Shown in pieces: positions 1 to 64,000 of a stretch of 64,000 nt of DNA. The notes under the pieces are model-generated. The model had not been told where the DNA came from. It saw nothing but the letters and a program-made list of their open reading frames with translations, and ran no database searches. Every line of letters begins with the position of its first letter. The first letter of the stretch is position 1. This DNA comes from Lentzea indica. Lineage in GTDB: Bacteria; Actinomycetota; Actinomycetes; Mycobacteriales; Pseudonocardiaceae. A program made the translations under genes and the position numbers. The stretch covers positions 1 through 64,000 of the forward strand of contig NZ_VSRL01000022.1 of assembly GCF_012184385.1 (NCBI RefSeq), given 5' to 3'.

Positions 1-34
1 CTGACCCGCTGATCACAAGAGAGCAGGAACGACC

Positions 35-1411
35 ATGTCCACCACGCACGAACTGCTGCGCCGGAGCGTCTCGGACCCGCGACGCCGCGTCCTGCTGACC
101 GGCGCCACCGTCGTCAGCATGGACCCCGAACTGGGCGTCCTGCCCAGAGGCGACGTGCTCATCGAGGGCGACACGATCGCCGCCGTCGCCCCCGAGCTGC
201 CGGTCGTCGACGCGATCGTCGTCGACGCCACCGACTCGATCGTGGCTCCCGGCTTCGTCGACACCCACCGGCACGCCTGGGAGGCACAGCTGCGCCGCGT
301 CATGCCCGACGTCAACGACCTCGGTGAGTACGTCATGTCCACCCTGGCTGGCATCGCCCCGGCCTACCAGCCGGAGGACATGTACATCGGGACGAAGCTG
401 GCCGCGCTGACCGCCATCGACAGCGGCATCACCACGATGCTCGACTTCTCCCACAATTCCCGCACACCCGGCCACTCCGACGCCGCCGTCCAGGCTCTGG
501 TCGACACAGGCATCCGCGGCGTGCACGCCTCGATGCGCCCGCACTTCGGCGACTGGGAAGGCCAGTGGCCAGCCGATCTCGCGCGGTTGAAGGACACCTA
601 CTTCTCCACGCGCGACAGCCTCATCACCCTGCGCCTGGCCACGCTGGCCACAGATGAGATCGCCGGACCCGACCTCGCCTACGGCCCCCGCCTCGCCCAC
701 ATCGCGCACGACCTCGACATCGGGGTCAGCGTCGACGCCGTCTTCGGCACTTCCTCGTCCGACGCCATCCTGCGCTGGGCCGGGGAAGGAATCCTCGGCC
801 CGGACGTCTCGCTGATCCACTGCACCGGCCTCACCGGCCCGGCGTGGCAGGCCATGGCCGACAGCGGCGCCGCGGTGTCCCTCGCACCCACCTCCGAGGC
901 GCAGATCGGGCTCGAGACCGCCATCCCCGCCATCGACGAAGCACTCGCCGTCGGCATCCGCCCCGGTCTGAGCATCGACGTCGAGGTCGCCCTGGCCAGC
1001 GACATGTTCACGCAAATGCGTACCCTGCACGCCATCCAGCGCATGCGCGCCGTCAACGCCGCGTACGGCACCACCGCCACGCCCGCCCGGATCGGCGTCC
1101 ACGACGTGCTGGACTTCGCCACCCTGCACGGCGCCAAGAGCATCGGCCTCGGCGACGTCACAGGCTCCCTCATCCCGGGCAAGCAGGCAGACCTGCTGCT
1201 CCTGCACGCCGAAGACCTCAACAACATGCCGCTCAACGACCCGATCGGCACCCTCGTCCTCGGCTCCGACCCCCGCAACATCGACGCGGTGTTCATCGCC
1301 GGCCAGGTCCGCAAGTGGGCAGGCACCGTCCTCGACATCGACGTGTCCGCGCTCGGACAAGACGTCCGAGCCTCACGCGACCGAATCCTCAAAGCCGCGC
1401 ACTCGTCCTGA
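35..1411 (+). CDS. Amidohydrolase of the TRZ/ATZ (chlorohydrolase/deaminase-like) family
   Basis: A 458-residue metal-dependent hydrolase of the amidohydrolase superfamily, probably cytosolic, removing an amino group or cleaving a C-N bond in a small ring compound; the substrate cannot be read from sequence. A beta-sandwich N-terminus leads into the barrel with the metal-binding HRH (residues 78-80, in DTHRHAW). A later metal His is at about 262 (SLIHC) and an Asp at about 315 (SIDVEVA). The C-terminus returns to the sandwich with the usual GKQADLLLL stretch. The ATG at 35 follows an AGGA about 6 bases upstream. A small Atu4866-like gene follows 28 bp downstream, so the two are probably co-transcribed. 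The family is clear; the specific activity is not. Confidence 0.85.
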   Translation: MSTTHELLRRSVSDPRRRVLLTGATVVSMDPELGVLPRGDVLIEGDTIAAVAPELPVVDAIVVDATDSIVAPGFVDTHRHAWEAQLRRVMPDVNDLGEYVMSTLAGIAPAYQPEDMYIGTKLAALTAIDSGITTMLDFSHNSRTPGHSDAAVQALVDTGIRGVHASMRPHFGDWEGQWPADLARLKDTYFSTRDSLITLRLATLATDEIAGPDLAYGPRLAHIAHDLDIGVSVDAVFGTSSSDAILRWAGEGILGPDVSLIHCTGLTGPAWQAMADSGAAVSLAPTSEAQIGLETAIPAIDEALAVGIRPGLSIDVEVALASDMFTQMRTLHAIQRMRAVNAAYGTTATPARIGVHDVLDFATLHGAKSIGLGDVTGSLIPGKQADLLLLHAEDLNNMPLNDPIGTLVLGSDPRNIDAVFIAGQVRKWAGTVLDIDVSALGQDVRASRDRILKAAHSS

Positions 1412-1439
1412 GCACGCCGCAGATCAACGAAAGGCGACC

Positions 1440-1706
1440 ATGTCCGACATCAGCCGACGGCCGACCACCGCACCACACCTACACATCGGCATGTGGGTCA
1501 CCTCCGACGCCCGCATCCGTCAGGAACTCCTGCCCAATGGCCGCTACGAAGAAGAACGCGATGGCCGCAAACGCGCCTACACCGGCCGATACACGGTCAC
1601 GGGCAACCACATCGACTATTTCGACGATCTCGGCTTCACCGCCACCGGCGACGTTCGCGACGGAATCCTCTACCACGAACACCTGGTGCTGCACCGCGAG
1701 CGATAG
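1440..1706 (+). CDS. Small Atu4866-like conserved protein
   Basis: An 88-residue protein matching the Atu4866 family by pattern: HIGMWVTSDARIRQELLPNGRY, then GRYTVTGNHIDYFDDLGFTATGD. These small proteins form a compact beta-sheet fold. Their function is unknown, and they often lie next to oxidoreductases or hydrolases. The ATG follows GAAAGG with good spacing. It is probably the second gene of an operon with the amidohydrolase just upstream. There is no signal peptide or membrane segment. The family assignment is from memory of the motif. Confidence 0.75.
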   Translation: MSDISRRPTTAPHLHIGMWVTSDARIRQELLPNGRYEEERDGRKRAYTGRYTVTGNHIDYFDDLGFTATGDVRDGILYHEHLVLHRER

Positions 1707-1879
1707 CCGGGGCACCGATACGGCCGGGACGCGTCCGGTGGCCGCAGCCGCGAGGGCGATGGCCACAGGACTTCATGCGATTCCCACCGCGGTCCCGGAC
1801 CAGGACGGCGAAGTCGACGTCAGCGAGCAGGTTGCGACAGCCAGCAGGTCTGTGGGTTGGTGAACCTCGCACCCACGCA

Positions 1880-1966
1880 GCGGAAGTCGTCGCGGTGTCG
1901 CGGATCCTGCCCGAGCTCGGGGTCGGCAACCGCACCGCCGCGGCGCACCGCCTGCGCCTTCGCTAG
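1880..1966 (+). pseudogene. Remnant of a LuxR-type HTH domain
   Basis: The last 28 codons before the TAG near 1964 read VSRILPELGVGNRTAAAHRLRLR. This resembles the recognition helix and tail of a LuxR/GerE domain (typically VSNILxKLGVxNRTEAAA). No start codon, sensor domain or first HTH helices precede it in frame. I read it as the 3' scrap of a deleted regulator. The rest of 1707-1880 shows nothing recognisable. Confidence 0.45.
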
Positions 1967-2666
1967 CCCTGGGCACCGGCCGTGCGACGGAGGCGTTCGA
2001 GCCCGTCGAGGAGCAGGTCGAGGGTGAACTCGAACTCGACCTGGCTGTCGCACCAGCCCAGCGTGGGATCGGCGCTGTCGTGCATCTCGGTCGCCATCAT
2101 GGCCGCGAGGTGCGGCATCTGCTGGGCGAGCGCGGCGAGTTCCGCCTCCGAGACGCCGTCCTCCGGCCCGCCGTCGGCCGCTCCCGGGCTGAAGATCTCC
2201 TGCACGAACCCGAGCGGCAGGCTGCCGAACGCGTGCAGCGCGCGGTGCGCGAGCCGGTACGAGAACCCGGCGCCGATCATGGCGCCCAGGATGCCTTCGT
2301 AGTAGGCGAACACGCCTGGCGGAATCGTCCGGCGCGTGCTCAGCACCCGGGCATCCACGGATGGCGCAGCATGACCTGGCGCGCTGCGAGGAACTGCCGC
2401 CGGATCCGCGCGCGCCAGTCGTCGTCGCCGTTCGTCGGGAGGCGGGCGGTCGCGGCGTCGATCTCGGCCAGCACCGTCTCGACGACGCCGTCGAGCAGGG
2501 CTTCCTTGGCGGGCAGGTGGTAGTAGAGCGACATCGCCTCGACCCCGAGGTCGGCCGCGAGGCGGCGCATCGTCAGCGATTGGATCCCGTCGGAGTCCAC
2601 CAGGGCGACGGCCGCCGCCAACACGCGCTCGCGGCTGAGCGGCGTCCGGGATGCCTTGGCTGTCAC
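1963..2666 (-). pseudogene. TetR-family repressor, frameshifted
   Basis: A TetR-type regulator split over two frames. The N-terminal part starts at GTG 2666 with AGGAG just upstream; a GTG at 2678 is also possible but overlaps that ribosome site. It carries a normal HTH (SLTMRRLAADLGVEAMSLYYHLPAKEALLDG). After LRHPW the frame ends in a stop at 2340. The C-terminal half resumes in another frame (DARVLSTRRTIPPGVFAYYEGIL) and runs to 1963. It has a tetracycline-repressor-like ligand domain. Adding one G near 2350 restores a single ORF, so this is either a recent frameshift or a sequencing error. It is divergent from the DUF4386 gene and probably represses it through the twin operator at 2689-2722. 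Confidence 0.8.
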
Positions 2667-2688
2667 GTGTCTCCTCACTCTTGCCAGT

Positions 2689-2722
2689 ACCTTACATCGT
2701 AAGTTACCTTACAACGTAAGGT
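2689..2722. promoter_or_regulatory. Two tandem dyad operators for the TetR regulator
   Basis: Two nearly identical 17-bp dyads sit back to back in the divergent gap. The first has core CTTAC-ATC-GTAAG (2691-2703) and the second CCTTAC-AAC-GTAAGG (2707-2721). Each has 5-6 bp perfect arms and a 3-bp spacer. They lie between the TetR start and the ribosome site of the DUF4386 gene, where TetR repressors normally bind. Binding is inferred from position and symmetry. Confidence 0.75.
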
Positions 2723-2747
2723 TGGTTCGGCCTTCGAAGGAGCCACG

Positions 2748-3443
2748 ATGCACCCGCTTGTTCGCACCGCCCGCACGACAGGCCTGCTCTACCTCGGCCT
2801 GGCCATCGCCGGAGGCCTCGGTTTCCTGCTCGTCCGGTCGCAACTCTTCGCGGCCGACGACCCAGCCGCGACGCTCGCCAACCTGGTCGAGCGTGAGACG
2901 CTCGCCCGCGCCGGCGTCGCGTTCGAACTGTTCGTGGTCGTCACGCAGGCGCTCGCCGCCGCGTGGTTCTACCGGCTGTTCCGCACCGCGGATTCGTTCG
3001 CCGCCGCCGGCATCGCAGCGTTCGGCCTCGTCAACGCGGTCGCGATCCTCGCCAGCGCGGCGATGCTCGCCACCGCGCTCGAGGTCGCGCTGGAGCCGAT
3101 GGGCGACACGGCCGCCACCGTCCAACTGCTCTACCTGGTCAGCGCGAACCTGTGGGGCGTCGGAGCGTTGTTCTTCGGCCTGTGGCTGATCCCGATGGGC
3201 TGGTGCGTGCTCCGCTCCGGGTGGATGCCGCGCGCGCTCGGCTGGGTGCTCATCGCCGGCGGCGTCGCCTACCTGCTCAGCGCGTTCGTGCGCTACCTCG
3301 TCCCCGGCGCGGAGGGCGTTGTCGACGCGCTCGCCCTGCCCGCGACCGTGGGCGAGGTCTGGATGGTCGGCTACCTGCTCGTGCGCGGTGTGGGCGCCCG
3401 CGCCCGCGAGGAAACGCCGGCGGCTACGCCGGCTGCGGTCTGA
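2748..3443 (+). CDS. DUF4386-family integral membrane protein
   Basis: A 231-residue protein with about six hydrophobic segments; the first is at residues 10-30 (GLLYLGLAIAGGLGFLLV). The layout and motifs such as LYLVSANLWGVGALFFGLWLIPMGW are typical of DUF4386 proteins, a family of unknown function found beside TetR regulators. The ATG has a strong GAAGGAG site 5 bases upstream. The promoter region holds the twin operator at 2689-2722, so the gene is probably derepressed when the divergent TetR binds a ligand. The tail is Ala/Pro-rich. The biochemical role is unknown. Confidence 0.8.
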   Translation: MHPLVRTARTTGLLYLGLAIAGGLGFLLVRSQLFAADDPAATLANLVERETLARAGVAFELFVVVTQALAAAWFYRLFRTADSFAAAGIAAFGLVNAVAILASAAMLATALEVALEPMGDTAATVQLLYLVSANLWGVGALFFGLWLIPMGWCVLRSGWMPRALGWVLIAGGVAYLLSAFVRYLVPGAEGVVDALALPATVGEVWMVGYLLVRGVGARAREETPAATPAAV

Positions 3444-3690
3444 TGGGGACAGGACGCCGGGTTACCCTCCAGCCAGCAGTACAGCACCGACATGCCGTCG
3501 AGTTCGGCGGGGAAGTCGACGAGCAGGGGCGCCACGCTCTTGAGTTCCGCGCCGGTCTGCTGCACCTCGGCCATCAACTCGTTGAGCCTCGCCTTGGCGG
3601 CCTTTCGCTCCGGCAGGTGTAGCGCCGGCGCAAGATGCGCCAGCGACCAGGGAGCCAGGCGCGCCTCCTCGACCACAAACGCGTTGCCGG
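3430..3690 (-). pseudogene. Fragment of a DUF2203-like protein
   Basis: The minus strand encodes FVVEEARLAPWSLAH, then RLNELMAEVQQTGAELKSVAPLLVDFPAELDG and VLYCWLEGNP. This is the core of small DUF2203 proteins, which pair an N-terminal VEEA helix with a central LVDFP and VLLCWRLGE segment. No proper start is present: the frame runs on from integrase debris at 3700. It overlaps the 3' end of the DUF4386 gene. I read it as a truncated remnant fused to mobile-element debris. Confidence 0.5.
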
Positions 3691-3699
3691 GCCGAACTC

Positions 3700-3869
3700 G
3701 GCGGAGTCGATTCCTGCTGTCTGCGTCCACCGGCTCAGGTGGATCAGCGTCGCTGATGTGTCCGCACCGTCGTCTGCGCATAACCCTTGTGCCCCAACCA
3801 TTCGATGAAGCCCGCCGCGCACGGCGTCAGCGGCCCAGAGATCTCCAGCCGCGCACGGGACCACGCCAT
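3700..3869 (-). pseudogene. N-terminal scrap of a tyrosine-recombinase-type integrase
   Basis: A start at ATG 3869 has an excellent AGGAGG site. The product begins MAWSRARLEISGPLTPCAAG, then FIEWLGHKGYAQTTVRTH. This is the SAM-like N-terminal core-binding domain of phage-type integrases. The frame then closes and a second frame continues with LIHLSRWTQTAGIDSAEF, the next helix of the same domain. The catalytic domain is absent. It is a frameshifted, truncated integrase, evidence of past recombination here. Confidence 0.55.
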
Positions 3870-3960
3870 GATCTTTCCTCCTGTCTGGATCTGGCACTGA
3901 CCCAGGCGGAGAAGCCAGTGGCACCGACTACTCATCATCGACGAGCATCACTTGAAGTAA

Positions 3961-4089
3961 GTGCTGGAGCACTATCTGTCCCACTACAACCACCGTCGGC
4001 CTCACCGAGCGCGGCAACACACGCCACCACGACCAGACCACCCGATCGCAGAGCCGATCCGGCAGTCGAACCAGGCGGTGGCTGCTAGG
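3961..4089 (+). pseudogene. C-terminal fragment of an integrase-core IS transposase
   Basis: The plus strand reads VLEHYLSHYNHRRPHRAR followed by PPRPDHPIAEP, ending at TAG 4087. This is the conserved tail after the last catalytic Glu in IS3/IS481-type rve transposases. A close relative of the same tail lies at 50073-50273 on the minus strand (VLDQYASHYNHRRPHRTR). Only the tail remains here. Confidence 0.7.
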
Positions 4090-4396
4090 CGCGTGAGGTG
4101 TTGGGCTGCGGGCCATTTGGTCACCGCAACCCGCTGATCAAGCGTCCTCGGGTGGATCTCGACGGTGGTGTCGGCTGATGTCGGCGAAAGCCGTTTCCGC
4201 ACAGATGCTGCAGAGCGTGTCCCAGGCGGTCACGGTGATCATGGCCGGTCGTCGGTCTCACGCTTGTTCTCGGTTTCGACAACGTCCCCAAATCTCGCCG
4301 TCCGGCTCGGTGTCCCACTGCAGGTGGCTTCCCTCATCGACTCGGCGGTCGACCTCGATTCTTGGCCTTCGGCTCGCGACAAGGCATCTGGCAGTA
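4090..4396. other. Intergenic stretch without a recognisable gene
   Basis: About 300 bp between the transposase scrap and the PGPGW protein gene. Short open frames exist on both strands, but none has a ribosome site, a recognisable motif or convincing codon use. It is probably further IS debris. Confidence 0.4.
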
Positions 4397-4798
4397 CTAG
4401 TTGCGTGATCTCGGAGAACTGGATCGGACGCGTAGGTTGCGATAACTCCACCCCAGCAGTCCGAGCAGAATCAGGCCCGACAGGATCAAGCTCGTGCCTG
4501 TGCTCCACCCCGCGAACGGCAGCCATCGCATGATGCTCCACAGCACGCCCGCCGCGATCAGCGCCAAGCTCGTCGCCACGGACACGGCTACGCGCAGCGG
4601 TGACGCCACGCTGCGCTCGGCCGCCTTCATGGCGCGGTGGCGCACCGGATCGACGTAGCGCTTCAGTTTGGGGAACTCAGAGGCGAGCGTGACCAGACCG
4701 GCGAGCACCAACAGCAGCCCTGGGCCTGGCAGCACCAGCAACAGGATCCCGGCGGCGAGCAGCACCGCTCCGAGCAGGACCACGCCCAGCCGTTTCAC
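4397..4798 (-). CDS. PGPGW-motif transmembrane protein (TIGR02611-like)
   Basis: A 133-residue membrane protein starting at GTG 4798 with an ideal GAAGGAGG site 5 bases upstream; an upstream extension in frame lacks such a site. It has two hydrophobic blocks. The first (residues 3-40) contains LLLVLPGPGLLLVLAGL and then ASEFPKLKRYVD, the hallmark of PGPGW/TIGR02611 proteins of unknown function. The second lies near 70-115. The tail is Arg/Ser-rich. It has no obvious operon partner. Confidence 0.75.
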   Translation of the reverse strand: MKRLGVVLLGAVLLAAGILLLVLPGPGLLLVLAGLVTLASEFPKLKRYVDPVRHRAMKAAERSVASPLRVAVSVATSLALIAAGVLWSIMRWLPFAGWSTGTSLILSGLILLGLLGWSYRNLRVRSSSPRSRN

Positions 4799-4959
4799 AA
4801 CAGCCTCCTTCGTCTCCACCAGTGTTACTGGTGCAGTTCGCTTCCACATCCCAGGGCTGACCATCGTGGACGGTCACAGTGGATCGACTCGGAGCAAGTC
4901 ATCGCTGTTCAGCGACTTTGACGAGTTTCTGAGCCGAACTGCTCCGGGTAGCCGAAGGC

Positions 4960-5400
4960 ATGACACAGTCACCAGAGCCCGAGAGATGGTTCCCCTTCGA
5001 ATGGGCGGAGCCTGCGGTTGTCGAGAAAAAGGTCGCCACTCGAGGCGGCTACACCAAGGTGCGCACCGTTCGCACGATCTGCGCGGTCACCGGCATCGTT
5101 TGTTGGGTGTTCGCCACCGTTCTGCTGGTGCACGTCTTCCTGGTCGTGGCAGGCACGAGCATGAGCCACGGGTTCGCTGCCCTCGTGACGAACTGGGCCA
5201 GCGGCATCAACCTCGGGTCGAGCGGTCTTTTCACCCCGGACAACGAAGCGCTTGCCGCGCTGCTGAACGAGGGCGTGGCGGCGGTGCTGTGGCTCGTGAT
5301 CGGGGCGTTGCTCACGAACTTGATCTCACGAATCGCACTACCATTGGATCAGCGGCGAGACTGGTACCGGCGGCACCGTCAGGCCGTGACCAGACGCTGA
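4960..5400 (+). CDS. Hypothetical membrane protein
   Basis: A 146-residue protein I do not recognise. A charged N-terminus (about 40 residues, with FPFEWAEP) is followed by a membrane segment near 41-62 (ICAVTGIVCWVFATVLLVHVFLVV). A polar loop and a second segment near 104-122 (VAAVLWLVIGALLTNLI) come next, then a basic tail. Codon use fits the neighbours, so it is probably a real gene. A broken DUF3152-like gene follows about 50 bp downstream. No function can be proposed. Confidence 0.6.
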   Translation: MTQSPEPERWFPFEWAEPAVVEKKVATRGGYTKVRTVRTICAVTGIVCWVFATVLLVHVFLVVAGTSMSHGFAALVTNWASGINLGSSGLFTPDNEALAALLNEGVAAVLWLVIGALLTNLISRIALPLDQRRDWYRRHRQAVTRR

Positions 5401-5451
5401 CTTGGAACGATGCGCGTCTCGCGCGACCTCGCGCGGGAGGTGAAAGCCGCG

Positions 5452-5690
5452 ATGAGGTTCTACTGAGCACTGGTGGTCGTCACCGTCGTGCTGATGGCGC
5501 TCACTGGCAACGTTGCGCGCGACGTCCTCGACGACCAGCCGTCCACGGCTGCGCCCGCCGGCCCGTTCACTGAACGCGGTAACGGCAGGTGGACGGTCGT
5601 GCCGGGCCCTGGTGACAAGGCCGGGCCGGACGTCCAGCGGCTGACCTGCACCACCGAGGTCGAACCGTCTACATTCGACACTCGACCACC
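5452..5690 (+). pseudogene. Truncated DUF3152-like secreted protein with an early stop
   Basis: A GGGAGGT ribosome site leads to ATG 5452, but codon 5 is TGA. In the same frame downstream there is a hydrophobic stretch (VVVTVVLMALTG) and then GPFTERGNGRWTVVPGPGDK. This matches the start of the DUF3152 region (GPFxxxGxGxWxVVPG) of secreted zinc-protease-like proteins. The rest of that domain, including any metal site, is missing. The early stop plus the 3' truncation make this a pseudogene, unless translation starts at CTG 5470 or GTG 5473. Confidence 0.5.
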
Positions 5691-5726
5691 GAACACCCCA
5701 CGAAACCCACGTCAGCTGTTGTCAAG

Positions 5727-5747
5727 GCCTCGCCGTCGTGGCATGAA
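5727..5747 (+). repeat. 21-bp direct repeat, copy 1
   Basis: GCCTCGCC(G/C)TCGTGGCATGAA occurs here and, with one mismatch, at 10358-10378 in the same orientation. The pair brackets the giant Ig-repeat gene. It may mark the ends of an inserted segment or be a dispersed short element. Confidence 0.6.
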
Positions 5748-5796
5748 ACCCCGGTGTCCGGTCTTCGGGGGCAACCTCACATTTCCCTGGGGGCAG

Positions 5797-8700
5797 TCAC
5801 CTCAGGCCCACCGTGACGTAGTGGATCTGGCCGTCCTCGAGCCTGACGCCGATCCGATAGGTGTACCCGGCGGGCAAACCCTTGGTCTGCCAGTTGTAGA
5901 TGTGCTGCTGTGCCGTCGCATCCCATCGGAACGTGCCGTCGGTCGTCGCCGAGCCGGGGACGACTGTCTCGTTGACCGAGGAGGTCAGGAGGCCGCCGCG
6001 GACGGGCACGATCCACTGGGGTGGAGTCCGCGACGCCACCAATCCACCTGCCGCGTCGCGCAACTGGAACTTGACCGGCACCGTGCTGCCCGCCTTGAAC
6101 ACGCTCGTCGGCCCGCCGGCAGCGTTGATCGGCTGGAGGTAGCCATTGAAGTCGTACAGGTGGACCTGGTACCTCCCGGACCGCGTGCTGGTGTTGCCCG
6201 CCTTGTCCTTCGCGGTCGCGGTGAACGTGTGCGCGCCGGGATCCGCCAGTGCCGTCACCACGACGACGCAACTGTCCACACCGGAAACCGTGTCCGTGGC
6301 GGCGCAGATGGGAGCTGGTGCGGTGAAGCGGTAAACCGCGCCGTCGGCCACGCTGACCGACTCGAAGGCCGGGGCCTCGGTGTCGATGTTGATCCCGCCG
6401 ACGGTCACGCTCTGGCTGTTGCCCGCCCGGTCGGTGACCGTGCCGGTGACCGACTGGCCTGCACCGTTCGTGCTGACCACGACATCGTCGGGGCAGGCGG
6501 TCGCCGGGATGCCGGATCCCGCGTCCTCACAGGTGAAGTGCACCTTCACGGGTGCGGTGAACCAGGGCTTGACGCCACCGGCGATCTCGGCGGTGATGGC
6601 GGGCTTGGTCTTGTCCAGCTTGATCGTCACCGAGTCGGTGCCGACGTTGCCGGCCACGTCCTTCGCCGAGCCGGTGACGACCTGGCCGTTGGTGTCCGTG
6701 CTGATGACGACGTCCGGCGTGATGGATCCGGTGTCCAGACCGGAACCGGCGTCGTCGTCCTTGGCACTGAAGTGCACGGTCACGTCGTTGTTGTTCCAGT
6801 CGTCTGCGTTGGGTGTCGGCGAGGTGGTGTGGGTGACCGCCGGGGCGATGTTGTCCCACTTCAGCGACACCGAGTTCGCGGGTTCGGCGTTGCCCGCCTT
6901 GTCCACGGCCCAGTAGGTCACGGTGCCCGCGCCGCTGCCGTCGAGCGGGACCGTGAGGGTCTTGCTCGCGCCTGCGGCGACCTGCTCGGCGCCGCCGTCG
7001 ATCTGGTAGTGGAGTTCCTGCACGCCGGACAACGCGTCCGTCGCGGTCAGCACCACGTTCGCCGTCTGGCCGGTGCACCAGCCGTTCGTCTTGGTGCACT
7101 GGTTGTCGCTGCTGCTGGTCGGCGCGGTGCCGTCGATGTTGATGCCGCCGACTGTCCTGCCCTTGGTGGTGTTGCCCGCGATGTCGGTCGCGGCGTCGCT
7201 CGTGACGGACTGGCCGGCTCCGTCGGTCTTCAGCACCGCGCTGCCGGGGCAGGTGGCGACACCGGAGCCGTCGGTTCCGTCGGCGAGCTTCGGGTCGGCG
7301 CAGGCGAAGTCGACGACGACCTCGTCGCGGAACCAGCCGGCGGCGTTCGGCGAGGTGATCGGGCCGCCGCTGATGACAGGACCGGCGCGGTCGATCATCA
7401 CTCCGGTCGCGGAGGCGGGTGCGCTCTCGTTGCCCGCCCTGTCCTTCACCGTCACGGTGCCGGACGCGAGGCCGCGGCCCTCTCCGGTGACGACACTGTC
7501 GGCGGGCAGTGTCGACTCGTCCACACCGGACAGTCCGTCGAGCGCGGTCCAGTGCACGGTGACGTCCGAGTTGTGCCAGCCGGTCGTCGGGGATCCGGTG
7601 AGCACGGGCGCTGTCCGGTCGATGTTGATGTCACCGACCGTCGCGGACGTGCTCTTGCCGACGCCGTCGACGGCGGTGGCGCTGGTGCTCTGGCCCGCGC
7701 CCTCGGCCGTGACCACGACCGGCTCGCCGCAGCTCGCCACGCCGGACTGGCTGTCGGCGCAGTCGAAGGAGACGACGACGTCGGTGTTGTTCCAGCCGTG
7801 TCCGTTGGCGGGTGTGCGGCTGCCGGTGATCGTCGGAGCGGCGTCGTCGATCCACAGCGCCAACTCGTTGCCCTCGGGGCTCTCGTGGTTGCCCACCTGG
7901 TCGATGCTCCAGAAAGCGATCACGTGCTTGCCGCTCGTGGTGAAGGAGAACGGACCCGTGTACTGCTGCACCGCGCCGCTGTCGATGCGGTACTGCGTCA
8001 GGCTGACGCCGGCGAGAGCATCCGTGGCGGACAGCGTGACCTCGACGCTGTCGGCGTACCAGCCGCTGTCAAACGGTCGCACGACGCTCGCGGTCGTCTT
8101 CGGCACACCGCGGTCGATCCGGATCCCGGACACGGTCGCCGTCGTGGTGTTGCCCGCCTTGTCGGTGCATGTGGCGGAGGCGGACAGGTTCGCGCCCTCA
8201 CCCGTGACGGTGCTCGGTGGCGGCGAGCTGAGCACGCCGGAGCCGCCGTCGGTGCAGACCCACGTCACCTCGACGTCTTCCCGGCTCCAGCCGGTCGTGC
8301 TCGGCGTTGCGGTGAGCGTCGGTCCGGTCTTGTCGACGTTGACACCGGTGACGCTCGCGGTGGCGCTGTTGCCCGCCGCGTCGGTCGCGGTGCCGGTAGC
8401 CGTTTGGTTCGCGCCCTCACCGAGTGTTTGCGTTCCGGTGCAGGTGTCCACACCGGACAGTGCGTCGGCGCACTCGTAGGACACGGTGACGTCCTGGTTG
8501 TACCAGCCGTTCTGCGCGGTGCCGTTGACCGACGGCGTGATGGTCGGGATGGTGGTGTCGATGCTGACCGTGGCCGGGTCGGAAGCTTCGTTGCCCGCAT
8601 TGTCCGTCACGGTGCCGGTGATCGCCTGGTTCGCGCCTTCGGTGCTGATCGTCTGGTTCGGGCCGCAGCTCGCCACGCCGGAACCACCGCTGTCCCCGCA

Positions 8701-10128
8701 GGTGAAGGTGACCGTGACGGCGCCGTTGTGCCAGCCGTTGGCGTTCGCCGCCGGTGACTGCGTGTGGGTGATCGTCGGCGGTGTCTTGTCGATGTTGACG
8801 GTGACGGTCTTCGTGGACTCCGTGTTGCCGGCGTTGTCCGTGCTCCAGTACTCGACCGCATAGGTGCCTTGTGCGTTCAGCGTCAGCTCGTCGCCGGTCT
8901 GGACCGCGCCGCCGTTGACCTTGTATCGCGTCTCACGCACGCCGGACAGCGCGTCGCTCGCGGAGAACGCGACTGTGACGTCGGTGTTGTTCCACGCCGT
9001 CTGCGGCGCGGTCGCGCTCGTGACCGGCGCCGTCTTGTCGATGTCGATGTTCGTCACGCTCGCGGTGCCGGTGTTGCCCGCGAAGTCTTTGCCCCAACTG
9101 CTGGCGGACTGGTCCGCGCCCTCACCGTTGAGGAACGTCTCGGTCGAGCAAGTGGCCACCTGGGACAGTGTGTCGGCGCAGTCGAAGACGGCAACGACCT
9201 TCTGATTGGTCCATGTGCCCGGAACGTACGGGGTGCCGTCGGCCATCTTCGTGCTCGTGGTGAGAGTCGGCGCCGTCTTGTCGATGTTGATGCCGCCAAC
9301 GGTCGTGCTCTGCGCGTTGTCCGCGTTGTCGATGGCCGCTGCGGCGACCGACTGATTCACACCTTCGCCGGTAACCGTCGCGGCACCGGGACAGCTCTTG
9401 ATCTGTGACAACGCATCGGAACAGGTGAAGCCGACGGTGACGTCGGTGTTGTTCCAACCATGGGCGTTGGCGGCGGGTGCACGGTTCGTGCTGATCGACG
9501 GTGTGGCGGTGTCCCTCTTGACGACGACGGACGACCCGGGTCCGACGTTGCCGAGCGCATCGGTCGCGTGGCCCGTGATCGTCTGACCGCCGGTGTCACC
9601 GGAGATCGTCGTCGGGGCGGTCGTCGTGCCGCCACCGACGCCGGTGCCGTCGTTGGCGACCCAGGACACGGTGACGTCGCCGTTGTTCCACCCGGCGGCG
9701 TTCGCGGCGGGGCTGAGCGATGCGGCGACCGCGGGACCGGTGTTGTCCAGCACGTACGAGGCGGTCGTGGTGGCGACGCGCACGGTGCAGTTGTTGGCGT
9801 TGAAGCTCTCGCCGATCGTCACGGTCATGGACCGCACACCGTCCGCGCCGTTCGGCGTCGTGAGCGCGAACGTCCACGTGGTGGAGCCGTTGGAAGTCTG
9901 CCTGGGGAGGCCGGAGATCTGCACGCACTTCGCGCTGCTCGCGGTGTGCACGACCAAGCTGAGCTGCTTGCTCGACTTGGCGTGGAAAACCCCGTTCGAC
10001 GTGACGCCGTCACCACTGAAAGTGATCGCGGGATCGCTGAACGAGGTGGCCAGCGCGGTGGGCGCGCCGAGCATCATCACTGAACCGACGACTACTGCTA
10101 TGAGTCCCCGACGAGCCGCCTGTGCCAT
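5797..10128 (-). CDS. Giant secreted protein of tandem Ig-like repeats with a PxKF-type C-terminal domain
   Basis: A 1443-residue exported protein. The start at ATG 10128 begins a signal peptide (MAQAARRGLIAVVVGSVMML, then a cleavage-like ALA-TS). After a unique N-terminal domain of about 110 residues come roughly 15 repeats of 80-95 residues. Their recurring pattern is GWNNxDVTVxFxCxD-SGV-C, EGAxQSxxGxAxDxAGNxxS and VxGINIDKTAPxxT. This is the bacterial Ig-like type found in adhesins and cell-surface proteins. Paired Cys in many repeats suggest disulphides. The last 120 residues (GSTVPVKFQLRDAAGG) resemble the PxKF domain at the C-terminus of secreted repeat proteins. There is no sortase motif or final membrane helix, so it is probably released or held non-covalently. 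Its link to the neighbouring regulators is unknown. Confidence 0.85.
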   Translation of the reverse strand: MAQAARRGLIAVVVGSVMMLGAPTALATSFSDPAITFSGDGVTSNGVFHAKSSKQLSLVVHTASSAKCVQISGLPRQTSNGSTTWTFALTTPNGADGVRSMTVTIGESFNANNCTVRVATTTASYVLDNTGPAVAASLSPAANAAGWNNGDVTVSWVANDGTGVGGGTTTAPTTISGDTGGQTITGHATDALGNVGPGSSVVVKRDTATPSISTNRAPAANAHGWNNTDVTVGFTCSDALSQIKSCPGAATVTGEGVNQSVAAAAIDNADNAQSTTVGGINIDKTAPTLTTSTKMADGTPYVPGTWTNQKVVAVFDCADTLSQVATCSTETFLNGEGADQSASSWGKDFAGNTGTASVTNIDIDKTAPVTSATAPQTAWNNTDVTVAFSASDALSGVRETRYKVNGGAVQTGDELTLNAQGTYAVEYWSTDNAGNTESTKTVTVNIDKTPPTITHTQSPAANANGWHNGAVTVTFTCGDSGGSGVASCGPNQTISTEGANQAITGTVTDNAGNEASDPATVSIDTTIPTITPSVNGTAQNGWYNQDVTVSYECADALSGVDTCTGTQTLGEGANQTATGTATDAAGNSATASVTGVNVDKTGPTLTATPSTTGWSREDVEVTWVCTDGGSGVLSSPPPSTVTGEGANLSASATCTDKAGNTTTATVSGIRIDRGVPKTTASVVRPFDSGWYADSVEVTLSATDALAGVSLTQYRIDSGAVQQYTGPFSFTTSGKHVIAFWSIDQVGNHESPEGNELALWIDDAAPTITGSRTPANGHGWNNTDVVVSFDCADSQSGVASCGEPVVVTAEGAGQSTSATAVDGVGKSTSATVGDINIDRTAPVLTGSPTTGWHNSDVTVHWTALDGLSGVDESTLPADSVVTGEGRGLASGTVTVKDRAGNESAPASATGVMIDRAGPVISGGPITSPNAAGWFRDEVVVDFACADPKLADGTDGSGVATCPGSAVLKTDGAGQSVTSDAATDIAGNTTKGRTVGGINIDGTAPTSSSDNQCTKTNGWCTGQTANVVLTATDALSGVQELHYQIDGGAEQVAAGASKTLTVPLDGSGAGTVTYWAVDKAGNAEPANSVSLKWDNIAPAVTHTTSPTPNADDWNNNDVTVHFSAKDDDAGSGLDTGSITPDVVISTDTNGQVVTGSAKDVAGNVGTDSVTIKLDKTKPAITAEIAGGVKPWFTAPVKVHFTCEDAGSGIPATACPDDVVVSTNGAGQSVTGTVTDRAGNSQSVTVGGINIDTEAPAFESVSVADGAVYRFTAPAPICAATDTVSGVDSCVVVVTALADPGAHTFTATAKDKAGNTSTRSGRYQVHLYDFNGYLQPINAAGGPTSVFKAGSTVPVKFQLRDAAGGLVASRTPPQWIVPVRGGLLTSSVNETVVPGSATTDGTFRWDATAQQHIYNWQTKGLPAGYTYRIGVRLEDGQIHYVTVGLR

Positions 10129-10357
10129 GTTGTCACCGATCAGAACGAGGGTGCAGGTACGGTCGTGGTGTCGGAACGCGGACACGCACCGTTACCCCGA
10201 ACGGCCCAATCGGGGGAATCAAGGTCCTTGGTCCCGAACCGGCGGGGACCTCCAGCGAGCAGTCCAGTGCCATGGAACATCTCTGGTCCGCGCGGTGTCC
10301 GCTCTGCTGTTCAGGCTGAACCGTGACCTCTGGCTTCGGGCCCAGCAGATCGTCGAA

Positions 10358-10378
10358 GCCTCGCCCTCGTGGCATGAA
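10358..10378 (+). repeat. 21-bp direct repeat, copy 2
   Basis: Matches 5727-5747 at 20 of 21 positions in the same orientation. Together the two copies flank the Ig-repeat gene, 4.6 kb apart. Confidence 0.6.
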
Positions 10379-10485
10379 GGACCGGGGCGGGGTCGTTGAA
10401 GGGATCGACGCCGCCGCACCCCTCCGAGATGTGACGTACCGGTTGCATCACCCGGCTCGGTTACGGAAGGGTGCCGACCGAACGC

Positions 10486-10500
10486 AAATCGTGACGATTT
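10486..10500. promoter_or_regulatory. Dyad AAATCG-TGA-CGATTT upstream of the LAL operon
   Basis: A perfect inverted repeat with 6-bp arms and a 3-bp spacer, 40 bp before the GTG start of the first LAL gene. Its AT content stands out against the surrounding GC-rich DNA. It is a candidate operator for one of the LuxR-type proteins encoded downstream (autoregulation). This is positional inference only. Confidence 0.45.
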
Positions 10501-10539
10501 CACATGCTCAGGCTCGGCTTTGGTTATCGAGGAGCGACA

Positions 10540-13284
10540 GTGACTGACCTGGTCGGTCGGAAGGCGGAGTGCGAGAACCTCGTCCGTCTGGCGGAGACCA
10601 GCCGTGACGAGGGTGCACACCTGGTTCTGGTGCGTGGCTCGAAGGGAATCGGCAAGAGCAGTCTGCTGGCTGCGGCTCGGCGGGAGCTCGGCTCGGACGA
10701 TGTGACGGTGCTGTGCGCAACCGGTCGTGCCCTGGCCGCGGAGTACGGCACGGTGCGCGAGCTGTTCGAGCCGCTCGGGCTCACCGCGGGCTCGGCGCTT
10801 CCGGTCTTGGAAACCACCGGGCAGCCGGACGACCACTATGCCGTGTTGTGCGGGTTGTACCGGATTGCGGTGAACGTGATGGCGGACCGGTCGCTTGTCA
10901 TCATGCTCGACGACGCGAACGCCTGTGATGTGCAGACACTGCGTTGGATCGACTTTCTGTTGCGGAGGTCCGCCGAGCTACCGCTGGTGGTCGTCCTGGC
11001 TTGGCAGCCCGGCGTCGTCGAGCAGGCCGACCTGCTGTTCGCGGAAATGGCCGACATCAGTCCGGCGATGATGATCGACCTCGCGCCGTTGTCCGCCCCT
11101 GACGTGGTGACTTTGATCGAGCGGGCTTTCGGCCGCGGCCCCGATCCGTTGTTCGCCGAGACGTGTGGCCGGATCACGGGCGGGAACCCGTTGCGGTTGC
11201 ACACGTTGCTGACCTTGTTGTGCGCGCGCAAGGTACCTCCGGACGAGAGCGGCGTGGAGCATGCTCAGGAACTGGGCCGGCAGATGGTCACCGAGTGCTT
11301 GCCGGACCTGCTCGAAGAGCCAGGAGGACACGTTCACGAGGTGGCCTGCGCGATCGCTGTGCTCGGTCCCGCCGACGCTCGAACGGTGGGCAGGTTTCTC
11401 GAGCTGCCAGAGCCGTTCGTGACGAGCGCGGTGGATGCGCTGCGCCGCAAGGAAGTGCTTGCTGCCCAGGAACTGGAGTTCCGGCACGAGGACATCGCCG
11501 GTGCCGTGCTGTCCGCTCTGCCACCCGGAAGGTTGGCGGAACTGCGTCATCGGGCCGCGACGTTGCTCAACGACGAGGGTCGCCCGGCTGAGGAAGTCGC
11601 CAGTCAGCTCACGTGGCTGCCTGAACTGCCCGAGGTCTGGATGTGCTGCGCTCTGCGTGAAGCGGCGGCGGCCGCCGTCCGGCGAGGAGCACTCGAGCTG
11701 GCCGAGCGGTATCTGACACGAGTTCTCGACCAGGTACCGGGCCACCCGGCCACCTTGCTGGAGCTGGCGGACGTGCTGGTCATGATGGGGCCTGCCGCGG
11801 CGTTGCCCCGCTTGACCGAGGTCGTCGATCAGATGGCGGACATCGGCGAGAAGGTCAAGATCTTGTGCCGGTTGGGCCTGATGGCGGTCGCGGCCACGTG
11901 GTCGGAGGCCGCGTTCGACCGGCTCGCCATGATCCTTGACGAGGGCGAGAACTCTCGGATCGACAGCGAGCTGCTGCTTCAGGTGCATGCTGTGCTGCTG
12001 ACCGTGGGACTGGGCAAACAGGCCAGTACCGCGCAGCTGCTCACGCGCTATCGGGTGCCGCCCCGGCGGGTGCCGAACACCGCGTCAGGACGGTTGATCT
12101 CCGGTGTGGCCGCTCAGGCCGAGATGCTGGCCGGTGAGTCCGTCCAGTCGACACTCGACCTGGCCAGGTTGGGCCTGGTTCCCGGGTCGGTGGTGCACGC
12201 CGGGCCGGCGCTCGCCGCCGCGGCGGTGCTGGGCCTGTCCGGTGAGCCGGCCGAAGCGATGTCGGCTCTGGACAGGCTGATCACCACGAGCGGCGTGGAC
12301 GGCGCGCTCGACATTCATGCGCTGGCACTGGCGACCAGGGCGGGTCTGCTCGATCACGCCGGTGATCTCGCGGAGGCTCATGCCGACGCACAGACCGCGT
12401 TGGAGGTCGTCGAGCGGGCGGTGACGCCGGTGGAGGTCGCACTGCCCTGCGCGACCATGGCTTCGATCCTGCTCAAGCAGGGCGACATCGCTGAGGCCGA
12501 GGAACACCTGGACCGGGTGGGGGAGCCGCGGTTCGGCTGGACGTACGGACCTGTGATGGTCATGAAGGCGGCTGTTCGCCGTGTCCGTGGCGATCTCACC
12601 GGTGCGCTGGACCTCCTGCTCGAGTGCGGGCGGCAGCTGACGTCCGCGGGCATTCACAATCCGGTGTGGGCTCCGTGGTGGCTGGATGCCGTCTGTCTGC
12701 TGGTGCGCCTGGACCGGCGCGAGGAGGCCGTCGAACTCGCCGAGTTCGGTGCCGAACGTGCCCGGCGGTGGGACACCCTCGAAGCGAGGGGACTCAGCTT
12801 GATGGCCAGCGGAATGGCGGCCACCGGGACGGTGGCGGCGGAGTTGCTGGGTGCCGCGGTGACGGAACTGTCCGCGTCTTCTGCCCGGCCGCTGCATGTC
12901 CGCGCGGTGCGTCTGCTGGGCGAGGTGCGGCTGTCGGACGGTGACGCCAAGGCGGCCCGCGAGCACCTGCGGACCGCGATCAACATGGCGATCCGCCTGG
13001 GAGATCGCGCGGCGGCAGCGGAGGCGAGGGAACTGCTCGTCCTGGCCGGTGGACGCATGCCGAAACTGGGCGCGAGGCCGGCGGACGCGCTCAGCGGCCG
13101 TGAGCGGCGGGTCGCAGAGCTCGCTGCGGCCGGCGCCACCAACCGTGAGATCGCCGAGGAACTGTTCGTGACGATTCGCACCGTCGAGAGTCATCTGTCC
13201 AATGTGTACCGAAAGCTCGGTGTCGAGCTGCGCACGGACCTGCTGGCCGCGCTCAAAAACAGTTTGCGCACCACCAGAGCATGA
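10540..13284 (+). CDS. LAL-family LuxR-type transcriptional regulator (LAL1)
   Basis: A 914-residue large ATP-binding LuxR-type activator. The GTG at 10540 follows GAGGAG and gives the usual LAL opening VGRKAECENLVRL. The P-loop is intact (GSKGIGKSS, Lys39). A Walker-B-like segment (LVIMLDDANACD) lies near residue 125. A helical TPR-like middle follows. The C-terminus (about residues 848-905) is a full LuxR HTH: LSGRERRVAELAAAGATNREIAEELFVTIRTVESHLSNVYRKLGV. Such proteins bind ATP and an inducer and activate antibiotic or sugar operons. Its stop overlaps the start of the next LAL gene (ATGA), so they are translationally coupled. It is a likely pathway-specific activator of the cluster downstream. 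Confidence 0.92.
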   Translation: MTDLVGRKAECENLVRLAETSRDEGAHLVLVRGSKGIGKSSLLAAARRELGSDDVTVLCATGRALAAEYGTVRELFEPLGLTAGSALPVLETTGQPDDHYAVLCGLYRIAVNVMADRSLVIMLDDANACDVQTLRWIDFLLRRSAELPLVVVLAWQPGVVEQADLLFAEMADISPAMMIDLAPLSAPDVVTLIERAFGRGPDPLFAETCGRITGGNPLRLHTLLTLLCARKVPPDESGVEHAQELGRQMVTECLPDLLEEPGGHVHEVACAIAVLGPADARTVGRFLELPEPFVTSAVDALRRKEVLAAQELEFRHEDIAGAVLSALPPGRLAELRHRAATLLNDEGRPAEEVASQLTWLPELPEVWMCCALREAAAAAVRRGALELAERYLTRVLDQVPGHPATLLELADVLVMMGPAAALPRLTEVVDQMADIGEKVKILCRLGLMAVAATWSEAAFDRLAMILDEGENSRIDSELLLQVHAVLLTVGLGKQASTAQLLTRYRVPPRRVPNTASGRLISGVAAQAEMLAGESVQSTLDLARLGLVPGSVVHAGPALAAAAVLGLSGEPAEAMSALDRLITTSGVDGALDIHALALATRAGLLDHAGDLAEAHADAQTALEVVERAVTPVEVALPCATMASILLKQGDIAEAEEHLDRVGEPRFGWTYGPVMVMKAAVRRVRGDLTGALDLLLECGRQLTSAGIHNPVWAPWWLDAVCLLVRLDRREEAVELAEFGAERARRWDTLEARGLSLMASGMAATGTVAAELLGAAVTELSASSARPLHVRAVRLLGEVRLSDGDAKAAREHLRTAINMAIRLGDRAAAAEARELLVLAGGRMPKLGARPADALSGRERRVAELAAAGATNREIAEELFVTIRTVESHLSNVYRKLGVELRTDLLAALKNSLRTTRA

Positions 13285-15755
13285 CGGGCCTCGAAGTCAT
13301 CGCGACGGCACTCCGTCTCGCAAGGTCCGGTGCGGGCTCACTTGTGGTGCTTCGGGGACCGTTGGGCTGTGGCCGCTCGGCGGCGTTGAAGGACGCGAAG
13401 CGGCTGGCGGAGAGCCTGGACGTCCGGGTGATGCGTGCGACCGGGGCCAGGCAGGAACGAGACTTCCCGTTCGGCGTGGTGCACCAGCTGACCGGAGGTG
13501 AGCTTTCCGGTTCGACGCGGCCGGATGGTCTGCACGAGGTGCTGGTCACGGCCGGCCTGGCCCTGATCACGGTGGACGACCTGCAGTGGGCGGACGAGGA
13601 GTCGTTGCGCGCGCTCGCGTGTTCGGCTGACCGGCTGGACCGGATCCCGGTGGTGATGGTGGTCTGCGTGCGCGATGGCGACGTGTGGTCCGGCTCGCCT
13701 CTCGTGGAGCAGGTCATTCGCCAAGCGGCTCATGTCGTTCAGCTGGAACGTCCACTCCTGGCGGAGAGTTCGAGACAGAAACTCGTCATCTGCCTGCGTG
13801 CACAGCCCCGGTGGGTTCGTTCCGTCCTGGACGCGATGGCAATCCTGGGCGACGACTCGGACACCGAGTTGATCGTGCCTCTCGCGGAGGTCGACGAGGT
13901 CGGTTGCATGACCGCGCTGCGGGCGATGGACAGGCTCGGCCTCGTCGACCAGTCGGCGCCGCGATTCGTCCACCGCGTCGTGCGGGAGGCGGTCGAGGAG
14001 ACGATGGCTCCTGCGGACCGGGTTCGGCTGCAGACCAGGGCCGTTCGTCTGCTGCACGACGTGGGCAGGCCCGCCGAGGTCGTGGCCGGCCGGCTGCTGG
14101 CCATCACGTTCGCCCAGGGGCTTTGGGCTGTCGAGGTCCTGCGCACAGCAGCCGTGTTGGCGATGGAGCGCGGCGCGCCTCTGGTCGCTGTGGAGCACCT
14201 CCGCCGCGCGCTGCTCGAGCAACCTCAGGCCGGACGGAGGCGGGCGACGTTGCTCGTCGAACTGGCCGCCGCGGAGCGTGGCGTCGATCGTGCCGCTGCC
14301 GCGTTGCACCTGTCGGTCGGGGCTCGGATGGTGACCGCTACTCGGGAACGAGCCGCGATCGCGGCGAGGTTCGTGCCGGGAGCCCTGGTCGAGGCGCCTC
14401 CTGCGGTGCGAGAGCTGGTCCAGAGCATCGAGGACGAGCTGCGGGCAGCGCGACCGCACGACGATGTTCTGGGTGACCTCGCTCTGCGGATCGAGGCGCG
14501 GTCGCACCATGCCGAATGCATGGCGCCAGGCAGGTTCGTGAGGTGCGTCGACCGGCTGGGCGAGTGTCCGGACGAGACCTTTCCGACGACAAGTGCGGGG
14601 CGCGACCTGCTGTCGGTGCGGCTGCACTGCGCGACGATCGCTTCGACGTGGCGTGCCGGTGACGTCGCGGCGTCCGCCCAGCGGTTGCTGGCGCACGCAC
14701 CACCCCGGCCGGATCATGTCCACACGCCGATCGCGACTCTGGTGACCACGTTGTGCGCGGCTGACTCGGTGGACGCCCTGTCCGTCTGGCTGCACAGCGC
14801 GCTGGAGCGGGCGGTTGCCGCCAAGTCCGTCACGGAGCAGGTCTTCATCGAGGCTGAACAGATGTTGGTGCTTCTGCACCGTGGCCGGATCGCCGCGGCG
14901 CGGAGCCTCGCGGAGAAGATCCTCGACACGGCGGGGACCGACGGACTCGCCTCCGAGGTGCTGGTGACGCTCGGCTCGGTCGCCTGGGAGACGCAGGACG
15001 ACCGCCTCGTCAGCCGGTTGGTTCCGCTGGTCGAGGAGAGAACGCGGAACCCGGCGCTGTCGGTCGTGTACCAGATGCTGTGTGGCGCGGCCAGCGTGGT
15101 GGCCATGGATCTCAAAGCCGGGCTCGCCCACCTGATGGACGCCGGCAGTCAGTTGAAGGAGCTCGGCTGGCGCAATCCCGTGTTGTATCCGTGGCGTTCG
15201 GAGGCAGCCCGAATTCTGCACCGCTCGGGTGACGTCGCGGCGGCGCGGGAGCTGGCCGCGGAACAGCACGCGCTCGCGGTGGAGTGGGGTTCGGCAGCCG
15301 GAGTCGGCAGAGCCTTGTGTCACCTCGGATCGATGACCGAGGGGGACGCCGGTGTCGCGATGCTGCGGCAGGCCGTGAGCGTTCTCGAAGGTTCTGCCAA
15401 TCGGTTCGAACTGGCCAGGGCGCTGTGGCAGGTGGGCACGCGGACAGCAGACCGTCACTGTGTGGAACGCTCCTCGGCGGTGGCCGTCGAATGCGGGGAA
15501 AGTCCGCTGGTCGCACGAGTGGAGTCGGCTGCCGGGCAGGGCGACGGCGGATGCGCATTGACGGGTGCGCAGCAGCGCATCGTGGAGCTCGCGCTGGCAG
15601 GCCGTTCCAACCAGGAGATCGCGGACTTCATGCAGGTGGGTGTGCGGGTCGTGGAGAAGCATCTGACCAACGCCTACCGCAAGCTCGGCGTACGGGGCCG
15701 CAGCGGGCTGCCGGCGGCGTTGACCGCTATCGGTCCGTTTGCACGGTGTCGTTGA
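13281..15755 (+). CDS. LAL-family LuxR-type regulator with an altered P-loop (LAL2)
   Basis: An 824-residue LAL protein starting at ATG 13281, overlapping the previous stop by 4 bp. The P-loop reads GPLGCGRSA, with Arg32 where the catalytic Lys is expected, although the Walker B (LALITVDDLQWADEES) is normal. A long TPR-like helical region follows. The C-terminal HTH is complete (LTGAQQRIVELALAGRSNQEIADFMQVGVRVVEKHLTNAYRKLGV). The Lys-to-Arg change predicts weak or no ATP hydrolysis, so this may be a DNA-binding partner of LAL1 or LAL4. It is followed by LAL3 after about 70 bp. Confidence 0.9.
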   Translation: MTGLEVIATALRLARSGAGSLVVLRGPLGCGRSAALKDAKRLAESLDVRVMRATGARQERDFPFGVVHQLTGGELSGSTRPDGLHEVLVTAGLALITVDDLQWADEESLRALACSADRLDRIPVVMVVCVRDGDVWSGSPLVEQVIRQAAHVVQLERPLLAESSRQKLVICLRAQPRWVRSVLDAMAILGDDSDTELIVPLAEVDEVGCMTALRAMDRLGLVDQSAPRFVHRVVREAVEETMAPADRVRLQTRAVRLLHDVGRPAEVVAGRLLAITFAQGLWAVEVLRTAAVLAMERGAPLVAVEHLRRALLEQPQAGRRRATLLVELAAAERGVDRAAAALHLSVGARMVTATRERAAIAARFVPGALVEAPPAVRELVQSIEDELRAARPHDDVLGDLALRIEARSHHAECMAPGRFVRCVDRLGECPDETFPTTSAGRDLLSVRLHCATIASTWRAGDVAASAQRLLAHAPPRPDHVHTPIATLVTTLCAADSVDALSVWLHSALERAVAAKSVTEQVFIEAEQMLVLLHRGRIAAARSLAEKILDTAGTDGLASEVLVTLGSVAWETQDDRLVSRLVPLVEERTRNPALSVVYQMLCGAASVVAMDLKAGLAHLMDAGSQLKELGWRNPVLYPWRSEAARILHRSGDVAAARELAAEQHALAVEWGSAAGVGRALCHLGSMTEGDAGVAMLRQAVSVLEGSANRFELARALWQVGTRTADRHCVERSSAVAVECGESPLVARVESAAGQGDGGCALTGAQQRIVELALAGRSNQEIADFMQVGVRVVEKHLTNAYRKLGVRGRSGLPAALTAIGPFARCR

Positions 15756-15824
15756 CGTGTCATAAGGGAACAAATAGCCTCACGGGGTGACCAGTGATCG
15801 ACTTCAGCGGGCCCGAAGTGTCGC

Positions 15825-17951
15825 GTGACCAGGAGAATCGGCGAACAGGAACTCGTCACTGAGCTCGTCAGAAGCCTGCGTCGCGGTGGCGGAGCCGTGT
15901 TCGAGGTGACCGGGCCGCCGGGTTCTGGCCGCACCGCGATGTTGTGGCGAATCGCCGATCACGTGACCGGGCAGGGGGCACGCCTGATCGCCGCTCGCGC
16001 GTCGGCAGTTGAGTCCAATTTGGATGGTGCGGTGCTCACCCGGATCCTGGCTGATCTGGGAGCTGACCCGGACCGCTCGATGACGGCGCTGTGCCGTGTC
16101 TTTCTCGAAGCCGGGCCCCTCGTGCTCGTACTCGACGACGCGCAGTGGATGGACGAGAGCTCGGTCATATGGCTCCGTGCGTTGCTGCGCAGGATCCATC
16201 GGGCCCCGGTGGTGGTGGTCCTCGCCACCGCCGGACTCGGCACGGCGGCTGAGGACATGCTCGCCGAGCTTGCCGAGGACGGCTCGGTCACGGCGCCGCC
16301 CTGGTATGTCGTTCGCCTGCCCGAGCCCACTGTGGACGAGGACCGGATCGCTCGAACGCTGCACGTGATGTCCGAGTGGGACATCAGGTTGCTGCGCGCC
16401 ATGGCGGTGTGCGGCGGACGCTTCGAATGGTCCCTGGTGCGTGAGCTCGCGGACCTGGACCGCGTGCTCGCCGATCGAGCGATGACGAGGTTGCGCGGCC
16501 TCGGACTGGTCGCGACCGACGAGCCGAGGTTGACCGACGGTGTGGCCCGTGCCGTGCTCGCCGCGATGAGCGGTGAGCAACGGAACGATCTGCGGTCCAA
16601 AGCGGTGGTGCTCGGCCATCAGGCCGCGCTTGGTTTTGAGCAGATGAGCGCTCTCCTGGTCGACGCACCACCTGTTGGTACGGCGTGGGCCCGCCAGGTG
16701 CTTCAGCGTGAAGCTCGAGTGCTGGCCACCACGGGAAGGACTGCGGATGCCGCCCGGCTGCTGATCCGGGCGCTGAGCGAGCCCGCGGACGAGGCGACGC
16801 GCGCGGACATCCTGATCCAGCTCGCGCAGTGCGAACTGGATCACGCACCGGAAGCCAGTGATCGGCGCCTGGTCCAGGTCCTGCACATGACCGAGCCGGC
16901 GATGTCCGACCCGCGTCTGCGTGCGGCGGACATGTTGGCCTGCCGGGAACATTTCGGGGTGTCCCGGCGTGCCATCGAGACCGCGATCGCGCATCCGAGT
17001 CTGGCCGAGTCCGAGCAGGAGGCGCTGCGGGGCCTCTACTGGTACGTCGTGAGCGTCGCGGGCGAGCCCGACGAACTCGGTGTTCCCGCCGTGCCGTCGC
17101 TCCCGGACTCGCCTGCCGACCCGGTGTGTCAAGGGATAGCCGCCTGGCATCTGGCCCGTGGCGGAAGCGGTGGTGCGGCCGCGGTGGCGTTGGCGACCCG
17201 GGCTCTGGCCGTTCGCGGCCCGGGTCCGCTGACACCTCGCATCGCGGCGGCTGATGTGTTGTCCTGGGCTGCCGAGTACGAGACCGCGCTGGCCGGCATC
17301 GACGCTGTTCTCGTGGACGGCCGCCGGTACGGCGCTCGGGTGGCTGTTGTCGAGGCGATGCTGCTGCGCTGCTCGGTGCGGTTGCGACAGGGGCGGGTCG
17401 TCGAGGCAGCGGAGGATCTGGCCGGCATGGAGGCGGAACTGCCGCGCAGCTGCTGGCATCCCCTGCTCAGCGCTCGGCACCTCGTGCTGGAAGTGGTGCT
17501 GCTGCTCGCAGCCGGGCTGACGGACGAAGCCCGCCAGGCGCTGGTCCGCGAGGCGACGACCGATGTCGCACATGGCCTGGCGCACGCCTGGCGGCTGTTC
17601 GCTCACGGGCTGGTCGCGCTGGTGACGGAACCCGCGACCGCGGCCAGGACCTTCGTCGAGTGCGGCCGCGGCATGCGGGACATGGGTGTGGTCAATCCCG
17701 CTGTGCTGCCCTGGCGGTTGCTCGGGGCGATGGGATGGCGGGCGGCGGGCGAGGTCGCGCACGCCGACGCCCTGATCGCCGAGGCCCACGATCTGGCCGT
17801 GAGGTGGGGTGTCCCCGGCGTTCTGCGGGAGACCCGGGAGTTCGCGGACGTGGTGCACGGCATGCCGGCGGGGGATGCCGCCAGAGCGTTCGCGGCGCAG
17901 TCGTTTCCCGGCTTCCTCGCCAGGCACCCCGTATCCGGCTGCTGGAACTGA
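15825..17951 (+). CDS. LAL-like ATPase-domain protein lacking the LuxR HTH (LAL3)
   Basis: A 708-residue protein with the LAL plan but no DNA-binding domain. The N-terminus (IGEQELVTELVRSL) resembles the LAL opening. The P-loop is GPPGSGRTA, with Arg36 replacing Lys. The Walker B is canonical (LVLVLDDAQWMDESS). The rest is TPR-like helical sequence, including the (G)MRDMGVVNPAVLPWR stretch also seen in LAL2 (LKELGWRNPVLYPWR) and LAL4. It ends at TGA after HPVSGCWN, where an HTH would follow. Nothing downstream in any frame encodes a detached HTH, so this is a genuine domain loss, not a frameshift. It may modulate the other LALs by hetero-oligomerising. The GTG at 15825 has only a weak ribosome site, so the start is uncertain. 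Confidence 0.85.
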   Translation: MTRRIGEQELVTELVRSLRRGGGAVFEVTGPPGSGRTAMLWRIADHVTGQGARLIAARASAVESNLDGAVLTRILADLGADPDRSMTALCRVFLEAGPLVLVLDDAQWMDESSVIWLRALLRRIHRAPVVVVLATAGLGTAAEDMLAELAEDGSVTAPPWYVVRLPEPTVDEDRIARTLHVMSEWDIRLLRAMAVCGGRFEWSLVRELADLDRVLADRAMTRLRGLGLVATDEPRLTDGVARAVLAAMSGEQRNDLRSKAVVLGHQAALGFEQMSALLVDAPPVGTAWARQVLQREARVLATTGRTADAARLLIRALSEPADEATRADILIQLAQCELDHAPEASDRRLVQVLHMTEPAMSDPRLRAADMLACREHFGVSRRAIETAIAHPSLAESEQEALRGLYWYVVSVAGEPDELGVPAVPSLPDSPADPVCQGIAAWHLARGGSGGAAAVALATRALAVRGPGPLTPRIAAADVLSWAAEYETALAGIDAVLVDGRRYGARVAVVEAMLLRCSVRLRQGRVVEAAEDLAGMEAELPRSCWHPLLSARHLVLEVVLLLAAGLTDEARQALVREATTDVAHGLAHAWRLFAHGLVALVTEPATAARTFVECGRGMRDMGVVNPAVLPWRLLGAMGWRAAGEVAHADALIAEAHDLAVRWGVPGVLRETREFADVVHGMPAGDAARAFAAQSFPGFLARHPVSGCWN

Positions 17952-17955
17952 CCCC

Positions 17956-20355
17956 GTGGTTGACGCGCTGCCCGGCCGGACAGCCGGGATGGATCAGCTG
18001 ACGAAGGCTCTGCGGACGGCGGCTTCCGGTACGGGGGCGTTCGTGACCGTCCGGGGGCCGATGGGCGCGGGTAAATCGGCGTTGCTGCGGGCGCTGGCCG
18101 TCCAGGCGGACAGCGTTGGGGCGGTGGTGCTGCGCGCGAGCGGAGCACCCGCCGAACGTGACTGGGATTTCGGTGTGGCCGACCAACTCCGGCCCGTCCC
18201 GGCCGGCTTCGTCGTCATCGTGGTGGATGACCTGCAGTGGGCGGACGAATCGTCCGTGCGGTGGCTGATCGACGTCGCCGCGTGCGCCTTGGTGGTGACC
18301 GCTGTCCGGGATGGCGAGCCAGGTGCCGAAATCGCGCTTCCCGGCCCCGTGGTGCGATTGCGGCCGGTGTCGTCGGCCGGGTGGTCCCAGCGCCGGGTGG
18401 CCGACTGTCTGCGCCGGCAGCCCGAACCGGTGCGGGGTGTCGCCAAGGCGATGGCTGTGCTCGGTGATCAGGCCGAGATCGGCCTGATCACCGAGCTGGC
18501 CGGGCTCGACGACGTCACCGGTGGTGCGGCGGTGCGGAGTCTTCGTTCACTCGGACTCGTCACATCGCAACGGAATCCGCGTTTCGCCGATCCGGCGGTG
18601 CAGGACGCCGTGCTCGCGACGATGACGACCTCCGAACACGACACCTGTCGCGCGGCGGCCGCCGCGCTGCTGTTCGACCGGGGCCATCCGGCCGAAAACG
18701 TCGCCGAACATCTCGTCGCGACCAGGTCGGTCCTCGACGAGTGGGCGATCGAGGTCCTTCGGGCCGCCGCGGACACCGCGCTACGGCGGGGACAGCACCC
18801 GATCGCGGTGAACTACCTGCGCAGGGCGGTGCAGGCGGCGGGGCCTGAACGTGCCGCGGTGCTGGTCGAACTCGCCGTTGCCGAGTGCACGACGGACAGC
18901 CTGCTTGCTCTGCAGCACCTGTGCTACGCGATCCAGATGTGCGGGTCGCGCCAGGATCGGGCCGCAGCCGTGCTCCGGATGCCCATCGCGGTACTCGGCG
19001 CGGCCCTACCGCTGGTTCGGGACGTCATCAGCGACGTCGAGCGGGACGTTCGTCAACTCCGCGACCGTGACCTGTCGCTGCGGATCGAGGCGCGGATGCG
19101 GTACGCCGGACACACGGATCTCACCGAGCTCACCGACTCCACCACGCGGCTGAGGGAACTCGGGCCGGAACCGGAGACAGCCAGTACGGCGGAACGAGAA
19201 CTGCTCACGGTGTTGTCGTTCTCGGCGGCACTGGCGGCGCGCGTACCCGCGAAAGACGTGGCGGCACTGGCCGATCGTCTCCTCGACCACGTACCGCCGA
19301 GCGCCGGGCAGGCGGACGAGATGACACAGCTGCTCGTGAAAACCTTGTGCGCAGCCGATTCTCCACTCAACGCAGCCACCTGGACGGACCGGGCGCTGGC
19401 ACGGGCGACCGAGACGGGCGCTGCGGACGACCAGGCGAAGCTCTGGGTGAGCAGGGCTCTCGTGGCTGTCCACCTGGGCAACGTCGCCGAGGCAAGGCTC
19501 ATGACGAAGAACGTGCTCGAGCATGTTTCGGGTGAATGGGCACTCGTCGGCTCGGACGCGATGCTCGCCCTGGCCGTGGTGGCGCTCAAGGTCCAGGACG
19601 AGCAGTTGTCCGAGCGCCTGCTGTCGAGCCGCCCGGTCGAAGTGGACAATCCCTGCACTGCCGTCGTGTTCGACATGGTGCGTGGCGCGGACGCGGTTGC
19701 CAGGGGCGATGCGTGGGGTGGTCTGCGCTGCCTGACGGACGCGGGCCGTCAGCTCGACCAGCTGGGCTGGCGGAACGTCGTGATCTTCCCATGGCGAACC
19801 ACGGCGGTCCGGCTGTATCAGCAGCTCGGTGACACCGGTGCGGCCAGGATCCTCGCCGAGGAGGATCACGAACGCGCTGTCGAATGGGGTGCCCCCGCTG
19901 GTGTCGGCCGGACTCTGCGCGTGCTCGGCGGCCTGACAGAGGGAGCCGGGGGCGTGGACCTGTTGCACGCAGCCGCGGACGCTCTCTCCACCTCAGCCAA
20001 CCGGCTGGAGCTGGCGCGCACCCACCTGGCATTGGGGCTGCGGCTGCGTGACCAGTACGAGCAGATCGCCGTCGAACACCTGCGACGTTGCCACGACATC
20101 GCTGTCGAATGCGGTGACCAGCGTCTCGTGAGGCAGGCCGGTACCCACCTGCGCGGCGAGGTCCGGCGTGCCGAACTCACTCGCACCGAACGGAAGGTGG
20201 TGGCGCTCGCGGTGGCCGGCCAGTCGAACCAGGAGATAGCGCACACGCTTTCGGTGAGCATCAGAGCTGTTGAGAAGCACCTTACGAACTCCTACCGGAA
20301 GCTCGGCATCCTGCGCCGGGCGGAGCTGGCCGGTGCGCTGAACCATCCGTTTTAA
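17956..20355 (+). CDS. LAL-family LuxR-type transcriptional regulator (LAL4)
   Basis: A 799-residue LAL protein. I chose GTG 17956 because it restores the standard opening LPGRTAGMDQLTKAL, which aligns with VGRKAECENLVRL of LAL1; ATG 17989 is the alternative. The P-loop is intact (GPMGAGKSA, Lys40) and the Walker B is FVVIVVDDLQWADESS. A helical TPR-like body follows. The C-terminal HTH reads LTRTERKVVALAVAGQSNQEIAHTLSVSIRAVEKHLTNSYRKLGI. Its HTH is closest to that of LAL2. It starts 4 bp after the LAL3 stop and is the last gene of the four-gene LAL array. Confidence 0.9.
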   Translation: MVDALPGRTAGMDQLTKALRTAASGTGAFVTVRGPMGAGKSALLRALAVQADSVGAVVLRASGAPAERDWDFGVADQLRPVPAGFVVIVVDDLQWADESSVRWLIDVAACALVVTAVRDGEPGAEIALPGPVVRLRPVSSAGWSQRRVADCLRRQPEPVRGVAKAMAVLGDQAEIGLITELAGLDDVTGGAAVRSLRSLGLVTSQRNPRFADPAVQDAVLATMTTSEHDTCRAAAAALLFDRGHPAENVAEHLVATRSVLDEWAIEVLRAAADTALRRGQHPIAVNYLRRAVQAAGPERAAVLVELAVAECTTDSLLALQHLCYAIQMCGSRQDRAAAVLRMPIAVLGAALPLVRDVISDVERDVRQLRDRDLSLRIEARMRYAGHTDLTELTDSTTRLRELGPEPETASTAERELLTVLSFSAALAARVPAKDVAALADRLLDHVPPSAGQADEMTQLLVKTLCAADSPLNAATWTDRALARATETGAADDQAKLWVSRALVAVHLGNVAEARLMTKNVLEHVSGEWALVGSDAMLALAVVALKVQDEQLSERLLSSRPVEVDNPCTAVVFDMVRGADAVARGDAWGGLRCLTDAGRQLDQLGWRNVVIFPWRTTAVRLYQQLGDTGAARILAEEDHERAVEWGAPAGVGRTLRVLGGLTEGAGGVDLLHAAADALSTSANRLELARTHLALGLRLRDQYEQIAVEHLRRCHDIAVECGDQRLVRQAGTHLRGEVRRAELTRTERKVVALAVAGQSNQEIAHTLSVSIRAVEKHLTNSYRKLGILRRAELAGALNHPF

Positions 20356-20827
20356 ACCTGATTTTGACCAGAACGTGCCCGAGTTGCGGTAAGTGTGCTT
20401 GAATTCCGGCCGACCGCCTGGGAAGTCAACTGGTTCGCCAAAGATGTCCTGTCGATGCATCTCAATTGGGCCGTACCTTCTGGCCATGACATGTCAGGCC
20501 GACCGACCCGGCGCGTGGCCGGACCACAGTATTAGGGGCGCTCCGGGATCGGCTGTTGACCTGGGCCTGAGGTCTTTCGTAACGTCGAGGCCAGTCAGGA
20601 ATTGTCAACCTTCTAGTGAAAAACGGCGCGGTCTCGTCCTTTCTGGACGATCAAGTTGTCGGGCAATGGGATTCAGTGCGGCGTTCGCGATGACTGCGAA
20701 CCGGGCGAAAGTCGGGCAGGGCGCTACTTGACCGTGTGCTTGTGCAGTGCCAGGTCGCCGGTCAAACTGATTCTCCGGTGAATGTAAGAGTTGCTCGCGA
20801 TCGATCGCGCACCGAAGGACGGCTTTG
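20356..20827. other. Intergenic region upstream of the ParB-like gene
   Basis: About 470 bp without a credible gene. It is noticeably richer in A/T than its flanks. A TTGACCG...CGGTCAA inverted pair (20728-20734 and 20759-20765, 24-bp spacing) lies about 60 bp before the ParB-like start. It could be a regulatory site. I see no convincing -10/-35 pair. Confidence 0.35.
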
Positions 20828-21838
20828 ATGCAACATCAGGGCTCTGAATGCGGCCGCCAAGAACTGCAGTCTCCGTGGCGTGCCTACCAGGCAGGGGTCA
20901 TTCCCGCCGAGATGGTGCCGATCAGCCGGTTGCGGCTCGGCGGTTCGCCGAGGACGAGTGGTGTGAGCGCCGAACACATACGTGTACTTGCGAGGACGAA
21001 CATCCGCATGCCGCCGATCATCGTGCATCGCCGCACCATGTGTGTGATCGACGGCGTGCAGCGGGTGCGAGCCGCGGAACTGAGCGCTCGTGATCACATC
21101 GAGGCGCAGTTCTTCGACGGCGACGAGAACGACGCGTTCGTGCTCGCGGTCGAGGCGAACACGGCCAACGGTCTGCCGCTGTCGGTCGCCGACCGCAAAG
21201 CTGCCGCCGCGCGGATCATCGTGACTCACCCGACCCGATCGGACCGGTGGATCGCTTTGGTCAGCGGCCTCACCGCGAGCACAGTGGGAGAGATCCGCAA
21301 GTGTTCGACTGTCGAGGGCACTCGGTCGAACACCCGGATCGGCCGGGACGGCAGGCGGCGCCCGCTCGACAGCTCGGTTGGCCGCAAGCTGGCCGGTGAA
21401 CTGATGCGTGCCGATCCGGACCGGTCCCTGCGCGACATCGCCAGGGCGGCGGGTATCGCGCCGTCGACTGTACTTGACGTGCGCAACCGCATGAGCTGCG
21501 GAGAAGACCCTGTTCCTGCCAGGAGGGACGAGGCGGACCCGAACCGGACCGCGGTCGGTGCGAGCCCGCCGCGTCGCCAGACGACGGCCAGAGACGAACT
21601 CGACCTCGATCCCGTCGCGATCATGCGCACGCTGTGCAAGGACCCGTCACTGCGGCTCACCGAAGCCGGCCGGGCCCTGCTGCGGTGGTTGGACACGCAC
21701 ACCGTGACCGGCCAGGCGGCTCCGTCGGTGACGGAGATCCCGGCGCACTGCGTCGGCGCGATCGCCGCCCTGGCGCGGCACAACGCACGGTTCTGGGCGG
21801 CCTTCGGCGATCGGATCAGCGATCACACGGGTCTGTGA
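20828..21838 (+). CDS. ParB/StrR-like DNA-binding regulator
   Basis: A 336-residue protein. The N-terminal 110 residues form a ParB-like nuclease-type fold (VPISRL...IRMPPIIVHRRTMCVIDGVQRVRAAEL, then FFDGDENDAFVLAVEANTANGLPLSVADRKAAA). Next comes a helix-turn-helix region (DRSLRDIARAAGIAPSTVLDVRNRM, about residues 195-220). The C-terminal part is helical and unrecognised. Proteins of this type are common in actinomycete secondary-metabolite clusters (StrR and relatives), where they bind promoters. There is no ParA partner, so a chromosome-partition role is unlikely. The ATG at 20828 follows GAAGGA. A candidate target is the 100-bp repeated promoter element at 27947 and 31454. Confidence 0.8.
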   Translation: MQHQGSECGRQELQSPWRAYQAGVIPAEMVPISRLRLGGSPRTSGVSAEHIRVLARTNIRMPPIIVHRRTMCVIDGVQRVRAAELSARDHIEAQFFDGDENDAFVLAVEANTANGLPLSVADRKAAAARIIVTHPTRSDRWIALVSGLTASTVGEIRKCSTVEGTRSNTRIGRDGRRRPLDSSVGRKLAGELMRADPDRSLRDIARAAGIAPSTVLDVRNRMSCGEDPVPARRDEADPNRTAVGASPPRRQTTARDELDLDPVAIMRTLCKDPSLRLTEAGRALLRWLDTHTVTGQAAPSVTEIPAHCVGAIAALARHNARFWAAFGDRISDHTGL

Positions 21839-21868
21839 AAAACGCTACGACTGAATGGACTGGTTCGC

Positions 21869-23068
21869 TTGAGTGGATCCAACCGATGGGTTGTGCTCTT
21901 CGGCTCGTTCGTCGCCTACATGTTCGACGCGCTGGAGATTCTGCTGCTGTCGTTCGCGTTGCCCGTGATCCGCGCCGATCTTGGACTGACGACCGCACAG
22001 GGCGGTCTGCTCGCCACGGCGACTTTGCTCGGCATCGGGGTGAGCAGCGTGACCGTCGGCTGGCTCGCGGACAACTACGGCCGCAAACGGGCGTTGATGG
22101 TTTCGCTCGCGGTGTTCGGCGCGTTCACCGCGGCGATCGCGATGGTTCCGAGTTTCGCGATGTTCGTGGTGCTGCGTTTCCTGGCGGGCATGGGACTCGG
22201 AGGGGTCTGGGGAGTGGTGTCGACCTACGTGGTCGAGACCTGGCCGGCCGCGCAACGGGGTCGTGCGGTCGCGTTCGTGCTCAGTTCGTTCCCGATCGGC
22301 GGGGTGGTCGCCGCGGTGCTGTCGGGTGCGTTGCTGCCGGACTGGCGCTCGTTGTTCTTCATCGGCGGGGTGGGCGTGGTGATCCCGCTGGTCGTCGTCG
22401 GAGTGTTCTTCCGCGAGTCGGCCGAATGGGTTCAGCAGAAGACCACGCCGGTGAAGGTGACGGAGATCTTCGCTCCGGCACTGCGCAAGCGCACTTCGCT
22501 CGGTGCGATCGTGGCCGGGCTCGCGATGTTCGGGGCCTGGGGCGCGTCCACGTGGCTGCCGACCTACCTGCAGACCGACAAGGGCATCCCGGCCGCGACG
22601 GTCGCGGTGTTCCTGACGGTGCTCAACCTCGGGATGTTCGTCGGCTACAACGTCTTCGGGCTGATCGCCGATCGGATCGGCCGCAAGTACGCGCTCGTCC
22701 TGTCGCTGGCCGGGGTGGCGCTGACCTTGCCGCTGTACGTGATCGCCGCTGACCGCACGGCGTTGCTGTGGCTGGGCCCGATGTTCGCCTTCTTCGCGGC
22801 CTACGCCGGCATCTTCGGCGCGTACCTGGGCGAGTTGTTCCCGACCAGGGTGCGGACGACCGGTGCCGGGTTCTGCTTCAACATCGGCCGTGGCGTGTCC
22901 GCGTTCGCTCCGCTCTCGCTCGGCGTGCTGGCGGCCGGCGCGGGGTTCGGTGCCGGTCTGCTGGTGTGCGCGGGCTTCATGGCTTGTGCGGCGATCGTCA
23001 TGACCTTCCTGCCCGACCTGCGCGGCGCGACAGCGACCCCGGTGAGAGAGCCGGCGGTACGCGGCTAG
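21869..23068 (+). CDS. MFS transporter, aromatic-acid/sugar-porter-like
   Basis: A 399-residue 12-segment major facilitator. The loop 2-3 motif is GWLADNYGRKRAL and the loop 8-9 copy is GLIADRIGRKYAL. It also has FLAGMGLGGVWG and GELFPTRVRTTGAGFCFNIGR, typical of the AAHS/sugar-porter branch that carries aromatic acids or small metabolites with protons. The start is TTG 21869, 30 bp after the ParB-like stop, so the two may form an operon. It could export the cluster product or move an aromatic precursor. It ends 1 bp before the convergent small gene. Confidence 0.85.
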   Translation: MSGSNRWVVLFGSFVAYMFDALEILLLSFALPVIRADLGLTTAQGGLLATATLLGIGVSSVTVGWLADNYGRKRALMVSLAVFGAFTAAIAMVPSFAMFVVLRFLAGMGLGGVWGVVSTYVVETWPAAQRGRAVAFVLSSFPIGGVVAAVLSGALLPDWRSLFFIGGVGVVIPLVVVGVFFRESAEWVQQKTTPVKVTEIFAPALRKRTSLGAIVAGLAMFGAWGASTWLPTYLQTDKGIPAATVAVFLTVLNLGMFVGYNVFGLIADRIGRKYALVLSLAGVALTLPLYVIAADRTALLWLGPMFAFFAAYAGIFGAYLGELFPTRVRTTGAGFCFNIGRGVSAFAPLSLGVLAAGAGFGAGLLVCAGFMACAAIVMTFLPDLRGATATPVREPAVRG

Positions 23069-23069
23069 C

Positions 23070-23348
23070 TCACTCCTGGGCGACCGGATCGCTGTCACCG
23101 GTCCGCCACAGGTAGCTGCGCACCGAAAGCGACGCGGCGCGCATGGTCGCGCGGATGTCGTCGAGGTCTTCGCCGGCGAGCTCACCACGCGCCCGGTCGA
23201 GGGTGTGCAGCATCAGCCGGGCCGCCTCCAGCAGACACAGCACCGCGTCCAGCTGTGCGCTGGCCGGCAGCCTGCTCAGGTCCTCGTGCAGGGTCTTGAT
23301 CAGCGCGTCCGCTGCCGCGGTCCTGGTATCACGTGTCAACGTTGTCAC
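23070..23348 (-). CDS. Small helical protein of unknown function
   Basis: A 92-residue protein starting at GTG 23348 with GGGGGA 5 bases upstream; ATG 23372 is an alternative without a ribosome site. It is almost all helix (TAAADALIKTLHEDLSRL, then AQLDAVLCLLEAARLML), with no membrane segment or cysteine motif. I do not recognise the family. It is divergent from the short LuxR gene, and their shared gap holds a TTGTG-GA-CACAA dyad. This arrangement suggests a regulator-partner pair. Confidence 0.55.
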   Translation of the reverse strand: MTTLTRDTRTAAADALIKTLHEDLSRLPASAQLDAVLCLLEAARLMLHTLDRARGELAGEDLDDIRATMRAASLSVRSYLWRTGDSDPVAQE

Positions 23349-23371
23349 GGTCGTCCCCCAAAACTGCTCCA

Positions 23372-23383
23372 TTGTGGACACAA
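23372..23383. promoter_or_regulatory. TTGTG-GA-CACAA dyad in a divergent gap
   Basis: A perfect inverted repeat with 5-bp arms, set between the small helical-protein gene (minus) and the short LuxR gene (plus). It is positioned to control both. It is a candidate binding site for the LuxR-type protein encoded next to it. Confidence 0.45.
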
Positions 23384-23430
23384 AATTGAGTCTCCTCTCA
23401 GGGTTGGACGTGCCGGCTGTACGGAAATGG

Positions 23431-23823
23431 ATGGGTGCCATGCATAACGGGCAGAACGACCTGCAGAAGTGCGAGCATTACTCGGGCTGTGCCCGAAAGC
23501 ACGGTCTCGGTCAGGCGATCCCCAGTCAGGCACGTCCGAGAACGACGAACTCCGCGGAGTGCGAAGCGCACCAGCAGGTCGGCTGTCCGATGCTCAGTTC
23601 CATCCAGGCCAGGATCCTGGAGGGCGTCGCGGCCGGATTCTCCAGCGGGCGACTGTCGCGCGAGTTGTACCTCAGTTCGAAGACCATCGACTATCACGTC
23701 CGCGTCATGTCCGACAAGCTGCGGGCGCCGAATCGTGTCGCGCTGGTTTCGAGGGCGTACGTCCTCGAAATTCTGCGAACGGATTCGTGGCCGCCGCGTG
23801 TTGCGTGTGAAACCGTGGATTGA
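23431..23823 (+). CDS. Short LuxR-type HTH regulator
   Basis: A protein of about 130 residues, with ATG at 23431 or 23440. The first 50 residues are unrecognised and contain several Cys and His (CEHYSGCARKHG; CEAHQQVGC), so a metal or redox site is possible. The C-terminal 65 residues are a LuxR/GerE HTH: MLSSIQARILEGVAAGFSSGRLSRELYLSSKTIDYHVRVMSDKLRAPNRVALVSRAYVL. It is much shorter than normal LuxR regulators and has no receiver or autoinducer domain. It ends just before a strong bidirectional terminator shared with ispG. Confidence 0.7.
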   Translation: MGAMHNGQNDLQKCEHYSGCARKHGLGQAIPSQARPRTTNSAECEAHQQVGCPMLSSIQARILEGVAAGFSSGRLSRELYLSSKTIDYHVRVMSDKLRAPNRVALVSRAYVLEILRTDSWPPRVACETVD

Positions 23824-23842
23824 CGTTCGGTGGTTAGCGGCG

Positions 23843-23872
23843 TGCAGTTCGCGCGTTCGCGCGCGAACTGCA
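23843..23872. terminator. Bidirectional hairpin terminator with a TTCG loop
   Basis: Perfect 13-bp arms TGCAGTTCGCGCG and CGCGCGAACTGCA close a TTCG tetraloop. It lies between the convergent LuxR gene and ispG. There is no U-tract, as is common in actinomycetes. Confidence 0.85.
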
Positions 23873-23877
23873 TGTTG

Positions 23878-25023
23878 TCAGGTTCCCTCCACGTCCACGC
23901 CCATCTCCTCGGCGATGCGGGCCGCCTCGGCCAGGAGGGTTTCCACGATCTGTGACTCCGGGACCGTGCGGATCACCTCGCCCTTGACGAAGATCTGGCC
24001 CTTGCCGTTGCCGGCGGCGACGCCGATGTCGGCTTCGCGAGCCTCGCCCGGCCCGTTGACGACACAGCCCATCACCGCCACCCGCAACGGCACCGGGAAC
24101 CCCTCGAGTGCCGCGGTGACCCGCTCGGCGAGGGTGTGCACGTCGACCTGGGCCCGGCCGCAGGACGGGCACGACACGATGTCGAGTCCCCGTGGCCGCA
24201 GTCCGAGTGACTCCAGGATCTGCGTGCCGACCTTGACCTCCTCCACCGGCGGTGCGGACAGCGACACCCGGATGGTGTCGCCGATGCCTTCCGCCAGCAG
24301 CGCGCCGAACGCGACCGAGGACTTGATCGTGCCCTGGAAGCGGGGGCCAGCTTCGGTCACGCCCAGGTGGAGCGGGTAGTCACACCGGGCGGCGAGTGTG
24401 CGGTACGCCTCGATCATCACCACCGGGTCGTGATGTTTGACCGAGATCTTCAGGTCGGTGTAGCCGTGCTCCTCGAACAACGAGCATTCCCACAACGCCG
24501 ACTCCACCAGCGCTTCCGGCGTGACGCCGCCGTGCTTGTGCAGCAACCGCTTGTCCAGCGACCCGGCGTTCACGCCGATCCGGATCGGCACGCCCGCGTC
24601 CTTGGCGGCGCGGGCGATCGCGCCGACCTGGTCGTCGAACTGGCGGATGTTGCCGGGGTTGACCCGCACCGCGGCGCAGCCGGCGTCGATCGCGGCGAAC
24701 ACGTACTTGGGCTGGAAGTGGATGTCGGCGATCACCGGGATCCCCGACTTGCGTGCGATCGTCGGCAGCGCGGCCGCGTCGTCCGCCGACGGCACAGCGA
24801 CTCGCACGATTTCGCAGCCGGCCGCGGTGAGTTCGGCGATCTGCTGCAGCGTGGCGTCGATGTCCGCGGTGGGCGTGGTGGTCATCGACTGCACCGACAC
24901 CGGCGCGTCACCGCCGACCGGCACCGTGCCCACCATGATCCGGCGGGAGGTTCGCCGCGTGGCCACCGCGAGCGGGACCTCGTCCTTGCGTGGCGAGGGC
25001 ATTCCCAAGGCGACAGTCGTCAT
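23878..25023 (-). CDS. ispG: 4-Hydroxy-3-methylbut-2-enyl-diphosphate synthase (IspG/GcpE)
   Basis: A 381-residue enzyme of the MEP pathway, converting MEcPP to HMBPP with a [4Fe-4S] cluster. The N-terminal barrel has [19 protein letters not shown] and [19 protein letters not shown]. The C-terminal cluster domain supplies Cys from CPSCGR and [10 protein letters not shown], and the final Glu-rich region is normal. The start at ATG 25023 overlaps the dxs stop (ATGA), so the genes are coupled. It is the last gene of the ispH-dxs-ispG operon. A second, housekeeping copy probably exists elsewhere in the genome. Its position beside prenyltransferase genes suggests dedicated isoprenoid supply. Confidence 0.97.
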
Positions 25024-26837
25024 CGTTCCTCCGCTGTGTGAACCGGCCAGGTGTCGGGGTCGTCGATGCCTGCCGGTGCGGTGTCGATGCCGGTCAGCAG
25101 TTCCACCACGGCCCTGGTGATGTTCTGCGCGGTCAGCCCGCAGGCGGCGAGCACCTCGGTCCTGGACCCGTGGCTGAGGAACCGCCTCGGGATGCCGAAC
25201 TCGCGCAACGGGGTGTGCACATCGGCGTCTCGCAGCGTCTGCGCGATCGCGGAACCGACACCGCCCGCGCGGCTGTTGTCCTCGACCGTGATCGCGAGCC
25301 GGTGGCGACGGGCCATGTCCGCCAGCGCGGTGTTGACCGGGGTGACCCATCTCGGGTCCACCACCGTCACCCCGATGCCCTGTGCCGCAACGCCTTCGGC
25401 GACGGTGAGCGCGAGCCCGGCCAGCGCGCCCACCGCGATGATCAGCACGTCCATCCGGCCGGAGCGGCGCAGCACGTCGATCCCGTTGAACGTGGCGACG
25501 GCGGGCAGGTCCTCACCGGCGGGGCCCTTGGGGAACCGCAGCAGTGTCGGACCTTCGTGCCACGCCACCGCCTCAGCCAGCAGTTCGGCCAGCCGGGTGC
25601 CGTCCCGCGGCGCCGCGATCCGCAGCCCCGGCACCACCTGCAGCACCGACAGGTCCCACATGCCGTTGTGGCTCGGCCCGTCGTCGCCGGTCACCCCGGA
25701 CCGGTCGAGGACGAACGTCACGGGGCGGCGGTGCAGCGCGACGTCCATGAGCAGTTGGTCGAGCGCGCGGTTGACGAACGTGGAGTAGATGGCCACCACC
25801 GGGTGTACGCCGCCCATGGACAACCCGGCGGCCATCGTGACCGCGTGCTGCTCGGCGATGCCGACGTCGATCACCCGGTGCGGAAACCTGCGCTGCAGCG
25901 GCAGGAGCCCGGTCGGCTCGGTCATCGCGGCCGTGATCGCCACCAGGTCGTCGCGCTGCCCGGCCAGTTCGACCAGCTTCTCGCCGAACACCGACGTGAA
26001 CGACGGGGGCGCCGCCTTCAGCGCCTGCCCGGTGTGCGGGTCCATCGGTTTGACGACGTGGCCGAGGTCGAGGTCGTTGGTCTCGGTGTGCCGGAATCCC
26101 TTGCCCTTGGCGGTGATCACGTGCACCACCACCGGCTCGCCCAGTGCGACCGCGTGGCGCAGAGCGTCCTGGACGGCGGAGATGTCGTGACCGTCGACGG
26201 GGCCGAGGTAGCCGAGCCCGAGTTGTTCGAACACGCCCGGCCCGCGCCCGGCGCGCAGGTCGGCCAGGTGCTCGGCCAGCCCGCCGACGGTCGGCGCGTA
26301 GGAGCGTTGGTTGTCGTTGAGCACGATGACGAGCGGCCGCTCCGGCCCGCCCGCGATGTTGTTGAGCGCCTCCCACGCCATGCCGCCGGTCATCGCGCCG
26401 TCGCCGATGATCGCGACGGTCGCCCGGTCGCGGTGGCCGAGGTGGGCGTCCGCCCTGGCCAGTCCGTCCGCATAGGACAGTGCGGTGGACGCGTGCGAGT
26501 TCTCCACCAGGTCGTGCTCGGACTCCTCCGGGTTCGGGTAGCCGGAGACCCCGCCCGAGCGGCGCAGCCGGTCGAACCCGGCCTGGCGGCCCGTGAGGAT
26601 CTTGTGCACGTAGGACTGGTGCCCGGTGTCCCACAGCAACCGGTCCCGCGGGGACTCGAACACCGTGTGCAACGCGATGGTCAGCTCCACCACACCCAGG
26701 TTGGGCCCGAGGTGTCCGCCGGTCGCGGAGACCCGCTCGATCAGGAACGCGCGAATCTCCTCGGCGAGGTCGCGGAGCTCCCCAGCGGTCAGCTCACGCA
26801 GCCGCGCCGGTTCGCGCACGGTTTCCAGCAGCGCCAT
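25020..26837 (-). CDS. dxs: 1-Deoxy-D-xylulose-5-phosphate synthase
   Basis: A 605-residue thiamine-diphosphate enzyme that condenses pyruvate and glyceraldehyde-3-phosphate, the entry and main flux-control step of the MEP pathway. The order is canonical: the N-terminal [15 protein letters not shown] and [13 protein letters not shown], the TPP-binding [16 protein letters not shown], the central [12 protein letters not shown], and the C-terminal transketolase fold. It starts at ATG 26837, 28 bp after the ispH stop, and overlaps ispG by 4 bp. Cluster-borne dxs genes commonly accompany terpenoid pathways in actinomycetes. Confidence 0.97.
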
Positions 26838-26865
26838 GTCGAACAGTGCTCCTCATCTCGGTCGG

Positions 26866-27816
26866 TCACGACACGTCCGCCGTTCCGGTCAGCCGCGCGG
26901 GCGGGGAGAAGACGATGTCCTCGGTCGCGACTCGGTGCACGGCCACGTCCGCGTGGCCCAGTTCGGCGAGCCTGTCGACCAGTTCGTCGACGAGGATCTC
27001 CGGTGCGCTCGCCCCGGCACTCACACCGACCGTGGTCACGCCGGCCAGCCACGCGGGATCGAAGTGGGTCACGTCCGGGACGAGTTCCGCTTTGACACCA
27101 AGCCTTCTGGCCACTTCGACCATGCGGATCGAGTTGCTGGAGTTGGTCGAACCGACCACCAGCACCAGGTCGCACCGGTCCACGATGGCCCTGATGCCGT
27201 CCTGGCGGTTCTGGCTGGCGTAACAGATGTCGTCGGTCGCGGGCCCGCGCAGGCCGGTGAACCTGCGCTGGAGCACGGCGATGATGTCCCTGGTCTCGTC
27301 CACCGAGAGCGTGGTCTGGGTGAGGTAGGCGACCGGTGCGTCGGGGGGAAGGTCCAGTGCCTCCGCGTCGGCAACCGTCTCGACGATGATCGTCTGGTCG
27401 GGAGCGTGCCCGAAGGTGCCCTCGACCTCCTCGTGGTCCGCGTGCCCGATCAGCAGCAACGTCCGCCCGTCGCGGGCGAACCGGCGGGCCTCCTGGTGCA
27501 CCTTGGCCACCAGGGGACAGGTCGCGTCGAGCACGTCCAGCCCGCGTGCGTCCGCGTTCTGCCGCACCTGCGGGGAGACACCGTGCGCGGAGAAGACGCA
27601 CACCGCGCCCTCCGGTACCTCCTGCTCGGAGTCGACGAACCGGACACCCCGGCGCTGGAACTCGCGCACCACGTAGTGGTTGTGCACGATCTCCTTGCGG
27701 ACGTAGATCGGCGCGCCGTGCTGTTCCAGCGCCAGGTCGATGATGGCCATCGCCCGGCGCACACCGGCACACAAACTCCGCGGCTCGGCCAGCAGGACCT
27801 GCTTACCGCCACTCAT
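26866..27816 (-). CDS. ispH: 4-Hydroxy-3-methylbut-2-enyl diphosphate reductase (IspH)
   Basis: A 316-residue [4Fe-4S] reductase making IPP and DMAPP, the last MEP step. The three cluster cysteines are in RSLCAGVRRA (Cys16), DATCPLVAKVH and DDICYASQNRQ. The active-site Glu/His environment (VRKEIVHNHYVV) is present. ATG 27816 follows GGAGTGGGA; an in-frame ATG further upstream lacks a site. It is the first gene of the ispH-dxs-ispG operon, whose promoter must lie in the gap shared with the methyltransferase operon, next to the repeated regulatory element. Confidence 0.96.
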   Translation of the reverse strand: MSGGKQVLLAEPRSLCAGVRRAMAIIDLALEQHGAPIYVRKEIVHNHYVVREFQRRGVRFVDSEQEVPEGAVCVFSAHGVSPQVRQNADARGLDVLDATCPLVAKVHQEARRFARDGRTLLLIGHADHEEVEGTFGHAPDQTIIVETVADAEALDLPPDAPVAYLTQTTLSVDETRDIIAVLQRRFTGLRGPATDDICYASQNRQDGIRAIVDRCDLVLVVGSTNSSNSIRMVEVARRLGVKAELVPDVTHFDPAWLAGVTTVGVSAGASAPEILVDELVDRLAELGHADVAVHRVATEDIVFSPPARLTGTADVS

Positions 27817-27946
27817 TCCCACTCCGTTCCGCGCCATGACCACGCCGGTCGGTAGAAGCCGAGTCCTTCTCGGGAAGTCTTGTCCGCCGTCGGGCGCCGG
27901 CCTAATAGCCGGACTCGAACGCGGCTTTGGTGTCGCACGCAGCAGT
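27817..27946. other. Upstream region of ispH
   Basis: 130 bp between the ispH start and the 100-bp repeated element. It should contain the ispH promoter. I see no clear consensus boxes and no gene. Confidence 0.3.
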
Positions 27947-28061
27947 CACCAATCCGCAGAATAGTCCAATCCAGGCTTTACGCCGTGCCCTTTGGGGTTT
28001 TTCCTAAAGTCGAACCTGCGCATGCCGCGTCGTTGACACGACCAGGGTGGTCCTCCAGGAT
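27947..28061 (+). promoter_or_regulatory. Repeated 100-bp regulatory element with promoter, copy 1
   Basis: Positions 27947-28046 match 31454-31553 at about 90 of 100 bases without gaps. Inside is a dyad-like CTTTGGG-GTTTTT-CCTAAAG. The right end carries TTGACA (28033-28038), a 17-bp spacer and CAGGAT (28056-28061), a plausible sigma-70-type promoter firing into the first methyltransferase. The conserved stretch upstream of -35 is where an activator would bind. The leader before the coding start is about 115 nt. Confidence 0.8.
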
Positions 28062-28185
28062 GGAATCCGCAGCTCAGAATTTTTGACGAGGCGCACCCTC
28101 GTCAAAATTGCGACGAGCACTGCACAACGACCACATCAGGCCATTCACCAAAGTCGTCGGCATCCGAGGCCCTGGAGAAGTGACC

Positions 28186-29094
28186 GTGTCAAACCTGGAT
28201 GAGATTTCGAGTCCACCCCAAACAGCGCCGGACCTTCAGGATGAGTCAAGAATGGTCGGCCAGTACTACGACGACAAGACGGCCAAGCTCGTTCGCAAAT
28301 ACGGTCCTGGACCCAGGATTCACTATCACGTGGGTTACTACCCCGCCTCCGAAACGCCGCCGCACGCCCACGACGCGACGCCGGAGGCCATTCGCCACAG
28401 CATTCGGCTCCATCAAGAGGGTCTGCTGCGGTACGCGGCCAAGATCTGGGGGGCCGAACACCGGCTGTCGGGGCGAATCCTGGACGTCGGCTGCGGACTC
28501 GGCGGGGGCTCGCTCTTCTGGGCACAGGAGTACGGCGCCGACGTGACGGCGATCACCAACGCGCCGGAACACCCGCCGATCGTCGACGGGTTCGCGCGGG
28601 AATGCGGTGTGGACGGGAAGGTCCGGACGCTGGTCCGCGATGCGACGCAGCTCCCACTGGACGGCCCCTACGACGCGGCCGTGGCGATCGAGAGCAGCGG
28701 ATATTTCAACCGTCCTCTGTGGTTCGAGCGTCTGGCGCGCGTGCTTCGTCCAGGCGGGAGTGTGTGCATCGAGGAAGTGTTCATCACCCGCCCCCACGGG
28801 GCCGACGTGTGGGCCGAATACTTCTACACGAAGCCGGTCACGGTGCTCGACTACGTAGAAGCCGCGAAGTCCGCCGGTTTTGAACTCGTCGATGACGTCG
28901 ACGCCACGTCGGAAACTTCGCCGTTCTGGGACGAGAGTGCCGCCTGGACGAAGGCGGTGCTGGACAGCGACAGCAGCCTTTCCGCGGTTGCCCGCAGGCA
29001 GATGAGGATCTCACTGCTGGCGAACCAGGCGCTGGGCACCGAATGGAAAGCAGGGGGCCTGAAGCTGGGTTTCCTGCGCTTCGAGCTGAAGTGA
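28186..29094 (+). CDS. SAM-dependent methyltransferase, prenyl-diphosphate C-methyltransferase-like
   Basis: A 302-residue class I methyltransferase. GTG 28186 follows GGAGA with good spacing. The sequence opens VGQYYDDKTAKLVRKYGPGPRIHYHVGYY, then a His/Asp-rich loop and RHSIRLHQEGL. Motif I is ILDVGCGLGGGS (residues 98-109). The N-terminal layout is that of geranyl-diphosphate C-methyltransferases, a group that includes the 2-methylisoborneol GPP methyltransferase and, by role, BezA of the benzastatin pathway, which methylates C6 of GPP. In this setting I infer methylation of the prenyl donor before transfer to the aminobenzoate. It heads the unit driven by repeat copy 1. Which carbon is methylated cannot be read from sequence. 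Confidence 0.75.
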   Translation: MSNLDEISSPPQTAPDLQDESRMVGQYYDDKTAKLVRKYGPGPRIHYHVGYYPASETPPHAHDATPEAIRHSIRLHQEGLLRYAAKIWGAEHRLSGRILDVGCGLGGGSLFWAQEYGADVTAITNAPEHPPIVDGFARECGVDGKVRTLVRDATQLPLDGPYDAAVAIESSGYFNRPLWFERLARVLRPGGSVCIEEVFITRPHGADVWAEYFYTKPVTVLDYVEAAKSAGFELVDDVDATSETSPFWDESAAWTKAVLDSDSSLSAVARRQMRISLLANQALGTEWKAGGLKLGFLRFELK

Positions 29095-29116
29095 ACGAGG
29101 AATGCCGCACTGACAC

Positions 29117-29164
29117 ATCACGCAGGCGCTCGGCCGGGGTTGCCCAGCCGGGCGCCTGCGTGAT
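29117..29164. terminator. Strong hairpin between the two methyltransferase genes
   Basis: Perfect 13-bp arms ATCACGCAGGCGC (29117-29129) and GCGCCTGCGTGAT (29152-29164), with an inner CGGC/GCCG pair. It lies 23 bp after the first methyltransferase and before the second. It should end or attenuate the first transcript. Confidence 0.75.
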
Positions 29165-29209
29165 CGGCCGGCGACTTCAAGCCACCTTCACAACGATACG
29201 GAGTTCCTC

Positions 29210-30039
29210 ATGACGCTCGAGCAGTCTCCCGCTCCCAGCGACGTCGCCGACGTGTACGACGGGATCGGTCAGATCTACGGTTCCGCGTGGGGCCCAACTA
29301 CCACTACGGCTACTGGGAGAACGACGCCGACGACAGCTCGATCGAGGTGGCCACGGACCGCCTGACCGACATGATGATCTCCGGTCTCGCCGCGCAGGCC
29401 GGCCAGCGGGTCCTCGACGTCGGCTGCGGCATCGGCCACCCCGCGCTGCGGCTCGTCCGCACTTCGGACGTGAACGTGGTGGGCATCTCCGTCAGCCACG
29501 TCCAGGTGGCGCAGGCGAACGAACTCGCGGCCGCGGCCGGGCTCGCCGACAAGGCGACGTTCCAGTTCACGGACGCGATGGACATGTCCTTCCCCGACGA
29601 CTCGTTCGACGCGGCCTGGGCGTTCGAGTCGATGTGGCACATGCCCGACCGCGGCCAGGTGCTCTCCGAGATCGCCCGCGTCCTGCGCCCCGGCGGCCGC
29701 CTCGCCATCGCCGACGTCATCGAGCGAGGCCCGGTCAGCCCTGAGGGGCGCAAGGTCCTGGACCACGTCTGCGAGAACTACGCGGTGAAGTCCTTGGCCA
29801 CCATCGACGAATACCGGACGGCGTTGGCCGCCAACGGTTTCGTCGACGTGGAGATCCGCGACATCAGCGACAATTCCTGCCGCACGCTCGCGGTCATGGC
29901 CGACGCCGTGGAGACCAAACGCGACGAACTGGTCGCTCTGGTCGGCGAGGAACAGGCCACCTCGCTCCTCGCCTTCATGCGTCTGTCCGCGGTCACCCCG
30001 GAGCAGGGCTACCTCTACCTGACCGCGGTCCGCGCGTGA
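29210..30039 (+). CDS. SAM-dependent methyltransferase, Rif-Orf14/gamma-TMT-like, with an apparent frameshift near its start
   Basis: A class I methyltransferase of about 275 residues if the frameshift is repaired. ATG 29210 (CGGAG site) opens a frame reading VADVYDGIGQIYGSAW. The body resumes one frame over at 29287 as GPNYHYGYWENDADD, then RVLDVGCGIGHPALRLV (motif I) and AWAFESMWHMPDRGQVLSEIARVLRPGGR. Adding one G in the GGGG run near 29287-29291 joins them into a normal N-terminus. As it stands, translation could start only at GTG 29287, losing about 26 residues that normally cover the active site. The relatives I recall methylate hydroxyl or amine groups of antibiotics; the substrate here is unknown. 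It ends at a convergent terminator. Confidence 0.75.
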
Positions 30040-30056
30040 CGGCTTCGCCGCGCACT

Positions 30057-30091
30057 CCTCGGCCTGCGCCACGCCGTGGCGCAGGCCGAGG
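30057..30091. terminator. Bidirectional hairpin terminator
   Basis: Perfect 15-bp arms CCTCGGCCTGCGCCA and TGGCGCAGGCCGAGG with a 5-nt loop, centred in the 58-bp gap between the convergent methyltransferase and P450 genes. Confidence 0.88.
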
Positions 30092-30097
30092 CCGTCC

Positions 30098-31345
30098 TCA
30101 CAGCCGTACCCGCAACTCGGTCAACGCCCGAAGCGGAAACACCGGCCGGTGACGTGGCAGCTGCCCTGGCGCCAGAGTCAGCCCCGGCATCCTGGCGGCG
30201 ATGGCCTGCACCGCGATCTCCAGTTCCGCGCGGGCGAATCCGGCTCCGAGGCAGAAGTGGATGCCGTGCCCGAACGCGAGATGCGTGGCAGACCGACTGC
30301 CTGGACTGAACGCGGCCGGACACGCGTGGGCGCGACTGTCCCTGCCGGCCGCTCCGTACAGCAGAAGCAGCCGGCTCCCCTCGGCCAGGTGGACGTCGCC
30401 GACCACCACGTCACGCGTCGCGGTCCGGTACATGCCCGCCAGCGGACTGTCGAACCGCAACCCCTCCTCGACGAGGTCCCTGGTGGCGATCGTTCCGTCG
30501 ACGACCTCGGCCCAGCCGCCGGGTGACCGGAGCTGCTGGAAGAGGATCGTGCCCAGCGCCTCGGCACACGTCATGTGTCCCGCGAAGATCAGTGTGGGGA
30601 TCTGGACGGCGACCTCGTCGGCGGTGAGCGTGTTGCCCGCCTTGCCGTCGTGGAGCAGCTCGCTGATCAGGTCGTCCTGGGGTGAGGCCAGCCGCTCCTG
30701 CGCGAGTGAACGGGCGAACGCTCCGAACTCCACCAGCCCGCGGGCCCATTCACGCAACCGGTCGGGATCGGTGTCGTGCTGCAACATCATGAGTTCGATG
30801 CGTTGTTCGGACCACAAGCGACAGCGGTCGAGGTAGGAGTCCGGGACCCCGAGACGCCGGCACATCACCTCAAGGGCGTACGGAACGGCGAACGCCGAGA
30901 TGAAGTCGAACTCCGCCGCGACCGCGGCACGCTCGACGAGGTCGGTGGCGATCGCACGCATCGTGGGTTCGAACGCTCTGACCCTGGCCGGCGTGAACCC
31001 GGTGTTGAGCACTTCCCTGATCCTGGCGTGCTCGGGAGGGTCGAGTGAGCCGACGGCGACAGCACCGGCGCCGCGCCAGGTGCGGAACATCTGACTCACG
31101 TCCTCGGGCAGCGCGACCTTGGGACGAGGGTTGTGGTCGCGCGCCGAGAAGCTCCGGTCGTCCTTCAGCACCGCGACCATGTCCTCGCGCCGGGTGACGC
31201 ACCACGCGTCGAGCAAAGGGGCGTAGAACACCGGCTCCGCATCAACGATGTCGGCCAGGAATGAGTACGGGTCGTCGCGATGTGCGCCATACGGGTCGAA
31301 CGGCCTGCCGTCACGCAATTGCCTGGAATCGGCCGATATAGCCAT
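30098..31345 (-). CDS. Cytochrome P450 (P450-A)
   Basis: A 415-residue soluble bacterial P450 monooxygenase. ATG 31345 follows GAGAGGCGAA. It has the I-helix AGHMTCAEAL (the oxygen-activating Thr is kept, but the next position is Cys instead of the frequent Thr), the K-helix ExxR as EEGLRF, and the heme loop FGHGIHFCLGAGFA with the ligand Cys. It is transcribed away from the prenyl synthase operon across the repeated promoter element, so the two may be co-regulated. It probably hydroxylates or otherwise oxidises an intermediate late in the pathway. No ferredoxin gene is next to it. Confidence 0.92.
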   Translation of the reverse strand: MAISADSRQLRDGRPFDPYGAHRDDPYSFLADIVDAEPVFYAPLLDAWCVTRREDMVAVLKDDRSFSARDHNPRPKVALPEDVSQMFRTWRGAGAVAVGSLDPPEHARIREVLNTGFTPARVRAFEPTMRAIATDLVERAAVAAEFDFISAFAVPYALEVMCRRLGVPDSYLDRCRLWSEQRIELMMLQHDTDPDRLREWARGLVEFGAFARSLAQERLASPQDDLISELLHDGKAGNTLTADEVAVQIPTLIFAGHMTCAEALGTILFQQLRSPGGWAEVVDGTIATRDLVEEGLRFDSPLAGMYRTATRDVVVGDVHLAEGSRLLLLYGAAGRDSRAHACPAAFSPGSRSATHLAFGHGIHFCLGAGFARAELEIAVQAIAARMPGLTLAPGQLPRHRPVFPLRALTELRVRL

Positions 31346-31453
31346 TTCGCCTCTCAAGCTTTCAGTGAACCATTCCCAATGCTGATCAGCGCGACACTTC
31401 TGGACGATGGTCGTCTGCTCTGACGCGTGCCCGGCCCTGGCGCCGCCAGCGGC
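31346..31453. other. Upstream region of P450-A
   Basis: About 110 bp between the P450-A start and the repeated element. It is the presumed P450-A promoter. No gene or clear consensus boxes are seen. Confidence 0.3.
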
Positions 31454-31569
31454 CACCAATCCACAGAATAGTCCAATCCGGGCTTTACGTCGTCTTCTTT
31501 GGGGTTTTTCCTAAAGTCGAACGTGCTCACGCCGCGTCGTTGACACGAACAGGAGAGGTCGTTCAGGAT
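31454..31569 (+). promoter_or_regulatory. Repeated 100-bp regulatory element with promoter, copy 2
   Basis: Second copy of the element at 27947 (about 10 mismatches in 100 bp). The same CTTTGGG...CCTAAAG dyad-like core is present. TTGACA (31540-31545), an 18-bp spacer and CAGGAT (31564-31569) follow. It should drive the prenyl-synthase-to-DAHP-synthase operon, with a leader of about 150 nt. The strict conservation outside the promoter boxes points to a shared activator site. Confidence 0.8.
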
Positions 31570-31728
31570 ACTGATCGGAACTACCGCTCAAATTCCCGAG
31601 CACCACTCGAGATTCAGATTGCGCACAGATCGGGAGCGGATGAGTTTTCGGCGTTCAATTCGCGAACGCCACGTGCACAGGTCTGACCAGGAATCGGGAA
31701 GGCGTGCGACCACCGGAGGAGAATCCCG

Positions 31729-32766
31729 ATGAGCACACTCGACACCTCGTCGACCGGGCTCCAAGCCCTCCTGTCGCCGAGGACGGTGCGGTCCACGGTC
31801 TTGCCCGTTGTGCGGCAGCAGGTTTCCGCGCTGGAGCCGACCCTGGCCCGGATCTGCTCCTACCACCTCGGCTTCATCGACGAACACGGTGACCCCACCG
31901 GTGCGGGGAGCGGCAAACTGACCCGCGCTGCCCTCATGACGGCGGCGGCCGAGGGAGTCGGTCTGCGGCCGGAGGACGTTCAGTCCCAGGCAGCAGCACT
32001 GGAGTTGCTGCACAACTCGACCCTGATCCACGACGACATCATCGACGCGGACGAGCTGCGTCGCGGCCGCCCAGCCGCGTGGAAGGTGTTCGGCGCCAGC
32101 CTGGCCATCCTGGCCGGGGACGCGTTGCAGGCTCTTTCCCTGCAGGTGGTCGTCGACGACCCCGGCCCCGGCCGTGCGGAGATCTCCAGCGCGTTCGCCG
32201 AAGCCCTCCGCCTGGTTCTCGCGGGCCAGTCTCGCGAGCTCACCGTCCGGCTGGGTCCGGGCGCCGGCATCGCGGAGTACGACCGGATCGTGGAGGAGAA
32301 GACGTCCGCGCTGCTGGAGTGCGCACTGGTGACGCCCGCACTGCGGGCGGGCAAACCGGAGCACGTCCTGGCCGCCCTGCGCGGTGCGGGCAGGCACCTG
32401 GGCCTCGCATTCCAGATCTCCAACGATGTCGAGGACATCTGGGGCGACCCCGCGGTGACCGGCAAGCCCGTCCGGGGCGACATCGGGCGGCGCAACCCGT
32501 CTTTTCCGGTGCTGGCGGCGTTGTCCGCCGACAGCCCGGTCAGCGAGCGACTGCGCGAGCTGTGGCACGGCGACGGCACCGCGGCGGCGCACCTGCAGGA
32601 GATGGCCGACCTCACCGAGGAGGCCGGCGGCCGTCACACGGCCGAAAAGCTGTCCCGCGGCCATCTCGGCTCGGCTCTGGAGCACCTCGGACGAGCCGAG
32701 CTGTCCCCGGCCGCGTCCGCCGAACTGACCGCCTTGTTCGACCGCATCGTCAACCGCACGGCATGA
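31729..32766 (+). CDS. Trans-isoprenyl diphosphate synthase
   Basis: A 345-residue prenyl synthase, with ATG 31729 after GGAGGAGAA. It elongates DMAPP with IPP. The first Asp-rich motif is DDIID (102-106) followed by RRGRPAAWKVFG. The second motif is NDVED (232-236), where the usual first Asp is Asn. The residues before motif 1 (NSTLIH) are small, with Ser at -5, so no aromatic floor limits chain length there; product length (C10, C15, C20 or longer) cannot be fixed by eye. It is the first gene of the operon that includes the UbiA prenyltransferase, so it should make that enzyme's donor. The next gene starts 24 bp downstream. Confidence 0.9.
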   Translation: MSTLDTSSTGLQALLSPRTVRSTVLPVVRQQVSALEPTLARICSYHLGFIDEHGDPTGAGSGKLTRAALMTAAAEGVGLRPEDVQSQAAALELLHNSTLIHDDIIDADELRRGRPAAWKVFGASLAILAGDALQALSLQVVVDDPGPGRAEISSAFAEALRLVLAGQSRELTVRLGPGAGIAEYDRIVEEKTSALLECALVTPALRAGKPEHVLAALRGAGRHLGLAFQISNDVEDIWGDPAVTGKPVRGDIGRRNPSFPVLAALSADSPVSERLRELWHGDGTAAAHLQEMADLTEEAGGRHTAEKLSRGHLGSALEHLGRAELSPAASAELTALFDRIVNRTA

Positions 32767-32789
32767 CCCGTGACTCCCGGAGGTCGTCA

Positions 32790-33959
32790 GTGAGTACCCC
32801 GGTTCAACTGCCTTTCGAGCAGGCGAACGTGCTGCAACTCGCGCCAGGGCTGCGCACGCTCCAATCCCGGGGCACGGTTCACCGGGTTCGTACTCCCGCA
32901 GGCGACGAGGCGTGGCTGGTCACCGGTCACGCCCAGGTGAGGCAGTTGCTCGACGACGACCGGCTCAGCCGCTCGAATCCCGATCCGGAAGCGGCGAAGG
33001 ACGGCGGGGCGGCGCTTCTCGCCAGCCTGCTGGGCGGTTTCGCCACCGACCACGCCCGGATGCGTGCTCTGCTGGAGCCGCACTTCGCACCTGAGCGCAT
33101 GGCGGAGCTGCGACCGTACGTCGAGAAGCAGACCGGGCAGCTGCTGGACGAACTGGCCGGGCAGCAGCCACCGGTCGACCTGCGCGAGGCGTTGGCGCTG
33201 TCGCTGCCGATCCAGGTGATGTGCGAGTGGCTGGGCGTGCCGCAGGAGGACAAGGACAAGTTCGGCGGCTGGACGCAGGACGCCGCGAACGTCGGCGACC
33301 CGGTCAGGTCCAAGCAGGGGCTGGGCGGGTTGTTCGGCTACTGCAAGCAACTCATCGCGGACAAGCGGCGGAATCCGGGCGATGACGCGATCTCCAGGAT
33401 CTGCGCGACCGAGGGGATCACCGACGACGAGGTTCTCGGGCTGACGGCGTTGTTGCTGTTCGGTGGTTATGAGACCACGGTGGCCCGGATCGGCACCTGT
33501 GTGTTGCTGTTGTTGTCCAACCCCGAGCAGTGGCAGGCGTTGCTGGACGACCCGAGCCTCGTCCCCGGCGCCGTCGAGGAAACCCTGCGGATGTCGATGC
33601 CGAACCCGCACAACGGCGGCATGCCCCGTTACGCGGTGACGGACTTCGAGATCGACGGGGTCACCATCCGGACCGGCGACTTCGTGCTGCTGAACATCAT
33701 CGCGGCCAACCACGACGAGACGGCCTTCGCCGGCCCCGGCCGGGTCGACGTCACGCGCGACACCGCGGACAGCCTCGCGTTCGGGTACGGCGCGCACCAC
33801 TGCGTGGGCGCGGCGCTGGCGCGGATGCAGCTGCAGGTGGTGCTCACCCAGCTCGTCGCGCGGTTCCCGACGATGCGCCTGGCTGTCGGTGTGGACGAGC
33901 TGCGGCTGCGCCACGACACGTTGATCGGCGGGTTGGTCGAACTCCCGGTGACCTGGTGA
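32790..33959 (+). CDS. Cytochrome P450 (P450-B), candidate BezE-type cyclase
   Basis: A 389-residue P450. I chose GTG 32790 because CGGAGG sits 7 bases upstream; ATG 32763, overlapping the previous stop, is the alternative. I-helix FGGYETTVAR, ExxR in EETLRM, and heme loop FGYGAHHCVGAALARM. It lies between the prenyl synthase and the UbiA and N-acetyltransferase genes. In benzastatin biosynthesis the P450 BezE takes a prenylated N-acetoxy-aminobenzoate and closes the indoline or tetrahydroquinoline ring, without a normal hydroxylation. Gene order and partners make P450-B the best candidate here. That role is inferred from context, not from residues. Confidence 0.85.
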   Translation: MSTPVQLPFEQANVLQLAPGLRTLQSRGTVHRVRTPAGDEAWLVTGHAQVRQLLDDDRLSRSNPDPEAAKDGGAALLASLLGGFATDHARMRALLEPHFAPERMAELRPYVEKQTGQLLDELAGQQPPVDLREALALSLPIQVMCEWLGVPQEDKDKFGGWTQDAANVGDPVRSKQGLGGLFGYCKQLIADKRRNPGDDAISRICATEGITDDEVLGLTALLLFGGYETTVARIGTCVLLLLSNPEQWQALLDDPSLVPGAVEETLRMSMPNPHNGGMPRYAVTDFEIDGVTIRTGDFVLLNIIAANHDETAFAGPGRVDVTRDTADSLAFGYGAHHCVGAALARMQLQVVLTQLVARFPTMRLAVGVDELRLRHDTLIGGLVELPVTW

Positions 33960-34867
33960 TTGGGAACCTGATGCTGCACAAGATATCCGCGGGCGTCGTC
34001 ACGAAGAGCCCGGACTCGATCCGGTCGTATCTGCTGTTGATGCGACTGGACCGGCCGACGGGCTACATCCTCTACCTGCTTCCAGGACTCTGGGCCGTCG
34101 TCTTCGCCTCCGGGGGACGGCCGAACCTGCTCGCGGTGGCGGCCGTCGCCGTCGCCGCGGTGCTGATCCGCGGTTTCGCCTGCGCGACCAACGACGTGAT
34201 CGACAAGGAGATCGACGCCCGCGTCGCCCGCACCGTGTCGCGTCCTGTCGCGTCGGGGAAGGTCAGCGTCCGGAACGCGAACCTGTGGGCCGCCGCGCAG
34301 GCTCTGGTCGCACTGCTGGTCCTCGCGGTGGCGAACGTCGAGACGGCTCTGGTCGCCCTGGCCACGTACCCGTTGATCGTCGCGTACCCGTTCATGAAGC
34401 GCTTCTTCTTCTGGCCCTCGGGGTTCCTCGGGCTGGTGATGAGCACCTACGTGTTCGTCGGATGGACGGCGGCGACCGGGAACGCCGACTACCCACCCGC
34501 GGTGTACGGCCTGTACGCCGCAGGGACTTTCTGGGCCATGGTCCACGACGCGATCTACTCCCATCAGGACAAGGAGTACGACCGGAAAATCGGCGTCCGG
34601 TCTTCGGCGTTGCTGTTCGGCGGGGCCACCAAGGCGTGGCTGTCGGTCTTCGTCGTGCTCAGCGTCGCCGGCGTGCTGTGGGCCGGTTCCCTGACGCCGA
34701 TCGGGTGGGCGTTCTACGTGATCGTCGTGCTCGCGGGAACCTACCTGTCCTACCTGCTCTTCCGGGTGGACCTGGACAACCCCAAGTCGTGCTGGGACGC
34801 CTTCGTCGCCAACACCTACTACGGCTGGATCGTTCTCGCCGCCGTGATCGCCGGGCAGTTCACATGA
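33956..34867 (+). CDS. UbiA-family aromatic prenyltransferase
   Basis: A membrane prenyltransferase of about 300 residues with eight to nine helices. The first Asp motif is NDVIDKEIDARVART and the second is DAIYSHQDKEYDRKIG; both bind the Mg-diphosphate of the prenyl donor. The start is GTG 33956 (GTGA overlap with the P450-B stop) or ATG 33971. Relatives such as UbiA attach a prenyl chain next to the ring substituent of 4-hydroxybenzoate. With PABA genes in the same operon, I infer C3-prenylation of p-aminobenzoate, the role of BezF in the benzastatin pathway. The stop overlaps the next start (ATGA). Confidence 0.93.
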   Translation: MIGNLMLHKISAGVVTKSPDSIRSYLLLMRLDRPTGYILYLLPGLWAVVFASGGRPNLLAVAAVAVAAVLIRGFACATNDVIDKEIDARVARTVSRPVASGKVSVRNANLWAAAQALVALLVLAVANVETALVALATYPLIVAYPFMKRFFFWPSGFLGLVMSTYVFVGWTAATGNADYPPAVYGLYAAGTFWAMVHDAIYSHQDKEYDRKIGVRSSALLFGGATKAWLSVFVVLSVAGVLWAGSLTPIGWAFYVIVVLAGTYLSYLLFRVDLDNPKSCWDAFVANTYYGWIVLAAVIAGQFT

Positions 34868-35694
34868 GCGATTCGATGTGGCAAGGCGGTGGCGTCGACC
34901 TGGACGCCTACCTGACCCGCGTGGGCTACGAGGGCGACGTGGCCGCGGACCTCTTCACGCTGCGGGGCCTGCACACCGCCCACGTCGATGCGATCGCCTT
35001 CGACAACCTCGACGCGCTGCTCGGGCGCACGGCGGTGCCGCTGGACCTGGACAGCGTCCAGGAGAAGATCGTGCGGCGGGGCCGCGGAGGCTGGTGCCTG
35101 GAACAGGTCGTGCTGATGGCGGCCGTGCTGGACCGCATCGGGTTCACGTTCACGGCGTTCGCCGGCAGGACGCGGATCCGCACCGGGAGCAGGTTCGGGC
35201 CGGCCCTGCACGTGGCCCTGTGCGTGGAGCTGGACGGCGAACTCTGGCTCCACGACGTGAGTTTCGGCGCCTTCGGGCCGCACGAGCCGATCCAGCTCGC
35301 GGAGAACGCGCGGCTGGACGGCGACTGGTCGTTCGATCTCGTGCGCGAGCCGAGCGGTGAACACGTGCTGCGGTTCCTGCGGCCGGAGGGACCGGCGGAG
35401 CTCTACGGCTTCACCACGGACGTGCGCTATCCATCGGACTTCGAGCTTCTCAACCACTTCTGCCTCACGCATCCGCGCTCGCCGTTCAACCACCGGATGA
35501 TCCTCCAGCGCACGCAGCCTGAGGTGAGGCACCTCCTCGCCGGCACCGTGCTCACCGAGATCCGGCCGGGGGAGCCGGCGACGGTCCGCGAGCTCGACGA
35601 GGCCGAGACGCTGTCCGCTCCCGAGGAGATCTTCGGGATCACCTTGGAGCCAGGCGACATCCAGGTCCTCAGGAAGACCTTGGCGGGCCCATGA
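34864..35694 (+). CDS. Arylamine N-acetyltransferase (BezG-like)
   Basis: A 276-residue NAT-family enzyme. The catalytic triad is visible as Cys78 (RGRGGWCLEQ), His116 (GPALHVALC) and Asp131 (LHDVSFG). The 38- and 15-residue spacings equal those of characterised bacterial NATs. NATs move acetyl from acetyl-CoA to arylamines or arylhydroxylamines. In benzastatin biosynthesis the NAT makes the N-acetoxy substrate that the P450 cyclises. Here it is coupled by 4-bp overlaps to both UbiA and pabAB. Together with the AurF-like gene downstream, this supports O-acetylation of an N-hydroxy aminobenzoate. Confidence 0.92.
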   Translation: MSDSMWQGGGVDLDAYLTRVGYEGDVAADLFTLRGLHTAHVDAIAFDNLDALLGRTAVPLDLDSVQEKIVRRGRGGWCLEQVVLMAAVLDRIGFTFTAFAGRTRIRTGSRFGPALHVALCVELDGELWLHDVSFGAFGPHEPIQLAENARLDGDWSFDLVREPSGEHVLRFLRPEGPAELYGFTTDVRYPSDFELLNHFCLTHPRSPFNHRMILQRTQPEVRHLLAGTVLTEIRPGEPATVRELDEAETLSAPEEIFGITLEPGDIQVLRKTLAGP

Positions 35695-37729
35695 CGCGTA
35701 CATTGCTGGTGGACAACTACGACTCGTACACCTTCAACCTGTACCAGCTGATCGCCGAGATCAACGGCCAGGAGCCGGTCGTCGTGGTGAACGACGATCC
35801 GGCACTGCTCGACCTGTGGCTGGAGAACTTCGACAACATCGTCGTCTCGCCCGGCCCCGGTCGACCGCAGAGCTCCCGCGACATCGGCCTCGTCGGGGAA
35901 CTGTTGCGCCGCACCACGTTGCCGGTGCTGGGTGTTTGTCTCGGCCATCAGATCATCGGGCACCTGGCGGGCGCGACCGTGTCCGCCGCGCCCGAGCCAC
36001 GGCACGGGCACCTCGCCAAGGTCTCCCACGAGGGAGATCCGTTGTTCGCCGGGGTTCCTCGTGAGTTCGTCGCGGTGCGGTACCACTCGCTCGGCGTGCA
36101 GGAGCCTCTGCCGGAGGAGCTCGTCCCGATCGCGTGGGCGGACGACGGCGTGTTGATGGCGTTGCGGCACCGGGACTTGCCGCAGTGGGGGGTGCAGTTC
36201 CACCCCGAGTCGGTCGCCTCCGGGTACGGCAGGGAGATCCTGCGGAACTTCGCCGAGCTGACCCGCCAGGCCCACGGGTCTGGATCCAGCGCGCTCGGAC
36301 TCATCAGCACCGTCGTCCCGACCGCTGCCGATGCCGAGTCCATCTTCCTGGAGCTGTTCGACGACAACCCCTGCTGCTTCTGGCTCGACAGCAGCCGGGT
36401 CGAGAAAGGACTGTCCCGGTTCTCGTTCCTGGGCGACACGTCCGGGCCGCTCAGCGAGATCGTGACGTACCGCACCGGCAGCGGGGTGGTGGAGGTGCGC
36501 GACGCCGACGGGGTCCGCGACGTCCCCGGCAGCGTGTTCGACTTCCTGGAGCAGCGGCTGCGCGAGCGGCGGATCCCCGACACGACCCTGCCGTTCAACC
36601 TGACCGGTGGGTACGTCGGCTACTTCGGGTACGAGCTCAAGGCGGAATGCGGTGCCGCGGTCCGCCACAGCGCCCAAACTCCGGATGCCGCCTGGATGTT
36701 CGCCGACCGGATCGTCGCGGTCGACCACCAGGAAGGGCTGACCTACCTGGTCGCCGTGCACGACGAGGAGACCCGGCGCGACGCTCAGGAGTGGGTGGAC
36801 CGGACGGCGACCGTCCTCAGTGGACTGCGCCCGGCTGCCGACGAGCCCGCGGGCGAACCGTGCGCGCTTCCTGACGCCGAGGAGTACCTGGTCCGCGACC
36901 GGGACCAGTACCTGGCGGACATCGCGGAGTGCCAACGGCAGCTGCGCCTGGGCGAGAGCTACGAGATCTGCCTGACCAACAACCTGCACCTGCCGTTCCA
37001 CGACGACGACACCACGTTCTACCGGCGGTTGCGCCGGGCGAACCCGGCGCCGTACGCCGCGTTGCTGCGCCTCGGCGACGTCACGGTCTTCTGCTCGTCG
37101 CCGGAGCGGTTCCTGCGCATCGAGCGGGACCGCACGGTCACCAGCAAGCCGATCAAGGGCACCGCACCCCGCGACGCCGATCCCGTGCGCGACGCCGAGA
37201 TCGCCGCCACCCTCGCCTCGAGCGCCAAGACGCAGGCCGAGAACCTGATGATCGTCGACCTGCTGCGCAACGACCTGGGCCGGGTGTGCGAGGTGGGCAG
37301 CATCGACGTCGATCCGTACCTGGCCGTCGAGAGCTACCAGACCGTGCACCAGCTGGTCTCCACGGTCCACGGCCGGCTCAAGGACGGGGTCAGCGCGATG
37401 GACTGCCTCCGGCAGTGCTTCCCCGGCGGCTCGATGACCGGGGCGCCGAAGCTGCGCACCATGGAGATCATCGACGGCCTGGAGACGGAGGCCAGGGGCG
37501 TGTACTCCGGCACCCTCGGCTACTTCGGCCTCTCCGGCGGCACCGACCTGAACATCGTGATCCGCACCGCGGTCCGCGTCGGTGACCGGTTGACGATCGG
37601 TGCGGGCGGGCGATCGTGCTCGACTCCGACGCCCAGGAGGAGTACGAGGAGATGCTGCTCAAGGCGGCGGCGTCGCTGCGCGCCTGGCGTGCGCCAGCAG
37701 TGTCGGACGCGGGCGGCTCGCAGCGATGA
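35691..37729 (+). CDS. pabAB: Fused aminodeoxychorismate synthase (PabA-PabB), with a 3' frameshift
   Basis: Makes 4-amino-4-deoxychorismate from chorismate and glutamine. Residues 1-195 are the glutamine amidotransferase (GVCLGHQ nucleophile Cys; FHPES His-Glu). The PabB part follows, with SKPIKGTAPRD, whose Lys marks aminodeoxychorismate rather than anthranilate synthases, and CFPGGSMTGAPKLRTMEII. The intact frame fails at about 37605, after LTIGAGG. The expected tail AIVLDSDAQEEYEEMLLKAAAS continues one frame over, to TGA 37727-37729, which overlaps the next ATG. Adding one G in the GGGCG run repairs it. If the deletion is real, the protein loses its last two helices and reads into a nonsense tail ending near 38219. 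Confidence 0.9.
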
Positions 37730-38493
37730 GCGACAACGGCATTCGGTGGTGGGACGACGACGGGTGGTCGCCGTCCGACACGACCGGGACGGTGCGGGTC
37801 ATCGACTCGTGGCTCGTGGACGAGGGGCGAGTGCGGGGATTCGGCCTGCACGCCCGGCGCTTTGCCGAAGCCTGCTCCCGGTTCTCCGGACCGGGAACGG
37901 ACGGGTTCCTGCGCGCGGTCGCCGAGTCGTTGCCCGCGCGGGGCCGGTGGTTTCCCCGCGTCGAGCTCGTGGAGACCGGTTCTCGGACGCGACTGCGGCT
38001 GTGGCTGCGTCCCGCGCCCCCGCGCACCAGGACCGTTCGGTTGTGGAACTCGGGCCCCGACCGCCGAAGCCTGCCCGCCGTCAAGGGCGTCGACCTGGAC
38101 CACCTGACCGCCCTGCGCGCCGCCGCGGTCGCGGCAGGAGCCGACGAGGCGTTGCTGCTCTCGCCCGAAGGACACGTGCTCGAAGGATCCACGACGAGCA
38201 TCGTCTGGTGGCGCGGTGACACGCTGTGCGGTCCGCCGCCCGGACCCGGCCTGCTCCCCGGGATCACCCGTGCCCTGCTCGGGGAGCTGGCCGGGCAGCC
38301 GGTCGCCGGAGAGTCCGCCACCCCGGCAGAGCTGGCTGACGTTCCTGTGTGGACGGTCAACGCCCTGCACGGCATCCGGCCGGTCACCGAGGGGCTGGGC
38401 CGGTTCCTCGAAGACGACGCGGCGCTGGCCGAGCGCTGGCAGGCGCGCCTGGAGCAGCTCGCCGTTCCCGTCGTCCCCGCGCTGAACACCTGA
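37726..38493 (+). CDS. Class IV aminotransferase-fold protein, 4-amino-4-deoxychorismate lyase
   Basis: A 255-residue PLP enzyme of the branched-chain aminotransferase/ADC-lyase fold. It would release pyruvate from aminodeoxychorismate to give PABA. The PLP Lys is in LPAVKGVDLDHL. The cofactor-binding stretch is VLEGSTTSIVWWRGD, followed by PPGPGLLPGITRALL. ATG 37726 overlaps the repaired pabAB stop, so the two are coupled as expected for sequential steps. An unusually tryptophan-rich N-terminus (RWWDDDGW) replaces the standard opening. A branched-chain aminotransferase role is less likely given this context. Confidence 0.88.
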   Translation: MSDNGIRWWDDDGWSPSDTTGTVRVIDSWLVDEGRVRGFGLHARRFAEACSRFSGPGTDGFLRAVAESLPARGRWFPRVELVETGSRTRLRLWLRPAPPRTRTVRLWNSGPDRRSLPAVKGVDLDHLTALRAAAVAAGADEALLLSPEGHVLEGSTTSIVWWRGDTLCGPPPGPGLLPGITRALLGELAGQPVAGESATPAELADVPVWTVNALHGIRPVTEGLGRFLEDDAALAERWQARLEQLAVPVVPALNT

Positions 38494-38506
38494 AGGAGGT
38501 TTCCCG

Positions 38507-39451
38507 ATGCCCGGCACCGCGGCACGTGAAGAGTCCGAGTATGAACGCGACCTGCTGGTCCAGCTGACCCGTCGCTGGGGCAAGCGGGTGGCCGTCAAGA
38601 AGGACGAGCTCGACCTGGACGGTCACTTCGACGCAGGCCTGCCGGACTTCCCGGAACACCTCGTCCCGGTGCTGCACCTGCCGGGCGCCGAGCGGCTCGA
38701 CCGGGACGCCCGCGAGCGCATCCTGTCCGCGGCGTGGATCGCCTACAACGCCAAGACTGCGGCCATCGAGGACGAGATCATCCTGCCGGCCTGCCGGTTG
38801 ATGCTCCAGGAGCGGATCCCCGTCCGCCGTGACGACGTCGCCGTGGACGCGCTGCACCAGACGATCATCGACGAGCACTACCACATCCTGATGTGTCACA
38901 ACGCCGTCGGCGTCACCCGCCGCCGGCGCGACATGGCCGGCGTGCGGTTCGCGCCGGACGCGTGGTCGGTGGTCCAGGGCAGGGCCGCGGCCAGGGCCGG
39001 GCTGTCCGGATTCGACCGCGACATCGTCGACATCGCGTTCTCCCTGGCCGCCGAGACGACGATCAGCGGGTTCCTCTCCGCGCTCTCCACCGCCCAGGAG
39101 ATCCAGCCGATGAACCGGATCACCACCGATCTGCACCGGCGGGACGAGAGCGGCCACGCGGTGGTGTTCCGCGAGTTGTGCGGGTCGCTCTACCGGAACC
39201 TGGACAGTGCGCAGCAGCAGATGTTCCGCGAGGCGCTCGTCGACGGCCTGACCGCGTTCCGTTCCGCCGACCTGGAGCCGTGGGTGAGTGTTGCGGCCCA
39301 AGGCGGCTTCGAGGTCGGCGTCGACCAGCTGGGCGAGTGGGCCGCGTCCCGTCCCGCACCCGCGCGCGACACCGGACCGTTGCAGCTGCTGCTCGACGAC
39401 CTGGGCATCAGCCACGACCTCGTCGAGACGGTCCAGGTGAACCGGCCCTGA
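38507..39451 (+). CDS. AurF-like non-heme diiron N-oxygenase
   Basis: A 314-residue arylamine oxygenase, with ATG 38507 after GAAGGAGG. Seven putative iron ligands are visible: Glu88, Glu123, His126 (in DEHYHI), Glu183, His210, Glu214 and His217 (HRRDESGH). Their spacing (35, 3, 60, 27, 4, 3) is exactly that of AurF, which oxidises p-aminobenzoate to p-nitrobenzoate through the hydroxylamine. In this operon the likely task is N-hydroxylation of PABA or prenyl-PABA, so that the N-acetyltransferase can activate the hydroxylamine for P450 cyclisation. Whether it stops at the hydroxylamine or goes on to nitroso/nitro cannot be told from sequence. Confidence 0.93.
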   Translation: MPGTAAREESEYERDLLVQLTRRWGKRVAVKKDELDLDGHFDAGLPDFPEHLVPVLHLPGAERLDRDARERILSAAWIAYNAKTAAIEDEIILPACRLMLQERIPVRRDDVAVDALHQTIIDEHYHILMCHNAVGVTRRRRDMAGVRFAPDAWSVVQGRAAARAGLSGFDRDIVDIAFSLAAETTISGFLSALSTAQEIQPMNRITTDLHRRDESGHAVVFRELCGSLYRNLDSAQQQMFREALVDGLTAFRSADLEPWVSVAAQGGFEVGVDQLGEWAASRPAPARDTGPLQLLLDDLGISHDLVETVQVNRP

Positions 39452-39484
39452 CCGCCCTGCCCAGCCACGTGATCGTGAGGCCAG

Positions 39485-40798
39485 ATGAGCGACGGCACAG
39501 TCGAAACGGTCCCGGACTGGCGGACGCTCGTCGCCCACCAGCGACCGGAGTGGCCCGACCAGGTCAGGCTCGACGAGGTGGTGGCCGACCTGGCGGCCTC
39601 GCCCTCGCTGGTCACACCCCAGGAATGCGACACGCTCACCGCACGCCTCGCCCAGGTCGCAGAGGGCAAAGCGTTCCTGCTGCAGGGCGGTGACTGCGCC
39701 GAACGTCTCGACAACCTCTCGACGCAGGCGATCCAACGCAAACTGCGCCTGCTGCAGCAGATGTCCGTGATCCTCACGTCCGCCTCGGCGCTCCCGGTGG
39801 TCACCGTGGGCCGGATCGCCGGCCAGTACGCCAAGCCCCGGTCCTGGCCGACCGAGACCGTCGACGGGCGCACGCTGCCGGTGTACCGGGGCGACGCGGT
39901 GAACGGCATCGGCTTCACCCAGGCGGAACGGCAGCCCGATCCGGCCCGGCTGCGTCGCGTGTACGACGCTTCACGGTACACATTGGACGTTCTGCGCGCC
40001 CACACCTACGACCTGCACCAGCTGCGCGAACGGAACCAGGACTTCGTCGCCCGCTCGCCGGCCGGCGTTGGCTGCGGCCGGCTCGTCAGGCGGATCGGCC
40101 GGTCAATGTCCTCAATGGACGCCAGAGGCGGCGCGAGCGGCGCGGAGTTGTTCGCGAGCCACGAGGGACTCCTGCTCGACTACGAGGAAGCGCTGACCCG
40201 CCACGACCGGGGCTCCGGCCGGCGATACGCGGGCAGCGGCCACATGCTGTGGATCGGTGACCGCACCAGACAGCTCGACGGCGCCCACGTCGCCTACTTC
40301 GCGACCATCGACAACCCCATCGCGGTGAAGCTGGGCCCGGCCACCACGCCCGAGCACGCGCTGGCCCTGATCGACCGCCTCGACCCCGACCGCCGGCCGG
40401 GCAGGCTGACGTTCATCGTGCGCATGGGAGCCCGCCGGGTACGGGACCTGCTGCCGGAGCTCGTGGAAAAGGTCAACGCCTCAGGAGCGCCGGTGGTGTG
40501 GGTGAGCGATCCCATGCACGCCAACACCTTCCAAGCGCCCAGCCGGCACAAGACGCGGCGTTTCGACGACGTCCTCGCCGAGGTCGCCGGCTTCCTCGAG
40601 GTGCACAAGGCGCTCGGCACCCACGCCGGCGGCCTGCACGTGGAGCTGACCGGTGAAGACGTGACCGAGTGCATCGGCGGCAGTGCCGAACTGGGTTTCG
40701 AGGACCTGCACCGCAACTACGAGTCGGCGTGCGACCCGCGTCTCAACGCCGACCAGGCACTCGAGCTGGCCTTTTTGGTCGCCGAGATGCTTGGCTGA
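39485..40798 (+). CDS. Class II 3-deoxy-7-phosphoheptulonate (DAHP) synthase
   Basis: A 437-residue plant-type DAHP synthase, the first step of the shikimate pathway. Characteristic stretches are KAFLLQGGDCAERL, VVTVGRIAGQYAKPRS, LPVYRGDAVNG, GSGHMLWIGDRTRQLDGAH, VSDPMHANTF and HAGGLHVELTGEDVTECIGG. Cluster-borne copies (as in phenazine pathways) usually escape feedback control and raise chorismate supply. It is the last gene of the prenyl-synthase operon, 33 bp after the N-oxygenase. Its stop codon is built into the terminator hairpin at 40796. Confidence 0.95.
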   Translation: MSDGTVETVPDWRTLVAHQRPEWPDQVRLDEVVADLAASPSLVTPQECDTLTARLAQVAEGKAFLLQGGDCAERLDNLSTQAIQRKLRLLQQMSVILTSASALPVVTVGRIAGQYAKPRSWPTETVDGRTLPVYRGDAVNGIGFTQAERQPDPARLRRVYDASRYTLDVLRAHTYDLHQLRERNQDFVARSPAGVGCGRLVRRIGRSMSSMDARGGASGAELFASHEGLLLDYEEALTRHDRGSGRRYAGSGHMLWIGDRTRQLDGAHVAYFATIDNPIAVKLGPATTPEHALALIDRLDPDRRPGRLTFIVRMGARRVRDLLPELVEKVNASGAPVVWVSDPMHANTFQAPSRHKTRRFDDVLAEVAGFLEVHKALGTHAGGLHVELTGEDVTECIGGSAELGFEDLHRNYESACDPRLNADQALELAFLVAEMLG

Positions 40799-40836
40799 AA
40801 CGGGCAAGGCACCTGCCCGGTGCCTTGCCCGTTTCA
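40796..40836. terminator. Very strong bidirectional terminator overlapping a stop codon
   Basis: Perfect 17-bp arms TGAAACGGGCAAGGCAC and GTGCCTTGCCCGTTTCA with a 7-nt loop, between the convergent DAHP synthase and carbamoyltransferase genes. The first arm begins with the DAHP synthase TGA. Confidence 0.92.
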
Positions 40837-40848
40837 GCAAGGGAGCGA

Positions 40849-42510
40849 TCATCCCGCGTCGGGGTTCGTGTACAGCGTCCCCTCCGACCAGATGTAACGA
40901 GTCCCACCCCACCGGGCCGCCGACTCGACGTCGGGAAAGAAGCCCCGTCCCTCCAGGTTCGCGCTGGTGTTGCACAGCACGGGTATTCCGCTGATCTCCG
41001 CATAGGCGGTGAGGATGCGCACCGTGGCGGTGTCCTGAGTGGACGCGATGGTCTGGAGCCGGGCGGTGCCGTCCAGGTGCACGATCGCCGGGACGCGTTC
41101 GGCCCAGCCGGGCCGCATGCGGTGCTCGAAGATCATGTAGGGATCGGGCGTGCCGGGGTCGAAGACCTCCGGCGCGCGGTCCTCCAGGCAGATGGGCGCG
41201 ACGGGCCGGTACTGGGCTCGGTTCTTGATGTCGTTGAGCCGGTCCTTCATCCGGGTGCTGGTCGCGGGCGCGATGATGCTGCGGTTGCCCAGAGCTCGCG
41301 GACCCAGCTCCGCTCGGCCGGACAGGACGACCACCGGTTCGTCCTCGGCGTGCAGGAGGGCGGCCAGCTGCCGCTCGTCGCAGGGTTGTGCGCGCCACCC
41401 GTCGGGGAGGGTGCCGGTGGTGATCCGCGGTCCGCTGTAGACGTTCCACTCCAGCGCCGTCCGGCCGCGCCGGAACATCTCACAGGCCGCTGTTCCGATC
41501 GCCGCCCCCGCGTCGTTGGGGAAGGGCGGGATGAAGACCTCCTGGAAGACCCCGCTGGCCCGGATCGCGGTGTTCCACTTGATGTTCAGCGCGCAGCCGC
41601 CGCCGAGCACCAGGTTGTGGCCGCCGTCCGGGAAGCGGCTCCGCACCGCCGAGGTGAGCCGCTCGAGCAGGTTGCGGCCGAGGTAGGCCTGATAGGTGGC
41701 GATGAGGTCCGCGTTGGACAAGCCCGGCATCAGCTCGTCCCGGTTCGCGGCGACCTTGTCTCCCAGCACCCCCACCCTGTCGACGGGAATGTCGCGGAGC
41801 TCGGCCATGAGGTCGTCGAAGACGGCGAAGGCGCCGGTCTCGACCCGGCCTTTGGCCGCGTAGGCCATGGCCTTTCCCGCGACGGAGAGGTGATGGCGGA
41901 TGAACCGGTCCGACGAAATGTCGTCGGTGTCGGGCAGGTACGGTTCGAACCGGGCGCAGAAGGCCGCGAAGCTGCCTCCGAAGACGGGCATGAGGGCCTC
42001 GACGAAGGTCACCTCACGGGTCGCGGCCCGCACCCGGTAGAGGCGCGGTGTGATGAGGCCGTCCCAGACCAGGACGAACGCGTCTTCGCCCCTCGCGGCG
42101 AACGGGCTCGAGCAGTACGTGCCGATGAGATGGTTGGCGACGTGGGTGTAGCTGGCGTAGTCGTCGAAACCGTGGCCGCTGAAAGTGTGGCGTTGCAGCG
42201 GACCGTCGTCGCCAGGGCTCTCGAGGTACGGTGCGACTCGGAGCTGTACCGGCAGGCCGCCGGCGTTCACGTTGACGGCGAGCTTGCCCGCGGCGTCTTT
42301 CGTGTACCAGCCGTCGACCACGAACTGGTCGATGTCGGCGGGTGACAGACCCTCCGCGGCGAGGATCTCGGTCACGCGTTCCAGGTCTCCGAGAGAGCTG
42401 TAACGTTCGCCGTTCTGCAGCTTCTCGATCTCGTAACTGAAGAGAAGACGACCGTCCTCGATGACGGCAACCCCGCCGTCGTGTGATGCCTTGATCCCGC
42501 ATATGCGCAT
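40849..42510 (-). CDS. O-carbamoyltransferase (NodU/TobZ/NovN family)
   Basis: A 553-residue carbamoyltransferase that makes carbamoyl-adenylate from carbamoyl phosphate and ATP and passes it to a hydroxyl group. The Kae1-like N-terminal domain keeps His10, the metal-binding pair His123/His127 (THVANHLIG) and Asp150 (WDGL), followed by GGGCALNIKWN. The C-terminal YrdC-like domain has GRAELGPRALGNRSI and CNTSANLEGRG. ATG 42510 is preceded by GAAAGGTG at somewhat long spacing. Benzastatins as I know them carry no carbamate, so this predicts an extra decoration, plausibly on a hydroxyl made by the carboxylic acid reductase route or a P450. It probably forms an operon with P450-C upstream. Confidence 0.93.
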   Translation of the reverse strand: MRICGIKASHDGGVAVIEDGRLLFSYEIEKLQNGERYSSLGDLERVTEILAAEGLSPADIDQFVVDGWYTKDAAGKLAVNVNAGGLPVQLRVAPYLESPGDDGPLQRHTFSGHGFDDYASYTHVANHLIGTYCSSPFAARGEDAFVLVWDGLITPRLYRVRAATREVTFVEALMPVFGGSFAAFCARFEPYLPDTDDISSDRFIRHHLSVAGKAMAYAAKGRVETGAFAVFDDLMAELRDIPVDRVGVLGDKVAANRDELMPGLSNADLIATYQAYLGRNLLERLTSAVRSRFPDGGHNLVLGGGCALNIKWNTAIRASGVFQEVFIPPFPNDAGAAIGTAACEMFRRGRTALEWNVYSGPRITTGTLPDGWRAQPCDERQLAALLHAEDEPVVVLSGRAELGPRALGNRSIIAPATSTRMKDRLNDIKNRAQYRPVAPICLEDRAPEVFDPGTPDPYMIFEHRMRPGWAERVPAIVHLDGTARLQTIASTQDTATVRILTAYAEISGIPVLCNTSANLEGRGFFPDVESAARWGGTRYIWSEGTLYTNPDAG

Positions 42511-42605
42511 TGGTCAGCCGCACCTTTCTGGTCGTACAGCAGCCTGGAATCTGGAACGCCAAAAACGGGTTGGTGACGCGGTGTTCCGGAAATGTGAGAA
42601 GGTGT

Positions 42606-43841
42606 CTAGCGGTGGTTCAGCCGTACCGGCAGTGAGTCGAGCCCGCGAATGATCGTGCTGTTGCGCCACCGCAGGTCCTCGGGGTCGACGGCGAGCCTCA
42701 TGGCGGGGAACGCGTCGAGCAGGGCGCCGAACGCCATCTGCACCTCCACCCTGGCCAGCGGCGCCCCGAGGCAGTGGTGGATGCCATGTCCGAAGGCCAG
42801 ATGGCCGGCGGCGGGCCGGAGGACGTCCAGCGCGTGCGGATCACCGAAGCGCTGGGGGTCACGGTTGGCGGAGGCGATCGCCAGCAGCACGAAGTCACCG
42901 GCCGGGATCTCGACGTCACCGATGCTCACCGACTCCGTCGCACATCGGAAGGTGGCGTGCTTCAGCGGGCTCTCCAGCCTCAGGAACTCCTCGACCGCGC
43001 CGGGGAGGAGGGTTCGGTCCTCGCGCAGCGCCTCCCATTGGTCCAGGTTCCGCATCAGGTGGAGCGTGCCGTTGCCGAGGGCGTTGAGGGTGGTCTCGAA
43101 ACCGGCGATGAACAGCAGGTAGGCCGTCGAGACCAGTTCGGTCTCGGTCAGCCGGTCGTCGACGTCGTGCGCCGAGATCAGGGCGGTGAGCACGTCGTCG
43201 GTGGTCATGCGGCGTTTGCGCTCGATCAGTTCGCCGAGGTACTCGGCCACCGCGGTCGCGGCGGCGGCGGCCTCGTCCGGGGAGTTGCCGGAGACGAGCG
43301 CCTTGGACCAGGACTTGAAGTTGCCCTGCTCCTCGACAGGTACGCCCAGCAGCAGGCAGATCACCCGAATCGGCAGCGGAAACGCGAAGGCGTCCAGCAG
43401 GTCCACCGTGTCGTGGTCCGCGAGGGCGTCGACCAGTTCGTCGGTGATCTTCTGGATCTGCGGCCGGAGCGCTTGGATGGCGCGGCTGGTGAAGGCCTTG
43501 CTCACTAGCTTGCGCAGCCTGGTGTGGTCCGGTGGGTCGGTGTGCATCATGTGGCTGGCCAGGACCGAGGAGAAACCGCCGCGCTTGGTGCGGTCCGGCT
43601 CCTTCTGCGCGAACAGCCCGTCGATCCTGTTCAGGTCGGTGCTCAGCCGGGGATCCGCCAGTGCGGAGCGCACAGCCTCGTATCCGGTGATGAGCCAGAC
43701 CGGCAGTCCGCCGCACAGGGGGACTCCAGGAGGCATCATCACCCGGTGCGCCGAGCCTTCGGTGCTGAGCTTCGCATACACCGAGTACGGGTCCTGCACG
43801 AACGCGTCGTCGAGTTCCAGAGGGGCGGAATCGTGGTCCAT
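42606..43841 (-). CDS. Cytochrome P450 (P450-C), CYP107-like
   Basis: A 411-residue P450. ATG 43841 follows GAGGA; an in-frame start at 43886 lacks a site. I-helix IAGFETTLNAL, ExxR in EEFLRLE, heme loop FGHGIHHCLGAPLARVE. The pattern resembles CYP107-type enzymes that hydroxylate polyketides and terpenoids. It lies 95 bp upstream of the carbamoyltransferase on the same strand. It could create the hydroxyl that is carbamoylated. It is divergent from the carboxylic acid reductase gene. Confidence 0.92.
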   Translation of the reverse strand: MDHDSAPLELDDAFVQDPYSVYAKLSTEGSAHRVMMPPGVPLCGGLPVWLITGYEAVRSALADPRLSTDLNRIDGLFAQKEPDRTKRGGFSSVLASHMMHTDPPDHTRLRKLVSKAFTSRAIQALRPQIQKITDELVDALADHDTVDLLDAFAFPLPIRVICLLLGVPVEEQGNFKSWSKALVSGNSPDEAAAAATAVAEYLGELIERKRRMTTDDVLTALISAHDVDDRLTETELVSTAYLLFIAGFETTLNALGNGTLHLMRNLDQWEALREDRTLLPGAVEEFLRLESPLKHATFRCATESVSIGDVEIPAGDFVLLAIASANRDPQRFGDPHALDVLRPAAGHLAFGHGIHHCLGAPLARVEVQMAFGALLDAFPAMRLAVDPEDLRWRNSTIIRGLDSLPVRLNHR

Positions 43842-44088
43842 GGGCACATCCTCGGATTGCAGGCGTCCTCCTGGAATCACTATCAAGGACGACCGGCCAT
43901 CGCAATGGTGGTTATCAAAAAGCCTAACTGCGGCCCGAAGTGCGTGACTGTCCGGTCAGCTGCTGCTACCGTCGCCCTGGTCTGACGATCGAATTGCTTG
44001 CGAGGAAAACCGGTCCACGTCGCGTTTTCGGCGCTGTTTCCATTTCCTGACGGCACAAGTCCGCCACCTGTGCGGCGCGGAGATCACA
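43842..44088. promoter_or_regulatory. Divergent promoter region between P450-C and the reductase gene
   Basis: About 250 bp, A/T-richer than its flanks, controlling P450-C/carbamoyltransferase (minus) and the carboxylic acid reductase (plus). The 100-bp repeat is absent. Its reverse strand contains GGCTTTTTGATAA, weakly recalling the GGGTTTTTCCTAA core of that repeat. No firm promoter boxes were found. Confidence 0.4.
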
Positions 44089-47000
44089 TTGCGACTTGCG
44101 CAAGTAATGGCAAACGTCTTTGAGCGCTACGGGGAACGGCCCGCTGTCGGTGAGCGCGCGAGGGAGTTCGTGCGGGACGCCCGGACGGGGCGCGTGTCGG
44201 CCCGTCTGCTGCCCCGCTATGAAATGACCACGTACCGGCAGCTGTGGAGCCGCATCCGCGCGGTGGCGAGCGAATGGCACCACCACCCGCAGCGTCCTCT
44301 CGTCGCGGGCGATCGGGTGGCCCTCCTCGGCTTCACGAGCCGGGACCACGCGACACTGGACCTGGCGTGCGGCTATCTGGGCGCCGTCAGCGTTCCGTTG
44401 CAGACGGGTGCGTCGGCCGAGAATCTGACGTCCATCATGGCGGAGACCGAGCCGTTCCTCGTCGCCGCGAGCATCGAGCGTCTGGGCGCGGCGACCGAAC
44501 TGGCCTTGCGCGCGCCTTCGGTCCAGCGGCTGGTGGTGTTCGACTACCACCCGCGCGCCGAGGACCAGGCGGAGCGGTTCGCCGCCGCCCGCAACAGCCT
44601 GGTCCAGGCCGGACGGGACGTGGACGTCGTCGCGCTGCCTGAGGTCCTCGACCGCGGCGCGGCCCTGCCCGACGCGCCGCCGCACATCCCCGGCGACGAC
44701 GAGGACCCACTCACAAAGCTCGTGTACACCTCGGGGAGCACCGGAACGCCCAAGGGGGCGATCTACACCGAGCGGCTGGCCAGGGTGACGTGGGAGGACC
44801 GGGCGAACCGGACTCCCGACGCGGGCCTGATCACCGTCCACTACACGCCGCTGAGCCATTTCGCGGGCTACTTCACGCTGACGAACACACTGGCGCGCGG
44901 TGGCACCAGTTGTTTCACCGCCAGCAGCGACCTCTCGACGTTCTTCGAGGACGTCGCTCTCGTGCGGCCCACCGAGCTGTCCCTGGTTCCGCGTGTGTGC
45001 GAGATGCTCTACCAGCGTTACCAGAGCGAGCTGGACCGGTGGACCGTCGAAGGCGCCGACTCGGCGCGAGGCGCGACCGAGGTGCGCACGCGCCTCCGCG
45101 AGGACGTCCTCGGAGGGCGCGTCACATGGGCCACCTGTGGCTCCGCGCCGCTGTCGGCCACGCTGACCGAGTTCATCGAGTCACTCCTCGGCATCCCCCT
45201 GTACGACATGTACGGCTCCACGGAGGTCCCGGGCATCGCCGTCAACGGCGCCTTGATGTGCCCACCCGTGATCGACTACAAGCTGGCCGACGTGCCCGAG
45301 TTCGGCTACTTCCGCACCGATACGCCGCACCCGCGCGGCGAGTTGCGGTTGAAAGCAGACGGCATCCCCGGCTACTACAAGCAGCCCGAACTGACGGCGG
45401 ATCTCTTCGACGAGGACGGTTACTACAAGACCGGCGACATTGTCGCGGAACTCGGTCCACGCCGCATCGCCGTCGTGGACCGCCTCAAGAGTGTCCTGAA
45501 GCTGTCCCAGGGCGAGTTCGTGGCTGTCGCCCGGCTGGAGTCCATCTTCGCCGCCGGCCCGTTGATGCGGCAGATCTTCGTCTACGGCAACAGCGAGCGC
45601 TCTTACCTGCTCGCTGTCGTCGTGCCCACCGCGGATGCCCTGGAGCGGTACGGGGATGACCGGGAACGTCTCGGACAACTGCTGACCGAATCGTTCCGGC
45701 AGATCGCGAAGGACGCCGGCCTGAACTCGTACGAGATCCCACGTGGCCTGCTGCTCGAGACCGAGCCGTTCAGTCAGGCCAACGGCCTGCTGTCGGACCA
45801 ACGCAAGTTGCTGTGGCCCAAGCTCGTGGAGCGTTACGGCGAGCGACTGGAACAGCTGTACGCCGAGATCTCGGCCCGCGAGACCCAGGAGTTGCTCGAC
45901 CTGCGTCGCACAGGCAGCGACCAGCCGGTGCTGGAGACCGTCCAGCGGGCCGCGCGGGCGCTGCTGGCGGGCTCGACGGCCGAGGTGAGTCCCTCCGCGT
46001 ACTTCCGCGACCTCGGCGGCGACTCACTGTCGGCGGTGTCGCTGTCGAACCTGTTGCACGACACCTTCGGCATCCGGGTACCGGTCGACGTCATCATCAG
46101 CCCCGCGCACGACCTGCGGCAGCTGGCCGCCTATATCGAGGCCAAGCGCACGGCCACCGCGACGCGGCCCACCTTCGCGTCGGTGCACGGCGAGGACGTC
46201 ACCGAGGTGCACGCCGAAGACCTTGCCCTGGAACGGTTTGTCGACGCGAGAACATTGGACGGCGCCCGCCGCCTCTCGCGCCCTGCCGGGGAGCCTCGCC
46301 GCGTTCTGCTGACCGGCGCGAGCGGCTACCTGGGGCGCTTCCTCGCCCTGGAGTGGCTCCAGCGGTTGGCGCCTGCCGGCGGCAAGCTGATCGTCGTGGT
46401 CCGCGCCGAGAACCCGGACGCCGCCCGGCAGCGTCTGGCCGACGCCTTCGGCAGCGACGACCCCGAACTGACTCGTACTTTCGAGAAGCTTGCCGCGGAG
46501 CACCTGGAAGTGCTGGCAGGAGACATCTCCGAGCGCGGACTGGGCCTGGACGACACGACGTGGGACCGGCTGACCGGTGAGGTGGACCTGATCGTCCACG
46601 CGGGCGCCCTGGTGAACCACGTGCTGTCATACCGACATCTGTTCGATGCCAACGTCCTTGGAACCGCGGAGCTCATCCGCCTGTCCCTGACCACCCGGCT
46701 CAAGCCGATCACGTACATCTCCAGCGTGGCGGTGTCCAGATCGCGGAAGGGGCAGCCTCTCGACGAGGACTCCGACGTGCGCACCGCGCTGCCGGTCCAG
46801 CCTGTCGACAACGGGTACGCCGGCGGGTACACGACGAGCAAGTGGGCAGGGGAGGTGCTGCTGCGGGAGGCGCACGACCTGTGCGGCCTGCCGGTGACGG
46901 TGTTCCGCTCCACCATGATCCTCGCGCACAGCAAGTACGCCGGGCAGCTGAACGTGCACGACATGTTCAGCCGGCTGATGTTCAGTCTCCTTGCGACGGG

Positions 47001-47481
47001 CGTGGCACCGCACTCCTTCTACCGGACCGACGGCGGCGAGGGGTCGCGGGCCCACTACGACGGCCTGCCCGTCGACTTCACCGCGGCGTCGGTCGGCACG
47101 CTGGGACGGAGCACCTCCGGGTACCGGACCTTCAGCCTCACGAACCCGCACGACGACGGAATCTCACTCGACACGTTCGTGGGGTGGCTCGTCGAAGACG
47201 GCCACGGCATCGAGCGGATCGCGGGCTACGGTGACTGGCTCGTCCGCGTCGAAGCCGCCCTGCGCACTCTGCCCGAGGCTCAGCGGCAGTACTCGATCCT
47301 CCCGCTGCTGCACGGCTTCCAGGAACCGGAAAAGGCGGTGCCCGGTTCGGACGTCCCGTCGGCCCGTTTCCGGGAGGCCGTCCAGGAGACCGGCATCGGA
47401 CCGGCCCGGGATGTCCCGCACCTGTCCCGATCCCTCATCCGCAAGTACGCGACGGATCTGCGGCGCCTGATGACCGCCTGA
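44089..47481 (+). CDS. Carboxylic acid reductase (A-T-R three-domain)
   Basis: An 1130-residue enzyme that activates an acid with ATP, loads it on a phosphopantetheine arm and reduces it with NADPH to the aldehyde. The adenylation domain has LVYTSGSTGTPKGAIY, YDMYGSTEVPG and GYYKTGDIVAE. The carrier Ser646 is in DLGGDSLSA. The reductase domain has LLTGASGYLGRFL and the catalytic Tyr914/Lys918 (GYTTSKWAGE). This is the Nocardia/Mycobacterium CAR type. TTG 44089 has GGAG 6 bases upstream. The open frame continues upstream with CAR-like residues (QVRHLCGAEITLRLAQVMA) but without a start codon. Known CARs favour benzoates, so reduction of the aminobenzoate carboxyl is the natural guess. It needs a phosphopantetheinyl transferase, not seen in this window. 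Confidence 0.95.
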   Translation: MRLAQVMANVFERYGERPAVGERAREFVRDARTGRVSARLLPRYEMTTYRQLWSRIRAVASEWHHHPQRPLVAGDRVALLGFTSRDHATLDLACGYLGAVSVPLQTGASAENLTSIMAETEPFLVAASIERLGAATELALRAPSVQRLVVFDYHPRAEDQAERFAAARNSLVQAGRDVDVVALPEVLDRGAALPDAPPHIPGDDEDPLTKLVYTSGSTGTPKGAIYTERLARVTWEDRANRTPDAGLITVHYTPLSHFAGYFTLTNTLARGGTSCFTASSDLSTFFEDVALVRPTELSLVPRVCEMLYQRYQSELDRWTVEGADSARGATEVRTRLREDVLGGRVTWATCGSAPLSATLTEFIESLLGIPLYDMYGSTEVPGIAVNGALMCPPVIDYKLADVPEFGYFRTDTPHPRGELRLKADGIPGYYKQPELTADLFDEDGYYKTGDIVAELGPRRIAVVDRLKSVLKLSQGEFVAVARLESIFAAGPLMRQIFVYGNSERSYLLAVVVPTADALERYGDDRERLGQLLTESFRQIAKDAGLNSYEIPRGLLLETEPFSQANGLLSDQRKLLWPKLVERYGERLEQLYAEISARETQELLDLRRTGSDQPVLETVQRAARALLAGSTAEVSPSAYFRDLGGDSLSAVSLSNLLHDTFGIRVPVDVIISPAHDLRQLAAYIEAKRTATATRPTFASVHGEDVTEVHAEDLALERFVDARTLDGARRLSRPAGEPRRVLLTGASGYLGRFLALEWLQRLAPAGGKLIVVVRAENPDAARQRLADAFGSDDPELTRTFEKLAAEHLEVLAGDISERGLGLDDTTWDRLTGEVDLIVHAGALVNHVLSYRHLFDANVLGTAELIRLSLTTRLKPITYISSVAVSRSRKGQPLDEDSDVRTALPVQPVDNGYAGGYTTSKWAGEVLLREAHDLCGLPVTVFRSTMILAHSKYAGQLNVHDMFSRLMFSLLATGVAPHSFYRTDGGEGSRAHYDGLPVDFTAASVGTLGRSTSGYRTFSLTNPHDDGISLDTFVGWLVEDGHGIERIAGYGDWLVRVEAALRTLPEAQRQYSILPLLHGFQEPEKAVPGSDVPSARFREAVQETGIGPARDVPHLSRSLIRKYATDLRRLMTA

Positions 47482-47799
47482 CCTTCACGCTTCGTCTTTC
47501 CGGCCGAGCCCTGGGATACCGCAGGGCGAAATCGCAGTGCCGCGACGTGCTACAGCGGCCTGCTTTATCTGCTACACGCTGAGCTGTCCGACAGCAGCGC
47601 GAACGCCGCGGCCACCGCCGTCGCACCAGACGCACGCGCCGCAGTCACTGCCGCATCCATCAATTGTCGTAGATGCTGATGACGGTGTTCAATCGCCAGC
47701 AACAACCATGCACCGTGCACGAGGTCGTTACAGCACAACGCGCAGCAGGTCGGTATTGTGTTGTGGACCGCAATGCGGGAGCGCTGTAATCTTGCGAAC
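47482..47799. other. Intergenic region upstream of the GMC oxidoreductase
   Basis: About 320 bp with visibly lower GC than the biosynthetic genes. Short open frames here have no motif. It presumably holds the GMC promoter and may mark one edge of transferred DNA. Confidence 0.35.
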
Positions 47800-49227
47800 G
47801 TGAGTGATTACGACTACATCGTAGTGGGCGGTGGGAGCGCAGGTTGCGTGGTCGCTGCTCGCCTGGCCGAGAACGCAAACGTCAGCGTACTGTTACTGGA
47901 GGCGGGGAGTGCGTCTCCGTCGACCACCACGCCGAACAATTGGCTATCACTTTTGGGCACCGAAGCAGATTGGCAGGACACGACTCTGCTGGAGCCGGAA
48001 CTGGGCAGAACTCTCGCCTGGCCACGCGGGAAAGCGCTGGGCGGCTCTTCCAGCATCAACGGAATGATTTTTGCTCGAGGACACCGAAGCAGTTACGACT
48101 GGGGCAAGGGCTGGGAGTTTGACGACTTGCTGCCATTTTTCCAGCGCAGCGAGCACGCTCCCACTCGCGATCCGGCCCTGCGCGGCGTCGGTGGCCCTCT
48201 GAAGGTCGCCCCAGCCGAGCAACAGCATCCGACAGCAGCAGCGTACGTGGATGCGGCCTCAGAGGCAGGATACCGGCGTGCGACGGACATCAGCGGAGGC
48301 TTGGAGGAGGGTGTCGGCTGGGTCGACTTGAACATCGTCGCAGGAATCAGGCAGAGCGCTGCCGACGCCTACCTGGGCTCACACACCAACCTCGATGTGG
48401 TGACGGATGCATTGGTCCAGCGTGTGGTGCTCGATGGACACAGAGCCACTGGCGTCGAATACACCCTTGGCGGACAGCAAATCCGCGCCGAAGCTGCCGA
48501 AGTGGTGCTTTGCGCGGGCACCATCGGAACTGCTCAATTGATGATGCTGAGCGGGATCGGTCCGGCCGACCACCTGCGTGACATGAACATCGATGTCGTC
48601 GCAGATCTGCCAGGTGTGGGCGAAAATCTGCACGATCATCCCCTCTCCTTCGTGATGTACACCAGTGCGCGACCAATACCGGTGGGCTCGAACAACAACG
48701 TCGAGGTGATCGGACTGCTGCGCAGCGATCCCGGACTGGGCGCTCCAGATCTACAATCTTGCCTATCGGCACCGACGGGGGAAGACCTCTACGTGATCGC
48801 GCTCTCTCTGATGACGCCGTACAGCCGTGGGCGACTCCGCTTGGCCGACCAAGGAATCGCGCTGGCTCCGCGTTACCTGACCGATGCGCGAGACTTGACC
48901 GCGATGGTAAATGGAATGCGGCTGATACGCGAGATTGGCGCAGCAAGCGCCCTCAAACCGTGGCGCGGGCAAGAAGTAGAGTCAGGCGGCGAGACTTATG
49001 TCAGAGCGGCCACGGGGCCATACTACCACTATGTCGGCACATGCAAGCTGGGTGTGGACGAGATGTCGGTGGTGGACCAAAATCTACGCGTACATGGCAT
49101 TGAGGGCCTACGGATCGCAGACGCCTCAGTGATCCCGCAGATCCCGTCGGCCAATACTTACTCGACCGTGATTGCGATCGCGGAACGAGCCGCAAGCCTC
49201 ATCAACGGAGCCGAAACAGTAGAGTGA
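47800..49227 (+). CDS. GMC-family FAD-dependent oxidoreductase
   Basis: A 475-residue flavoprotein of the glucose-methanol-choline family, oxidising an alcohol or related group. GTG 47800 gives the standard opening SDYDYIVVGGGSAGCVVAARLAE (FAD-binding). The GMC signatures ALGGSSSINGMIFARGH and GTIGTAQLMMLSGIGP are present. The catalytic pair is His in YYHYVGTCKLG and Asn in IPSANTYSTVIAIAE. Codons such as AAT, TTT, GGA and GCA are much commoner than in the neighbours, suggesting recent acquisition. It is just left of intron and IS debris. It might oxidise an alcohol of the pathway product, or be unrelated cargo. Confidence 0.88.
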   Translation: MSDYDYIVVGGGSAGCVVAARLAENANVSVLLLEAGSASPSTTTPNNWLSLLGTEADWQDTTLLEPELGRTLAWPRGKALGGSSSINGMIFARGHRSSYDWGKGWEFDDLLPFFQRSEHAPTRDPALRGVGGPLKVAPAEQQHPTAAAYVDAASEAGYRRATDISGGLEEGVGWVDLNIVAGIRQSAADAYLGSHTNLDVVTDALVQRVVLDGHRATGVEYTLGGQQIRAEAAEVVLCAGTIGTAQLMMLSGIGPADHLRDMNIDVVADLPGVGENLHDHPLSFVMYTSARPIPVGSNNNVEVIGLLRSDPGLGAPDLQSCLSAPTGEDLYVIALSLMTPYSRGRLRLADQGIALAPRYLTDARDLTAMVNGMRLIREIGAASALKPWRGQEVESGGETYVRAATGPYYHYVGTCKLGVDEMSVVDQNLRVHGIEGLRIADASVIPQIPSANTYSTVIAIAERAASLINGAETVE

Positions 49228-49264
49228 ACTGAAACTCCGAATTCAAACGCTGGCATCCAAACTC

Positions 49265-49682
49265 CTTGTGCTGTTTTGAGGTCGCAGTGAATCTCGGCTA
49301 CCCCGTCCTGCGCGCGCCGGTTCGGACGGAACCCATACGAGCAGGCCTTGAAGTCCGCCTCGAAGATGGGTTCGAGCACCAACTTCAGCCTCGCCTGCAC
49401 CACGCGGTCGGTGATCGTGGGAATCTCGAGCTTCCGGAACTTCCCCTTGGTCCCTTGGTCCCCTTGGGGATCATCACCTGCCACACCGCGACCAGACGGA
49501 ACGCGTCCGACTTCAGTGCATCCCGGATCTGGCCCAGGAAAGCCTCGGTTCCCACTCAGGTCTCGACCAGGCCAGCGCTGACCTTGTCGATGCCTGAGGT
49601 CCGAGCGCCCGTGTTGGTCGTGACGCGCTCCCACGCGCATACCAGGAACGCCGGATCATGAACGAGGTTGAACAGATCACCA
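49265..49682 (-). pseudogene. Group II intron reverse transcriptase (maturase), N-terminal fragment
   Basis: The minus strand encodes, over several frames, DLFNLVHDPAFLVCAWERV, TSGIDKVSAGLVET, then FLGQIRDALKSDAFRLVAVWQVMIPKGTKG and KFRKLEIPTITDRVVQARLKLVLEPIFEADF, CSYGFRPNRRAQDGVAEIH. This is the 5' part of a group II intron RT. An in-frame stop after VET and an 8-bp tandem duplication (GGACCAAG) before KFRKL break it. The catalytic YADD region is absent. Confidence 0.8.
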
Positions 49683-49719
49683 AACCGGTGACCTGCGGGG
49701 TGTCAGAACTCTGCGCAGA

Positions 49720-50060
49720 ACCGTTCGGCTAAAGACGTTGAACTGCTGGTACTACGGTATGAAGTCGCTGTGCTGCGCCGGATCACTCCCCGCCTGCAGT
49801 TGGACTGGACCGACCGTGCGGTGCTCGCCGCGTCGGTGCGGCGACTATCCGACTGGTTGCGGAAACACCGGTTGGTGACACCAGGCACCGCCCTGCGATG
49901 GCACCAGCGCCTGGTCGCCAAGAACCGGAGATACCCGAACCAAACCGGGCGCCCGCCGGTCGACGACACAGTGGTGGCGTTGATCGAGCGGATGGCACGG
50001 GAGAACGCCACCCGTGGCCACCGCCGAATCCTGCGGGATTCCAGAAGTCGGCCATACGGT
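49720..50060 (+). pseudogene. N-terminal half of an integrase-core IS transposase
   Basis: Reads SAKDVELLVLRYEVAVLRR, then LDWTDRAVLAASVRRLS, TPGTALRWHQRLVAKNRRYPN, GRPPVDDTVVALIERMARENATRGHRRI. This is the helix-turn-helix and linker region of IS481/IS3-type rve transposases. The match stops at GHRRI, where the catalytic core should begin. The matching C-terminus lies next to it in inverted orientation. Confidence 0.75.
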
Positions 50061-50072
50061 CTGACCTGCGCT

Positions 50073-50330
50073 TCAGGCTGCCGTGGGTTCGTACTCGTTG
50101 ATCAGGCCGCCGAGGATCGGTCGACGGCGTACCGACGTGGAACTCGGCTCTGCGATCGGGTGTTCCGGTCGTGGTGGCGTGAGTTGTCGGGTTCGGTGAG
50201 GTCTGCGGTGGTTGTAGTGGGACGCGTACTGGTCCAGCACTGATCGCAGGTGGCGTTCGTTGATGTCGCCCACGCGAGTTCACTCCACGTAGCACGCCAG
50301 GATTCCACGTCGCAGCGATGGACGAGCGCA
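50073..50330 (-). pseudogene. C-terminal fragment of an integrase-core IS transposase, inverted
   Basis: The minus strand reads RVGDINERHLRSVLDQYASHYNHRRPHRTR, PPRPEHPIAEP and the typical end RPILGGLINEYEPTAA, stopping near 50073. It is oriented head-to-head with the N-terminal fragment at 49720, so the IS has been rearranged. It is closely similar to the tail at 3961-4089. Confidence 0.75.
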
Positions 50331-50724
50331 TGCCAGAACGCGGCGACCTGACAATCAAGCGATTACTACCCTTAAGGCAAGGATAGCCAGAATCCGCTTT
50401 GCTCCGATTTGGACAGTCCACAGTGATGTCGCTGCCGCCGCACCGGCGCCGCCGCAAGCCACTCAGCCGCCAGCACCGACACTACCGACTGGAGTCCAGA
50501 TCGGCGATGCACCGGTCACGCTCGCGATGGGGCCCGACCGGCAAGCCGCCCTCGACGCCTGAGGCCGAGCTCAGCAAGCTGGCAGAGCTGGCTCCAAAGG
50601 GAGAAGCCCTCTACAACCCGGCCTACGACAAGAGATTCGCGATCGTCAACGATCCCGACGAGCAGGCGGGCAGCCGTCCCGAGGTGACCGGCGAACGGCA
50701 GGTCGGCGAGCGCAGGAGTTCACT
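50331..50724. other. Degenerate stretch between IS and helicase debris
   Basis: A plus-strand open frame (about 50396-50728) contains AELSKLAELAPKGEALYNPAYDKRF, which looks protein-like but matches no family I know. No ribosome site or credible start. Probably decayed sequence. Confidence 0.35.
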
Positions 50725-50900
50725 TTGACCGCCACGCTGACGGGCGCGCAGCGGAACGTCATGGACGGCCTGCGCGCATATGATCTCGGTGTGCTGGTCG
50801 CTCCACCGGGAGCGGCAAGCCCGTCATCACCTGCGCGCTGATCGCCGCCCACACGACTCCACAATCGTGCTCGTCGACCGCAAAGCCATTGCGACCTCGC
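50725..50900 (+). pseudogene. Scrap of a superfamily 2 (DEAD/DEAH-type) helicase
   Basis: Starts TATLTGAQRNVMDGLRAYDLGVLVAPPG; one frame over it continues as GKPVITCALIAAHTT and then VLVDRKA. This is the Walker A neighbourhood of SF2 helicases (LGVLVAPPGxGKTVIACALIA...LVLVDRKA). At least two frame changes are needed; the first is repaired by one extra G. The other helicase motifs are missing. Confidence 0.6.
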
Positions 50901-51148
50901 CCCGGCCGTCCGGTATCGGGAGTGACAACGACGCCTGCGGTCTGTTGTCCGCCGGCCGAATCGCTATAGACCCGAACGGAATTCCAAGGCACGAAAGGCT
51001 TTCGGGTACCAGGTGGACGCGGATAGCGACCCGTTCGGCTGCGGCTCACTCGTCCGGTGGTTCCTCCGGGTGGTCTCGCGGCGGATTCCTTTCGGCCGCA
51101 CGACTTCGGGGCACGCTCGGAGCAACCCCCGCGACCGAAGGGCACACG

Positions 51149-52567
51149 ATGACCCACAACGTGATCGACCTCGGCAGCGACACCGACCTGGCCGAGGTCG
51201 TCGCCGGCCTCATGCCCGGCCTGTGGCGCGACCTCGCCGACCTGGTGCGCATCCCCAGTGTCTTCCCCTCGCCGGACGTCGCCAGGGCGCGCCAGGCGAT
51301 CGTCAAGCTCTTCCGGGATGCGAACATCACCGAGGCGGTTGAACTTTCTCTTACTCACCAAGGAAAACCGATCACGCCGCTGGTGTACGCGGACAGAGCT
51401 GGACCGGAGAAATCGCCCACTGTTCTGCTGTACGCCCACTACGACGTGCAGCCCGCGAACAAGGCGCACTGGCACGTCACCGAACCGTTCACGCCGAAGG
51501 AAGTCCTCTCCGGTACGGACAAACGCCTCTACGGCCGGGGTGCGGCCGACGACAAGTCCGGCGTGATGCTGCACCTGGCCGTCGCACGGGCGTTCGGCGG
51601 CAAACTGCCCGTGCACCTCAAGCTGATGCTGGAGGGCGAGGAGGAGAACGGCACCGGCCTGCTGGAGGACTACCTGACCGCCCATCCGGGCGACCCGAGG
51701 TTCAAGGCTGACCTTGTCATCGTCGCTGACACCGGCAACGTCGCCCGTGGCAGGCCCACCGTCACATCGACCCTGCGCGGTGTCGTCACGGTCGACGTCA
51801 CCGTGCACACCCTGCGCAAGACAATCCACAGTGGAATGTACGGCGGGCCGGTCCCCGACGCGTTCACGTGCCTCGTGCGCATGCTGTCCACACTGCACGA
51901 CGCGAGCGGCGACGTCGCCGTCAAGGGCCTCGCCATCGACGACCTGCCGTGGCCGGCCGTGGACGAGACCCAGCTGCGCAAGGAGGCCGCGATGCTCGAC
52001 GGCGTCCCGTTCGTCGGCACCGGCACCCTCGCGCAACGTCTCTACGGCAGGGCGTCGGTCAACGTCGTGGGCCTCGACGCGGGCCTGCCGCTGCCGGACA
52101 AGTCGGCGAACGTGTTGCGGGACAAGGCGTCCGCGCGGATCAGCATGCGCACCGCGCCGACCCAGAACCCTGCCGCCGCGCAAAGGGCGCTGATCGACCA
52201 CCTGAAGGCGCATGCGCCGTGGGGCGTGCAGGTGGAGACGACACCTGGCATCACGGCGTACGGCTTCTCCGCCAACCCGAAGGGTTCCTACTTCCCGTTG
52301 GTGGAACAGGCGCTCAAAGCCGCTTACCCCGGCTCGACCAAGGTTGAACGGGCGGGCCAGGGCGGCTCGATCCCGCTCGTGCACGCGTTCCAGGTCGTCA
52401 ACCCGAACGCGGACATCGTGTTGTGGGGCTGCGAGGAGCCGGTGTGCGGCATCCACGGCCCGGACGAGAGCGTCAGCCACGCCGAACTACAGGCGATGGC
52501 AACGGCGGAAGTCCTTCTGCTGGACCGGATCGGTAAGTCCGACCACCACAACGGAGGTGCAATGTGA
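51149..52567 (+). CDS. M20-family metallopeptidase (dipeptidase type)
   Basis: A 472-residue zinc aminoacyl-dipeptidase of the M20 family (carnosinase/PepV-like). ATG 51149 follows GAAGGG. Metal ligands and catalytic residues are in YAHYDVQPANK (His, Asp), GRGAADDKSG (Asp), LEGEEENG (Glu pair), VADTGN and SIPLVHAF. A dimerisation lid lies between about residues 200 and 320 (VTVHTLRKTIHSGMYGGPV). It probably cleaves a dipeptide or acylated amino acid in the cytosol. Its stop overlaps the GTG of a PLP decarboxylase gene, implying that a released amino acid is then decarboxylated. The substrate is unknown. Confidence 0.92.
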   Translation: MTHNVIDLGSDTDLAEVVAGLMPGLWRDLADLVRIPSVFPSPDVARARQAIVKLFRDANITEAVELSLTHQGKPITPLVYADRAGPEKSPTVLLYAHYDVQPANKAHWHVTEPFTPKEVLSGTDKRLYGRGAADDKSGVMLHLAVARAFGGKLPVHLKLMLEGEEENGTGLLEDYLTAHPGDPRFKADLVIVADTGNVARGRPTVTSTLRGVVTVDVTVHTLRKTIHSGMYGGPVPDAFTCLVRMLSTLHDASGDVAVKGLAIDDLPWPAVDETQLRKEAAMLDGVPFVGTGTLAQRLYGRASVNVVGLDAGLPLPDKSANVLRDKASARISMRTAPTQNPAAAQRALIDHLKAHAPWGVQVETTPGITAYGFSANPKGSYFPLVEQALKAAYPGSTKVERAGQGGSIPLVHAFQVVNPNADIVLWGCEEPVCGIHGPDESVSHAELQAMATAEVLLLDRIGKSDHHNGGAM

Positions 52568-54333
52568 CGCAGCTCGAAGGCCGCGAGGAGCTCCAGGCGT
52601 TGGAGATGTTCTGGGAGGAAGTCTCCATCCCGATGCAGGACGTGTGGAACCCGATACCGCCCGCCGCACCCGACCCGAAGCAATTCGCCTTGGGCGAGCG
52701 GGGATTGAGCCCGGCGGCGCGGGTCAACGCGTTGAACACCCTGGCGGCCTACCTCGACCACAAGCGCGACCACATGCTCGGCTACCAGGTCACCGAGGAC
52801 ATGAACGGGTATCAGGAGGACCTGTCCAGGTTCCTCAAGCACCACCTGAACAACCTGGGCGACCCGTTCCAGGTCGGCGGCTACAAGGTCAACACCAAGG
52901 TCGTCGAACAGGCGGTTTTGAACTACTTCGCCAAACTGTGGCACGGCGAGCCGTACAACCAGACGAACAAGGAGTCCTGTTGGGGCTACGTGCTCAGCAT
53001 GGGCTCGACCGAGGGCAACATGTACGCCCTGTGGAACGCCCGCGACTACCTCGCCGGCAGGTTGCTGATCATCGATGAGGAGACGTCGGGCACGCACACG
53101 TACGACCAGCCGGTGCCTGATCCGCACAACCCCAACGCCTACAAACCGGTCGTGTTCTACTCGGAGGACACGCATTACTCCTTCGCCAAGGCCGTCCGTG
53201 TGCTCGACCTGAGGACGTTCGGCGAGTATGGCCGTGAGCACGAGAGGGAGTACAAGAACCCGCTGGGCGGCTCTTGGCCGGACGAGGTGCCGTCCGAGCC
53301 CGGTCCGGACAACAAGCCGTCGACGTACGGCTCGGGCCGGATCGACATCGGCAAGCTCAAGGTCCTCGTGGACTACTTCGCGGGCAAGGGTCACCCGATC
53401 ATCGTGAGTCTCAACTTCGGCAGCACTTTCAAGGGCGCGCTGGACGACGTGCAGAAAGTCTGCGACACCCTGCTGCCGGTGTTCGTCAAGCACAAGCTGC
53501 ACGAGCGTGAGGTCACCTACACCAACGGCAAGAAGCACAAACGCCGCGGCTTCTGGATCCACGTGGACGGCGCGCTCGGCGCGGGCTACATCCCGTTCCT
53601 GCGCATGGCGGCCGACGAGGACAAGTACGAGTTCAAGCCGGACAGCGAGATCCCGAAGTTCGACTTCGGCATCAAGTCGAAGTCGGGCAACATCACCAAG
53701 GACATGGTGTCGTCGATCGCGCTCAGCGGCCACAAGTGGATGGGCGCGCCGTTCCCCACGGGCGTGTTCATGACGAAGGTCAAGTACCAGATGCAGCCGC
53801 CGGACAAGCCTGAGTACATCGGTTCGCTGGACACAACGTTCGCGGGTTCTCGCAACGGCTTCTCGCCGATCGTGCTGTGGGACCACCTGGCCAAGCACCC
53901 GCACGACCGGCAGGTCTCTCTGATCACCCATTCCCACCGGATGGCCGCGTACCTGGAGCAGCAGCTCACTCGGCTGGAGGAGTACTGGATCAAGAAGCAC
54001 AACAAGGAGAAGGGCTTCCTCCAGGTAGCCCGCAGCCCGCTGGCGATCACTGTGCGGTTCCGCAAACCCAACGCGCGGATCGTAGCGAAGTGGTCGCTGT
54101 CGACGGTCACGATGCTGATGACACCGGGCAACCCGGAGACCAGGGCGGAGATAGCCCACGTCTTCCTGATGTCGTCGGCGACGCAGGACAAGATCGACGC
54201 GTTCATCGCCGACCTGCACGCCCCGGACGCGTTCAACCCGAACGTCAAGGAGCCGTTCGCAGCCCCGACCCAAACCTTCGACGGGATAACCCTCGAAGCG
54301 GTCAACCCCTTCGGCGACCGAGGCTTCGCGTAA
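52564..54333 (+). CDS. PLP-dependent group II amino-acid decarboxylase-like protein
   Basis: A 589-residue fold-type I decarboxylase, with GTG 52564 overlapping the peptidase stop. It shows SMGSTEGNMYALWNARDYL (cofactor phosphate region), FYSEDTHYSFAKAVRVL (ring-stacking His), HVDGALGAGYIPFL (PLP Asp) and the Schiff-base Lys in LSGHKWMGAPFPTGVF. This is the histidine/glutamate/tyrosine decarboxylase group, with an N-terminal extension and a long inserted loop (about 220-245). The amino-acid substrate is uncertain. Coupling to a dipeptidase suggests a two-step route from a peptide or conjugated amino acid to an amine. Confidence 0.9.
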   Translation: MTQLEGREELQALEMFWEEVSIPMQDVWNPIPPAAPDPKQFALGERGLSPAARVNALNTLAAYLDHKRDHMLGYQVTEDMNGYQEDLSRFLKHHLNNLGDPFQVGGYKVNTKVVEQAVLNYFAKLWHGEPYNQTNKESCWGYVLSMGSTEGNMYALWNARDYLAGRLLIIDEETSGTHTYDQPVPDPHNPNAYKPVVFYSEDTHYSFAKAVRVLDLRTFGEYGREHEREYKNPLGGSWPDEVPSEPGPDNKPSTYGSGRIDIGKLKVLVDYFAGKGHPIIVSLNFGSTFKGALDDVQKVCDTLLPVFVKHKLHEREVTYTNGKKHKRRGFWIHVDGALGAGYIPFLRMAADEDKYEFKPDSEIPKFDFGIKSKSGNITKDMVSSIALSGHKWMGAPFPTGVFMTKVKYQMQPPDKPEYIGSLDTTFAGSRNGFSPIVLWDHLAKHPHDRQVSLITHSHRMAAYLEQQLTRLEEYWIKKHNKEKGFLQVARSPLAITVRFRKPNARIVAKWSLSTVTMLMTPGNPETRAEIAHVFLMSSATQDKIDAFIADLHAPDAFNPNVKEPFAAPTQTFDGITLEAVNPFGDRGFA

Positions 54334-54369
54334 CGAGAACACCCATCTCAACCAGATGATCCGAAACCC

Positions 54370-54406
54370 GGCCCAGGACGGCGCCACAAGCGCGCAGTCC
54401 TGGGCC
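54370..54406. terminator. Hairpin terminator after the decarboxylase
   Basis: Perfect 10-bp arms GGCCCAGGAC and GTCCTGGGCC, with an inner GCGC pairing, 37 bp after the decarboxylase stop. Confidence 0.8.
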
Positions 54407-54699
54407 GCCCTTCATACCCAACGCGCCTTGCCTCCGGAAGTGGGACTGCGGGACGCGTCAGCACTGCCCGATGGTTGCGGGTCCGGTGAGCGTGACGGTG
54501 AGGCGTACGAGAGGAACCGGCGTTGACGTCCAACTTCCAAGTCGCCTTGTACAGCGGGGACACGATCACTCGAGCATGCTCTCAGCCTGGGAGAGATGCG
54601 CTGCCACGCTGCGGTGACGACTTTTCGAGCGGCACACCATGCCCGTTGTTCGCTAGGACGCGAGGTCACGGGCGAGGGCGCCCAGCAGTCGGCGCAACC

Positions 54700-55413
54700 C
54701 TCTACCGGATGTTCCCCAAGCTCGAGCACGACGTCGTCACGTGGAAAAGCGCCTTCCGGCCTGCCCCTGAACGAGTTCACCGCCACTCCACGCCCCTGGA
54801 CGGCGTGCCGCCGTTCGTGTGGCACGGCGCCATCCGCAACCCCGACGTGGCCCGGCTGGCGGGTCGACACGGCGACGGGTTCTTCGCCAACCACATCTTC
54901 TGGCCGGCTAGTCACACCCGGCAGATGGTTTCGCTGTACCGGGGCGCGTTCGAACAGGCCGGTCACGGAACGGCCGAGCAGGCGATCGTCGGGCTCGGCG
55001 GTCAGGTCTTCGTCCGCGAACGCAGCCAGGACGCGGTGAACGAGCTCCGTCCCTACTTCGGCCACGCACCGGGGTACGGGCACGGGCCCTTGCTCGAGGA
55101 CTTCATGGCCAGCACGCCCCTCACCGTTGGCAGCCCTCAGCAGATCATCGAGCGGACGTTGGCATTCCGCGAGTACGTTGGCGACTACCAACGCCAGCTC
55201 TTCCTCATCGACCACGCGGGGCTGCCACTGAAAACGGTGCTGGAACAACTCGACCTTCTCGGCGAGCACGTGATCCCGGTGCTGCGCAAGGAGTTCATGG
55301 TCAACCGGCCAGCGCACGTCCCTGACGAACGGACCCACCCACGAAGCACGCCGCCGACGCCACGCCGATCGGGTATCCGCCACGTTGGGTCGCCAGCCGA
55401 GGGTTGGCCTTGA
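54700..55413 (+). pseudogene. Luciferase-like (LLM) flavin oxidoreductase, 5'-truncated and frameshifted
   Basis: The frame from about 54800 to 55413 reads LDGVPPFVWHGAIRNPDVARLAG, then HGDGFFANHIFWPASHTRQMVSLYRGAFEQAGHG and AIVGLGGQVFVRERS. This is the C-terminal half of an F420/FMN-type LLM oxidoreductase. Just upstream, PLNEFTATPRP, which belongs between FRP and LDGVPP, lies in a second frame, so two nearby indels compensate. The N-terminal flavin-binding half is unrecognisable at 54407-54700. The C-terminus is extended by an Arg/Pro-rich tail. Probably non-functional. Confidence 0.65.
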
Positions 55414-55446
55414 GCAGATCCACCGGTGACCGAGGGAGGTACAAAT

Positions 55447-55920
55447 GTGGAGGAGAGCGATGTGAACAACGACAGCGCGATCGACGGTGCGCAGTGGGAC
55501 GTGGCCGAGGACGACGGGGTGCTCGACACCTCCGACACCCTGGACGATGATCGGGTAGCTGATCCGCTCGACACGGGAGTGGCGGCAGCGGACCGCTGGG
55601 CCGGCGCCAACAGCTTCGGCACAACGCCCGCCGAGGCACGGACCGGGGAATCCCTGGCGCAGCTGCTCGCCGCGGAGGAACCAGACGTCGACCCGTACGC
55701 AGAGGTGTCCGACGACGAAGATGAGCTCATCCGGCGCGGTTACGACCTGGAGCCGCGCGCAGGGAGGCTCGTCGCCTACGACAAGGGCTTCGGTGACGAC
55801 GATGAGGCCGATGCGGTGGCGTGGGACGCTGGGATCGACGGCGGCGGCGCCAGCGCTGAAGAAGCCGCTATGCATCTGGTCGTCGACCCAGACGGATCAG
55901 GCGACGGCCCCCTGCGGTGA
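55447..55920 (+). CDS. DUF5709-like acidic protein
   Basis: A 157-residue very acidic, probably soluble protein. GTG 55447 follows AGGGAGGT; GTG 55426 is an alternative. The C-terminal region SDDEDELIRRGYDLEPRAGRLVA, DAVAWDAGIDGGGASAEEAAMHLV matches the DUF5709 pattern common in actinomycetes. The function is unknown. The N-terminal half is low complexity (Asp/Thr-rich). It stands alone between pseudogenes. Confidence 0.7.
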   Translation: MEESDVNNDSAIDGAQWDVAEDDGVLDTSDTLDDDRVADPLDTGVAAADRWAGANSFGTTPAEARTGESLAQLLAAEEPDVDPYAEVSDDEDELIRRGYDLEPRAGRLVAYDKGFGDDDEADAVAWDAGIDGGGASAEEAAMHLVVDPDGSGDGPLR

Positions 55921-55959
55921 GTCGCATTGAACCGGCCGCTCTGTGGAACGCGGCTCATA

Positions 55960-56410
55960 GGTCACGACACTGCCAAGCGAGTGGCTGACCACCACCGGAG
56001 TCTCGGCGCAGGTGCAGCAACGACGCGTGAGATCGCCTTCGCACGGACAGACGGATGTAAGCCGAGCAGTCGAACATCCTGGCGCTGGGCGACGGCAGAT
56101 TGCGGTATGGCCAGGCGAAGACCGCTCTGACCGCCGTGTTGGTGTCCTGGACATCGTCGGTTGGTTCGGCAACCAGTTCGCTCAGCACCAGGTGACGTCC
56201 GGCTGCAGCTCGTTCGCTGGAGACTCGTAGGGCCAGAGGCAGACGTCCGCACTGGTTGACCAAGGTCTGGGCGGCACCCAGCTCGACATCACCCAGGCGG
56301 CACCGACAAGATCGCGTGCCAGGCCAAGAGAATCTTTGGTGGACAACGGATCCAGCGTCAGGCGCTGCCGCCGACCGCGTGCACGTCGAGTAGGGGCCAG
56401 AGCGATCCCT
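55960..56410 (-). pseudogene. Fragment of an AfsR/SARP-type NB-ARC regulator
   Basis: The minus strand reads LGAAQTLVNQCGRLPLALRVSSERAAAG, then LSELVAEP and NTAVRAVFAWPYRNLPSPSARMF. One frame over, VRLLGLHPSVRAKAI follows. This is the GLPLA and winged-helix region of NB-ARC domains in SARP/AfsR regulators. The P-loop, the BTAD domain and the TPRs are missing and the frame is broken. It is a remnant only. Confidence 0.65.
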
Positions 56411-56412
56411 GA

Positions 56413-57090
56413 TCACTCAATCCTGGACAGAACCCATGGGTCAGCGATCAGCGACTGGTCGCTGGAGGCAGGGCCGAGCAGGGCGATGCACGCGGCAACG
56501 GCGAATTCGGTGTTGTCGCTGATGCGTCCGCCGTCCTCCACGGTGGTGGCGGTCAGCTCGCGCAGTCCGCCGAGCAGGATGATCGCGAGTTGCCGGGACA
56601 CCGGCTCGGCGCGGACAACGCGCCAAGCCTCTGTGTCGCACAGCGTCTGGATCATGGTGACGAAGGCCTCCATCGTGTCTCGTTGCAGCCGGCGCGCCGC
56701 AGCGCCGAGCGATGGCACCTCGCGGATCCAGCTGAGTGTGATCGCGGGCTGGGCTTGCGCGCAGGCGATCCAGGCCTCAACGGCCTGTCGCACCTGGCTG
56801 GTCCACGGTGCGTCTCGGTCGACGGCGGCGGAGATCTGACGGATCATCTGCGCGTTCGCGTCCGTGAGAAGTGCGACGAAACAGGCTTCCTTGTCGGAGA
56901 AGTGTTCGTAGAACGTCCGGCGTGAGGTGCGCGCGCGACGCACGATGTCGGCGACCGTGGTCCTCCGGTAGCCCTCTTCCACGATCGACGCGGCGAGGCC
57001 GTCGAGCAACCGCAGGCGAAAGTCCCCTTGGTCGCCGCTCGCGCCCGCTTTGGCGTGGTCCCCGTGCCGCACAGTCGTCACGGTGGTCAC
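56413..57090 (-). CDS. TetR-family transcriptional regulator
   Basis: A 225-residue repressor, with GTG 57090 giving VTTVTTVRHGDH. The N-terminal HTH is TVADIVRRARTSRRTFYEHFSDKEACFVALL. The ligand domain has a long helix with WIACAQAQPAITLSWIREVPSLG and ARRLQRDTMEAFV. It is divergent from a P450-SDR-flavin monooxygenase-MFS unit, and the gap holds several GTACC half-sites (57128-57170). It probably represses that unit and itself until a ligand binds, in the manner of EthR with EthA. Confidence 0.88.
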   Translation of the reverse strand: MTTVTTVRHGDHAKAGASGDQGDFRLRLLDGLAASIVEEGYRRTTVADIVRRARTSRRTFYEHFSDKEACFVALLTDANAQMIRQISAAVDRDAPWTSQVRQAVEAWIACAQAQPAITLSWIREVPSLGAAARRLQRDTMEAFVTMIQTLCDTEAWRVVRAEPVSRQLAIILLGGLRELTATTVEDGGRISDNTEFAVAACIALLGPASSDQSLIADPWVLSRIE

Positions 57091-57127
57091 GTTATTACCT
57101 CTGGTCCGACGACGCTCTTGCCCCGAC

Positions 57128-57170
57128 TGGTACCAGGGCGTACCGTGTCGGCGGTACGCTCGCGTACCGC
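57128..57170. promoter_or_regulatory. Clustered GGTAC/GTACC operator sites
   Basis: A perfect dyad GCGGTACGC-TC-GCGTACCGC spans 57151-57170. Further half-sites GCGTACCG (57138-57145) and TGGTACCA (57129-57136) lie directly upstream. The array covers the region just before the P450 gene, which starts at 57191. It is the likely TetR operator and may also overlap the promoter. Confidence 0.75.
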
Positions 57171-57190
57171 GCTGAGAAGGTGTTGTCCAG

Positions 57191-58522
57191 ATGACGACCA
57201 CCACGCTTCCTCCAGGTCCGTCGACGCCTCGATTCGTGCAGGCCGCCTATGCGCTGACCGTTCCGCGGCGGGGGCTGTACCAGATGCGCGACCGTTACGG
57301 GGACGCTTTCACCGTCAACGTGCCGACGTTCGGCAACGCGCTGATCATCAGCGATCCGGCCGAGGTCAAGCAGCTGTTCCTGGCCAGCCCTGACGACGTG
57401 GACAAACCGGACCGCAATCTCGGACGGGTCCTGGGGCCCGGTTCCATGTTCGCGCTCGTGGGGGAGGAGCATCGCAGGAGGCGCAAGCTGCTCGCACCAC
57501 CATTGCACGGCCGTCGGCTGGCGGCCTACGAGAGGATCGTCGAAGAGGAAACGACGCGTGAGCTGGCGACGTGGCCGCAGGACCGTGCCTTCGCCACGCT
57601 GCCGTCGATGATGCGCGTCACGTTGAACGTCATCCTGCGCGCGGTGTTCGGCGCCGAGGGTGCCGAGTTCTCAGTGCTGCGCGGCCTACTTCCGCGGTTT
57701 GTCAAACTCGGCTCGTGGCTGGCTGTGCTGCCTGTGCCCAAAGCCGGCCACGGACGGTGGAACCCGTGGAGGCGGTTCCTGGCGATGCGCGCTGAGTACG
57801 ACGCGATCGTGGAACGACTGATCACCAAGGCGGAGCGGGACGGGCACCTCGACGAGCGGGACGACGTCCTCTCGTTGATGCTGCAAAGTCGTTACTACGA
57901 CGACTCGCCAATGAGCCGCAGCGACATCGCCGATCAACTGCTCACACTGCTGGCCGCTGGGCACGAGACCACGGCGACGACGCTCGCGTGGGCGGTTGAG
58001 CGCCTTCGCCGTCACCCCGCGGTCCTGCGCTCGCTCGTCGAGGAGGTGGACGCCGGTGGCAGCGCGTTGCTCGAAGCCACGATCCTCGAGGTACAGCGCA
58101 CCCGGCCGGTTGTCGATCTCGTGGGGCGGCAGGTGAAGACCGATGGCTTCCAGGTGGGACGGTGGATCGTGCCCGAGGGGTACGTGGTGCTGGTCGGCAT
58201 CGCCCTGATCCACGACAACGAATCAGTGTTTCCGAACGCACGAACGTTCGATCCGACCCGCTTCCTGGCTGCCCGGCCGGACTTGTACCAGTGGATCCCG
58301 TTCGGTGGCGGCACCCGGCGGTGCCTCGGCGCCGCGTTCGCCGGCATGGAGATGAACGTGGTCCTCCGCACCGTGCTGCGTGCCGTCACGCTGATGCTGA
58401 CCGACGAACCCGGCGAGCGTTGGCACTCGCGCGGCATCGCCAACGCCCCCGCCAAGGGAGGTCGGACGATCGTTCGCCGCCGGACCGCCAGCCGCGGCCA
58501 GGCCCACCGAGCACCGTCATGA
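57191..58522 (+). CDS. Cytochrome P450 (P450-D)
   Basis: A 443-residue P450 of the class common in mycobacteria and related actinomycetes (N-terminal PPGPSTPRFVQAAYALTVPRRGL, without a membrane anchor). I-helix LLAAGHETTATTLAW, ExxR as EVQR, heme loop FGGGTRRCLGAAFAGME. It opens a four-gene unit with a short-chain dehydrogenase, a flavin monooxygenase and an MFS transporter, under the divergent TetR regulator. The set looks like lipid, steroid or xenobiotic oxidation rather than part of the PABA pathway. Confidence 0.92.
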   Translation: MTTTTLPPGPSTPRFVQAAYALTVPRRGLYQMRDRYGDAFTVNVPTFGNALIISDPAEVKQLFLASPDDVDKPDRNLGRVLGPGSMFALVGEEHRRRRKLLAPPLHGRRLAAYERIVEEETTRELATWPQDRAFATLPSMMRVTLNVILRAVFGAEGAEFSVLRGLLPRFVKLGSWLAVLPVPKAGHGRWNPWRRFLAMRAEYDAIVERLITKAERDGHLDERDDVLSLMLQSRYYDDSPMSRSDIADQLLTLLAAGHETTATTLAWAVERLRRHPAVLRSLVEEVDAGGSALLEATILEVQRTRPVVDLVGRQVKTDGFQVGRWIVPEGYVVLVGIALIHDNESVFPNARTFDPTRFLAARPDLYQWIPFGGGTRRCLGAAFAGMEMNVVLRTVLRAVTLMLTDEPGERWHSRGIANAPAKGGRTIVRRRTASRGQAHRAPS

Positions 58523-58543
58523 GGCAGCAGGCAAGGGGGACCA

Positions 58544-59383
58544 ATGCCTCGACGACCTCCTAAGATCGCAGGCCGTCCCGTGGTGATCACCGGCGCAGCG
58601 TCCGGCATCGGCCGCAGCCTGGCCCTGCGTCTGTCGGGGCTGGGTTCTCCCGTGGCCCTCGCCGACATGGACGAGGCCCGGTTGAGCACGGTTGCGACGT
58701 CGTTGTGCGGCCCGGTGCTCAGCCGCGTTCTCGACGTCCGCGATGCGGCCGCGCAGCAGCGGTTCGCCAACGAGGTGCGCGAGTGGCTCCCAGCTCCTCT
58801 GGTTGCGGTGTTCAACAACGCCGGCGTCGCGGTGACCTCGGCCGTCCTGCACACCGTGCCAGAGGACGACGAGTGGCTGTTCGACATCAACTTCTGGGGA
58901 GTGGTCCACGGTACCCGTGCGTTCCTGCCGATCCTCGTCCACCAGAACGACGGCGTCATCGTGAACACCTCGAGCGTGTTCGGCCTGCTCGGCATGCCGC
59001 ACCAGAGCGCCTACTGCGCCTCCAAGTTCGCCATCCGCGGATTCACCGACGCGCTGCGCCAGGAACTGCGCGGCACCGGCGTGCGCGCCGTGACCATCCA
59101 TCCGGGCGGCATCACCACGAACATCGCCCGCAACGCGCGCATGCGCACCGACCCCGAGGGTCTCGGGCGGACGAAGGAACAGATGGCGGCGCAGTTCGAG
59201 GCCGCCACGATGACATCGCCGGACAGGGCGGCAGCGATCATCCACCGTGGCGTCGAGCGCGGCAAGGCACGGATTCTCGTCGGACCGGACGCCTACCTGT
59301 TCGACGCTCTTGCCCGGATCACGCCCACCCACTACCACGCCGTCGTCTCGCGTCTGCGGGCCAGACGGAGGGAGTCCGTGTGA
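58544..59383 (+). CDS. Short-chain dehydrogenase/reductase
   Basis: A 279-residue SDR. The NAD(P)-binding motif is VITGAASGIGRSLAL. The family NNAG is present as FNNAGVAV. The catalytic Ser/Tyr/Lys are in VNTSSVFG and YCASKFAIRG. The C-terminus ends VSRLRARRRESV, and the stop overlaps the GTG of the monooxygenase gene (GTGA). It starts 21 bp after P450-D. It probably interconverts an alcohol and a ketone between the P450 and Baeyer-Villiger steps. Confidence 0.93.
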   Translation: MPRRPPKIAGRPVVITGAASGIGRSLALRLSGLGSPVALADMDEARLSTVATSLCGPVLSRVLDVRDAAAQQRFANEVREWLPAPLVAVFNNAGVAVTSAVLHTVPEDDEWLFDINFWGVVHGTRAFLPILVHQNDGVIVNTSSVFGLLGMPHQSAYCASKFAIRGFTDALRQELRGTGVRAVTIHPGGITTNIARNARMRTDPEGLGRTKEQMAAQFEAATMTSPDRAAAIIHRGVERGKARILVGPDAYLFDALARITPTHYHAVVSRLRARRRESV

Positions 59384-60870
59384 CTACGACGACCGAGCAC
59401 CTCGACGTGCTCATCATCGGCGCCGGTCTGTCCGGCATCGGAGCGGCACACCACATCCAGTCAGCCCTGCCCGGCCGGACCTACGCAGTCCTCGAGGCGC
59501 GCGACACGATCGGCGGCACCTGGGACCTGTTCCGGTACCCCGGTGTGCGGTCCGACTCCGACATGCACACGCTCGGCTACCGGTTCCGGCCGTGGACGCA
59601 GGCCAAGGCCATCGCCGACGGACCGTCGATCCTCCGCTACATCCGCGACACCGCCGCAGAGGCGGGCATCGACCAGCACATCCGTTTCGGGCACCGGACG
59701 GTGCGCGCGGAATGGTCCACATCGGACGCGTGCTGGACGGTGGAGGTGGTCCACCGCGACGAAAAGGTCCGACTGACCGCTGGCTTCTTGTACGTCTGCA
59801 CCGGCTACTACCACTACGACGCCGGCCATGTACCCCACTTTCCCGGCATCGAACGGTTCGGCGGGACCGTCGTTCACCCGCAGCACTGGCCGGAGGACCT
59901 CGACCACGCAGGCAAGAAAGTGATCGTGATCGGCAGCGGCGCGACGGCCGTCACGCTCGTACCCGCCATGGCTGCGAGTGCCGCACACGTGACGATGCTG
60001 CAGCGCTCGCCCACATACGTCATGCCGTTGCCGTCGGAGGACGTTGTCGCGAAGATGTTGCGGCGCCTGCTCGGCACACGACACGCATACCCGATCGTGC
60101 GGTGGAAGAACGTTGCGGTGGGCACGCTGATCTACCAGCTCAGCAGACGCCGTCCGCACATCGTGAAGTCGGTGCTCCGCAAGGCGGCGATCCGACGACT
60201 GCCGCCCGGCTACGACATCGACATGCACTTCAAGCCCCGCTACCAACCGTGGGACCAACGGCTGTGCTTCGCGCCCGACGGCGACCTGTTCGCCACGATC
60301 AACCAGGGACGGGTGTCCGTCGTGACCGATCGCGTCGCGGAGTTCACCGAGGCGGGGCTGCGCCTGGAATCGGGCGCCGAACTCGAGGCGGACGTTGTCG
60401 TCACCGCCACCGGACTGCGACTGCTCGCCCTCGGCGGCATCCGGCTCGCCGTCGACGGCCGCGAGGTCGAGCTCCCGAAGACCATGGCGTACAAGGGCAT
60501 GATGCTCAGCGGGCTGCCGAACCTCGCCTTCACGGTCGGCTACACGAACGCGTCGTGGACACTGAAGGCGGACCTCGTCAGCGAGTACGTGGTACGCCTG
60601 CTGCGGTATCTCGACACCCACGGCTACGACCAGTGCACACCGACCAACGACGATCCGGCCGTCACCGAGCAGCCACTGCTGGACTTCCAAGCCGGTTACG
60701 TGCTGCGGTCCATCGACGAGTTCCCGAAAGCCGGCTCGCGGCCACCGTGGCGGCTCGGCATGAGCTACGCGCACGACCTGCTGAAGCTGCGGCACGGCCC
60801 GATCGACGACGGCGCCATGCGGTTCTCCCGCCGCCCTGTGCCCCACAAGGCCCTTCGCCAGCAGGCATAA
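59380..60870 (+). CDS. Flavin-dependent monooxygenase, EthA-like Baeyer-Villiger type
   Basis: A 496-residue class B flavoprotein, with GTG 59380. The FAD motif is IIGAGLSGIGAAHH, followed by EARDTIGGTWDLFRYPGVRSDSDMHTLGYRF. The BVMO fingerprint appears as FPGIERFGGTVVHPQHWPEDL, then the NADPH-binding VIVIGSGATAVTL. This is the EthA/MymA group, which inserts oxygen next to ketones or oxidises thioamides. With a TetR regulator next door the arrangement parallels EthR-EthA. The likely role is oxidation of a ketone produced by the P450 and SDR. Confidence 0.92.
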   Translation: MTTTTEHLDVLIIGAGLSGIGAAHHIQSALPGRTYAVLEARDTIGGTWDLFRYPGVRSDSDMHTLGYRFRPWTQAKAIADGPSILRYIRDTAAEAGIDQHIRFGHRTVRAEWSTSDACWTVEVVHRDEKVRLTAGFLYVCTGYYHYDAGHVPHFPGIERFGGTVVHPQHWPEDLDHAGKKVIVIGSGATAVTLVPAMAASAAHVTMLQRSPTYVMPLPSEDVVAKMLRRLLGTRHAYPIVRWKNVAVGTLIYQLSRRRPHIVKSVLRKAAIRRLPPGYDIDMHFKPRYQPWDQRLCFAPDGDLFATINQGRVSVVTDRVAEFTEAGLRLESGAELEADVVVTATGLRLLALGGIRLAVDGREVELPKTMAYKGMMLSGLPNLAFTVGYTNASWTLKADLVSEYVVRLLRYLDTHGYDQCTPTNDDPAVTEQPLLDFQAGYVLRSIDEFPKAGSRPPWRLGMSYAHDLLKLRHGPIDDGAMRFSRRPVPHKALRQQA

Positions 60871-60940
60871 CTCACCAACACTGCCCTGCAGGCGAGTACG
60901 GGCGTCCTACAGCCGTCTCGACAATTCTGGGAGATGTCCG

Positions 60941-62215
60941 GTGCCACCGTTCTACGCGCGCGAGTTGACGCGGTATCCAACGGGTTCCCGGCGACTGCGC
61001 TATCTGCTGATGGCGGTACTGGCGAGCCTCATCGTCAACTTCGAGGGCCAGCTCTCGCCCGTCGTGCCGCTGTTGCTCGAAGACATGGGGATGTCGCTGA
61101 AGACCTACGGCCTGATCGGTGCGCTGGCCGTGGCCGTTGGCGGCGTCTCGGCCGCGATCGGTGGCCGGATCGCCGACCGGCACGGCCGCGTCGTGCTGTT
61201 GATACCCGCGCTGGTGCTCGCCGCCGTGTGCAACCTCGCGACCGTGCTGGTGCAGACGCCGACGCAGTTTCTGCTGGTGCGCTGCATACTCTTGTTCATC
61301 GAGGGCGCGGCGGTCACGAGGACCGCCGGCCTGGTCCGTGACTTCTCGCCGCGGCTGGGACGTGCCACGGCGTTCGGTTTCTGGACGTGGGGACCGGTCG
61401 GTGCCAACTTCCTGGCCGCCGGCCTCGCGGGCGCAACGCTGTCGATCTTGGCGAGCTGGCGGTCGCAGGTAATCATCATGGGCACCATCGCGCTGGCGTC
61501 CTCCGTCGTGATCATGTTCTTCATCGCGGATCTGTCACCGAAGTTGCGGGCGCGCGTCATCACGTCCGAGTCGGACATGGCCATGGCGGAACGAAGCGTG
61601 GTCGACCTGCGCCTCACCAAGGGACTCATGGCACACCGGGTCTTCTGGGCACATCTCGTGGGCATCACACTGTGGTTGGTCTGGTACTGGACGATGCACA
61701 TCTTCGGACCAACACTGCTGGTGCAGGCGTTCGGCCTGGCCGAGAGCCGAGCCGCGGCCGTCATGGCCGTCACCTGGGCGTTCAACCTGCTGGCGCTCGT
61801 CGCCGCCGGACGGCTGTCCGATCGCCTGCAGGCGCGCAAGCCGGTGATCCTCGCCGGCGTGGTCAGCGGCATCGTCGGCATGGCGGCGCTCATCGCCGTG
61901 GTCGACAGCGGGAAGGCGAACGTCGGACTGTTGGTCGGGCTCAACGCGCTGCTCGGCATCGCGATGGCGGCGGTGTACGCGCCCTGGATGGCGCTCTTTT
62001 CCGAGGACGTGGAGGATCTGCGGCCGGACCTGCAGGCCACGGCATGGGGCGGTTTCGGCCTGTCCGTCCGGCTCATGATCGTGGTCGTGCTGATCATGTC
62101 GCCAGTCGTCGCGGCCGACGGTACGAGATGGAGCCAGTGGCTGCTGATCGCGATGCTGTGCAATGTGCTCTTCCTGCCCCTTGTCTTCCTGCTCGGCGGA
62201 CGCTGGCGCCGCTGA
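60941..62215 (+). CDS. MFS transporter
   Basis: A 424-residue 12-segment major facilitator, starting at GTG 60941. Loop 2-3 has GGRIADRHGRVVLL; later AGRLSDRLQARKPV. Segments LMAVLASLIVNFEGQLSPVVPLLLED and YAPWMALFSEDVEDL are typical of drug/metabolite efflux members. It follows the monooxygenase by 70 bp and may be the exit or entry pump of the same unit. Confidence 0.85.
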   Translation: MPPFYARELTRYPTGSRRLRYLLMAVLASLIVNFEGQLSPVVPLLLEDMGMSLKTYGLIGALAVAVGGVSAAIGGRIADRHGRVVLLIPALVLAAVCNLATVLVQTPTQFLLVRCILLFIEGAAVTRTAGLVRDFSPRLGRATAFGFWTWGPVGANFLAAGLAGATLSILASWRSQVIIMGTIALASSVVIMFFIADLSPKLRARVITSESDMAMAERSVVDLRLTKGLMAHRVFWAHLVGITLWLVWYWTMHIFGPTLLVQAFGLAESRAAAVMAVTWAFNLLALVAAGRLSDRLQARKPVILAGVVSGIVGMAALIAVVDSGKANVGLLVGLNALLGIAMAAVYAPWMALFSEDVEDLRPDLQATAWGGFGLSVRLMIVVVLIMSPVVAADGTRWSQWLLIAMLCNVLFLPLVFLLGGRWRR

Positions 62216-62250
62216 ACAGGCAACGCGCAACCCGTGCACGGTTCCGTCTC

Positions 62251-62427
62251 ATGACCGTGAGGCCCAAGCGGAACGTCGTGCAGTGGTTCGTGGTGCTCGC
62301 AGTGCTGGTCACTGGGTGCGGGATGCCAGCTCGACCGTTGCCGGAAGGCATTGTGCTGCGAGCGCAGCAGTTGGTCGGCGTCCCTGACATGACTGCGTTG
62401 CGCGAGTTCAGCCTTTGGAGGTCCTAA
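62251..62427 (+). CDS. Short putative lipoprotein, probably truncated
   Basis: A 58-residue product: basic start (TVRPKRNVVQ), hydrophobic core (WFVVLAVLV) and lipobox LVTGC, then GMPARPLPEGIV. Only about 37 residues would follow the lipid Cys. The stop falls exactly where the IS5 fragment begins on the other strand, so the original gene was probably cut by that insertion. Confidence 0.45.
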   Translation: MTVRPKRNVVQWFVVLAVLVTGCGMPARPLPEGIVLRAQQLVGVPDMTALREFSLWRS

Positions 62428-62690
62428 TGCAACGACTGGTGGCGTTGGAGGCGTCGCCAGCGGATGATCGAGCAGCCGAGGCTGAGGAAGGTTTCGTGGA
62501 TGTCGTCGCGGATCTCCCAGCGGATGCGCAGGCGGCGGAACCAGTGCAGCAGGGCCAGGGTCTGCTCGACCACCCATTGGTGTACGCCCAGTCCGGCGCC
62601 GTGGTCGACACCGCGGCGGGCGATGATCGGCCGGATGCCCTTGGCGCGGATCTCTCTCGGTACTTGCCGTGGTCGCGCGCCCGCCAGATG
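62424..62690 (-). pseudogene. C-terminal fragment of an IS5-family transposase
   Basis: The minus strand reads REIRAKGIRPIIARRGVDHG, VHQWVVEQTLALLHWFRRLRIRWE and RDDIHETFLSLGCSIIRWRRL. This contains the VVERTFAWLHQFRRL-like block with the last catalytic Glu of IS5-type DDE transposases. Upstream the reading shifts frame (GKY/RERSA) and is lost. No inverted repeats were identified. Confidence 0.7.
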
Positions 62691-62975
62691 CTGAACCGGG
62701 CTACCAGATTCAGCGGCGAGGCCACCGCACTCGGCGGCGAGACTGCCCGCGTGCTGATCATCACCGCCGCCTCGCCCAATAGTGCGGGAGCCGCAGCCCA
62801 GCTGTCGTCGGGCTCGCCGTCTCCCCGCCACTGGGCTGTTCTCGTCGTCCGCAAACGACCTTTTCAGGTGACTTGCAGGCGCTTCGGCGAAGCACGGCAG
62901 AGCCTCGGGGTGTCCACTGAGGACCGACAACGATGCTCAGCTTATCCGACGAACGGGAATCCAGAAAGGACAGTC

Positions 62976-64000
62976 ATGGGAACCGCAGCTCTCGCGCTGC
63001 TCGCCGCGCTCGCCCTCACCGGCACGACACAGGCGGCGCCGGCCGAGATCAACCAAAGGGAAACCCGCGAGAAGGCGATGGCGGAGTATCACGACGACTT
63101 CATCGCCGTAGCCGGTCCGAGCGCCCAGGCCGTGCAGGCCGAGTACCGGGTGCCCGCGTCCGTCGCCGCCGCACAGTCGATCCTCGAGTCCGGCTGGGGG
63201 CGCAGCACGCTGTCGGTGAACGACAAGAACTACTTCGGCTTCAAGTGCACCGGTCCCACCAGTCCCGGCCCGATCGCGATCGGCTGCCACCAGTACCTCA
63301 CCGAGGAGTGCACGCCCGACTGCCACACCACGACGGCCTACTTCCGGGTGTACGCCTCGATGCGCGACTCGTTCCGTGACTACGGCAGGCTGCTCTCCAC
63401 CTACTCCGTCTACGCACCGGCGTTCAACCACCTCGACGATCCCGACGAGTTCGCCCGCAAGATCGCCGTGAGGTACGCGACGGACCCCGAGTACGCGAAC
63501 AAGGTCATCTCGCTGATGCGCACATGGAACCTCTACCGCTTCAACCTCGGCTCCGGCTCGTCGCTGTCGGGTGACGGCAGGAGCGACGTGGCCGCGGTGC
63601 TGGGCGACGGCCGGGTGAAGGCGTGGCGCAACGGCGCGGGCTTCGCACCCCATCCGTGGGACGCGGAGGCCATCGTGGGCTGGGATTTCACCGACGACGG
63701 CCTGCACTTCGCCGACCTCGACGGCGACGGTGACGAGGAGATCATCACGGTCCTCGCCGACGGCCGGGTCAAGGCCTGGCGCCACGGCGGCACGTTCAGG
63801 GACAACCCGTGGGACGGCGCGCAGGCCGTCATCGGCAACGGATTCGGCAACGACACCGTGCACTTCGCGGACCTCGACGGCGACCGCAAGGCCGAGATCA
63901 TCACCGTGCTCGCGGACGGTGATGTGAAGGCCTGGCACAACGGCGGTGGGTTCGTGGACTACCCGTGGTCCGGCCTCGATGCGATCATCGGCACCGGGTT
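62976..64000 (+). CDS. Secreted glucosaminidase with FG-GAP-like repeats (3' end outside the window)
   Basis: At least 341 residues; the gene runs off the window. ATG 62976 follows GAAAGGA. The signal peptide is GTAALALLAALALTGTTQA with cleavage before APAE. The catalytic GH73/flagellar-FlgJ-like domain covers residues 30-185: VPASVAAAQSILESGWGRSTL (catalytic Glu), NDKNYFGFKCTG and AYFRVYASMRDSFRDYGRLL. A Ser/Gly linker leads to at least three FG-GAP/VCBS-type blades (HFADLDGDGDEEIITVLADGRVKAW and similar). It should cleave the glycan strand of peptidoglycan outside the cell; the propeller may bind the wall or Ca2+. Confidence 0.9.
   Translation, partial: MGTAALALLAALALTGTTQAAPAEINQRETREKAMAEYHDDFIAVAGPSAQAVQAEYRVPASVAAAQSILESGWGRSTLSVNDKNYFGFKCTGPTSPGPIAIGCHQYLTEECTPDCHTTTAYFRVYASMRDSFRDYGRLLSTYSVYAPAFNHLDDPDEFARKIAVRYATDPEYANKVISLMRTWNLYRFNLGSGSSLSGDGRSDVAAVLGDGRVKAWRNGAGFAPHPWDAEAIVGWDFTDDGLHFADLDGDGDEEIITVLADGRVKAWRHGGTFRDNPWDGAQAVIGNGFGNDTVHFADLDGDRKAEIITVLADGDVKAWHNGGGFVDYPWSGLDAIIGTG

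Follow-up and report, generated by a model that had tools for sequence, protein, structure and literature searches.

The locus and its flanks

The window analysed here is the whole stretch of 64,000 nucleotides formed by positions 1-64,000 of contig NZ_VSRL01000022.1 in the draft assembly GCF_012184385.1 (634 contigs) of Lentzea indica, a soil actinomycete. It contains the following row of 15 genes:

28186..29094, + strand: MT1, ortholog of BezA, predicted GPP C6-methyltransferase (PDB 7fbh, BezA, 591 bits; 84.5% identity)
29287..30039, + strand: MT2, probable O-methyltransferase at the position of BezB (best PDB relatives 3bus and MitM, 219 and 207 bits)
30098..31459, - strand: P450A, at the position of BezC (Pfam p450; I-helix AGHMTC without the usual acid)
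31729..32766, + strand: short-chain polyprenyl diphosphate synthase, at the position of BezD (Pfam polyprenyl_synt; DDIID motif)
32763..33959, + strand: P450B, fifth in the row, at the position of BezE (Pfam p450)
33986..34867, + strand: UbiA prenyltransferase, at the position of BezF (Pfam UbiA, 173.6 bits; N...D...D motif; exact start uncertain)
34864..35694, + strand: arylamine N-acetyltransferase (NAT) of the BezG type (Pfam Acetyltransf_2, 171.9 bits; Cys, His and Asp motifs)
35691..37729, + strand: pabAB (Pfam GATase, Anth_synt_I_N and Chorismate_bind), frameshifted at about 37606-37616
37726..38493, + strand: aminodeoxychorismate (ADC) lyase, pabC (Pfam Aminotran_4; orthologs)
38507..39451, + strand: AurF-family diiron N-oxygenase of the BezJ type (Pfam AurF, 111.6 bits, over the cut-off)
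39485..40798, + strand: class-II DAHP synthase, shikimate supply (Pfam DAHP_synth_2, 581 bits)
40849..42510, - strand: CarbT, putative O-carbamoyltransferase, NodU/TobZ-like (Pfam N and C domains over the cut-off)
42606..43841, - strand: P450C, TamI-like P450 (PDB TamI, 757.6 bits; 82% identity)
44089..47481, + strand: carboxylic acid reductase (CAR), A-T-R architecture (NCBIfam NF041592, 1659.6 against a cut-off of 1300)
47758..49227, + strand: predicted GMC flavoprotein alcohol oxidase/dehydrogenase (Pfam GMC N and C), with which the conserved block ends on the right

Every gene family named in the original prediction was found by Pfam at the position and on the strand given there: two SAM methyltransferases, three P450s, polyprenyl synthetase, UbiA, arylamine N-acetyltransferase, a PabA+PabB fusion, ADC lyase (class IV), AurF family, class-II DAHP synthase, carbamoyltransferase N and C, the AMP-binding/carrier/reductase protein (CAR) and GMC oxidoreductase. 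Gene order was compared over 22 stretches, comprising 10 close relatives and 12 distant N-oxygenase matches. The same 15 genes stand in the same order in five of the 10 close relatives and a sixth has 14 of them, so the gene set is not a product of chance. The limits proposed earlier, 28186-49227, hold on the right, where the GMC gene closes the conserved block, and are too narrow on the left, where these genes precede the row:

10504..20355, + strand: run of LuxR/LAL-type regulators, ORFs 10504-13284, 13281-15755, 15825-17951 and 17809-20355 (Pfam GerE and/or AAA_16)
20825..21838, + strand: ORF beside the transporter, with no match in Pfam or NCBIfam, in the same position in three relatives (78-87% identity, one of them a 50-residue piece)
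21869..23068, + strand: MFS transporter, probable exporter (Pfam MFS_1)
23878..25350, - strand: ispG (GcpE) ORF (Pfam GcpE, 475 bits, residues 136-475; true start probably near 24945)
25020..26837, - strand: dxs, DXP synthase (Pfam DXP_synthase_N, 322.8 bits), conserved beside the cluster
26866..27843, - strand: ispH (LytB), cluster copy (Pfam LYTB, 292.9 bits)

In the part of this flank at 17.8-27.8 kb, ispG, dxs, ispH, the MFS transporter and one LuxR-type regulator hold their position next to the cluster in Lentzea as well as in Umezawaea. The position of ispG is conserved in five relatives, the transporter lies beside the cluster in six relatives of the Lentzea/Umezawaea group and in two Streptomyces (85-91% identity), and six further bez loci have an ispH copy with 72-94% identity adjoining their BezA gene, the separate general ispH copy being about 50% identical. 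Five relatives retain, at their left edge, the regulator ORF that begins at 17809, and two retain part of that at 15825; membership of the regulator run rests on the former and partly on the latter, the compared stretches of the relatives ending short of the first two ORFs (10.5-15.8 kb).

Core genes of the benzastatin type

The core was originally assigned to a benzastatin/virantmycin-type pathway, and the closer comparison bears this out: a BezA ortholog and enzymes of the BezG and BezJ types occur in matching order, with the enzyme types known from the literature as BezA, BezE, BezG and BezJ at positions 1, 5, 7 and 10 of the row. With the bez cluster of Streptomyces sp. RI18 (MIBiG BGC0001529) the Lentzea cluster shares the BezA ortholog (84.5%, both key residues) as well as NAT, diiron N-oxygenase, UbiA and P450 in an order fitting BezA, E, F, G and J, but it is enlarged by P450C, CarbT, CAR and GMC, as judged against the published names of the RI18 genes.

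Glu169 and Trp209 of MT1 correspond to BezA Glu170 and Trp210, both of which are kept; in BezA the Glu removes a proton and the Trp selects GPP (PMC12471008, PMC10881772). Of the 14 BezA-type sequences compared, two of which are short pieces, 12 show the Glu motif and 11 the Trp motif, the Trp pattern being absent from the Salinispora sequence. The AGHMTC motif of P450A is identical in 17/17 sequences, the window included, and the heme Cys of P450B is present in 19/19. By its position in the row P450B would be the counterpart of BezE, which is described as a nitrenoid P450 (PMC11843346, PMC10646976). In Actinoplanes RD1, P450B is kept with NAT and the N-oxygenase, and there is no match to P450A or BezA. 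The UbiA protein takes the place of BezF, a prenyltransferase.

The NAT has the family and catalytic motifs of the BezG type and is predicted to O-acetylate a hydroxylamine; BezG itself is presented as a NAT that may O-acetylate PABA hydroxylamine (PMC11213898). The N-oxygenase residues E88, E123, H126, E183, H210, E214 and H217 are invariant in 11/11 sequences. The spacing of these seven ligand residues is that of AurF. The protein stays below the cut-off of the AurF equivalog NF045603 (4-aminobenzoate N-oxygenase; 113.5 vs 620), a score that would suit a branch forming hydroxylamines better than AurF itself. BezJ makes PABA hydroxylamine (PMC6783550).

In this assembly pabAB is one base short in the G-run at about 37606-37616, and the GC3 plot shows the last ~38 codons to be out of frame. 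The strain may therefore not make the compound, and the cluster could be dying in it, with PabAB broken and no product formed. In favour of such decay, the gene reads through this site in 22 other distinct loci, none of which shows the frameshift (the comparison used a sequence pattern, which some loci, e.g. that of L. waywayandensis, escaped), and decay is seen in several relatives (S. caeruleatus, S. ipomoeae, N. seriolae). On the other hand, the remaining cluster genes are all open here, a single-base lesion in a G-run is typical of sequencing error in a draft of 634 contigs, and general PABA supply could substitute for the enzyme. We regard a dying cluster as unlikely.

The added enzymes

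CarbT matches the NCBIfam NodU equivalog NF041651 over its full length, with 613.8 bits of the 1000 that the cut-off demands, and PDB TobZ with 116.8 bits; it thus shares both Pfam domains with NodU and TobZ, the match to the latter covering the C-terminal half. The CAR has the carrier Ser motif LGGDS and the reductase motif YTTSK, and by the curated cut-off it classes as a true carboxylic acid reductase. Its nearest PDB relative is 5msc (1381 bits), a full-length A-T-R homolog and the aryl-acid-reducing enzyme of Nocardia iowensis; the CAR studied here differs from it in being encoded in the same secondary-metabolite cluster as a carbamoyltransferase. The GMC protein reaches 312.3 against the cut-off of 387.45 for the mycofactocin dehydrogenase MftG (TIGR03970).

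P450C is 82% identical to TamI, the tirandamycin P450 (PDB 6xa2), whose substrate is unrelated to the bez-type substrate. The 14 bez-type P450C sequences sampled form one clade, sister to TamI, and P450C and TamI lie on opposite sides of a 100/100 branch. TamI and two near-copies (97-98%) make up the separate sister clade, and no bez genes occur in the stretches surrounding the near-copies (20 and 36 kb read). We reject P450C as a recently transferred tirandamycin gene on the basis of this tree, which places TamI outside the bez-type clade.

Distribution of the core-only and enlarged forms

The N-oxygenase (AurF) served to find 20 loci with the bez core. Before this count G151 and G195 were dropped from the 11 close N-oxygenase matches (the window included), and 10 of 26 loci (L061, L074 and L076-L083) were dropped because they lack P450B as well as any close NAT or UbiA. 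Of the 20 loci, 12 contain both P450C and CarbT, P450C being truncated in N. seriolae, and CAR (68-86% identity) is found in 10 of these 12. Whole-genome searches of all eight remaining, core-only strains, made for CarbT and CAR, returned no match to CarbT and no intact ortholog of CAR (0/8). P450C as query added G744 and G445, each with the full set. The counts exclude the distant CARs (51-60%) of Kitasatospora MAA19, N. seriolae and S. acidiscabies.

The additions of the enlarged form, which is present in about a dozen other bacteria, are thus the TamI-like P450, the carbamoyltransferase and CAR, often with the GMC oxidase: a GMC gene lies beside or near CAR in eight of the 12 CAR-bearing clusters (two of the eight are of a distant type, with 38% and 45% identity) and is missing in four. 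Of the additions listed originally, CAR, the carbamoyltransferase, GMC and one extra P450 (42.6-43.9 kb) stand, while the second methyltransferase and the P450 at 30.1-31.5 kb do not. MT2, P450A and likewise the DAHP synthase are present in core-only clusters too.

CarbT and P450C lie on the opposite strand here and core-only clusters exist, so one might think of CAR, GMC, CarbT and P450C as a separate neighbouring pathway whose cluster merely touches the core. Gene order and strand, however, are not the same in Lentzea, Streptomyces and Salinispora, although all three retain the set. In Streptomyces the order is P450C-CarbT-CAR, all on the core's strand, and in Salinispora the core itself is rearranged around P450C, CarbT and CAR, followed by a distant GMC gene. 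The differing order argues for functional linkage, and we reject the notion of two neighbouring clusters as highly improbable. As CAR and CarbT travel with the core in different orders in Lentzea, Umezawaea, Streptomyces and Salinispora, both very probably belong to the bez-type pathway. Nor is this CAR a general actinobacterial one, its 68-86% orthologs occurring, in the genomes examined, only in enlarged clusters and never without P450C and CarbT. This restriction is not explained by a simple role on the aryl carboxyl, because the core-only products also have that carboxyl.

The site of the carbamate can be judged from G062 (one contig of 9.4 Mb), which has CarbT and P450C in its cluster at 90% identity and in which a genome-wide search for CAR at E 1e-50 gave no match. 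The carbamate is therefore probably placed on a P450-made hydroxyl and not on the reduced carboxyl. The reading close to the original one, namely that the aryl carboxyl is reduced by CAR to a benzyl alcohol which is then carbamoylated, draws on the joint presence of CAR and CarbT in 10 of the 12 CarbT-bearing loci found through AurF, but it has to contend with G062 and with CarbT accompanying P450C in 12/12 of these cases; we consider it unlikely. A sign test of CAR following CarbT gave p 0.25 with three independent pairs, too small a sample. The other case of CarbT without CAR is N. seriolae, which is decayed, G062 being the sole intact one.

It could also be that CAR acts on a carboxyl produced by P450C through repeated oxidation of a methyl group, and that the resulting aldehyde or alcohol receives the carbamate. 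Against this we know of no TamI-type P450 that makes carboxylates, the nearest solved relative of CAR, 5msc, is an aryl-acid reductase, and G062 keeps CarbT without CAR. What speaks for it is that in the genomes examined the CAR ortholog occurs only where P450C is present (12/12), and that TamI, from the sister clade, works with a flavin oxidase to carry out several oxidations of its substrate (PMC11375781). We hold this route to be somewhat less likely still than carbamoylation of a benzyl alcohol.

Proposed pathway

Our preferred reading is that a single biosynthetic gene cluster spans about 17.8 (perhaps 10.5) to 49.2 kb, that its product is a benzastatin/virantmycin-family meroterpenoid, a tetrahydroquinoline or indoline bearing chlorine or hydroxyl, and that it includes a second, conserved layer of tailoring; to this explanation as a whole we assign a probability of roughly 0.68. 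That the core chemistry proceeds as in bez is very likely. DAHP synthase, PabAB and ADC lyase would provide p-aminobenzoate, and the dedicated ispG-dxs-ispH genes together with the prenyl synthase would provide GPP, which MT1 (BezA) would methylate at C6. The AurF-type enzyme would form the hydroxylamine, the NAT would O-acetylate it and UbiA would prenylate the ring, after which P450B, by analogy with the published bez scheme, would expel acetate to give an iron nitrenoid and close an aziridine, which chloride or water would then open. Most clusters of either form contain P450A and MT2, the probable makers of the methoxymethyl group.

In the enlarged form P450C would hydroxylate the side chain or the ring, and on balance we slightly favour CarbT as carbamoylating the hydroxyl so made. 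CAR would probably reduce the aryl carboxyl to the aldehyde; more tentatively, the GMC enzyme, where present, might reoxidise any alcohol and so keep the aldehyde. A bolder idea, which we consider rather improbable, is a double electrophile of mitomycin-like logic, in which the nitrenoid-derived aziridine or its chloride would supply one leaving group and a carbamate on the P450C-made carbon another, next to the aryl aldehyde; the enlarged form would then be the older one and the known benzastatins would come from clusters in which the second half was lost.

Significance

The Lentzea cluster is of the known benzastatin kind, and its enlarged variant is new. We know of no product of any enlarged cluster, and the published benzastatins carry COOH or CONH2 and are not known to carry a carbamate. 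Virantmycin/benzastatin C likewise has COOH or CONH2 and no carbamate (PMC9866866). Among the titles and abstract openings listed, subscription journals lying mostly outside this scope, we found no report of an enlarged cluster or of carbamoylated, carboxyl-reduced benzastatins, which are the compounds that the cluster predicts. BezE is described as the first P450 known to act as a nitrene transferase (PMC10646976), and the cluster family to which it belongs is seen here to comprise at least 22 loci in several genera, split into core and enlarged forms. P450C and TamI form a pair in which the passage of one P450 family from one pathway to another, unrelated one can be studied. Apparently intact enlarged clusters, with each gene in one piece, are carried by Lentzea waywayandensis, L. 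jiangxiensis, L. cavernae, Umezawaea endophytica and Streptomyces niveus, and such clusters in collection strains are places in which the product may be sought.

Organization of the cluster and its boundaries

The window lies within a 64.9-kb contig of a draft genome of 9.97 Mb in 634 contigs. All enzyme families named in the original prediction are present in the window according to Pfam, and the gene set then described is confirmed. All genes from the prenyl synthase (31.7 kb) to the DAHP synthase (40.8 kb) share one strand and either overlap slightly or are separated by short gaps, and the core row is as follows:

28186-29094, MT1, a methyltransferase orthologous to BezA
MT2, a probable O-methyltransferase
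30098-31459, P450A
31.7 kb, prenyl synthase
32763-33959, P450B
UbiA
NAT, an arylamine N-acetyltransferase
PabAB
ADC lyase
AurF-type N-oxygenase

The interpretation offered with the gene set is partly supported: it stands for a core of the benzastatin (bez) type and very probably for a carboxylic acid reductase (CAR) and an O-carbamoyltransferase (CarbT) in one pathway, but the left limit was set too narrowly. The cluster had been taken to begin at MT1 (28186), which is adjoined by ispG, dxs and ispH; further out lie genes for an MFS transporter and for a LuxR-type regulator. The same three isoprenoid genes lie next to the cluster in five Lentzea and Umezawaea relatives, and dxs with ispH in a sixth, again with the transporter and regulator farther left. 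A close ispH copy also adjoins the BezA gene in S. adelaidensis, Kitasatospora MAA19, S. sp. 150FB, S. acidiscabies, S. caeruleatus and S. antioxidans, all of which carry a more distant, general copy as well; no such copy was seen close to the cluster in S. niveus, G062, Salinispora, Actinoplanes RD1 or Nocardia seriolae. A dedicated isoprenoid supply, overlooked by the original prediction, is thus common, if not universal, in the bez cluster family. To the right of the gene for the GMC flavoprotein (GMC), nothing is shared with relatives over the roughly 10 kb compared.

Left of the regulators, 5797-10185 encodes an ORF of 1462 residues with a weak match to DUF7743. On the right, 50780-54333 and 56413-62215 encode an M20-type peptidase, a PLP decarboxylase-like ORF, a TetR regulator, a fourth P450 and an MFS transporter, with no counterpart in the cluster regions of relatives.

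The pabAB gene is in frame for about 640 codons and then out of frame at a run of G near 37606-37616, where the GC3 signal also switches frame. In the 22 other distinct loci caught by a pattern comparison that missed some (e.g. L. waywayandensis) the frame is continuous across this site, so the window copy is short of one base, by either a sequencing error or a true lesion. The gene was analysed as assembled, with no base restored.

The benzastatin-type core

Enzymes of the BezA, BezE, BezG and BezJ types occupy positions 1, 5, 7 and 10 of the row; we infer that letters correspond to positions, which would make P450B the BezE counterpart. MT1 aligns with the solved BezA at 591 bits and 84.5% identity, its Glu169 and Trp209 matching Glu170, described as deprotonating the cation, and Trp210, described as restricting the enzyme to GPP (PMC12471008, PMC10881772). 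BezJ is described as a diiron N-oxygenase producing PABA hydroxylamine (PMC6783550), BezG as an NAT that may O-acetylate it (PMC11213898), and BezE as a P450 thought to expel acetate, giving a nitrenoid and then an aziridine (PMC11843346, PMC10646976, PMC9866866). The seven putative iron ligands of the N-oxygenase are invariant in 11 of 11 sequences; its score against the AurF equivalog (113.5, cut-off 620) is far below the threshold, as expected for the BezJ branch. In P450A the I-helix reads AGHMTC in all 17 sequences, with Met at a place where P450s normally have an acid. No match to P450A was found in Actinoplanes RD1, which retains P450B, NAT, UbiA and the N-oxygenase, and this favours P450B rather than P450A as the probable BezE counterpart. 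The core in the window is a pathway of the bez type.

Distribution of the enlarged form

An N-oxygenase search of 390 genomes of the family gave matches in 22; counting the window, 11 of these reached at least 67% identity. Window proteins were compared with 10 close relatives, 12 distant stretches and 26 named-genome loci, the latter scanned by two short N-oxygenase peptide patterns and hence incompletely, plus flanking stretches. After removal of G151, G195 and 10 of the 26 scan loci, which lacked the bez P450 and prenyltransferase, and merging of duplicates, 20 bez-core loci remained, window included.

P450C (a TamI-like P450, 42606-43841) and CarbT are present in 12 of the 20: the window, L. 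waywayandensis, L. cavernae, L. jiangxiensis, G239, Umezawaea endophytica, G383, G062, S. niveus, S. adelaidensis, Salinispora pacifica CNR114 and N. seriolae, where the cluster is decayed and P450C truncated. The remaining eight are core-only (Nocardia sp. NRRL S-836, S. ipomoeae, S. antioxidans, Kitasatospora MAA19, S. sp. 150FB, S. caeruleatus, S. acidiscabies and Actinoplanes RD1), and CarbT has no match in any of their whole genomes. A CAR ortholog accompanies P450C and CarbT in 10 of the 12 loci, being absent from N. seriolae (a distant CAR only, 55%) and from G062 (no match at E 1e-50 in the whole genome). None of the eight core-only genomes has an intact ortholog; two contain distant CARs (51-60%), and S. 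ipomoeae has a 142-residue CAR piece behind the DAHP gene, a sign of loss.

Searching 392 Streptomyces genomes with P450C brought in two further loci, G744 and G445, each with P450C, CarbT and CAR; having been found via P450C, they lend no independent support to its association with CarbT. With BezA as the query, 392 Streptomyces genomes drawn alike gave six matches, five of them orthologs (at least 83%), three in enlarged clusters (G744, G445 and G392, the centre of the draw) and two core-only. The enlarged form is not rare in this small Streptomyces sample, and is found in 14 genomes altogether, 12 with CAR.

Core-only clusters also show signs of decay: in S. caeruleatus, dxs, ispG, ispH and the prenyl synthase gene are fragmented, and in S. 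ipomoeae the prenyl synthase gene is in two pieces. In G062 (9279-16467 of the stretch, minus strand) P450C is followed by two AMP-forming ligases, a class I/II aminotransferase and a glycosyltransferase, perhaps an alternative fate of the carboxyl in this CAR-less cluster.

Gene order and proposed roles of the additional enzymes

In Lentzea and Umezawaea the minus strand carries CarbT and P450C, which precede CAR and GMC. In Streptomyces the three genes share the core's strand, in the order P450C-CarbT-CAR; in Salinispora the core is divided, with UbiA, CarbT, P450C, CAR and a distant GMC in succession. Constant content with variable order argues for P450C, CarbT and CAR acting in one pathway with the bez core.

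The published bez steps would yield the cyclised skeleton. P450C shares 82% identity with TamI, described as a hydroxylase whose product goes to a flavin oxidase before TamI oxidises once more (PMC11375781), which makes a hydroxylase role for P450C reasonable by analogy. As CarbT accompanies P450C in every case seen, in G062 without CAR, it would place the carbamate on the hydroxyl made by P450C. CAR exceeds its curated equivalog cut-off, with 5msc, the Nocardia iowensis CAR known for aryl acids, as nearest structure, and its substrate would be the PABA carboxyl, expected in every bez product. Alternatively, CAR may reduce a carboxyl made by P450C, which agrees with the finding of CAR orthologs only alongside P450C and CarbT in the genomes examined.

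GMC lies beside or near CAR in 8 of the 12 CAR-bearing clusters, namely in the window and, at 84-87% identity, in five relatives, with 38% in Salinispora (1.6 kb on) and 45% in G445 (other strand); none is shown in G239, S. niveus, S. adelaidensis or G744. The pairing of CAR with different GMC enzymes suggests that GMC acts on the aldehyde/alcohol couple.

Related loci

The stretch compared from Streptomyces samsunensis keeps only PabAB, the N-oxygenase and DAHP synthase (7774-12301, 80-89% identity), next to unrelated P450, permease and tRNA methyltransferase domains; this locus may be what remains of a bez cluster, or it may put N-hydroxy-PABA to a separate use. Pairs of PabAB and N-oxygenase (the latter 55-73%), with neither the bez P450 nor the prenyltransferase in the stretch, occur at L074, L076-L080, L082 and L083 (hosts S. 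bungoensis, S. lydicus, S. inhibens, S. humicola, Actinomadura macrotermitis and others) and probably belong to other N-oxidised PABA pathways. Streptomyces fuscichromogenes (1314-6710) combines UbiA (47%), PabAB, N-oxygenase (61%) and NAT (44%) with no P450B in the stretch, which would be a prenyl-PABA pathway that either skips the nitrenoid step or relies on another enzyme for it. A BezA homolog in G712 (14926-15816 of the joined stretch, about 57-60%), with no bez core genes within 40 kb, is likely to serve another C6-methyltransferase pathway.

Evolution of the enlarged form

In a tree built from five core proteins the presence of CarbT requires four changes and that of CAR six, counts that cannot separate gain from loss; the CarbT/CAR linkage gives p 0.25 with three independent pairs, a number too small for a formal test. 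In the P450C tree all 14 bez-type sequences form one clade (100/100), whose sister group comprises TamI and two near-copies, the latter from stretches that lack bez genes. This tree and the CAR remnant of S. ipomoeae are best fitted by a putative single recruitment of P450C followed by losses. No product of the enlarged cluster is reported in the literature searched, and we know of none; the enlarged cluster is a variant of the bez cluster kind.
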